NCBI GenBank assembly: GCA_001303695.1
Contig: LJUC01000006.1
Location: forward strand, 1-37,733
Direction of reading: 5' to 3'
DNA length: 37,733 nucleotides
DNA from: Phycisphaerae bacterium SM23_30
GTDB taxonomy: Bacteria > Planctomycetota > Phycisphaerae > Sedimentisphaerales > SM23-30
The notes beneath the pieces are model-generated. The model was given only the letters and a program-made list of their open reading frames with translations, was not told where the DNA came from and searched no databases. Positions 1 to 37,733 of this stretch are shown here, one piece after another. How positions within the stretch are numbered: the first letter of the stretch is position 1; each line of letters begins with the position of its first letter. Position numbers and translations under genes: made by a program.

Positions 1-735
1 GGCCTGCTCTGCGGGATGCCGGTGCTAAAAGAGGTGTTGCGGCAATATGATGAAAGGTTAATATTGGATGCGGCATTTACCGATGGTCAGGAAGTACCCA
101 CCGGCGCCGCGGCGGGGTTAATTAACGGGCCCCTGCGGTCGCTGCTGGCGGCCGAACGCGTGTTGCTCAATTTTTTGCAGCGGCTAAGCGGCATCGCCAC
201 CACGACGGCGGCGTTCGTGGCGGCGGCGGCGGGTACCAAAGCAAAGATATACGATACTCGCAAAACCACGCCCGGCTGGCGGGAACTGGAGAAATACGCC
301 GTCCGCTGCGGCGGCGGCCGCAATCACCGACGGGGACTTTACGATGCCGTGCTGATCAAAGACAATCATCTTAGAGCCTTAGGAACGGGCGATCTAAAAG
401 AAAAACTTACCCAAACCGTCGAAAAGATACATAAACGCAGCGAAAAGATTGAATTTATAGAAGTGGAAGTAGATGACCTCAACCAGTTGCAGACCGTACT
501 GAGCGTGGAGGGCGTGGATATGGTCCTGCTGGACAATATGACGACCGAACAGTTGACCCGGGCCGTGCGTCTGCGCGATGAGGTGTCTGGCGATCGGAAA
601 TTCCTGTTGGAGGCGTCGGGCAGCATAACCTTAGAGAAAGTAGAACAAATCGCCCGGACCGGCGTCGATCGCATATCGGTAGGCGCCCTGACCCACTCCG
701 TCAGAGGCCTGGATATCGGCCTGGATTTGAGCTAA
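1..735 (+). CDS. nadC: Nicotinate-nucleotide pyrophosphorylase (carboxylating), 5' end truncated by the window edge
   Basis: The reading frame is open from base 1 (GLLCGMPVLKEVLRQYD...), so the ORF-track ATG at 16 is probably internal. NadC/QPRTase motifs: NFLQRLSGIATTTAAFV, KIYDTRKTTPGWRELEKYAVRCGGGRNHRRGLYDAVLIKDNH, EVEVDDL, LLDNM, LEASGSI, DRISVGALTHS. Confidence 0.96.
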   Translation, partial: GLLCGMPVLKEVLRQYDERLILDAAFTDGQEVPTGAAAGLINGPLRSLLAAERVLLNFLQRLSGIATTTAAFVAAAAGTKAKIYDTRKTTPGWRELEKYAVRCGGGRNHRRGLYDAVLIKDNHLRALGTGDLKEKLTQTVEKIHKRSEKIEFIEVEVDDLNQLQTVLSVEGVDMVLLDNMTTEQLTRAVRLRDEVSGDRKFLLEASGSITLEKVEQIARTGVDRISVGALTHSVRGLDIGLDLS

Positions 736-768
736 TAAATACGACCCGTAAGGTCGTGGCGATAATAT

Positions 769-1776
769 ATGACCCCCCCGTATCAAAATGAAACGGACGA
801 TGAACGGATCGGGGCGCAGCTGCTGGAATTATTGCGACGCAATAAAGGAAAGTGGGTGCAGATGGAGGCCCTGCGCCTGGCGCTGGAGCGGGAGCCGCCC
901 CGGATTCACCGGTTGATCGCGCAACTGGGCGAGATAGGTTATGAGATTGAAACCGCCCCCGTGAACGGGTTTCGTCTGGCCGGACCGGCGCCCCGTTTAA
1001 GTTCCCAATTGATCGAATTTGGCCTGGCCACCCGGCGGGTGGGTAAAAAGGTGCTGGTGTACGAAACGACCGACAGCACCAACGACGTCGCCTGGCATTA
1101 CGCCGCCGAAGCGGGTTATGACGGCCTGGCGGTGTTTGCCGAACATCAGCGCCGCGGCCGCGGCCGCCTGGGCCGCACCTGGCTGGCGCCTAAAGGCAGC
1201 AGCCTCCTATGTTCCATACTACTGCAGGATGAACCCGACCTCCGCCGGGAACCTTTAACCCTGCTGGCCGGCCTTGCCGTCGCCCGCGCCATAGTCCACG
1301 CCTGCCCCCTGCCCGTCAGCATCAACTGGCCTAACGATGTGACCGTCAGCCGGAAAAAGATCGCGGGGATTATGGTGGAATCAAGACAAATAAACTCTAA
1401 ATCCTGTTATGTCGTGGGCGCGGGCATCAACTGCCGGCAGACTCATGAGGATTTCGCCCCCGAAATACAATCCTTTGCCGCCTCCCTGCAGGAGCTTGCC
1501 GACCGGCCCGTCGATCGGCTGGAACTGGCCCGCCAGCTCCTCCGCGAGCTGGATTACTGGCTGGCGACCGTGAAAAACCAGGGCCTCGCCCGACTGCACG
1601 ATGAATGGTCGGCTTTATGCGACAACATCGGACGCCGCCTTACCCTTGTAAACAACAACCGCCGTTTCACCGGCCGCGTCATCGACGTAAACTGCCAAAA
1701 AGGCCTTATGCTCCAGTTGGACACCGGCGCCGTCATGCTCTTCGACGCCGCCACCACCACCGTCGAGATAACCTGA
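769..1776 (+). CDS. birA: Bifunctional biotin-[acetyl-CoA-carboxylase] ligase / biotin operon repressor
   Basis: N-terminal winged-helix-like region, then the biotin protein ligase core: TTDSTNDVAWHYA, EHQRRGRGRLGRTWLAPKGSSLLCSILL, INWPNDVTVSRKKIAGIMVES, VVGAGINC. Confidence 0.94.
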   Translation: MTPPYQNETDDERIGAQLLELLRRNKGKWVQMEALRLALEREPPRIHRLIAQLGEIGYEIETAPVNGFRLAGPAPRLSSQLIEFGLATRRVGKKVLVYETTDSTNDVAWHYAAEAGYDGLAVFAEHQRRGRGRLGRTWLAPKGSSLLCSILLQDEPDLRREPLTLLAGLAVARAIVHACPLPVSINWPNDVTVSRKKIAGIMVESRQINSKSCYVVGAGINCRQTHEDFAPEIQSFAASLQELADRPVDRLELARQLLRELDYWLATVKNQGLARLHDEWSALCDNIGRRLTLVNNNRRFTGRVIDVNCQKGLMLQLDTGAVMLFDAATTTVEIT

Positions 1777-1965
1777 TATTAACAATCAAAATTAAAAACC
1801 ATAACCCCAGCTTTGGGGACGATACCAAAATTTCACTTCGTAAACCATTGATTCTAATGAATTTATAGCAAGTACAAAATATTTAAGAAAATTACCCGCC
1901 CCCGCCCCCGGCGCTTTATCTAAACCAGCCCCCGGCGCCGGCAAGCGTTCCGTCATCCTCAGCGG

Positions 1966-2871
1966 ATGCAGGAGGCGATCCAGGAACGGATTCTCCGGCG
2001 CGTGTCCTGCCGGGATTATGAGAGGGTCCTGGAAGATATCTGTGACGGCTATGGCATAGACAAAAGCTCGGTCAGCCGCCATTGGAAGGCCGCCAGCACC
2101 CGCCAACTCCAACAGATGCTCCAGCGGCTTCTGGAGGATCTGGACCTGGCGGTCCTCTTGCTGGACGGCAAACGATTCTATAAATTCACCCTGATCGTGG
2201 CTTTGGGGGTCGATTTTGCCGGTCGCAAGCATGTGCTGGGCTTATGGGCCGGAGACACCGAGAACGCCGAGGTCTGCGGTCAATTGCTGGATGAATTGAT
2301 TGAGCGGGGCTTGGCCGTCGATAAAAATTATCTGTTTATTCTCGACGGTTCCAAGGCCCTGAAGAAGGCGGTGAAAAAGCGGTTTGGTCGTCACGGTCTC
2401 ATTCAGCGTTGCCGTCTGCATAAGGAGCGAAACCTCCAGAGCCATTTGCCCAAGCACTATCATCGTTTGTTGCGGATGAAATTGCAGACGGCCTGGAACA
2501 TGACCGACTACGCCGAAGCTCTGGCCGAACTGCGTAAAGTTCACGACTGGTTGGCCACGATCAATATCGCCGCCGCTCACAGCTTGGAGGAAGGATTGGA
2601 AGAGACCTTGACGGTCAATAAGTTGAAGTTGTCTCCGGTCCTGCGTAAGCTATTTTGCACCACCAATATGATTGAAAGCAGTTTGTCCCTGGCGGATGAT
2701 CTCTGTCGGAATGTCAAGCATTGGCGGGATGCGAATATGGCCTGGCGTTGGTGTGGCAGTGTCTTACTGGAAGCCGAGAAGCGTTTTCACCGGATTCGTG
2801 GTTATCGTGAGCTGCCGCTGTTAATTCAGGCGTTGGAAAAGGGAGTTGATGAGAAGCAGAAGGTAGCGTAA
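1966..2871 (+). mobile_element. IS256/mutator-type transposase remnant, 5' truncated
   Basis: RVSCRDYERVLEDICDGYGIDKSSVSRHWK, VLLLDGKRF, LFILDGSKALKKAVKKRFG, IQRCRLHKERNLQSHLPK and TTNMIESSLSLADD match the DDE core of mutator-type transposases. An in-frame TAA at 1921 removes the usual ~100-residue N-terminal region. Confidence 0.82.
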
Positions 2872-3125
2872 AATCATGGAGTCTAACTGAGCTATATGCT
2901 AAAGTTCAACGGAAAGTGGGACAACCTCCCATTCCTCCAGCGCCATCCTTGATTTGTACTTCACCATGAACGACCGGCATTCCCAGATGGCGATGAACAG
3001 CCTGAGCTTCAGCAGTGAAAATCCGGAAAATAGGACAGTTATAGGACAGTCAGGTGGCAATTTTTCTGCAAACCCCTCACAACCTATCCATTTCTAAGCA
3101 CTTACAAACACCCTCAAAAATGCAA

Positions 3126-3213
3126 CGGAGAGGGCGGGATTCGAACCCGCGGTACGGGTGAACCGCACACCGGTTTTCGAGACCAGCTCCTTAAGCCACT
3201 CGGACACCTCTCC
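3126..3213 (-). tRNA. tRNA-Ser, anticodon CGA
   Basis: The reverse complement GGAGAGGTGTCCGAGTGGCTTAAGGAGCTGGTCTCGAAAACCGGTGTGCGGTTCACCCGTACCGCGGGTTCGAATCCCGCCCTCTCC-G has acceptor GGAGAGG/CCTCTCC, the anticodon stem CTGGT-CTCGAAA-ACCGG, a long variable arm, the T-arm GCGGGTTCGAATCCCGC and discriminator G. CCA is not encoded. Confidence 0.96.
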
Positions 3214-3332
3214 ATATCTTAGGATATTCAGTATAATAAATAATCAAATTGAAGATAGTTATTTTGCCGGGTCAAACCTTCAAGTCAATTAAGTCATTAT
3301 ATTATAAGTAGTTATGAAATTGACTCAAAAGA

Positions 3333-3360
3333 TTGTTAATATTTTTTTATATGATATAAT
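3333..3360 (+). promoter_or_regulatory. Candidate sigma-70-type promoter for the histidine kinase operon
   Basis: TTGTTA, 16 nt, TATAAT, about 40 nt upstream of the ATG at 3400. Confidence 0.5.
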
Positions 3361-3399
3361 TAAGGGAAATTCAAGGTAGTCTTTAATAAAAGAAAATTT

Positions 3400-4533
3400 A
3401 TGAAAGATGAACAATCATATCGTACTACGGAATCGGCCTTACGGGAACGGGTCAAAGAACTTACCTGTCTATTTCAAATTGCCCAAATAGCGGCCAAACC
3501 TCATAAATTGCTTAAAGACACTCTCCAGGAAATAGTTGCTCTTCTTCCTTCGGCCTGGAAATACCCGGAGATCACCCAAGCCCGGTTATTGCTAGATAAA
3601 GTTGCCTACACCACGCCGGGATTTCGGGAAGGTTATCAAAAGTTATCTGCGGATGTGGTGATCAACGGCGTATATCGGGGAGAATTGGAAATCACTTACC
3701 TGGATGAGAAGCCTGAAATAGATGTGGGACCTTTTCTTAAAGAAGAACAATATTTGATAAATGCGGTGGCCCGTCAATTGGAGCTGGTTATCGAAAATAA
3801 ACAGGCCGAAGAAGACAAGATCAAATTGCAAGATCAATTACGACATGCCGACCGGCTGGCGACGATCGGCATGCTGGCGGCGGGGGTGGCGCATGAATTA
3901 AACGAACCTTTGGGAAATATTTTGGGATTTGCCCAATTGGCCAAAAAGCTGCCGGAAGTTTCGGAGCAGGTACGGCAGGATTTAGCAAAGATCGAACAGG
4001 CATCGTTGTATGCCCGGGAGATCATTCAAAAATTGCTCTTTTTCGCCCGTCAGCAACCGTTGAAGAAAGACCGGGTCAATCTTAATCAGCTCGTAGAAAA
4101 CGGTCTATCTTTTTTGGAGGCGCGCTGTACCAAAGAAGATATTAATTTGGTACGGAAGTTGAATTCGCAGGTGCCGGATATTATGGCCGATCCCTCTCAG
4201 ATTCATCAAACACTCGTTAATTTGGTAGTAAACGCCATCCAGGCCATGCCGGAAGGAGGTAGATTAACCGTGCGTACGGACGCCTCGGAAGATAATGTCA
4301 TCCTGATGGTGGAAGATACGGGAACGGGTATGGACGAAGAGCTGATTGAGAATATTTTTATGCCTTTTTTCACCACTAAAGAAATGGGAACGGGTTTGGG
4401 ATTGCCGGTAGTACATGGGATCGTCACGGCGCACGGGGGCACGATAAAAGTGGATAGCAAAGTGAATTTCGGGAGTCGATTTGTGGTTCAACTGCCCATA
4501 AAATCCGATGACGATTCGGAAGGTAACAGTTGA
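3400..4533 (+). CDS. Cytoplasmic sensor histidine kinase (GAF-like N-terminal region, HisKA, HATPase_c)
   Basis: H-box GMLAAGVAHELNEPLGNILGFAQL, N-box DPSQIHQTLVNLVVNAIQAM, G1 VEDTGTGM, F-box/G2 FMPFFTTKEMGTGLGLPVVHGIVTAHGG. No evident transmembrane segment. Confidence 0.94.
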   Translation: MKDEQSYRTTESALRERVKELTCLFQIAQIAAKPHKLLKDTLQEIVALLPSAWKYPEITQARLLLDKVAYTTPGFREGYQKLSADVVINGVYRGELEITYLDEKPEIDVGPFLKEEQYLINAVARQLELVIENKQAEEDKIKLQDQLRHADRLATIGMLAAGVAHELNEPLGNILGFAQLAKKLPEVSEQVRQDLAKIEQASLYAREIIQKLLFFARQQPLKKDRVNLNQLVENGLSFLEARCTKEDINLVRKLNSQVPDIMADPSQIHQTLVNLVVNAIQAMPEGGRLTVRTDASEDNVILMVEDTGTGMDEELIENIFMPFFTTKEMGTGLGLPVVHGIVTAHGGTIKVDSKVNFGSRFVVQLPIKSDDDSEGNS

Positions 4534-4534
4534 T

Positions 4535-5887
4535 ATGCCATCTCAGAAAAGTAAAGAACGAATATTGATTGTGGATGATTCTCAGAGCACTCTGGAGTTG
4601 CTCCAGCGCAATTTAACCGCAGAAAATTATCAGGTTTTTTCCGCCTCAGGAGTGACCGAAGCCGTCGAGGTGCTCGAGAACACGGCTGTGGACTTGGTCA
4701 TTACCGACTTGAAGATGCCCAAAATCAGCGGATTAGACCTGGTGCGACATGTGCGGGAAAATTACCATAATACTGAAGTGATTATGATCACCGGCTATGC
4801 CTCGATTGAAGGGGCGGTAAGCGCCGTCAAAAGCGGAGCGGAGGATTATCTGCCAAAACCTTTCACTGACCAGGAGCTATTAACGGCGGTGAACCGCGCC
4901 TTTGAAAAACTTAAGATACGACGTTTGGAGCAGGCCAGTAAATCCAAGATTAAGACGGGGCCGGGCGGTCTCATCGGTCAATCAAAAGCGATACAAAAGA
5001 TATATGCCGCTCTGGAAAAGGCGGCTTCCACCACAGCTACCGTCTTAATAACCGGCGAAAGCGGTACCGGTAAGGAATTGGTAGCACGGGCCATTCACTA
5101 CGGCAGTAGCTGCTCCTCGGCGCCGTTCGTGCCCGTTAATTGCGGGGGAATCCCCGAGACTCTCCTAGAGAGCGAGCTTTTCGGGCACGTCAAAGGAGCC
5201 TTCACCGGGGCCACTGAATCTCGGGCCGGTTTTTTTCATGCTGCCGACGGGGGGACGATCTTTCTCGATGAGATCGGTGAAATGAGCCTTTCCATGCAGG
5301 TTAAATTGTTACGCGTCCTGCAAGACAAACAGGTCTGTATGGTAGGGTCGCACCGATTGCGCGAGGTGAATGTCAGAATTCTGGCCGCTTCCAATAAGGA
5401 TTTGTCCGAAGCGGTGAAAAAAGGGACGTTTCGAGAGGATTTGTTTTACCGGTTGAATGTGATTTCGATTTTTCTGCCTCCGCTGCGTGAAAGGGGCGAC
5501 GATATTCTATTGTTAGCGCGGTATTTTGTCGACAAGTTTGCCAAGGAAATGGACAGGCCGCCGGTGCAGTTTTCCGATGAAGTTTTACAGGTATTGCGTA
5601 ATTATTACTGGCCGGGCAACGTGCGTGAGTTGGAAAACGTGGTCCAGCGGCTTTTGGTGATGACAGAGGGCAACTTAATTAAAGCGCCGGATTTACCCTC
5701 ATTGATGCGGTTTTCCGCCTTGCGGAAAAAAGGCTTCGATCGCACGTTAGCACAAGTAGAAGCGGAATATATCCGCCACGTGCTGGACAGCGTGCGAGGT
5801 AATAAGACTCGGGCGGCTAAAGTGTTGGGGATCGACCGTAAAACCCTCCGCGAAAAATTAAAAAGTATCGAAGAAGATAATAAATAA
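4535..5887 (+). CDS. Sigma-54-dependent response regulator, NtrC/AtoC-like (REC-AAA+-Fis HTH)
   Basis: REC domain ILIVDDSQ...LVITDLKMP...DYLPKPF; AAA+ GESGTGKELVARAIHYGS, ELFGHVKGAFTGATESRAGFF (GAFTGA sigma-54 contact loop), GGTIFLDEIGEM, PLRERGDDI, YYWPGNVRELENVV; C-terminal Fis-type HTH. The ATG at 4535 sits just after the kinase stop codon at 4531-4533; the ORF-track start at 4508 overlaps the kinase. Confidence 0.95.
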   Translation: MPSQKSKERILIVDDSQSTLELLQRNLTAENYQVFSASGVTEAVEVLENTAVDLVITDLKMPKISGLDLVRHVRENYHNTEVIMITGYASIEGAVSAVKSGAEDYLPKPFTDQELLTAVNRAFEKLKIRRLEQASKSKIKTGPGGLIGQSKAIQKIYAALEKAASTTATVLITGESGTGKELVARAIHYGSSCSSAPFVPVNCGGIPETLLESELFGHVKGAFTGATESRAGFFHAADGGTIFLDEIGEMSLSMQVKLLRVLQDKQVCMVGSHRLREVNVRILAASNKDLSEAVKKGTFREDLFYRLNVISIFLPPLRERGDDILLLARYFVDKFAKEMDRPPVQFSDEVLQVLRNYYWPGNVRELENVVQRLLVMTEGNLIKAPDLPSLMRFSALRKKGFDRTLAQVEAEYIRHVLDSVRGNKTRAAKVLGIDRKTLREKLKSIEEDNK

Positions 5888-6229
5888 ATTTTTTGGTATT
5901 ACCTTTTCCTGCCCTTCAATTTTTTTCTCAATCATACTTCATCGGTTACCTACGTATGAAAGAGGGAACTACGAGATTATTTGCCGCGCTAAAAATAACT
6001 CAAACAGAACATCTTGGTTTTGTTAGGTGTTTTTAAAAAAGCGGGGAGTTTTCCACCGGCGGGGTATTTTTCCCCGGAAGTTTCCACGACCAAATAAGAT
6101 CACCGTCGGTAAGCATCTCACTTTAGCAATTAAGGAGAAATTCTGTAAATCGTTGTATAATAAAAGGTTAACGCCGTCGAAAAATGCCGGGGCGTTTAAT
6201 TTTTCCGGTTTAGGTTTTGATCCGATCAT

Positions 6230-6246
6230 TTGGCACATCCTTTGTA
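6230..6246 (+). promoter_or_regulatory. Sigma-54-like -24/-12 promoter element
   Basis: TTGGCACATCCTTTGTA against consensus YTGGCACRNNNNTTGCW. The -24 block is perfect; the -12 block is TTGT instead of TTGC. Spacing is correct, and it lies about 60 nt upstream of the ATG at 6305. Confidence 0.55.
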
Positions 6247-6304
6247 TTAAGTTCCTTATGGAAAACGATGGAAAAATAAAACCTTAATCAAAAGGAGCAA
6301 AACC

Positions 6305-6643
6305 ATGCTGAAAACCAAAGAAAAAAGACACATGCCCCAAAACATCAAGACCAAGGTGTTTTACGATCTGTGTTCTACCTGCATCCACGCCAAATACTGC
6401 ACTTTTCCCCAGGATCCGATGACGCCGGTGCAGCAATGCGAAGAGTTTGATGATCGCGTCGAAGTTGCGCCGCGCCCGATCAAAGAAAGAAAGGATCTGG
6501 AGATGAACACTTCTGTTGGAGCAGAAAACGATCGAGAGGAAAAATCGCATTATAAAGGGTTATGCAGCGATTGTCGAAACCGGCATACCTGTGTTTTCCC
6601 GAAGCCTGAAGGTGGCGTCTGGTATTGCGAGGAATATCAGTAA
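6305..6643 (+). CDS. Small protein with two Cys-rich motifs, probably metal-binding
   Basis: Preceded by the RBS AAAAGGAG. Two copies of C-x2-C-x5-C-x-FP-x(8-11)-C-E-E-[FY]: LCSTCIHAKYCTFPQDPMTPVQQCEEF and LCSDCRNRHTCVFPKPEGGVWYCEEY. Confidence 0.8.
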   Translation: MLKTKEKRHMPQNIKTKVFYDLCSTCIHAKYCTFPQDPMTPVQQCEEFDDRVEVAPRPIKERKDLEMNTSVGAENDREEKSHYKGLCSDCRNRHTCVFPKPEGGVWYCEEYQ

Positions 6644-6740
6644 CCAAAAAGAAACCAGCAGATGGTAAGCGTCTCTTATGGATGAAGATTAGTCTCATGA
6701 GTTTGTTAAAAATCCCTCTTGATAAATTGGAGATTCGATT

Positions 6741-8069
6741 ATGACCAGAGTAATAGAAAATATTACCGGATCCGCCGCGGAAACCATAGAAACAAAGGGG
6801 GCTGCAAAAGTTGCAACAAGACCAAAACCTACCAATCTCTATGAGGATGTCCGCAGTCTTATATTGGATATCGTAGATAAAATGCACCTTGAAGAACGGT
6901 ATCCGAGGCAAAATATCGTGCAGCGTTTTCTAGAGCCCGACAAGGTAATTGTCTTTACTGTCTATGTGCAGCGTGACAACGGCTCAGTGGACATTTTCGA
7001 GTGTTACCGGGTTCAGCACGATGATACGCTGGGCTGTTATAAAGGGGGCATCCGATTTCATCCGGAGGTAAACCTAGACGAGGTCAAGGCCCTAGCCACC
7101 TGGATGACCATTAAAACGGCTCTGGTGGATATTCCCTTCGGCGGCGCCAAGGGCGGCATCAAAGTGGACCCGACCAAACTGTCGGTGGCGGAGCTGGAGC
7201 GCCTGGTGCGTAAGTACACCCAGGGTCTGTTGAACGATATAGGACCGGCTTCTGACATTCCGGCCCCGGATGTGGGCACTTCCTCTCGGGAAATGGCCTG
7301 GATTTACGACGAGTATCGCAAACATCGCACGGTGGCCCGCGGGGTGGTAACCGGAAAACCTATTGAGGTGGGAGGCTCGCTAGGTCGTTCGGCGGCTACC
7401 GGCAACGGGATGGTGTGTACCATGATGCAGGCTATTAAGGATTTGGGATTAAAGGATCCCACGGTGGCCATTCAGGGATTCGGTAACGTGGGAAGCCATG
7501 CTGCTCTGGCATGTGCCGCCCGAGGCATTACGGTAGATGCGGTGAACGATGTGTATGGAGGTATTTACAACAACCAAGGTATAAACATACCGGCTTTGGT
7601 GCAACACGTCAACCAAACCGGCAGTGTGGTCGGCTTTTCGGGGGCGGATAAATTGCTCGACGACATCATAGCCTACCCCTGCGACATTTTATTACCTTGT
7701 GCATTGGAAGGCGCCATCACCGCCGAAAATGCCCATATGGTTCAGGCACGCCTGATTGTCGAGGGAGCGAACGGGCCGGTGACATTGGACGCCGACGACG
7801 TCTTAAACGACATGGGGGTGTTAATCATACCTGATATCCTGGCCAACAGCGGCGGGGTGATTGTCAGCTATTACGAAACGGTCCAGAACCGCCAGGGATT
7901 ATATTGGGAAGAAAAGAAAGTAAATGATCTGCTCTACCGGCAAATCACCAAGGCATATCAGCAGGTCAGTAACATGGCCCGAAAACAAAATATCAGTTAT
8001 CGTAAAGCAAGTTACTATTTGGCCATTGATAAAATCGCCCGCGCCATTATCATGCGCGGCGCCCAATAA
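6741..8069 (+). CDS. Glu/Leu/Phe/Val dehydrogenase (glutamate dehydrogenase family)
   Basis: YKGGIRFHPEVNLDEVKALATWMTIKTALVDIPFGGAKGGIKVDP, DIPAPDVGTSSREMAWIYDEYRK, Rossmann VAIQGFGNVGSHAA, ILLPCALEGAIT, IVEGANGPVT, DILANSGGVIVSYYE. GGAG upstream of the ATG. Confidence 0.96.
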   Translation: MTRVIENITGSAAETIETKGAAKVATRPKPTNLYEDVRSLILDIVDKMHLEERYPRQNIVQRFLEPDKVIVFTVYVQRDNGSVDIFECYRVQHDDTLGCYKGGIRFHPEVNLDEVKALATWMTIKTALVDIPFGGAKGGIKVDPTKLSVAELERLVRKYTQGLLNDIGPASDIPAPDVGTSSREMAWIYDEYRKHRTVARGVVTGKPIEVGGSLGRSAATGNGMVCTMMQAIKDLGLKDPTVAIQGFGNVGSHAALACAARGITVDAVNDVYGGIYNNQGINIPALVQHVNQTGSVVGFSGADKLLDDIIAYPCDILLPCALEGAITAENAHMVQARLIVEGANGPVTLDADDVLNDMGVLIIPDILANSGGVIVSYYETVQNRQGLYWEEKKVNDLLYRQITKAYQQVSNMARKQNISYRKASYYLAIDKIARAIIMRGAQ

Positions 8070-8168
8070 GATAACTTATTTGACAAGGACGAATGGAAGG
8101 CAAGATCAGGTTGTGACGGTGTAATATATTTTTATCATTAAACGCATGAGGAATTATGTAAAATAGTG

Positions 8169-11100
8169 TTACTGCTGGAGTTGGGATCGCCTGGAATCGT
8201 AAGTTTTGATGATGAATAATGCCAAAGCCAGGCAAATATAGGGCAGTAAATAGCTTATAAGATAGTCCTGGGGATACGATCCGCACGACATGGAACAGCC
8301 GCCACCGCCCCCCACTTGAGGAGAAGAGGATAGTGGAGTCTGATTTAAGATGACAAATTGTGAAAAATGGGTGGTCTTAAAGCGAATTACATGTAAATCA
8401 GATGACAAAACAATCTGTTCGATATCAGACAATCCCGATTGGCTGTATGAGTCAATTGCCGGGTTGTACCAATATATGGTGCCAAGCTGATCGTTATCGG
8501 TTATCAGATAAGGTATCGTGATGGTAATGGGGACGGCAAATTCGAGGGGGCTGCTGGGGCCAAACTCATATGCAGCAAGTGGTGTGTTGGCAAAGGGGGG
8601 CGGGGCAGGATTTTTAATACCGTGAACCGATAACATAACATCGGACCATAAGGCATGAGGGGGCACTTCTATAGAGATGTCATTCAGGTCGGAGATATTT
8701 TCGGGAAGGGGACCGATCCGCCCTCCCTGAACGGCGGAGATAGGGCCGGCAATTATAACTGGATCAAGGATGGCAGTCAGCCCGGCATACTTGATAGATT
8801 CATCCGGGTCTGAGCCGTCAACCCACAAAATATATGGATTTTCATCATCATCGAGACCGATTACCGGCTGCTTTTGGGAACCGGTGTCATTGGTAACCAA
8901 GATGTTAACCGGGGAATCGGAGTTAATTTGAGCAAAATAGATATCGCTGTCGGTTCCATCAGCAGCGTTACGTTCATCCTGCCAACAGGCGAATATTTTC
9001 AGGTCTTGTCCGGAGCCGGCAAGTAATAAAGAAGGGGCAAACTGATGGGCATGAGAACAGTCATCAATAATGTTAACGCCTTCAACAGGTTCGGCCGGCA
9101 AGCCTTGGAAGATTCCTGCGTAAAAGATGTCCTTGTCGCCGCTAGCTTCATCGACCCAGAGCAGGTGCAGTTGGGAGATGTAAGGTTGTACGACTAGAAC
9201 GGGCGAAGATTGAGCGCCGATTTTATTTACTATCGGGACATTGGTCCACGGGCCTAGATTGGAGGCGGCGCCATAGATATCTTTGGACTCATTTCTGGAG
9301 TCGGACCAGACGACGTAAACGGTATTCTGGGCATCAATCGATATTGATGGTTCGATCTGGTCGTGATGATCGGAAGTCAGGGCGTATTCAGCGATCTCAG
9401 TAAAAAAGTTTGACGAGTACGCCAGATAGATATCCTGATTATTTTGGCGGTCATCCTGCCAGGCGATATAGATCCCATTTTGTTGATCGAGGGCGATGGC
9501 GGGTCGGCTCTGATGGTAGATGGAGGGGGTGATTATTTTTTCGGAGAAGATTATACCATCAATGGAGAAGGCCAGATAGATGTCCCAGTTGCCGTTTCGG
9601 TTGTCCTGCCAGGTAAGATAAATGGCGCCGTTGCTGTCGCAGGCTAAACGGGGATAACATTGATCGGCGGCATTGTCGGTAATCTTTATAGGCGGCGTAA
9701 GAGTATTAAAGGTCTGAGCCGATAATTTACTGAGATAAATATCTCGGGATCCATCAGGGCCGGCATCCCAAGCAGCCCAGACAATGTTGTGGTTTTGATC
9801 TATGACAGTAACGGGATGGTTTTTGGCAGAAGGCACCGTATCGACATCGACGCGGTAGGCAGTTCCGAAGGAGTACATTTCAGTCATAAAGGCATATTCA
9901 TAAGGGGGCATGGAATTACCCGACAAATCCTGAGCGCTGACGATGACGTCGATTTTTTGATTGTAGCCGAACATCGAGGCAGGTTGATATATAAACAAAT
10001 AATTATTATGATTGCCCATCCGCCGACAGGCGCCGGATTCGGAAATATAGTTATCAATATCACCATTATAAACCAGTTCATCCTCAATGCGGATTGTAAC
10101 CGAATCAGGATCTACACCCGCGCCGTAATCACTGATTTCGAGGGTGACCAAGCTGTTAAGAGGTATTTGCAGGTCATTCTTTTTGGGGATACAGTTGGTT
10201 ATAATCGGCGGATCAACATCACCGGCAAGGTGATTTACCTGGATGAGTATGGTTTGGCGTGCGTCGGTCTGGCCGTCGTTAGCAATGAAGGTTACCAGAT
10301 AAACGCCGCGGTTTTCCATGACGGGCGACCAGGAAAAGGTATCGCCAACAAAGGAAGCGAGAGGGGGCAGGTTTTCGGCAGTATAGGTTAATTCATCATC
10401 ATCGGGGTCCTCGGCATGTACAGCAAAAATCAGATGAGAGTCAACGTTGACGGTTTTATCATCGAGGGGATCAAAGACAGGTGCACGGTTTATATTATTT
10501 ACGACGATAGTGGCAGTTTGGGAGACCTGGTACTGGCCATCGTCGGCAGTAAAGACGACCGAATAGCTGCCGGCGGTATCATAACCCGGCTGCCAATAAA
10601 ATAATCCACCTTCAAAATAAGCGCCCGGGGGGAGGGCATCTGCGGAGTAACTGACAGGGTCGTTATCAGGATCGACGGCGTTGACGGTAAAGTGAAGCGG
10701 GATATTTTCATCAATAGAAAAGTCCTCAAAAGGGGGCAGCACCGGCGGTTGATTGGGTTGGTTAGGATCGGGATTCGCCGAGGCGTCGTTCACGGTGATA
10801 GTCACCATTTCATAGTCACGGTAAACGCCGTCGCTCACGACAAAAATGACGTAATAACGACCTGGGAATTCGGCAGTCCATTGGAAGCGATCATCGGTGA
10901 ATGCGGCATTACCAGGAAGATGCATGGCGTAATAGGAGAGGGTATCGCCGTCGTCATCGGCGGCTTCCATTGTGATATCAATAAAATCGCCCTGAGTTAC
11001 GGTTTTGTCATCGATAGGCTGCAAAGATGGTCGATGCATACCCTCGGCGACAGGGGGGTTATCGTCCAGCAATCCTGCTCGAAATGGTGAAGCATACGGG

Positions 11101-12920
11101 GAAAAACCATCGATAATTTCAATTTTTACATCTTCAAAATAATTATCCTGGTACTTGGTACAATCTAACCGGAAGACCATGCCGTGGGGGTTTGCCGGCA
11201 GGATTATGTTTACAGGTGCTATTCGATCCACAATCACATCGGCCAGGATATTACCGTAATCATCTTGTAAGACAGCCTGATAGCTTTCGCTACCTCCATC
11301 ACCTTTGAGTTCGATGGTACCGGCGGTAACGCCCGGGGGCATCCAGAGATAAAGAGGACAATCGGAACCGCACACATTTATTATACTTTTGCCATTGATC
11401 GCATAGGGCTGGGTGGCTCCCTCGAGTTTAAGGATATTGCGATCCGAATTCAAAACGATCGCATATATATCCGTTTCCGGTACGACGAAATTGAGCGTAT
11501 GCGTCTGCCCGTACATGATGGTGACATCCTGAAATATCTGGCCGAGGCTGTCTGAAATAATCAGGCGGGCAGCATCATTGTAGTCGGCCAATTGGATACA
11601 GGAAAGATTTAGCTGAATAGTATTTCCCTTTTCCGCGTACACAATAAGTTGATTGCGGTTACGGAAGTTCACAGATGTTTCTGCAGCAGCGGTATAGGGC
11701 GGCGGCATAACTCGTATGGTGGGGCTGTTGTCAATGGAATCCGGATGGATGACAGGGACCACGGTAAATTCATTAGGGATCAAAGGGCTTTGATAATCGG
11801 AATTGTTTGCCAAATTGTCCAACTCAAGGTTGGCTTGATTTATAGCATTCCAATAATCCTCCGGTTCACCTGACAAAGGGGCGTACCAGGGTTTAATGTA
11901 AGTTTCGAAAGTGTAGATGAAGTAACCGTCCATATCTTTGGCACAGTAATAGAGGTGTTCAGTAAGTCGAGGGGGGGGATATTTACTCTGCCAGAGGCCC
12001 ATAATATGCTTAACGGAGGTTCCAAAAGAGGCGAAATTCTCCAGGACTTCCTGCATAATAGGGGAGAAATAACCGTCGGTATAGGTACCGGCGTGCAAAA
12101 TAAAGAGGGGATTTTGCTCAGTGGCAAAGCCATCGACCAATCCCTGAGCGAACGGATATAGGTCGGTGACATCGTAACAACCGATAATAAGATCCGGATT
12201 GATTTGATGAATCTGTTCTCGGGCGTTTTGGGCCAATTGCTTTATCCCCTGGCGAAAATGTGCGTTATATTGATCCATAAGCCCGTTTTGTTCCAGGAAA
12301 CTTTCACGTTCGAATAAAGGAATCTGGCTGGACACACCGGTCTGCCGACAATATGCGTCGAAGCAATGGTCGCACATACAGGGCTTTTTGTAGACGGCGT
12401 CCAGTTCACTGGCATACAATTCATTATCGAGGATTATTCCCGCCATAGGATAGGTTAGAGACATCTGGGCTAGTTCACAGAAACAATTGGTCACAACCTG
12501 TTGGAATACCTGCGGTTCCATGGGGCAGGGCGCATTAGCGTTTCCGGTATAACTATGTTCAAATTGAACCCAAGTAGATTCGCTGTTGCCCCAAAAATCA
12601 ATTGTCGGCATAAATACTATGTCATGTTGTTGGCAGAGATTGGCCCAGTTCTGGATGTAAGAGATTGTTTGGGGAGCGAAAGTTTCTTGGGGGCGTTGAA
12701 TTTTCACTGCTGCCAGGTTCATACCCACCTCGGACATTTTGGGAACCAATTCCAAGCAAAACAGCGATAGGTATCCGGCACGAATCTTATGGCTCTCAAG
12801 ATATTCCCGAGCGTTGATATTATCATCAGCCAAAGTGTTACCGGCCCCCGGCCAGACGATTGCCAACAATCCCATTATGAGGCGGCATAATGTAATTTTG
12901 AATTTCCCTTTATCATACAT
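8169..12920 (-). CDS. Large secreted multidomain protein: putative TIM-barrel enzyme domain, three He_PIG/cadherin-like repeats, Ig-like region, seven-repeat propeller, ZU5-like region, C-terminal GGGGGC-TM-basic tail
   Basis: 1583 aa with a hydrophobic signal-like N-terminus (LCRLIMGLLAIVWPGAGNTLA). N-terminal KIRAGYL...LDNELY...CMCDHCF. Three repeats of the type DDKTV...DPDDDELTY...LPP..F..DTFSW...DGQ...ILIQVN. Seven W-x-D...DIY repeats. The C-terminus ends GGGGGCSMSCGSYP-(TM)-IIKTYDSRRSQLQQ. Confidence 0.9.
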   Translation of the reverse strand: MYDKGKFKITLCRLIMGLLAIVWPGAGNTLADDNINAREYLESHKIRAGYLSLFCLELVPKMSEVGMNLAAVKIQRPQETFAPQTISYIQNWANLCQQHDIVFMPTIDFWGNSESTWVQFEHSYTGNANAPCPMEPQVFQQVVTNCFCELAQMSLTYPMAGIILDNELYASELDAVYKKPCMCDHCFDAYCRQTGVSSQIPLFERESFLEQNGLMDQYNAHFRQGIKQLAQNAREQIHQINPDLIIGCYDVTDLYPFAQGLVDGFATEQNPLFILHAGTYTDGYFSPIMQEVLENFASFGTSVKHIMGLWQSKYPPPRLTEHLYYCAKDMDGYFIYTFETYIKPWYAPLSGEPEDYWNAINQANLELDNLANNSDYQSPLIPNEFTVVPVIHPDSIDNSPTIRVMPPPYTAAAETSVNFRNRNQLIVYAEKGNTIQLNLSCIQLADYNDAARLIISDSLGQIFQDVTIMYGQTHTLNFVVPETDIYAIVLNSDRNILKLEGATQPYAINGKSIINVCGSDCPLYLWMPPGVTAGTIELKGDGGSESYQAVLQDDYGNILADVIVDRIAPVNIILPANPHGMVFRLDCTKYQDNYFEDVKIEIIDGFSPYASPFRAGLLDDNPPVAEGMHRPSLQPIDDKTVTQGDFIDITMEAADDDGDTLSYYAMHLPGNAAFTDDRFQWTAEFPGRYYVIFVVSDGVYRDYEMVTITVNDASANPDPNQPNQPPVLPPFEDFSIDENIPLHFTVNAVDPDNDPVSYSADALPPGAYFEGGLFYWQPGYDTAGSYSVVFTADDGQYQVSQTATIVVNNINRAPVFDPLDDKTVNVDSHLIFAVHAEDPDDDELTYTAENLPPLASFVGDTFSWSPVMENRGVYLVTFIANDGQTDARQTILIQVNHLAGDVDPPIITNCIPKKNDLQIPLNSLVTLEISDYGAGVDPDSVTIRIEDELVYNGDIDNYISESGACRRMGNHNNYLFIYQPASMFGYNQKIDVIVSAQDLSGNSMPPYEYAFMTEMYSFGTAYRVDVDTVPSAKNHPVTVIDQNHNIVWAAWDAGPDGSRDIYLSKLSAQTFNTLTPPIKITDNAADQCYPRLACDSNGAIYLTWQDNRNGNWDIYLAFSIDGIIFSEKIITPSIYHQSRPAIALDQQNGIYIAWQDDRQNNQDIYLAYSSNFFTEIAEYALTSDHHDQIEPSISIDAQNTVYVVWSDSRNESKDIYGAASNLGPWTNVPIVNKIGAQSSPVLVVQPYISQLHLLWVDEASGDKDIFYAGIFQGLPAEPVEGVNIIDDCSHAHQFAPSLLLAGSGQDLKIFACWQDERNAADGTDSDIYFAQINSDSPVNILVTNDTGSQKQPVIGLDDDENPYILWVDGSDPDESIKYAGLTAILDPVIIAGPISAVQGGRIGPLPENISDLNDISIEVPPHALWSDVMLSVHGIKNPAPPPFANTPLAAYEFGPSSPLEFAVPITITIPYLITDNDQLGTIYWYNPAIDSYSQSGLSDIEQIVLSSDLHVIRFKTTHFSQFVILNQTPLSSSPQVGGGGGCSMSCGSYPQDYLISYLLPYICLALALFIIKTYDSRRSQLQQ
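8785..9830 (-). repeat. Seven tandem W-x-D...D-I-Y repeats in the 1583-aa protein, consistent with a seven-bladed beta-propeller (approximate bounds)
   Basis: AAWDAGPDGSRDIYLSK, WQDNRNGNWDIYLAF, WQDDRQNNQDIYLAY, WSDSRNESKDIYGAA, WVDEASGDKDIFYAG, WQDERNAADGTDSDIYFAQ, WVDGSDPDESIKYAG. Confidence 0.7.
10220..11040 (-). repeat. Three tandem ~85-aa He_PIG/cadherin-like Ig repeats in the 1583-aa protein (approximate bounds)
   Basis: LQPIDDKTVTQGD...FQWTAEFPGRYYVIFVVSDGVYRDYEMVTITVND; FEDFSIDEN...FYWQPGYDTAGSYSVVFTADDGQYQVSQTATIVVNN; FDPLDDKTVNVDS...FSWSPVMENRGVYLVTFIANDGQTDARQTILIQVNH. Confidence 0.75.
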
Positions 12921-13384
12921 TTATCGGACTCATGGAAATATTGTATATAACTTATCATCATAAAGCAAAATCACAGTGCGGCTTAAGGCAGGCAATCAAT
13001 ACCTTTTCTTTTTGAAAGTCGGAAGTAAGCTATATTGTGAGGGTTATATTTTGCCTAAATCACCTATCTTACATACTTTAATATATGATTCAGGATTATC
13101 TGATGCAAACGAGCCTTTCCCGTCAGAGGATACAATTTTGATTAATGAATTGATTTGATTTCAATTTTATCAGATAGGCAGTTTTTACGTCTTATCAAGT
13201 CTCAGGCTGGGAAGGTTATGGGACATATTTTACATATCGGTCCAATCATAAATAATTATAGAGCGCATGCGCTTTTTGAAGGGGCGAACAATTTGCGCAC
13301 AATCACTATGGTGGGATTTCCAAAACGGTTACAGGGATTATAGACGGGTTAGAGCGGTTTTCCGGTGTGTGGGAACTTTAATGA

Positions 13385-14374
13385 TTACCGCCAATTTTGA
13401 ATCGCGTCGAGGCTTTTTTGACAGGGTGTGATGATCTCATCCTGTTTCAGCATATAAATCCCTGCCCGGCATGAATTGATGTCGGGGGTGAGGGTTTCGT
13501 TTTTACACAGGGAGATAAGTTTGGCGGGGAATTTGGCGCCGGCAAAGTGCGAACAGGGATACCCCCCGCCGAAACGGGGATTCATTTCGAGTAGTTTGGG
13601 AACGCCGTTATCCATTATCACATCAACATCCATGGGGCCGAACAATCGAATTTTTTGGGCGATTTCCAGTCCCAGTTTTATCAACCGGGGATTATCCGTA
13701 CTGACGGCCTGATCCGTTTCGCCGGCGCGCATAGCGAGTTTTAATTTGCAAAATACACTAATAGGTCGATAATTCTTGTCCGAGAAGATATCATATCCGT
13801 ATTCTTGTCCCGGGAGATATTTTTGTATCATAGGATTAGGGCAGTTTTCAAAGGCATATTGCAATTGTTTTTCATTCTTGCAGTAAGTGATATCGGCGGA
13901 AGCGCTGCCATTACGCGGTTTGACCACCAAAGGCCAGGAAAGGCGCCCCTCGGCCAATAATTTTTTTGCCGGGGGTATAGTCGTCACGGTTTCGGGAACC
14001 GGGATATCGTTTTCTTTACCAAACTGATATGTTAAATATTTGTCATATGTTATTTGTACGGTTTGGGGCGGGGAAACAACCGCCATTATGCCCAAGTCAT
14101 CGAATTGTTGATGACGGGCAGCGAGAACTTCCAATTCCGGGTCAATCAAAGGCACCACCATATCAATACGATTCTTCTGGCATAACCGAATCAGCTGATC
14201 GATATAGTGCGGTTCGGTTACTTTAGGCATCAAAGCGCGGTTGTCACAGTATTGAAAAGCCGGGGCGTGTTTATTAGAGTCGGCGCCCCACACTTCGTCA
14301 CCGGGATCAAGGGCTTCTTTGAAATATTTTACCAGATACCCACGCCGTCCCACGCTCGACAACAATATTCTCAT
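13385..14374 (-). CDS. ATP-grasp superfamily carboxylate-amine ligase (CarB/PylC-like fold)
   Basis: MRILLSSVGRRGYLVKYFKEAL (Rossmann-like N-terminus), DKYLTYQFGKENDIPVPET, WPLVVKPRNGSASADI, MIQKYLPGQEYGYDIF, MDVDVIMDNGVPKLLEMNPRFGGGYP. Confidence 0.88.
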   Translation of the reverse strand: MRILLSSVGRRGYLVKYFKEALDPGDEVWGADSNKHAPAFQYCDNRALMPKVTEPHYIDQLIRLCQKNRIDMVVPLIDPELEVLAARHQQFDDLGIMAVVSPPQTVQITYDKYLTYQFGKENDIPVPETVTTIPPAKKLLAEGRLSWPLVVKPRNGSASADITYCKNEKQLQYAFENCPNPMIQKYLPGQEYGYDIFSDKNYRPISVFCKLKLAMRAGETDQAVSTDNPRLIKLGLEIAQKIRLFGPMDVDVIMDNGVPKLLEMNPRFGGGYPCSHFAGAKFPAKLISLCKNETLTPDINSCRAGIYMLKQDEIITPCQKSLDAIQNWR

Positions 14375-14423
14375 TTAACGAGTCTCCTATGAACGACATC
14401 CAGGTATGGTTGTTTACCTGTTC

Positions 14424-14651
14424 TCAGGCAATGCCTTTTTCATCGAGAAATTTCTTTATCGCGCGTACGTCCGTTAGTTCAATGGCCTCGGCCGGAGTGA
14501 TCGAGACGTGAAATTGTCGCTGCAGGGCCATGATTAAGCCGACATGGGCCATGGAATCCCAACCGGCGACATTATATATGGACATCGAATCATCGATATG
14601 ATCCAGGTCGAATGATTCCTTAAATATTTTTTCGAGCTTTTGTTCTATTTG
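14424..14651 (-). CDS. Acyl carrier protein-like ORF, absent from the ORF track; start codon unresolved
   Basis: Minus-strand frame between stops: QIEQKLEKIFKESFDLDHIDDSMSIYNVAGWDSMAHVGLIMALQRQFHVSITPAEAIELTDVRAIKKFLDEKGIA*. It has the phosphopantetheine-type site GWDSMAHV. An in-frame TAA lies at 14652-14654, with no ATG/GTG/TTG before the first predicted helix. Confidence 0.8.
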   Translation of the reverse strand, partial: QIEQKLEKIFKESFDLDHIDDSMSIYNVAGWDSMAHVGLIMALQRQFHVSITPAEAIELTDVRAIKKFLDEKGIA

Positions 14652-14669
14652 TTATGATCCTATATATAT

Positions 14670-16457
14670 TTATTCATCTATTATTTTCAGATAGGCAAAA
14701 GTATGCGGATGAAATTTAGCGATCTCATATTTCCAAGATGTTTGGTTAGGAAGGTTTTCGTCTAGATTAAAGTACATTCGTTCCCAGAAATCGGCGACCA
14801 ATCTGTTTTTCGCGGTGGGTAAATATTCGGCGAGGATCGAGGTAATATTTTGTTTGGCGGCATCCTGCAGAATTCGATGCACCAAGGCGTCTTCGGCGCC
14901 GCGGCCGATGACACGACAGCTTATGAGAAAGGTGTCTATACGCCGGCAATTTTCTACTTGGTTGACCAAGGCTACGCCGACGGTGCCGTTATCGCCGAAT
15001 TTGTCCTTCAATCCCAGTACATATACGTACCAATCTTCAGCTTCGAGCATGGCTTTTATGTCCGCCTCGCAATATCGACGGGTAGTAAGATTGAATTGAT
15101 TGGTTCGCTGGGTCAATTGAGCTACTCGTTTAATATCCGACGATCGCGCCGAACGTACGGTGGCGACCATTTCCAAAGATTTTAAAAATTCTTCCAATGA
15201 TCCAACGGAGGTTTTAAGTTGTTCTCTCTGGCGTTGGGCGGCGTATATTTGACCGCGTTGGCGATCTTCAGGGGTAAGAAAGGTCTTGGCAAATTCATTG
15301 GTTTCCCGCAGGGTACGGGCATACAACGCCGGGTTTTCAGGCATTTCTATCGTGCAGATTTCCGGCAACATTTGACGCATCATAGCCCGCTCGGCAGGAT
15401 TGTCGTCCAGGAAGACGAAACTGTCGGTGGCGATGTTTAGTGTTTGGGCTATAAGGCGCATGTTAGATGGTTTATCCTGCCAATTAATTTCTAAGGCGGC
15501 AAAATGTTTTTCCCGTAAAACCATATGCGGATGTTTATGAAGCACTTCTATCACATCGTGGTGATTATTTTTACTGTTAAGGGCCAGAACGACACCCTGA
15601 TGATATAATTCGAGTATGGCATGTTGAAAATCGACGAATTCTCGACCGGGCGAATCGGGTCCCAACTGGATGTCGTCGAAGCCATCTTCGCCGATGATCC
15701 CTCCCCAGAGGGTATTGTCGCAATCCAGCACCAGACACTTGCGGACCATTCCCTTGAGGGCTTTAATATGGGAAGTGATTTTTTGGGCCAACAGGGGCAT
15801 AAAAGTTTCACTGAAAGGGTTTCGCGCCATATGCAGCATTTGGGGCGAAAGGGACCGGCGATAGCCGTGATAGGCGGCCAAGGAATCTAAATCAAAGATT
15901 TGAATATGCGGATCTTCGGCGAATTTTTCCACCAGCCGGCGATTGACACGACGGCCTAGAGCGGTTTTTTCATCGGGGATAATGTGCAGCGGCCAACCGG
16001 GAGAGGCAATCAAAGTATTTATAATCAGTAAGGAAGGAGTTTGTTTTTTAAAAGTGTTCGCCAGAGATGTTATCTGTCTAATTACCTCGTCTGCTATTTG
16101 GTTGGTGTTGGTCAGATTAGTTTTGGCGGCTAGGCTCTCCCATTCCATAAACAGGAAAGTAATTTCCGGTTCAAATGCATATAAGCTACTGTGGGGATTG
16201 AGAACTTCCTGTTGAAACTGTCCGTAACCAGCCAGGTAAGAGTCGAGCCAAATTCCTTGAGAGGCGGCGGCGGTTAAGGCATAATCACCAATCGGCTCCA
16301 TGGTGAACGAGCTTAAAAAGGCCGCCTTCACCTTAAAGTCCGCCACAACCTCACCGCCCGCCAACGCCGCCTTGATCTTCTGCGCCGCCCGCCGGTAAGC
16401 TAGCCAACCGCCGCTTTGTTCTGCATGTTTAATGATATCCTTAATACTCATCTTCAT
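14670..16457 (-). CDS. FkbH-like HAD-IIIC family protein (putative glyceryl- or acyl-ACP-forming enzyme)
   Basis: KCLVLDCDNTLWGGIIGEDGFDDIQLG, LALNSKNNHHDVIEVLHKHPHMVLREKHFAALEINWQDKPSNMRLIAQTLNIATDSFVFLDDNPAERAMMRQMLP, plus the C-terminal region RVAQLTQRTNQFNLTTRRY...CRVIGRGAEDALV. Confidence 0.93.
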   Translation of the reverse strand: MKMSIKDIIKHAEQSGGWLAYRRAAQKIKAALAGGEVVADFKVKAAFLSSFTMEPIGDYALTAAASQGIWLDSYLAGYGQFQQEVLNPHSSLYAFEPEITFLFMEWESLAAKTNLTNTNQIADEVIRQITSLANTFKKQTPSLLIINTLIASPGWPLHIIPDEKTALGRRVNRRLVEKFAEDPHIQIFDLDSLAAYHGYRRSLSPQMLHMARNPFSETFMPLLAQKITSHIKALKGMVRKCLVLDCDNTLWGGIIGEDGFDDIQLGPDSPGREFVDFQHAILELYHQGVVLALNSKNNHHDVIEVLHKHPHMVLREKHFAALEINWQDKPSNMRLIAQTLNIATDSFVFLDDNPAERAMMRQMLPEICTIEMPENPALYARTLRETNEFAKTFLTPEDRQRGQIYAAQRQREQLKTSVGSLEEFLKSLEMVATVRSARSSDIKRVAQLTQRTNQFNLTTRRYCEADIKAMLEAEDWYVYVLGLKDKFGDNGTVGVALVNQVENCRRIDTFLISCRVIGRGAEDALVHRILQDAAKQNITSILAEYLPTAKNRLVADFWERMYFNLDENLPNQTSWKYEIAKFHPHTFAYLKIIDE

Positions 16458-17004
16458 AAGTTTTCAAAAAATCCTCTTGCAACATACTCAATCTATATAC
16501 GGATATATATTTGCCGTCTTTATAATATTCGTCCCGCAAAACTCCCTCCCGCTGAAAACCGATTTTTTTCATGGTTATATAACTGGCAATATTATGTTCC
16601 AGTACGTCCCCCCATATTTTATGCAGATTTATGGTTCTAAAACCATACTCCATAAGACTCAATTCCGCTTCGTACATGATCCCCTTGCCCCAGAATTCCT
16701 TCTCCCCGATCAAAATATATATACAAGCCGAACGATTATGCCTGTTGATTTTACGAAAACCTGCAAAACCGATCAGTCGCTTCTCCTCTCGGCTGACTAT
16801 GGTTAGATCCAGTCGCGTCGCATCCTCTTGGGCTTTTTCAAACCATTGACGAGTCTTCTCCAGGGTAAACACCTCATGAACTATCAAAGTCGCATTAATA
16901 TCCGGATCATTCTGCCATTTCACCCGATTTGCCAGATCATCTACCTCCAGAGGCCGCAACAGAATATTGTCGGAAACAAGCTTTGGTTTTTCAATTCTTT
17001 GCAT
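16441..17004 (-). CDS. GNAT-family N-acetyltransferase (RimJ/RimL/PseH-like)
   Basis: LVSDNILLRPLEVDDLANRVKWQNDPDI, RLIGFAGFRKINRHNRSACIYILIGEKEFWGKGIMYEAELSLMEYGFRTINLHKIWGDVLEHNIASYITMKKIGFQREGVLRDEYYKDGKYISVYRLSML. The ATG at 17004 is preferred over 17085, which lies deep inside the upstream gene. Confidence 0.9.
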   Translation of the reverse strand: MQRIEKPKLVSDNILLRPLEVDDLANRVKWQNDPDINATLIVHEVFTLEKTRQWFEKAQEDATRLDLTIVSREEKRLIGFAGFRKINRHNRSACIYILIGEKEFWGKGIMYEAELSLMEYGFRTINLHKIWGDVLEHNIASYITMKKIGFQREGVLRDEYYKDGKYISVYRLSMLQEDFLKTYEDEY

Positions 17005-17815
17005 TTGCCTGGCTTTCTTTAATCTCTGCCGACGATTTGCTCGGTTTTGACAAATCAAAAGCCGGTCCGTATTTTTCATAATCATAGTAGGTCCCTTCCC
17101 CTCGCAACACTACTATAATAGTTTTCAATAATATTTTCAAATCCAGCCATAAATTGAAATTATCGATATACTGCACATCATACTGGATGCGTTTTGACCA
17201 GGGGATGCTGGCGCGGCCGCGGATGGTGGCCAGGCCGGTGATACCGGGGCGCATTTCCAGGCGGCGGCGTTCGAAAGGCCCATAATATTCCAATTGCTCC
17301 GGCACGGTAGGACGGGGGCCGACCAGGGAGATGTCGCCTTTAAGGACATTAAGTAGTTGAGGTAGCTCATCAAGGCTGCTTTTACGTAAAAATGAGCCAA
17401 CGGCGGTGATGCGGGAGTCGTTTTCCTTTGTGGCCAGGCCTGCCCCGAGGTTCACCGCGCCGGGGATCATGGTGCGAAATTTGTAGAGCCGAAATATGCG
17501 GGCGTCCTTGCCTAAACGCTCCTGACAGAAAAATATCGGCCCCTTGCTGGCGAGCTTGATGGCTAATGCTAGAACCAACATGATCGGGCTGCACAATATC
17601 AGACCCACAGCCGCAGCGGTAAAGTCAATCAAGTATTTAATTGCCAGTTGTAATTTTCGCACGGATAGCTTGAAAATTATTTTGTTTTTTTCTGCTAAAA
17701 TTCCATCCCTGGTAATGTTCTCAAGCAAAAACGTCATGAAATGTTCTTTCTCGTTGCCAAATGTCTGTCGATCCGTCACCCCGCCCCGCCATCTTTGCCG
17801 GCCGGAAAAAACCAC
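16991..17815 (-). CDS. Polyisoprenyl-phosphate sugar phosphotransferase (WcaJ/RfbP-type, Bac_transf domain); true start may be internal
   Basis: LIDFTAAAVGLILCSPIMLVLALAIKLASKGPIFFCQERLGKDARIFRLYKFRTM, SFLRKSSLDELPQLLNVLKGDISLVGPRPTVPEQ, RLEMRPGITGLATIRGRASIPWSKRIQYDVQYI. Confidence 0.94.
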   Translation of the reverse strand: MVFSGRQRWRGGVTDRQTFGNEKEHFMTFLLENITRDGILAEKNKIIFKLSVRKLQLAIKYLIDFTAAAVGLILCSPIMLVLALAIKLASKGPIFFCQERLGKDARIFRLYKFRTMIPGAVNLGAGLATKENDSRITAVGSFLRKSSLDELPQLLNVLKGDISLVGPRPTVPEQLEYYGPFERRRLEMRPGITGLATIRGRASIPWSKRIQYDVQYIDNFNLWLDLKILLKTIIVVLRGEGTYYDYEKYGPAFDLSKPSKSSAEIKESQANAKN

Positions 17816-18118
17816 AACTGTTGGAAGTAAAATGATCGGCGCTGTGGGATCCCATATGATGAGTCACTATGAACTCATCCACCATCGGCAGATAATTCAG
17901 CTTCACCTTAGCCTTATTTATCAAATCACCCGAAAAACACAAACGCCCTACCAAAAATGCTTCGCAAGGTTCATCATCTGCATGGGGAAGAAGATTTTTC
18001 AGCATGGCCGCTTATCCGCGGGGATTTGATCGGATAATTACTCCTGCAACTGTCGGGTAATATCTCACCATTCACTTTCGGCGGCAAATTGCATCGAGTA
18101 CATCATCTTACAATAAAA

Positions 18119-19303
18119 TTAATTTCTAATTTTAGGCATCCGTAAAAAATCAAACCACCAAATGAAAAATCCCGAGATCAGCACCAGAATCGAAAAAAAC
18201 AAAATTGAGTATTCAAAACTGAACAGCCTCATGGGCAGTCCGATCATTACAAAAAAACCCGATAAAGCGTAACAAATATTTACAGTTTTTCTTAAAGAAT
18301 GTCCTTTAGATATTAGTTGGTCGTAAATATGACTTCGATCCGGAGCAAATATGGGCTGCTTGTTAATAAAACGACGCACCAGGGTTACTGACGTGTCCAA
18401 AATTGGCAAACCGAAAATAATTATCGCCGCTGTGGACCAGTTCCCCAGCTTATCTATGAACAAGATAATTAAAGTTGCTGCCATATAACCCAGAAGCATA
18501 CTTCCGGCGTCACCCATATATATTCTCGCCGGGTGTCGATTTAAAATCAGAAATCCTAATGATCCACCTGTTAACGACAGGCACAAAATCAAACGGATCG
18601 GATCAACCATCGGATCGTGAAAACAAGTCGTCAACGATACCGAAAGTACAAAAAAACCCGCCGATATAATGGCAGTTACACCGGCGCATAAACCATCCAA
18701 TCCATCAAGAAGGTTTAAACTATTAGTGGCGCCGAGGACGAAAAACACAACGATGGGAACGCTTAAAATCGTCAACAGAACATCCGGCAGGGGAATGTTG
18801 AGAAGGGAAAACATAGTTTTTAAATCGGGTCGAATGCCGACCAAAATTAACGCACTGGCCGCGATAGTTTGTCCTAAAAATTTTTGCCAAGGTTTAATAT
18901 TGAAAATATCATCTAAAAGCCCTACAATGCATGCGATTGTGGCCCCAAGGTAAATACCCTTCAGCATTAAAACATTAGAGATCTTGTTATTTGTAATTTC
19001 AATGGAAAGGCGGCGCAGAATTATTAGACCGATAGTCAATCCGACTAGCAAACCGAACCATATACCTACTCCGCCCAGATATGCGGTGGGCTTTTCATGG
19101 GGTTTAACGTCACCATCAGGAAGATCCATAATCCCCCATTTCAAAGCTAAAAATTGGCAAATCCAAGTGGCCCCCAAAGTCACAATAAAGACTACGGGAA
19201 AGATTATCCCATAGTCTCGTATAATCTGCCATAGCGTATATTGGTTTTCACCAAAGAATAATGAAATTATGGTTTTCATAACGGGGGGCTTAATAATTTG
19301 CAA
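18119..19303 (-). CDS. WecA/TagO-type undecaprenyl-phosphate GlcNAc-1-phosphate transferase (glycosyltransferase 4 / MraY-like)
   Basis: Polytopic membrane protein with VKPHEKPTAYLGGVGIW, IVGLLDDIFNIKPWQKFLGQ, NSLNLLDGLDGLCAGV, RIYMGDAGSMLLGYM, PDRSHIYDQLISKGHS. Confidence 0.93.
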   Translation of the reverse strand: MQIIKPPVMKTIISLFFGENQYTLWQIIRDYGIIFPVVFIVTLGATWICQFLALKWGIMDLPDGDVKPHEKPTAYLGGVGIWFGLLVGLTIGLIILRRLSIEITNNKISNVLMLKGIYLGATIACIVGLLDDIFNIKPWQKFLGQTIAASALILVGIRPDLKTMFSLLNIPLPDVLLTILSVPIVVFFVLGATNSLNLLDGLDGLCAGVTAIISAGFFVLSVSLTTCFHDPMVDPIRLILCLSLTGGSLGFLILNRHPARIYMGDAGSMLLGYMAATLIILFIDKLGNWSTAAIIIFGLPILDTSVTLVRRFINKQPIFAPDRSHIYDQLISKGHSLRKTVNICYALSGFFVMIGLPMRLFSFEYSILFFSILVLISGFFIWWFDFLRMPKIRN

Positions 19304-19414
19304 ATAATCATTACTAATATTTTTGTTGCAGATACATTTGGCTAGAGTAAGCAGAGGCGTAATATTGTATTTGAATGTAATATAACGGCCTCATATTTGC
19401 GCTAGATCGAAGCT

Positions 19415-20110
19415 TTATTTCTTTTTCAAAACGAAGAAAGCATGACTCATATCCTCAGGCACTTGGTAGTACTTTTCGATATAAAAATATTTTTTTATTT
19501 TTGCCCGAATATTGAACATACATACCTCTTTGCTCGAATTAATTTTCCAAAAATTTTGAGTCTTGCTCTTTTCCGTAATCTTGAGAGCCCACTGTAGACA
19601 TCGTTTTAGGACTAGTGGAAAAGGAATTGATACTGAAACCGACTTGCACCCCGTAATTCTGCATGTGAAATAAATTCGAAATGTTTCAACAGGTAACGTA
19701 AGTATAAGATATTCTTGAGTAACATGATTCAACTGGGATAATACATTATCAAATTCAGAAAAAGGTAAATGATGTAATACACGAGCGCAAAGTACAAGAG
19801 GAAACTCGCCCGGTTCAAATACAGTATCCAACTCAGTAATCGAAACAACCTTATTAGGGCGTAGAGATTCATTAATATCTGTAGTAATTGCTTTTATGCC
19901 ATATATTTTTAGAATGTTCGAAACGATACCGTTGCCGATACCGACTTCGAGGATTATTTTTGGTTTTTTGGACAAGACGTCAACCACCTGATGCCAATAC
20001 GTAATCATCCTTTCCTTGGAAACATAGAAAGAAAAATCATAATATTCTTTTGGAATATTACGAGGCTCTAATTGCTCATATTCTTTTTTGTGATAATTAT
20101 GCGTTGACAT
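19415..20110 (-). CDS. SAM-dependent methyltransferase (class I)
   Basis: IILEVGIGNGIVSNILKIYGIKAITTDINESLRPN, FPLVLCARVLHHLPFSEFDNVLSQLNHVTQEYLILTLP. Confidence 0.8.
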   Translation of the reverse strand: MSTHNYHKKEYEQLEPRNIPKEYYDFSFYVSKERMITYWHQVVDVLSKKPKIILEVGIGNGIVSNILKIYGIKAITTDINESLRPNKVVSITELDTVFEPGEFPLVLCARVLHHLPFSEFDNVLSQLNHVTQEYLILTLPVETFRIYFTCRITGCKSVSVSIPFPLVLKRCLQWALKITEKSKTQNFWKINSSKEVCMFNIRAKIKKYFYIEKYYQVPEDMSHAFFVLKKK

Positions 20111-20158
20111 GTTGAACCTCCAACCTAACTATCCTGATAGTAATACCAAAACATCATC

Positions 20159-21364
20159 CTACTCCACAAAACCTCGATCTATTGGATTTGTAGATCGATA
20201 TTTTATAAATCTAAGAAAATATGAAAGAAACTCAGAAAAAGTCGCACCAATATCATCATAGAACAGATCGTCATATACATCTTCATTGCCAGGCAACAGG
20301 AGCTTCATTGCCTCAAGAAGATTGAGCTTGGATAGGGATTTTATGCTAATTATCATATCCCCCAAATACCATCGCGCCACAATTCCATCAGGGTAATCCT
20401 TATACATTGAACGTGCTGCGTTTATACCCTTTGTAGCCGCAATGTACGTCATTACCGGGAAATCTACGCCACATGCAACCGGTAGCGCAATACTGCCCCA
20501 TAAACGAGGATTAATCTCAATAAACCAAGGCTGTTTTTCTATTGGGTTCCATTTAAATTCGACCATTGCCAACCCATGCCAGTTAAGTTTATCTAAAAGC
20601 TTGTGCGCACAGTCTTCCATCACGCGATTGTGGGCTGATTCGCGTAATGTACTTGGACCTCCGGTACTAATTTTTTCCCTAAGCCTTCGGTGAGTAAAGG
20701 ATGCAATTCTATTACCATGCCAATATAAACAAGATACACCCCACCCTTCTCCTTTAACTCTCTTTTGAATTATGGGATAGTTTTGATGTTTTAAATTAAA
20801 TTGCCTTATTACTTTATCAAGCGTATCTATTATTAGTTCCTTGCCTTGAGCGTAAAATACGCCCTTAGCACTATTACTTCTGTGAAGTTTAATAACAACG
20901 GATTCCCCAATCTCGCTGATAATATTATCAATTTTACTTATATGTTTAAATGCTGCATATTTAGGAGTTGGTATTCCCCCTCTAGATGCAAATTCAATCG
21001 CGCGCATTTTATCATTTGCCAAAGATAAAATATTATAGCTAGGCAGAGGAATTTTTATATGTCTTGGTAGATGCTTTCTATATCTAGTGACTATCTGACC
21101 TTCATCGTGGCCCGGAAGATAAAAATGCACTTTCGATTTTCTTAATATTTTGTTCATATCTTCTATGAATTGCTCTGGATTACTACGCGGATCACAATGG
21201 ACATAACGCTCAGATATAAATCTTGAATTTTGCCCCATTCCGAATCTAGCGCTGTCGGCCGCGGCTACACGAAGACCATATCGGCTTAAACTTCGGATGG
21301 CTGTATAACTTGACCGACACCAACTGTATCCAACAAGAACATCATTTCTCATTTTTTTTCCCAA
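20159..21364 (-). CDS. ATP-grasp superfamily carboxylate-amine ligase, second copy type
   Basis: VLVGYSWCRSSYTAIRSLSRYGLRVAAAD, NDKMRAIEFASRGGIPTPKYAAF, VVIKLHRSNSAKGVFYAQG, PIIQKRVKGEGWGVSCLYW, GLAMVEFKWNPIEKQPWFIEINPRLWGSIALPVACGVDFP. Confidence 0.88.
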   Translation of the reverse strand: MGKKMRNDVLVGYSWCRSSYTAIRSLSRYGLRVAAADSARFGMGQNSRFISERYVHCDPRSNPEQFIEDMNKILRKSKVHFYLPGHDEGQIVTRYRKHLPRHIKIPLPSYNILSLANDKMRAIEFASRGGIPTPKYAAFKHISKIDNIISEIGESVVIKLHRSNSAKGVFYAQGKELIIDTLDKVIRQFNLKHQNYPIIQKRVKGEGWGVSCLYWHGNRIASFTHRRLREKISTGGPSTLRESAHNRVMEDCAHKLLDKLNWHGLAMVEFKWNPIEKQPWFIEINPRLWGSIALPVACGVDFPVMTYIAATKGINAARSMYKDYPDGIVARWYLGDMIISIKSLSKLNLLEAMKLLLPGNEDVYDDLFYDDIGATFSEFLSYFLRFIKYRSTNPIDRGFVE

Positions 21365-21578
21365 AGATCTTATATATAGGAAATCGCAAACAGGATTGTT
21401 TCAGAAAGTCATTATGCCGGGCCTTTTTTCCTTAGCAAGGCAAAAATGTGTCGGTGGAACCGCTGATAGTTACCGGAACCAGAAAATTTCGATCATAATA
21501 ATCTGAAAATAATTCTTCATATTTTCTTTTATGTTACTTTTTCGTAAGGCGGGAAATTCCTGCAATCTTGAAACGCCG

Positions 21579-22757
21579 CTAACGCTGGGTATAATTTCTT
21601 CCTGCAGATTTAAATTTCGACCACATTAATCTATAAAGCTTTGTGTATTGATTATGCATGGAAGCCAGCGAAAAGTGGGATTCCACAATTTTGCGATTCT
21701 CCTGGCCTATTTGCCTTAATTTTGCCTGATTTTTTCTAAAATTGTCGATTCGTTCCCTCCAGAGAGCTTTGTCAAGGGCAAGAATACCGACGCTTTCGCC
21801 ATATTGTCCAATCTCCTTGTGGGGGGGGATATCGGAAAGTATCGTGGGGCGAACCAGCGCCATAGCTTCCAGTACCGCAATAGGCAGGCCTTCCCGAATT
21901 GAACTTGATACAAAAAGATCTGAATTTAGGATTTCTCTATAAACGTCTTCACGTTCCAGCGAGCCCGTAAGTTTGACACGATGGTCTATTTGTAAATCGC
22001 AAGATAACTTTATTAAATCTTTCTCCAAATTACCGCTGCCTACGATCGTCAGGGTAATTTCATCAGGCAATTCAGTCATGAGTTTAATTAACCATTTCTG
22101 GTTTTTTGCGCCGACCAGACGCCCTACATTTATCAACTTGAATTCTTGCGTTGCCTTGCCTCCACAAGCCAATTTTGCTTGATTTCCCCTTCCATATAAA
22201 TTACAAATTATATCTACGCGATCCAAATCGACGCCGTTGGTTATAACGTGAACTGAACTGTTCCTTACGTGCCTGAGCCAATGAGGATAAGAATCGCACG
22301 CAGCCTGCCCCACATAATTAACATGATCAGACAAAAAGAAATTGGCCAACGATAAGATTTTGCTGGGCAAACGATAGTTTTTAAAGGAGCTGTGGATGGT
22401 GAAAAGAGACGGGGGCCTTTGCCGTGATATTGAGCAAAAGAGGTGGGTTAATAGAGCGGGTCTCAAATGACCAAAGTGAAATACAGAGGGGATATTTAGA
22501 AGCTGAATATCATGTATCACTGTTTTAAGTCGTTGACGCATCACAAAAGGGCTTCTTTGGCAATCAAGGATTCTTATATTTTTTAATAATTCAGGATCAC
22601 AGCAGCGTAATTGATTTTCAACAATGGGCGCATAAGAAACTAAAAAGTGTAGTTCCTCCGGAAAATGTCGGGCGCGAAACAGAACGAACTCATTAAATTC
22701 CATACTGGTGCTGCTGAGGCTGTGTGTTACCGTAATAACGGCTCTTTTATAGCTCAC
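21579..22757 (-). CDS. Glycosyltransferase family 4
   Basis: FKLINVGRLVGAKNQKWLIKLMTELPDEITLTIVGSGNLEKDLIKL, HRVKLTGSLEREDVYREILNSDLFVSSSIREGLPIAVLEAMALVRPTILSDIPPHKEIG. Confidence 0.92.
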   Translation of the reverse strand: MSYKRAVITVTHSLSSTSMEFNEFVLFRARHFPEELHFLVSYAPIVENQLRCCDPELLKNIRILDCQRSPFVMRQRLKTVIHDIQLLNIPSVFHFGHLRPALLTHLFCSISRQRPPSLFTIHSSFKNYRLPSKILSLANFFLSDHVNYVGQAACDSYPHWLRHVRNSSVHVITNGVDLDRVDIICNLYGRGNQAKLACGGKATQEFKLINVGRLVGAKNQKWLIKLMTELPDEITLTIVGSGNLEKDLIKLSCDLQIDHRVKLTGSLEREDVYREILNSDLFVSSSIREGLPIAVLEAMALVRPTILSDIPPHKEIGQYGESVGILALDKALWRERIDNFRKNQAKLRQIGQENRKIVESHFSLASMHNQYTKLYRLMWSKFKSAGRNYTQR

Positions 22758-22908
22758 TCAAACTCCTACCCTTTAAAGAGACGAAAGAAAATCCCGGGAA
22801 TTAAAAGTTGTTTTTGCTCTATTAAATTATCTCATCAGTATTATGCCATTCGCATCCCATATCTTTTACCCGTTAAACGATATAGTATGCTTTATGGCAA
22901 TATACGTT

Positions 22909-23973
22909 TTAATCGGGTAAGCGTATTATACTTATTTTCCCGCTGGGATGTAGATCGGAAATTGCCAACCAGCGCCCATCGGGAGAGAAGGCCACATTTG
23001 ATGCGATCTCGGAAGTGCGTATGGATTTGACAATATTTTGCCCCGATCCGCAATCCCACACGCCGCCCTTTCGAGTATTAGTTAAGGCGGCAACCATTTT
23101 ACCGTCGGGACTGACGGCCAAATCATAGAATTTTACGTCGCCGATAATACGAACAATATCCTCATCGGCAACAATCCGTTTTAATACCCGACCGTCATCC
23201 GTTTGTATTTTATATAGAATAAGATTATCATCCCCCGCGAAAAACCAACTCCCGTCCGGACCGAAAGCCGCCTTGTAAAGTTGCTGCGGGCCCGGGATGG
23301 TTATCTCCCACTTTATTTTCTTGGCCGCCATGTCAACCACCATGACCAAACCTTCTTTGTCCTGCTCGCCCAATAGCGCCGCCCATCGACCATCATCGGA
23401 TATAGCCCCGTGGTGCAGTTGAAAGTCGTCGACGTCTTTATCGATGGTTACAATTAGATCGGCTTGTACCTCATCAGGATCAATCTTTGTTAACTGATAA
23501 ATCGTTCGGGAAGGTCCAATTATCGAACTTCCCCCTAATAATACCGCCAGCACGCTTCGATCGCGATTGGCGGCGAGATGCTTAAGGTTGTTATCAGGAC
23601 CAAGTGGAATTTCCCGAATTATATGTTGGTCCCGGAGATGACTTACCACCAGGGAATTTTGGCCGGTCCGCCGGTGCGCCGCAACCCGTTCCGCATCCAA
23701 AACTACTGCTTCTAAGGTTGGAGTCATGCCTCTTTGAGGATCAATAGATAAATCATCCCAGTTCCATAGTAGGATTTTACGGTCTTTAAATATAGCCGCC
23801 AATAAGTTACCACAGGTGGAAAGGTCTAAAACTCCGACGCCCTTGGGGAGAGGCACCTCTATCATCCGATTCGAACTTTGCTCCACAATAACCATCAGAA
23901 CCATAATTACTACCATGACGGCTAAGAATAATTTAATCGGAGACCTCTTTTTTTGTCTCTGCGAAGTCGGCAT
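22909..23973 (-). CDS. Membrane-anchored WD40-like beta-propeller protein
   Basis: N-terminal basic stretch plus TM (KKRSPIKLFLAVMVVIMVLMVIVEQ), then repeats such as GNLLAAIFKDRKILLWNWDD, AAFGPDGSWFFAGDDNLILYKIQ, LAVSPDGKMVAALTNTRKGGVWD, VAFSPDGRWLAISDLHPSGKISIIRL. Confidence 0.8.
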   Translation of the reverse strand: MPTSQRQKKRSPIKLFLAVMVVIMVLMVIVEQSSNRMIEVPLPKGVGVLDLSTCGNLLAAIFKDRKILLWNWDDLSIDPQRGMTPTLEAVVLDAERVAAHRRTGQNSLVVSHLRDQHIIREIPLGPDNNLKHLAANRDRSVLAVLLGGSSIIGPSRTIYQLTKIDPDEVQADLIVTIDKDVDDFQLHHGAISDDGRWAALLGEQDKEGLVMVVDMAAKKIKWEITIPGPQQLYKAAFGPDGSWFFAGDDNLILYKIQTDDGRVLKRIVADEDIVRIIGDVKFYDLAVSPDGKMVAALTNTRKGGVWDCGSGQNIVKSIRTSEIASNVAFSPDGRWLAISDLHPSGKISIIRLPD

Positions 23974-24036
23974 ATAACCCTCTAGCCATAATTTTATATA
24001 CTCAGTTCAGAATCGATCACGAAAAATAATGATATT

Positions 24037-25155
24037 TTAGGGTGCGGATCGCAGATAAAATTCGTGTAGGAGTCGCGCGATTTTTATATCGTTGAAATGC
24101 TCCTGCACTCTTTTCAGACCGGCCGCCCCGAAATTTTTTCGCAAACTTTTATCTTTAATAAGATTTTCAATTTTTTCGGCCATTTTATCAATATCTCCCA
24201 AAGGCACCAAAAAACCTGTTTGCCCATCAACAACCAATTCCTGTGTACCTAAGACATCTGTAGCCACGACCGGTTTTTCTAAAGCCATGGCTTCCATGAG
24301 AGAACGCGGGATGCCTTCCTTCTCGGAACATAACACCACCATGTCACAGGCTTCAATAAGACCTAGTGCTCTGGTGCTGCGCCCTACCATATTCACTAAT
24401 CTCGACAAACCCATTTCTTGAACCTGTTTTTTCAATTGTTGCTCCTGGGGACCTGTTCCCGCTACCACACAGGCGATATCAATGCCTTTCGAAATAAGTT
24501 TACATGCTACTTTTAAGAAATCGTCAACCCGTTTTATTCTCTCCAGCCGGCTTAGTAATACAATTCTGAAGCCCTGCTCAGGATAATCTTTCTCTGCCTC
24601 GGATAATTGTAGTGCCGCTAATTTTTTTACAAAATCAATATCAACTCCGTTACCTTCATACGATACTTTATCTTTTGTACCGATAAGTTTAATGCATTCA
24701 GACATATCACGTTTATTTTGAGTGAATATATGGCTTCTAAACTTACAGGCTGTTTTTTCTAAAAAACTGTATGCTATATATGAAATTCTGTTTTGACCTT
24801 CGTAAAATGGAAGCCCGTGGTAGGTATGAAAAATAAACGGTACTCTCGCTATTTTTGCAGCTAGGGCGGAAATGAAACCTGCTTTAGCTGTGTGTGAGTG
24901 CACCATGTCAAATTTTTCTCTTTTTAATACCTTATATAACTCCCAGATGCTTTTTAGGTCTTTTATTGGATTTATACTTCTATCCATGTTAACCGCAATA
25001 TGTTTAGATGGGGGGGTGGCTGAGTAATCCTTGGTTTTGGGTGATGAAATAACCGTCAAATCAATATCGCCGCACCGATTTAGCTCCTTCAGTTTTGTGT
25101 ACAGTATGGAGGTGGTAGAACTGTAAACTGTTACTATATGGACAATTTTGATCAT
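24037..25155 (-). CDS. Glycosyltransferase family 4
   Basis: DMVHSHTAKAGFISALAAKIARVPFIFHTYHGLPF, FRIVLLSRLERIKRVDDFLKVACKL, MVGRSTRALGLIEACDMVVLCSEKEGIPRSLMEAMALEKPVVATDVLGTQELVVDGQTGFLVPLGD. Confidence 0.95.
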   Translation of the reverse strand: MIKIVHIVTVYSSTTSILYTKLKELNRCGDIDLTVISSPKTKDYSATPPSKHIAVNMDRSINPIKDLKSIWELYKVLKREKFDMVHSHTAKAGFISALAAKIARVPFIFHTYHGLPFYEGQNRISYIAYSFLEKTACKFRSHIFTQNKRDMSECIKLIGTKDKVSYEGNGVDIDFVKKLAALQLSEAEKDYPEQGFRIVLLSRLERIKRVDDFLKVACKLISKGIDIACVVAGTGPQEQQLKKQVQEMGLSRLVNMVGRSTRALGLIEACDMVVLCSEKEGIPRSLMEAMALEKPVVATDVLGTQELVVDGQTGFLVPLGDIDKMAEKIENLIKDKSLRKNFGAAGLKRVQEHFNDIKIARLLHEFYLRSAP

Positions 25156-25186
25156 TTATTATATTTTTCGCCGTGATAAGCCGTTC

Positions 25187-26167
25187 TCATTTCTGAGCCC
25201 CACGATATTGTTTTATCATCTCTCGATCAGGAATAATCCTGTCTGTTTTACGGCCCAGAAAATAGTTTGCCGAGGCAGCATCTATTCCGCCGGGTTTGTC
25301 TATCAAGAAATAATCAAAATATTTCAACCAGAAAGCAGTTAATCGCGCGAAGATCTTAATAAAGTTTCGAGATAACTTTGAACGTACAAAACTTAGTAAA
25401 AAGTAATTATAAGCCCAGGCTAATGCGCAACCTGGCCCCAGCACTGAACCGCTTTCAATTTCTTCAAACTTTCGGAACAAAAATCTATGTCCTAAATGGG
25501 TAAATCTGGTAAAATCGTATCGTCCTTCATGTACTTGCTGCATAAAAGGTGTGTCCGAGTATATGATACCGTTTTTTTTCAGAACGCGCCATATCTCTTC
25601 AACGCAGCGAAATGGATTAACTACATGTTCCAATACGGCCTGTATAATCACACCGTCGAAGGTTTGGTCCGCAAAGGGTATAACATGTGCGTCGCATACT
25701 AAACAATTACGATCATGAATTGTAATATCTGTATCAACAAAATATATGCTACTATCGTCCTGAATATTTTGGAGGCCCTCTCCTTTTTCTCTCCCGCAAC
25801 CTATAATAAGAACTTGGGGACGTTCTTTTTGTTGGTGCAAAATATCTGAAAATTTCGCATATATTTTTTCGGCTTTCAGATTTCGTCCCAACTGGGGCAA
25901 TATTTTTTTTGCCTTCTGCATGTATAATACTCGCTGAGATTTACGTAAAGATTTCCCTTTATTATTCTGTTGACCTATTATATCGTTTATGGAAAAAAGA
26001 CTGTCAGATTCGTTTATAAGAATACATACACCGTTGACAACAGGAAAAGCAACTCCGCATTGTTGATTACTACAGGTGAGACTATCAGATGACAATCGCA
26101 GTTTTGACATGCAACACGGACAACGCAATTTTTGTAAAAGTTCTGATTTTATTTTTAGCGTCTCCAT
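25187..26167 (-). CDS. SAM-dependent methyltransferase with an N-terminal Trm112-like zinc-ribbon
   Basis: LRCPCCMSKLRLSSDSLTCSNQQCGVAFPVVNGVCILI, VLIIGCGREKGEGLQNI, FDGVIIQAVLEHVVNPFRCVEEIWRVLKKNGIIYSDTPFMQQVHEGRYDFTRFTHLGHRFLF. Confidence 0.88.
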   Translation of the reverse strand: METLKIKSELLQKLRCPCCMSKLRLSSDSLTCSNQQCGVAFPVVNGVCILINESDSLFSINDIIGQQNNKGKSLRKSQRVLYMQKAKKILPQLGRNLKAEKIYAKFSDILHQQKERPQVLIIGCGREKGEGLQNIQDDSSIYFVDTDITIHDRNCLVCDAHVIPFADQTFDGVIIQAVLEHVVNPFRCVEEIWRVLKKNGIIYSDTPFMQQVHEGRYDFTRFTHLGHRFLFRKFEEIESGSVLGPGCALAWAYNYFLLSFVRSKLSRNFIKIFARLTAFWLKYFDYFLIDKPGGIDAASANYFLGRKTDRIIPDREMIKQYRGAQK

Positions 26168-26218
26168 AACCTGAATCCCTTATTTAATACGGTTACAACC
26201 GCCAATTTAACTTTATCA

Positions 26219-28177
26219 TTAATGAACATATCCAGGGATAGGCATTTGTCTCTCAATATCGCGAAGCAGGCTATCTTTGGATAGCGACATATATTTTCCC
26301 AGACCCGAGTCAACTTTTAACCGCACGTCTTCCAACACCGCGCCGGGTCTGGGTCGAAAAATTAATTCAATTATTTCCCCTTGTTGGTTTTTATGCAGCG
26401 CTAAGGTTATATTATGTCGGTGGAGTATATCATATTCACCCAGAATTGCCCCGCCTCCCTTTTTAAAAGTGGCGACAACAGATTCTCCCGGACCGTCAAC
26501 CTCTAGCCATAACCGGGCTTCCATGCTGCCCGCTGGTTTCCATAAGAACAGACTTTGCTTGGGTCCTAATAAACCGACTGTTTCGTTGACCACTATGCTG
26601 AACGGATGAGAATAGGATACGACTTTGGCGGCATTACCGCCTGGATTAAATGCCGTTGCATAAGCGCCCGTATAAGGCGCCGTGAATCGCAGTTCGGCGT
26701 TTTTTTGAAAAGTTACTAAAGAGTGTGCCAGTTGCTCACCTGAATAGTTACTAAGCACAACGATGGCAGATTGTACATTATTTTGGCCGTATTTACGCAT
26801 CGAAATCTTAAAGTTTATCTCTTCTCTTTGCCGGGCGATAAAAACCAAAGTAGTTTTTTGTCTAAAACTAAGGTCACTTATAATTTTCACACCCGGAACT
26901 AAAGATGTTTTCCCGACGTATTGCACCGACGTAATATTGATATTGGATATGTTGGGAACGGTAGAGGGCGGTAGAAAAGAGCGAATCCGAAGAGAACTTT
27001 TATAGTCTGGATATTTCTCCAGTTTGTCCAACTCATTGTTTGCCTCGCGAATGGCCTGCCAATATTGATTTTTATTAAAAGGCAGGACTTTATTCATATT
27101 CCGGGAAAGTGATTCGGTAGTGTAGATCCAATAACCAAATGAATCTTTAGCACAATAATAATATTGTTCCGCCAGGTTCTCCGGAGGAAATTTATCCTGC
27201 CAGATGCCAACAACCAAGCGAGCCTTAACACCCAAGACGGACCATTCGTCTTGCAGGGACCGAATAAAAGAACTATAACCGGTGGAATATGTTTGCTCGG
27301 TAAAGACCAACAGAGGATCCGCCCCTGTCGCCAAACCTTTGAGAATCCCCCTGTAATAAGGACGCGCGATATTATGATGAAAAATCCCTATTTTAAAATC
27401 CGGCGCGACGGATGCTAACTGCTTTCGAGTTTCCGCCGTCAGCATCTCGATGGTTTTTTCGGTGAAAACACGGTACGAGTTAATCTTTTTGGTCCGGATT
27501 AAGTAATCCTGACGCAGCTCCGGTCGCAAAGGCAACTCCAAAAATTCATTTTCTGCAAATAGATTAAAACAATGATCACATAAACAATATTCGGGGAAAT
27601 TAGTCAAGTTGGCACCATACATTTCCGGATCAATCACGACGCCCTCAATAGCCGCGGCGTGAGACAAACGGGCCACTTCCAAAATCCTTTTATGCACCGC
27701 CAGCTGATAGGTTTCTTCATCCAGCGGACAGGGTGTCTGATTATAGTGTAAGCCGCCGAAATAAAGAGTGTGTTTCGGTTTTATCCATTCATTTTCATGC
27801 CTTCCCCAAAGATTAATGACCGGCATAAATTTAATCCCCGCTTCTTGACATTTTTTCGCCCATCTCAGAAAAAGTTCCTTTTCTTCCGACAGCAGGGGGT
27901 AATGTACATAGTTGAATTTCACCAGAGCCAGATTCATCCCGTTTTGAGCCAACTTCTCCGGAAGATCTGTCCCGCTGATTCCCAGATAACCTGCTCGTAT
28001 CTTATCTTGGTGTCGATTCAGGCCGGCAAGTTGAGACTCAGAAAATTCTCCGGCTATGGATTCATTATCGCAATTCATGCCGGCCGGGGGCTTCTTTTCG
28101 CAACCCCCACCGGTAGCCAGAAAGGACATCAGAATAAATAAAATATTAAGAGTCCGCATTATTCCTCGACTTCTCAA
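26219..28177 (-). CDS. Predicted lipoprotein; putative TIM-barrel enzyme plus beta-sandwich; paralog of the N-terminal part of the 8169..12920 protein
   Basis: Signal peptide with lipobox-like FLATGGGCEKKP. DKIRAGYL, GMNLALVK, FMPVINLWG, VVIDPEMY, CLCDHCF, VVGIWQDKFPPENLAEQYYYCAKDSFGYWIYTTE, YWQAIREANNELDKLEKYPDYKSSL. Confidence 0.85.
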   Translation of the reverse strand: MRSRGIMRTLNILFILMSFLATGGGCEKKPPAGMNCDNESIAGEFSESQLAGLNRHQDKIRAGYLGISGTDLPEKLAQNGMNLALVKFNYVHYPLLSEEKELFLRWAKKCQEAGIKFMPVINLWGRHENEWIKPKHTLYFGGLHYNQTPCPLDEETYQLAVHKRILEVARLSHAAAIEGVVIDPEMYGANLTNFPEYCLCDHCFNLFAENEFLELPLRPELRQDYLIRTKKINSYRVFTEKTIEMLTAETRKQLASVAPDFKIGIFHHNIARPYYRGILKGLATGADPLLVFTEQTYSTGYSSFIRSLQDEWSVLGVKARLVVGIWQDKFPPENLAEQYYYCAKDSFGYWIYTTESLSRNMNKVLPFNKNQYWQAIREANNELDKLEKYPDYKSSLRIRSFLPPSTVPNISNINITSVQYVGKTSLVPGVKIISDLSFRQKTTLVFIARQREEINFKISMRKYGQNNVQSAIVVLSNYSGEQLAHSLVTFQKNAELRFTAPYTGAYATAFNPGGNAAKVVSYSHPFSIVVNETVGLLGPKQSLFLWKPAGSMEARLWLEVDGPGESVVATFKKGGGAILGEYDILHRHNITLALHKNQQGEIIELIFRPRPGAVLEDVRLKVDSGLGKYMSLSKDSLLRDIERQMPIPGYVH

Positions 28178-28217
28178 AGCTCCCGCTCAATATCTGGAAG
28201 TTCACCCTCATCGTGCT

Positions 28218-29378
28218 TCATAAAACCTTGCCTTTGCATCTTTGCAATATAAAATTGCTGGTCTGGTCAATCCGGTGCCGCCATGTGTGATTGGCTTTGA
28301 TGTACTCCTGCGCCCGTCGGCCTAACTCTTTGCGCCGCTTGACCGGCAACGACAGTATCTCGACTATTACCCGCCCCAGGTCTTCCGGATCGTCCGGCCG
28401 ACAAAACCAGATCCCAGGACAACCTCTAAATGTTTTTAGGGCCGGCAAATCACTGGTCACCACCATCCTGCCACAGGCCAGATATTCGAATATTTTGGTC
28501 GGCGATCCCATGGGTCTCTGGTACCGAAAACCTCCGTAATAAGGTGCGGCCAGAATCTCACAATCGTTATAAAATCTTAAAACATCATCGCCCCAAAGGC
28601 TTTCAAAAAATTGTACCTTATCGAATATGCCCAATTCCGCCGCCAAGCTTATATATTCTTGCTTTTCCGGACCACTCCCTACAATCCTCAGCGTAACGTC
28701 AGGATAAGCTGCGCCGACCGTCGCCATGCTTCTGAGCAGCGTCTCGGCGCCGCAGTGCTCACTTAGGCTGCCCACATATCCGATCCGGCCCCGCTTGCCC
28801 TCTCGAATCTCACCCGCCCCGCCGGGCCCCGCAAGATCAGGACAACCAGACGCCATCGGAATCACTTCAAATTTCTCGTCTGACAGCCCGGCGCGTGCCC
28901 TAAAATGATCGGCCATTTCTTGCGTCGTTGTTATTACTCCGGCGGCGCGGCGCAATACCCAATTTTCCCAACTTAAAACCACTGGCAGTAAATGCCGATG
29001 GGAAGTGCTGAATTCCGCCGCCCCGTTTATCTCATAAAAAAATGGGATTCTATGCCAAACCGCCCATAGCACCGGAACCAGATTGGCAAATGATGCGCGA
29101 ATATAAACAGCTTCCGGCCTCTCGTGCCTGCCCCATATCAAACTCCTTGTAATTCGCATCTGGGTTCGAATGTGCTGTACCAAAGAGATGTCGCGCCTAT
29201 GAATACATATATGTTTAAAATCAAATCTAGGCTTGATGTTACTTAAACTTTCCGTACAGGAAAACAACGTGATTTCCCATCCGAGCCTATCCAATCCCTC
29301 AATTATTTTTTCTATATGAGTCTTTGCCCCCGTTTGGCAAGTAGCTAAATCATAAACGGTAAAATAAAATAACTTCAT
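28218..29378 (-). CDS. Glycosyltransferase family 4
   Basis: GAKTHIEKIIEGLDRLGWEITLFS, GRIGYVGSLSEHCGAETLLRSMATVGAAYPDVTLRIVGSGPEKQEYISLAAELGIFDKVQFFESLWGDDVLRFYNDCEILAAPYY, SPTKIFEYLACGRMVVTSDLPAL. Confidence 0.93.
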   Translation of the reverse strand: MKLFYFTVYDLATCQTGAKTHIEKIIEGLDRLGWEITLFSCTESLSNIKPRFDFKHICIHRRDISLVQHIRTQMRITRSLIWGRHERPEAVYIRASFANLVPVLWAVWHRIPFFYEINGAAEFSTSHRHLLPVVLSWENWVLRRAAGVITTTQEMADHFRARAGLSDEKFEVIPMASGCPDLAGPGGAGEIREGKRGRIGYVGSLSEHCGAETLLRSMATVGAAYPDVTLRIVGSGPEKQEYISLAAELGIFDKVQFFESLWGDDVLRFYNDCEILAAPYYGGFRYQRPMGSPTKIFEYLACGRMVVTSDLPALKTFRGCPGIWFCRPDDPEDLGRVIVEILSLPVKRRKELGRRAQEYIKANHTWRHRIDQTSNFILQRCKGKVL

Positions 29379-29485
29379 TGGTTGTTTTGGCTAAGCGATG
29401 ATACACAGTAGAGCCTTTACCGTACTTGGTGGCGTCCATTCAGATAGCCATTGTATCCAGAGGTATTATTTGCTTACAAGATACA

Positions 29486-31588
29486 TTAAGGTCTATAAAA
29501 GCTCCGATACAACACTATCACATCATCGTTCTCCTTTATGATCCCCACATTAATTGTACCTCTATCGGTATCCAGCGTATAATTATCCTCCGCAATACGA
29601 GACCCGTTCTTTGTTACCAACACCACACATTCTTCGGCGGCAATTGGATTACTCAAACCTAACTTATCTCCCAATCCTATATTTACGGTGCCGATCAAGT
29701 TGATCACTCGAATATGGGTAATCCACGCGAAGGCAATATTCCCTTCTACAGTATTATTGCCCTTTATTTCTATAGCTTCGTATCCTTTTTGGTCACCCCA
29801 CATATTTAACCAGCGCCCGTCGGCCGTCATGCCGGATACCCGCACCTGTCCGCTGGCCCCCTCGATACCGGTCACCGTTATATTACGAGGTACATCAGGC
29901 TGTCCATCCAGACTGGGCTCATCATTATATTCGCTTACGACATTGGCCTTGATGGCGCTGGTGCTAGCGGCGGTCATACCTATAAAAGTATCCTTGAAGG
30001 TTGTTCCAACCCCGAAATGTTTGCCGCTGGTGTATGTCGAACAAAACTTTATCTTTACATCATCGGCATCGCTGCCGGTCATAAAGTGATGGCTTTTTAT
30101 GTAACTTTGTTTGGTCTCTGGGCCAAACTCAATCCCTATCTTGTTTTTGCCGGTTATACAGTTGACCACATGATGCTCACCCAAGAGGACCAAACCTGTG
30201 CCGTTGCTAGGTGAACCGAGAGCCTTGTTGCTGATCGAACGGCAGCCGGTCAGTAAAGCTGCCCCTGATGTTCCCACTTTTATTCCTCCGGTGGAAGCAC
30301 TATCGTCTTTATTGTTTTCATGTGCAAACACGCCGATCAAATTGGCCCAACCAGAGTAAATATGATAACCATTGTCTTCATTTCCCGATGCATACCCTCC
30401 GATTATGGCTGCCATTTGCAGATGCGACGTACCGGTCAAGTTAATCTGAAAACCGTCATTTCCATTGCCGTTGGCGGCGCAGTTGGTGAACAAGGGATGC
30501 GATCCTTTGATTAAAGCTCCATGACCGCCATTCAAAGCAAAGTAACAACCGTGGTATTCGTTGTTATTGGCCCCGTCGCACTTATAGCCCACCCCCGCCG
30601 AATGCTCAAAGGTGCACTTGGAATAGTGCCCGCTCCATTCCTTTTCTACATACATAGCACCGGTCTTTCCATAACCGGCATAGACGTTCTCGTAGATGTT
30701 ATCGTAGAGGGACGTCGATCCGCCTGTTTCCAGATAAATCGACCAGCCCTCCCCGACACTCTGGGCAACATTAGTTCCGATATAGAAATTCGCCAGCCGA
30801 AAGGTTGACTGGTAGCCGTCTATTCCGGAAAAGTATATCCCTATCGCCTTGCCTGATTTGGGGCTTTCCGACATATCTTGTATGCCTGTTATCTGGGTTG
30901 ACCACATTCCACTGCCGACCAGAGACACCCCATTTTTGATAATAATGGAACCGGAGATGCTGAATGCCCCCTGGCTCAAAACCACCGACCCGCATTTTCC
31001 GTAACCCATACCCTGATCGCCCCGGTTAAACGCTTCATTGATAGCGGCGTTTATGACATTCTGGTCGTCAGCACCACCACAAATGTACTTTGCCCTCTGT
31101 TTCACATCTTCGGGAGCATCGGCGGCGGCCACCAAGATGTCTCCGGTGCCGCTGGTGTTGATTTGCCCGGTAACGCCGCCTGCAGTCTTAGCATATAATG
31201 CATACGGCGCCGGAGTGACCTTCTGACGTGGCGTCAAAGTAGTATAAACATTCGGATCAGCTAACTCTCCCGGTCGGATAGCTATCTCTAACCAGCGGAC
31301 ATCTCCATTAAATACATCGCCGCCGAAATCCAATAATACAGTAAATGCCCCCTCCTTGACCTCGATGTTTTCCTTGGTGATAGTGAGGCCCACCTGGCTG
31401 CCAGCGCCGGTATCGCTCACATGGTTGTAAAGCCTAAACTCAAAATCAAAGAAGCCATTGTCCGGAGATCCCCCGTCGTATAATTTTCCCTGATACGAAA
31501 ACGCCGTTCCAAAACTCTGGGACCAACCGATTCCGCTTAAAACTAAAACAAGAACCGTAATTAGAAAACCCATCACTAATTTCTTCAT
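29486..31588 (-). CDS. Secreted right-handed parallel beta-helix (pectate-lyase-like fold) protein
   Basis: Signal peptide MKKLVMGFLITVLVLVLSGIGWSQS. N-terminal FSYQGKLYDGGSPDNGFFDFEFRLYN...TPRQKVTPAPYALYAKTAGG module. Repetitive core: GSIIIKNGVSLVGSGMWSTQITGI, YENVYAGYGKTGAMYVEKEWSGHYSKCTFEHSAGVGYKCDGANNNEYHGCYFALNGGHGALIKGSHPLFTNCAANGNGNDGFQI. Confidence 0.82.
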   Translation of the reverse strand: MKKLVMGFLITVLVLVLSGIGWSQSFGTAFSYQGKLYDGGSPDNGFFDFEFRLYNHVSDTGAGSQVGLTITKENIEVKEGAFTVLLDFGGDVFNGDVRWLEIAIRPGELADPNVYTTLTPRQKVTPAPYALYAKTAGGVTGQINTSGTGDILVAAADAPEDVKQRAKYICGGADDQNVINAAINEAFNRGDQGMGYGKCGSVVLSQGAFSISGSIIIKNGVSLVGSGMWSTQITGIQDMSESPKSGKAIGIYFSGIDGYQSTFRLANFYIGTNVAQSVGEGWSIYLETGGSTSLYDNIYENVYAGYGKTGAMYVEKEWSGHYSKCTFEHSAGVGYKCDGANNNEYHGCYFALNGGHGALIKGSHPLFTNCAANGNGNDGFQINLTGTSHLQMAAIIGGYASGNEDNGYHIYSGWANLIGVFAHENNKDDSASTGGIKVGTSGAALLTGCRSISNKALGSPSNGTGLVLLGEHHVVNCITGKNKIGIEFGPETKQSYIKSHHFMTGSDADDVKIKFCSTYTSGKHFGVGTTFKDTFIGMTAASTSAIKANVVSEYNDEPSLDGQPDVPRNITVTGIEGASGQVRVSGMTADGRWLNMWGDQKGYEAIEIKGNNTVEGNIAFAWITHIRVINLIGTVNIGLGDKLGLSNPIAAEECVVLVTKNGSRIAEDNYTLDTDRGTINVGIIKENDDVIVLYRSFYRP

Positions 31589-31776
31589 CGCCGATCTTCC
31601 CTATTTGAGTGATTTGATGATAATTCAATCTAAATCTAAAATAAGTTGACAGCATACGCTGTTTTAAAAATTTGAATATTTATTAACGATGCGTTCCAAG
31701 CAAATTTCCCTTCTCACAAAATCCGCCACGTTTTTCTTCGTTTGCTCTATTCAAACACTTGATCAAGAGTAAACTT

Positions 31777-32793
31777 CTATTTCAACAACGATTGGTAAAT
31801 ATCGAAGATCCGATCGGCGATCCCTTGCCAGGTGGCCATCGATAAAACAGCCCGACATAATTCCTCCTTTGGCTGCATCCGCATGCCCTCTTCGATCAAC
31901 TCGATCCAGCGACGCACATCGCTCGGATCCGCCCGCATCACAAGATCGCGTACATGATCTTCCAGAGGTATATTTTTCGAGACAATTATCGCCGGTACAA
32001 TTTGGGCCGCTTCATACAAAACCAGCGGCATAACCTCGCTGTAACTGGGCAAAATGAATACTTGCGCCGCGGCAAACGCCGATAATAGCATCGGATCATT
32101 ATGGTCCAGCGGACCTATAAATAAAACATTCGGCCCGGCCGCCTCTCGGCACCGGCGGGCATATCCTTGACAAGATATCATTGTTTCCCCAATAATCACT
32201 AACTTGTAGGGCAGTTTTTGCATGGCCTTGATCGCCAGATATTGATTCTTATTGCGATCAATGCTCCCTACCTGAAGAATAAAGTCCTTTATACCGTATT
32301 TCTCCTCAAATAAGGTAGGATCCGCCCCGGAAAACCTTTGGTCAATCCCATTGGGGATTATCTCGACTTTCTCCGGAGATATTCCAAAACATTTGACCAG
32401 CCGGCGGGCCTCCTCTTTATGAAGAGGCAAAACCCGATCCGCCGTCTGTAACATCTGCTTTAAATACTTGAAATGATTCATCATGCCGGGTATCTTCTCG
32501 GCCAATCTCACTTTCAACACCATCTTCCACAAAGGGATATCATAAGGGGCAAATACCGGAGAGATCACCACCGGAATATTCCTTCGCTTGGCTTCAGTAA
32601 CATGCATATGCATCTGGGCATTGGTGCTGAAACAATGACAAATGTCCGCTTCCGGCAGCTGGTCACGCCAGGGATCATAACGCAATATTTCCACCCCTCG
32701 GTTCTCTAAACACTCCGCCGTACAGTTTATTTGTTTCTGCAGCCCCCCTTTGCTTAAACCGATATGCGGCCTGGTGACAAACAAAACCTTCAA
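31777..32793 (-). CDS. Glycosyltransferase family 4
   Basis: VLFVTRPHIGLSKGGLQKQI, ADRVLPLHKEEARRLVKCFGISPEKVEIIPNGID, FILQVGSIDRNKNQYLAIKAMQKLPYKLVIIG, NVLFIGPLDHNDPMLLSAFAAAQVFILPSYSEVMPLVLYEAAQ. Confidence 0.93.
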   Translation of the reverse strand: MKVLFVTRPHIGLSKGGLQKQINCTAECLENRGVEILRYDPWRDQLPEADICHCFSTNAQMHMHVTEAKRRNIPVVISPVFAPYDIPLWKMVLKVRLAEKIPGMMNHFKYLKQMLQTADRVLPLHKEEARRLVKCFGISPEKVEIIPNGIDQRFSGADPTLFEEKYGIKDFILQVGSIDRNKNQYLAIKAMQKLPYKLVIIGETMISCQGYARRCREAAGPNVLFIGPLDHNDPMLLSAFAAAQVFILPSYSEVMPLVLYEAAQIVPAIIVSKNIPLEDHVRDLVMRADPSDVRRWIELIEEGMRMQPKEELCRAVLSMATWQGIADRIFDIYQSLLK

Positions 32794-32887
32794 CCAGGAA
32801 CTCCTGTCGTATTATTCTGCGAGTAACTTATTGGGTGTATTTCAAGATCCATTTCTAATAAATAAATATATTCGGAACCGACCTGCA

Positions 32888-33910
32888 CTATAATATCCTG
32901 TCTTGGTAATCCCTTTTTTTCTGATGAATAATCCATCGACGATAAATACCTGGAAAAATCATCCGCAGTGCCCAGCGCGTCACTTTGATCAAACCCAATC
33001 CGCCGACCAGCCCGAGATAAATAGTGCGAATGCGATTGATAATCCCCCCCCGCTCAAATTGCAATTGGAAAGATAATTCGCGAATCTTCCGATGCAAATG
33101 GTTAAGGGCGCTTCTAACCTCCAGGCGGTTCAAACCCAGCATCCCTGCTTTGTTCTGTAGATCTCTTGCATGATTCTGTAAAACAACCATATGATTATAA
33201 TAATTTGACCGGGAACGACTTTTAATGTCATCAAAAATATCAGGATCGACATTACTGGTGACGCTTTGCGTGTGTCGGCGATACAAAACTAAGGGTTGAT
33301 CAATATATGCTATCTTTCCCAAAAGGCAAGAACGAAACGGTATCGCCCGGTCCTCGAAGACCGTCTCCTTCATCAACGGCCCGAAAACATCAAAAACTTT
33401 TCGGTGCCAGGCATGGGTGCAGCCGGATACCCGGCAGCCGTTCCGAGCGATTACTCTCCAGTCATTCTCTTGCCCTCTTAAGGGATATCCATGCAAACCT
33501 ATTTCCCGCCCTTGTTCATCAATGATCTTCATGGCCGAATAGATGGACATGGCTTGGCCCTGAGAATCCTTAAATGCCTCGAATATCTTTTGGGTACGTT
33601 CCGGCAGAGAAATATCATCTCCGGCGGCAATGATAATCAATTCACCCCGAGCCGTCTCCATAATCCGGTTTATGTGGGCGCCGATATATCCGGAATTTTT
33701 CAGATTTCGACGCAGATGAATAGTATGGCCTCCTTTATAACCGGCAAGGTGCTTCTGGATAACTTCATAACTCCGGTCGGTGGACGCATCATCGGATATT
33801 ATGATTTCCAAAGGATGGTAATCTTGCCCCAATGCCCCTTGCACGGCTTGACCAATGAATCTCTCATGATTATAGGATAAAAGAACAAATGAAATCAGTG
33901 GATGATCCAT
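32888..33910 (-). CDS. Glycosyltransferase family 2
   Basis: MDHPLISFVLLSYNHERFIGQAVQGALGQDYHPLEIIISDDASTDRSYEVIQ, ELIIIAAGDDISLPERTQKIFEAF, LVLYRRHTQSVTSN. The ATG at 33910 just follows the end of the upstream flippase gene and is preferred over 34060. Confidence 0.93.
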   Translation of the reverse strand: MDHPLISFVLLSYNHERFIGQAVQGALGQDYHPLEIIISDDASTDRSYEVIQKHLAGYKGGHTIHLRRNLKNSGYIGAHINRIMETARGELIIIAAGDDISLPERTQKIFEAFKDSQGQAMSIYSAMKIIDEQGREIGLHGYPLRGQENDWRVIARNGCRVSGCTHAWHRKVFDVFGPLMKETVFEDRAIPFRSCLLGKIAYIDQPLVLYRRHTQSVTSNVDPDIFDDIKSRSRSNYYNHMVVLQNHARDLQNKAGMLGLNRLEVRSALNHLHRKIRELSFQLQFERGGIINRIRTIYLGLVGGLGLIKVTRWALRMIFPGIYRRWIIHQKKRDYQDRIL

Positions 33911-33924
33911 GCCTGTAAATCCGC

Positions 33925-35421
33925 TTAGAAACCAAATAAACTTTTCATTTTGTCTATTATAACTCGAACCGCAACATCTTCCACTATACGGTGCAGAAAT
34001 CGTATTACATACACGCTGAATATGAGTGTGGTCGCTCCCCCCACGACATACGACAGCCAATCAGCGTAAAAACTGCTAAGAAATATCACCGTGCAGCTGC
34101 CTGCCAGCGTTACCGCGAAGATCTTATTGAATTTGGTCCAGGCAAAATGGTTGATTTTGGAGACAATAAGATAAATGAGAAAAAAATAGGCCAGATAAGA
34201 AACCAAAAAGGCAATACCGGTTATCTCTATGTTATAACGATCTATACCCAAACACACGATTATTAAAAAAGAGGCATTCCAGAACAGCTCCGTAACAAAA
34301 AAGGTCTTGCCAAAACCCCTGGCCATTAGGATAAATCCCATCGGCCAGGAAGCCACCTTGAACAATGTTCCCAGTACCTGCCAGCGAAGTATAATGTGGG
34401 TAGCTCCAAAGCTTCCCGAATAGAGTAACCATACCACGATAGGTGTAAAACTGAGCATGGCTAGAATAACTGGTCCGGATAAAAGAAACGCCACCTCGGT
34501 TTGTTCATTGACCAGACGGTTGGAGGCGGCCCGGTCCTGGTGAATGGAGGTAAGTCGCGGATAATAATCGGTACCCATGGCCATCAGCACTAGGTTGGTG
34601 TATAAGGCGGAGATACTCCAGGAGGCTTGAAAATATCCGGTAAAATCTAAGCCGAGTTTGCGGGTGATCACAAATCTAATTATGAAGGCCGTGCCCACTT
34701 GCATAAAAGCAGTGGACATAAAAACCAGCCCCAAACCAAGTACCGATTTGGTCTCATAATATACTTCTTTTATTGAGGTAATATATGATGTTTTGGGAAT
34801 TTTCCGAACGTACCACCAACTGATCAATACCGAAACAAAAGCCACGCTGACTATTAAGGGCGCGATGCCCGATTGGCCCAAGTGCCATACGATTAGGATG
34901 GCCAACACCGTTCCGGCCACCGAACCGATTATCGTGGATCGTGCAATGTCGCCTATGCGGCGAAAACCGGTCATGACGGCCTTCTGTGATCCGGCAATAA
35001 CCGTAAAAAAAACTCCTAGCGCCAAAATAGCAATAGACCATTCATGGCCCGCTTCCTCAAAATACCAGATGGATAAGTTTCTTCGCAGTACAAACAAGCC
35101 TATAGCGCCCAAAACAGCCAACAGACGCGTAATCCAGATCAGGGTAAAACGGGCACAGGCGATCTGCTTTTCATCACCGATGCCCAGTGAATCAGCTATT
35201 TGGCGTACTCCGCTGGTATGGATGCCCATACCCGAAATTGTGCTCACCGTATTCATAATGGAGTTGTAAACACCCATCAAACCGATACCGAAAGGCCCCA
35301 ACAACAAAGCTAAGACCTTGGCCCGCACCACCCCGGCGGCGATCGATATCACCGACGAACCGCCTATGATCGAAGTGGACTTGAGAATATGTCTTTTTGA
35401 CTGATCTGAAAAACTATTCAA
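33925..35421 (-). CDS. Wzx-type polysaccharide flippase (MOP/MATE superfamily)
   Basis: Polytopic membrane protein: STSIIGGSSVISIAAGVVRAKVLALLLGPFGIGLMGVYNSIMNTVSTISGMGI, GTDYYPRLTSIHQDRAASNRLVNEQTEVAFLLSGPVILAMLSF. Confidence 0.92.
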   Translation of the reverse strand: MNSFSDQSKRHILKSTSIIGGSSVISIAAGVVRAKVLALLLGPFGIGLMGVYNSIMNTVSTISGMGIHTSGVRQIADSLGIGDEKQIACARFTLIWITRLLAVLGAIGLFVLRRNLSIWYFEEAGHEWSIAILALGVFFTVIAGSQKAVMTGFRRIGDIARSTIIGSVAGTVLAILIVWHLGQSGIAPLIVSVAFVSVLISWWYVRKIPKTSYITSIKEVYYETKSVLGLGLVFMSTAFMQVGTAFIIRFVITRKLGLDFTGYFQASWSISALYTNLVLMAMGTDYYPRLTSIHQDRAASNRLVNEQTEVAFLLSGPVILAMLSFTPIVVWLLYSGSFGATHIILRWQVLGTLFKVASWPMGFILMARGFGKTFFVTELFWNASFLIIVCLGIDRYNIEITGIAFLVSYLAYFFLIYLIVSKINHFAWTKFNKIFAVTLAGSCTVIFLSSFYADWLSYVVGGATTLIFSVYVIRFLHRIVEDVAVRVIIDKMKSLFGF

Positions 35422-35508
35422 TCGGTCCGATTACCCCAAAACATAGAGGTAAAGGAAAATATCTGTACTCAATGTCCCGAACAAAACTTCAGGAAAAATC
35501 TAATAAAG

Positions 35509-35538
35509 CTGTTATCCCCGTGCAGGCGGGAATCCAGA
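35509..35538. repeat. Small hairpin element resembling the dispersed ATTCCCGC-n-GCGGGAAT(CCAG) class
   Basis: gctgttatCCCCGtgcaggCGGGaatccag in the intergenic gap 35422-35624. Only one copy seen in this window. Confidence 0.4.
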
Positions 35539-35624
35539 CCTTAGATTATGAGGTTTTGTTTGATATTCTTTGAACTTGGAAAGGTTTAATGGCAAAAGGA
35601 TTCCTGATAAAGTATGATAAAATG

Positions 35625-36719
35625 TTACGCCCGGATTTGCTCAATAATATCTGCAACCTGATCTTTGGTTAAATGTGGTCCCATTGGCAGACTCAATACC
35701 GTTTCCGCCAACTCTTCACTAATTGGAAACGCCCCCTTTTTCCGGCCCATCTCTCGGTATGCCTCCGACAAATGCGGCGGAATCGGATAATGGATTAAGG
35801 TTCCTATTCCTGCCTGGGCTAGCTTCTTCTGCAACGCGTTTCGATCTCGATGACGAATAACAAAAAGATGCCAGATTGGCTCGACATTTTCTGGAACTAA
35901 AGGCAGTATTAATTCTTCACAGTCCGTTAAACCCTCAAAATACAAATCGGCGACTCGCCGGCGCCGCTGATTCCATTCGTCGAGTTTATCCAGTTTGACT
36001 CGAAGAAAGGCGGCTTGAAGTTCGTCGAGCCGGGAGTTAAAACCTTTATATCGATTGTAATATTTTCTTTCGGATCCGTAATTGCGCAGCGCTCGAACCC
36101 GATCTGCTAAATCGGGGTCGTTGGTAGTAACAGCTCCCCCGTCGCCCAAGGCCCCCAGATTCTTGCCCGGATAAAAACTAAAACCTGCCGCATGACCCAG
36201 CGAACCGGTACGCTGCCCCTTATAACGAGCTCCATGCGCTTGGGCGCTGTCTTCTATGACTTTCAAACCATGTTCTTCAGCGATCTCCATTATACCATTC
36301 ATATCCGCCGGCATCCCATACAAATGCACCGGCATGATAGCGCGGGTCTTAGGCGTTAAAGCCTCTCGAAGCCGATCAGGATCAATATTATAGCTGCCCC
36401 AATCCGGTTCCACCGGAACTACTGTGGCCCCACAATAGGTAATTGCCAGCCACGTGGCAATATATGTGTTGGCCGGCACAATAACCTCATCACCAGCGCC
36501 TATATCGTATCCTCTTAAGGCTAGATGCAACGCCTCCAGACCGTTGCCCACCCCCACGCAATATTTAACCCCGCAGTAATATGCAAATTTTTCTTCAAAT
36601 GATTCAACTTCCTTTCCCAAAATATACCAGCCGGAACTCATCACTCGGGCATAGGCCTCATCCAGCTCCTTTTTAAGCTCCAGATAAGGAGATTTCATGT
36701 CTAAAAATGGTATGCTCAT
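35625..36719 (-). CDS. DegT/DnrJ/EryC1/StrS PLP-dependent sugar aminotransferase (FdtB/QdtB-like)
   Basis: [162 protein letters not shown]. Confidence 0.95.
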
Positions 36720-37135
36720 GATTTGTTTTTACTCCCCACTGCCAAAAGAAATTCTTCATAATTTCTTAAATAATCGTTTTCCTCGTATAACTCAGAGGCC
36801 AAAGCAAGACATACCGATCCGGAAGAAAAATTGTCTATCTCCCGCCATATTAAAGGTGGAATATATAATCCATGATAGGAACGATTGAGATGAACACGTT
36901 TTTTTTCCTTGCCGTCATATAAAACTACGTCAAAACTACCCGACATGGCTATGAGAAACTGATGGCATGTCTTTAATGCGTGACCCGCTCGATCGGCGCC
37001 TCCCGGTACATCATATAAATAAAAAACCCGTTTAATCTCATAAGGAATATGCTTATTCCCTTCAATAAACGTCAAATTACCCCGCGGGTCTGCAATCTTG
37101 GGAAGTTCGATGATCTTGCATGAATCTATCGACAT
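36716..37135 (-). CDS. dTDP-4-dehydro-6-deoxyhexose 3,4-ketoisomerase (FdtA/QdtA-like, WxcM C-terminal family)
   Basis: [127 protein letters not shown]. The ATG at 37135 overlaps the upstream stop by 1 nt (TGATG); its stop overlaps the fdtB-like start by 4 nt (ATGA). Confidence 0.93.
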
Positions 37136-37728
37136 CAAGCAATCTCCTTTACCGTGTTGTTGTTTGTATCTAAACGAAATGAACAACCACATGTACAATG
37201 ACATTGGTTTGCTTGATGATTATTAAATTCCAGTTTTCGACCGCAGCGGCAGATCCAGTTGCGAAATCTGGCCGGATTTCCCACCACCAGAGCGTAATCG
37301 GGAACGTCGCTAGTCACCACCGAACCGGCCGCCACCATGGCGTATCGGCCAACGGTGTTGTCGGCCAAAATAGTGGCGTTGGCACCAATACTGCAGCCTT
37401 GACGAAGCAGAGTCTTGGCATATTCAGGGGGGTACTGGCGGCTGCGCGGACGCAGATCGTTCGTAAACACCGCTGCCGGACCGATAAACACATCGTCCTC
37501 AACTACTAGACCGTCCCATAAATAAACGCCTGACTTTATCGTGACCCGATCGCCTATACGTACCGCTCCCTCAATAAAAGTGTGATCGCATATGTTGCAC
37601 TCGCTGCCTACCACAGCGCCCGACAATAAATGGGCAAAGGCCCAAACCCGTGTTCCCGCTCCCACCGTTACATTATCATCAACTAGAGCCTTAGGGTGCA
37701 AAAACGCTTCAGAATGCTTCTTGCTCAT
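37135..37728 (-). CDS. Hexapeptide-repeat (left-handed beta-helix) sugar N-acyltransferase, FdtC/WlbB-like
   Basis: HPKALVDDNVTVGAGTRVWAFAHLLSGAVVGSECNICDHTFIEGAVRIGDRVTIKSGVYLWDGLVVEDDVFIGPAAVFTNDLRPRS...AAGSVVTSDVPDYALVVGNPARF, then the Cys-rich tail CRCGRKLEF...CHCTCGCSF. Confidence 0.92.
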   Translation of the reverse strand: MSKKHSEAFLHPKALVDDNVTVGAGTRVWAFAHLLSGAVVGSECNICDHTFIEGAVRIGDRVTIKSGVYLWDGLVVEDDVFIGPAAVFTNDLRPRSRQYPPEYAKTLLRQGCSIGANATILADNTVGRYAMVAAGSVVTSDVPDYALVVGNPARFRNWICRCGRKLEFNNHQANQCHCTCGCSFRLDTNNNTVKEIA

Positions 37729-37733
37729 AAAAT

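Follow-up and report, generated by a model that had tools for sequence, protein, structure and literature searches.

Two exported proteins of a polysaccharide-synthesis locus

The window, a stretch of 37,733 nucleotides of contig LJUC01000006.1 from Phycisphaerae bacterium SM23_30, encodes two related exported proteins, here called P1583 and lip652, together with a polysaccharide-synthesis locus (Table 1). The products of this locus include glycosyltransferases, WecA-like and priming sugar transferases, a flippase, an FdtA isomerase and a DegT aminotransferase, along with acyltransferases, methyltransferases, and ATP-grasp and FkbH proteins. P1583 is organized, from its N-terminus, as a signal sequence, a glycoside hydrolase (GH)-like barrel, a β-sandwich pair, Ig-like repeats, a β-propeller and a C-terminal hydrophobic anchor. 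In the genome of L012 a propeller similar to that of P1583, the sole match there, is encoded by a gene of its own close to the barrel gene. The C-terminus of P1583 was also considered as a JDVT-CTERM anchor and rejected, with 9.2 bits against a cut-off of 27. The listed open reading frame of lip652 opens with TTG, and taking the Met at codon 7 as the start yields a normal-looking signal sequence. The label of lipoprotein originally given to this protein is doubtful, and that status is not established, because the GGG-C residues ahead of and including the Cys do not match the standard lipobox.

Table 1. Features of the two genes and their surroundings, in window positions
Feature	Position	Strand	Basis
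P1583, 1583-aa secreted modular protein	8169..12920	-	ORF; Pfam He_PIG/Big_9/Cadherin_4
P1583 TIM-barrel domain, aa 45-372	11805..12788	-	AlphaFold2 (model mec610ab475be) and Foldseek GH-barrel matches
P1583 D165-N-E167-L-Y169, C-terminal end of strand 4, putative catalytic carboxylates	12414..12428	-	Conservation
P1583 C132 ('PCP'), putative zinc ligand	12525..12527	-	29/34 relatives; aligned with GH42 HYCP/RHYC Cys
P1583 C181-x-C183-x2-C186, putative zinc ligands	12363..12380	-	28/35 each; aligned with GH42 CxCxxC
P1583 β-sandwich pair, aa 415-620	11061..11678	-	BLASTP to lip652; module also in other planctomycetes
P1583 Ig/cadherin-like repeats	10206..11003	-	He_PIG 3.6e-19, Big_9 2e-16
P1583 β-propeller-like region	8766..9803	-	Match to L012_13471_14919 (28% identity, E 2.8e-11); BNR_4 weak
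P1583 GGGGGC, hydrophobic stretch and RR tail, possible sorting/anchoring signal	8172..8318	-	Read in sequence
lip652, 652-aa exported protein (barrel and β-sandwich pair)	26219..28177	-	ORF; AlphaFold2 model m7f769c9280aa
lip652 TIM-barrel domain, aa 59-386	27020..28003	-	AlphaFold2
lip652 D183-P-E185-M-Y187 motif	27617..27631	-	Sequence, model, conservation
lip652 C150 ('PCP'), putative zinc ligand	27728..27730	-	Sequence, conservation
lip652 C198-x-C200-x2-C203	27569..27586	-	Sequence, conservation
lip652 β-sandwich pair, aa 430-640	26258..26890	-	Strands at model residues 398-601
Gene for a membrane-anchored, WD40-like propeller that recurs close to the barrel gene	22909..23973	-	Context comparison
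Polysaccharide-synthesis locus surrounding both genes	13385..37731	-	Pfam/NCBIfam

The original prediction held that the N-terminal ~600 aa of P1583 and most of lip652 are related along their full length, and BLASTP bears this out, with 28% identity and 46% positives over 619 aa (E 7e-84), spanning residues ~24-620 of P1583 and ~30-640 of lip652. As judged from sequence comparison, this similarity is far above chance. Every shared block that had been quoted was found in both proteins, namely KIRAGYL, GMNLAxVK, FMPxIxxWG, PCP, [IL]D[NP]E[LM]Y, C[ML]CDHCF, GxWQxKxPPxxLxExxYYCAKD and a block in the downstream β-sandwich. The homologous stretch is made up of two modules, the barrel and the β-sandwich pair, each of which is also found separately in other genomes. 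A whole-genome search recovered P1583 and lip652 as the only copies in the host genome, which is 78.5% complete. For relatives in other genomes, a strict pattern scan of genome contigs gave just two loci, and whole-genome profile searches were therefore adopted. A recent tandem duplication as the origin of the pair is unsupported, as lip652 joins a sequence from another family (L086, 48% identity) before it joins P1583. In the same tree, the five sequences from exopolysaccharide (EPS) loci form a single clade (98/95).

Fold and distant relationships of the barrel

The expectation of a TIM barrel was matched by the AlphaFold2 models, which confidently predict a (β/α)8 barrel in both proteins: that of P1583 has eight alternating strands and helices (pLDDT 91.9, pTM 0.90), and that of lip652 was obtained from residues 40-652 (pLDDT 88.3). 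Two β-sandwiches are positioned C-terminal to each barrel. When the barrel-only model was compared with the PDB using Foldseek, all 50 matches listed were carbohydrate enzymes (GH20, GHL10/Cwp19, GH164, GH5, GH35 and others), at modest TM-scores of ~0.5. A further Foldseek comparison matched the Pseudomonas aeruginosa glycosyl hydrolase 4zn2, which we take to be PslG. Among viral proteins, the Foldseek matches were confined to generic barrels of GH-like type and to other TIM barrels, and a scan of viral contigs found no relatives.

Neither Pfam nor NCBIfam assigns the barrel to a family, and single-sequence searches of the PDB likewise yielded nothing usable; the claim that no known GH family could be assigned thus stands in these three resources, and a match to a non-carbohydrate family, sought in the same resources, was found for neither protein. 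A profile built from 35 relatives and compared with PDB sequences recovered GH42 enzymes (E 3.8e-4 and 1.2e-3) and Cwp19 (E 6.6e-4), with the Cys ligands and the acid/base region in register. Profile-profile comparison with hhalign gave 97.3% for GHL10 (E 1.9e-11, strands 1-5) and 94.7% for GH42 (strands 1-4), while the negative controls GH18 and GH20 scored 5.9% and 1.0%. On the latter values, the kinship with GH18 or GH20 that had been suggested by the DxE motif and the Foldseek matches to GH20 was rejected. The register of the DxE motif shifts by one residue between the GHL10 (D-D-Y) and GH42 (N-E) alignments. Going by the Pfam, NCBIfam and PDB searches, P1583 and lip652 are most likely members of a single uncatalogued, phylum-wide GH-like family.

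Conserved acids and the four-cysteine site

D165 and E167 are the only near-invariant acids among the 35 relatives. They belong to the strand-4 D-x-E-x-Y motif, in which D is kept in 32, E in 34 and Y in 33 of 35 sequences. Other retained residues are an Arg on β1 (30/33), a Tyr or Phe on β6 (31/34) and a Trp or Phe on β8 (33/33). At the strand-7 position of the GH42 nucleophile there is no conserved acid, and Gly308 occupies it in 32/35. The strand-4 Asp is replaced by Asn in L053, a close relative from an EPS locus, and by Glu in two other relatives; in L069 the motif is disrupted (ELGDGF). The residue ahead of the putative acid/base Glu is Asn only in P1583 and L061, and is otherwise variable. 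Hence, the acidic pair that had been pointed out is indeed conserved at the end of strand 4, but it represents only half of the normal retaining dyad, as the nucleophile that GH42 has on strand 7 is missing; with Gly in its place, the family is therefore not canonical GH42.

The idea that a metal stabilizes the barrel has gained strength from the identification of the 'PCP' Cys as a candidate fourth ligand, from the match to the GH42 ligands, and from the joint loss of the four residues: the 'PCP' Cys is missing in five relatives, and in 5/5 of these the other three are gone as well. These sequence patterns suggest that the four cysteines constitute a structural metal site, which probably binds zinc.

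Genomic context and domain fusions

The barrel gene is present in 9/161 genomes of the host order, where 9/10 of its loci are polysaccharide-synthesis loci and the tenth contains GH26/GH16/GH43 genes. The other gene content of these EPS loci varies. The WD40-like propeller gene lies on the same contig, ~10 kb or less from the barrel gene, in 5/6 genomes with both. The proposed co-location with glycan genes thus holds within the host order, but outside it most relatives do not lie in polysaccharide loci; for this reason, the EPS of the encoding locus cannot be the substrate of the entire family. Two relatives, L051 and L019, adjoin genes of catabolic type (GH26/GH16/GH43, LacI). In other proteins the barrel is fused to an agarase/YXIM-type galactose-binding-like domain or to LamG, and the sandwich module occurs C-terminal to polygalacturonase-like β-helices in other planctomycetes. 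In L011, L012 and L052 a helix at the N-terminus, together with a linker rich in Ser, ties the protein to the membrane.

Proposed function and alternatives

We infer, with confidence slightly on the favourable side, that P1583 and lip652 are GH-like barrels, kin to GHL10 and GH42, that cut the EPS of their own locus, an inference that extends to catalysis, substrate and role alike. The exported barrels would cleave glycosidic bonds in the exopolysaccharide of the surrounding locus, as PslG, PelA and PgaB do in theirs, and would control how long the polymer is, its release or its attachment to the surface. In the strand-4 D-x-E, the invariant Glu would act as the acid/base. Because the strand-7 carboxylate is absent, the second half-reaction would have to be served either by activated water or by the neighbouring Asp, which might stabilize an intermediate that is substrate-assisted or of the 1,6-anhydro type, along the lines suggested for GHL10/PgaB-like enzymes. 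In a more far-reaching form, which we advance tentatively and would not quite call an even prospect, these proteins typify a new GH family widespread in Phycisphaerae, a GH42-type zinc-stabilized barrel with a strand-4 D-x-E and minus the strand-7 nucleophile, which in one order became a dedicated EPS processor.

The missing canonical nucleophile also means that some or all members might be non-catalytic, serving as glycan-binding or scaffolding barrels that keep the polymer bound to the surface or to the export machinery. The conserved Gly on strand 7, the binding modules accompanying the barrel and the lack of the strand-4 Asp in the EPS-locus relative L053 are in keeping with such a role; yet the retention of E in 34/35 and D in 32/35, in a family with identities falling to 16%, is a pattern like that of a catalytic site, and we consider this explanation unlikely. 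Moreover, according to PMC5765458 and PMC6016235, the GHL10 protein Cwp19 cleaves glycan strands despite having Gly at the same strand-7 position.

Alternatively, the two enzymes might have a different glycan as their substrate, either one resembling peptidoglycan or a foreign polysaccharide, and be encoded in an EPS locus by happenstance. The nearest profile is that of GHL10, and its member Cwp19, the gene of which likewise lies in a locus for a cell-surface polymer, has peptidoglycan as its target; the catabolic-type neighbours of L051 and L019 point in the same direction. However, the recurrence of the barrel gene within EPS loci of differing content, and its presence in so few genomes of the host order, unlike a housekeeping wall enzyme, make this improbable. 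Polymer modification without cleavage, such as transglycosylation joining EPS to the cell surface or another chain, would suit the export of the proteins, the membrane linkage of several relatives and the missing nucleophile, but is very improbable given that the related families, to our knowledge, hydrolyse or form anhydro-sugars.

The surface polysaccharides of planctomycetes are poorly understood, and a search of the literature on planctomycete EPS synthesis and EPS hydrolases found nothing on these loci. A locus-encoded family with conserved residues that can be mutated offers a handle on the identity and processing of the polymer. If catalytic, the EPS-cleaving barrels proposed here would be a further GH barrel, after GHL10 and GH153, working without the standard carboxylate pair, and a source of specific depolymerases.

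Comparison with known systems

The GH164 β-mannosidase Bs164 and GH35 are neighbours in fold (TM 0.5-0.54), with ~12% identity and no profile match. The GH42 β-galactosidases (PF02449; 9ta3, 6lvw, 3tts) share the (β/α)8 barrel, the profile similarity of strands 1-4, the acid/base Glu, which aligns with E167/E185, and four cysteines in matching order, the zinc ligands of Gal42 being Cys113/153/155/158 (PMC8573354); the Cys4 zinc cluster is present in many, not all, GH42 enzymes. They differ in that the Asn of their Asn-Glu pair is not conserved here, the strand-7 Met-Glu nucleophile is absent, the alignment ends after the Cys cluster, and PF02449 falls below the cut-off, with only one member reaching E 0.02-0.03.

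GHL10 (PF02638; Clostridioides difficile Cwp19, 5oq2/5oq3) is the best profile match, with a Foldseek TM of 0.52, although PF02638 is likewise below the cut-off (best E 0.18-0.19, one member) and strand 4 bears D-D-Y (D195-D196-Y197 in Cwp19) rather than D-x-E-x-Y. The accessible part of PMC5765458 describes no Cys4 site for Cwp19; it does report Gly328 replacing the strand-7 Glu, the counterpart of Gly308 here, along with a strand-6 aromatic residue, a surface location and a gene within a surface-polymer locus, all of which have parallels in the present family.

PslG, PelA (GH166) and PgaB (GH153) were absent from the matches of the PDB sequence searches, in which no sequence similarity to them was found, but offer a functional likeness, each being an exported TIM-barrel hydrolase encoded in a biosynthetic locus (PMC5933820, PMC9894940). 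GH genes are common in EPS operons, where they shape polymer size (PMC9894940, PMC5933820).

Two homologous exported proteins of the window

The modular protein P1583 (1583 residues, secreted) and the exported protein lip652 (652 residues) are both encoded on the minus strand. The original prediction had regarded them as paralogs sharing a putative TIM barrel, and BLASTP confirmed the relationship, aligning residues 24–620 of P1583 with residues 30–640 of lip652 (28% identity, E 7e-84). A search of the host genome (4.0 Mb in 295 contigs; completeness 78.5%) yielded no third copy. On the tree, both proteins belong to one clade (98/95) with L053, L084 and L086, the five being EPS-locus sequences with a barrel and a pair of β-sandwiches of the window type. 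Within it, the partner of lip652 is L086, from a different family, and not P1583; this argues against a recent tandem duplication, and on the sequence phylogeny the window genes are best taken as old paralogs or separate arrivals. In L086, close to the start of the contig, a tyrosine-recombinase-like C-terminus takes the place of the 5' end of the barrel gene; this probably reflects either a chimeric assembly or a true integration breakpoint.

The description of lip652 as a lipoprotein is doubtful: its signal sequence is plausible if translation starts at the seventh codon, but the GGG-C preceding the Cys misfits the usual lipobox, canonical examples of which occur in the relatives L051 (LAGC) and L053 (LISC). 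P1583 also has a propeller and Ig-like repeats. In L012 a comparable propeller, the sole such match in that genome, is encoded by a separate gene near the barrel gene, a hint that propeller and barrel function together. The C-terminal tail of P1583 is possibly an undescribed sorting signal.

Features of the window and of related loci
Feature	Coordinates	Strand	Remarks
P1583	8169-12920	minus	barrel, residues 45-372
P1583 C-terminal tail	8172-8318	minus	GGGGGC, hydrophobic helix and RR tail; resembles JDVT-CTERM, below model cut-off
EPS-type locus	13.4 to 37.7 kb		sugar-polymer gene content
WD40-like propeller gene	22909-23973	minus	membrane-anchored
lip652	26219-28177	minus	barrel and β-sandwich pair
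700-residue β-helix protein	29486-31588	minus	secreted; Beta_helix, Pect-lyase_RHGA_epim
FdtA isomerase, DegT aminotransferase, hexapeptide acyltransferase	35625-37731	minus	genes in a row
Transposase-like ORF	1966-2871	plus	between biotin ligase and two-component system
L086 barrel gene	L086:340-1830		5' end replaced
L019 protein	L019:3782-6808		two tandem barrels, two agarase/YXIM-type galactose-binding-like domains; near LacI-type regulator

Fold, higher-order relationships and the four-Cys site

The predicted barrel was recovered for both proteins by AlphaFold2. Residues 40–652 of lip652 (alignment of 25 relatives) were modeled at a mean pLDDT of 88 as an eight-fold β/α barrel followed by two β-sandwiches, and the P1583 barrel alone (35 relatives) reached pLDDT 91.9 and pTM 0.90. 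Every one of the 50 PDB neighbors listed for the barrel model is a carbohydrate enzyme (GH20, Cwp19/GHL10, GH164, GH5, GH35 and others), at TM-scores of ~0.5, which indicate superfamily rather than family. The domain is almost certainly a TIM barrel of the glycoside hydrolase kind, and very probably acts on carbohydrate.

No Pfam or NCBIfam model spans the barrel, in keeping with the earlier failure to assign a known GH family. A profile of 35 barrels searched against PDB sequences matched the GH42 β-galactosidases 9ta3 (E 3.8e-4), 6lvw (1.2e-3) and 3tts (0.03), and the Clostridioides difficile GHL10 protein Cwp19 (6.6e-4). In hhalign comparisons with planctomycete sequence sets, where E-values refer to single comparisons, the nearest profiles were GHL10 (97.3%, E 1.9e-11, strands 1–5) and GH42 (94.7%, E 5.7e-8, strands 1–4), against 5.9% and 1.0% for the negative controls GH18 and GH20. 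The barrel family is real, uncatalogued in these databases, and within a known superfamily.

In GH42, the first Cys ligand, the acid/base NE-Y and the CxCxxC align with the 'PCP' Cys, DxE-x-Y and CxCxxC of the barrel family; the GH42 zinc is bound by four Cys (113, 153, 155 and 158 in Gal42; PMC8573354). The equivalent four are conserved in 28–29 of 34–35 barrel sequences. The seven sequences without CxCxxC form two separate groups on the tree, and include all five that lack the 'PCP' Cys, C132 (hypergeometric 7.5e-5, kinship ignored). This joint loss supports a single putative four-Cys metal site and, with the GH42 alignment, backs the earlier idea of a metal-stabilised barrel. As members without the site retain the D-x-E, the putative metal probably has a structural and not a catalytic role, which is also what has been reported for GH42.

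Distribution and domain architectures

When whole genomes of the class Phycisphaerae were searched at E <= 0.001, 27 out of 397 proved to contain relatives; within the order, relatives were recovered in 9 of 161 genomes. The barrel occurs without the sandwich in L011, L012, L051 and L052, and the sandwich without the barrel in six other planctomycete loci (L013–L018). Five of them place it on the C-terminal side of a β-helix-like region, of the pectate-lyase/polygalacturonase kind by Pfam in L013 and recognized by sequence resemblance in the others; the remaining one, L018, is an incomplete ORF. The sandwich, which has no Pfam entry, may be an unnamed carbohydrate-binding module. Galactose-binding-like domains are attached to the tandem barrels of the MAG-derived L019 protein, a likely catabolic member, and a LamG domain to the L056 barrel. 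These associations point to carbohydrate-active proteins.

Genomic context

The EPS-type locus of the window encodes priming and WecA-like sugar transferases, glycosyltransferases, hexapeptide and GNAT acyltransferases, methyltransferases, a flippase, an FdtA isomerase, a DegT aminotransferase, and FkbH and ATP-grasp proteins. By reference to the known pathway, the adjacency of the FdtA, aminotransferase and hexapeptide acyltransferase genes suggests that the polymer contains a 3-acetamido-3,6-dideoxyhexose. The β-helix protein is a candidate for another enzyme or surface protein for this polymer. The transposase-like ORF, resembling Mutator/IS256 by eye, apparently lies outside the locus.

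The expected co-location with glycan genes held within the order, where nine of ten barrel-gene loci are EPS-type (the window, L053, L084, L085, L086, L012, L011, L052 and L078, the last on a short contig). Their neighbors, some identified by Pfam or BLAST and the rest from reading sequences, include Wzx/Wzy-like proteins, MBOAT, polysaccharide deacetylase, glycosyltransferases and nucleotide-sugar enzymes. A less likely alternative is that the barrel is an enzyme for another glycan: in the tenth locus, L051, GH26+GH16 and GH43 genes adjoin the barrel gene. Outside the order, most relatives lie in unrelated neighborhoods, the exceptions being L057 and L060, beside glycosyltransferases.

The WD40-like protein has clear full-length homologs in ~37 of the 161 genomes. 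Six genomes have both its gene and the barrel gene, and in five of them the two share a contig and lie within ~10 kb of each other (probability of order 1e-10 under random placement). In the loci read (L084, L087 and L088), the WD40-like gene adjoins priming sugar transferases. It looks like a conserved EPS-locus component.

Putative active site and proposed function

Only two acids are near-invariant among the 35 sequences: D165 (32/35) and E167 (34/35) of P1583, equivalent to D183 and E185 of lip652. Both sit where strand 4 ends, with a Tyr following (33/35). Conservation extends to an Arg on strand 1 (30/33), a Tyr/Phe on strand 6 (31/34) and a Trp/Phe on strand 8 (33/33). Where GH42 and clan GH-A have their nucleophile, on strand 7, there is a conserved Gly (32/35), with no conserved acid nearby. 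Loss of this canonical nucleophile rules out assigning the family to GH42, and would fit a non-catalytic binding barrel, a less likely alternative. The report on Cwp19 (PMC5765458) likewise describes Gly328, conserved in GHL10, in place of the catalytic Glu, with a strand-4 Asp as the main candidate. Cwp19 is nevertheless a lytic transglycosylase that cleaves glycan strands (PMC6016235), so a missing canonical nucleophile need not mean missing activity. A transglycosylase is a further, unlikely alternative for the barrel. Alignments differ by one residue over which family position matches the GH42/GHL10 catalytic residue.

We consider it probable that the barrel cuts carbohydrate. In the favored reading, P1583 and lip652 would be exported glycan-cutting enzymes for the polymer of their own locus, with E167/E185 as acid/base and the neighboring Asp assisting through a substrate-assisted or anhydro-type route; for this whole chain, including the substrate, we lean only slightly in favor. 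The family occupies a biologically sensible place, and what is new about it is its standing as a separate GH-like group whose active site is altered. Operon-encoded hydrolases of this kind are common, and alter polymer size and attachment, as with PelA (PMC9894940) and with PgaB and PslG (PMC5933820).
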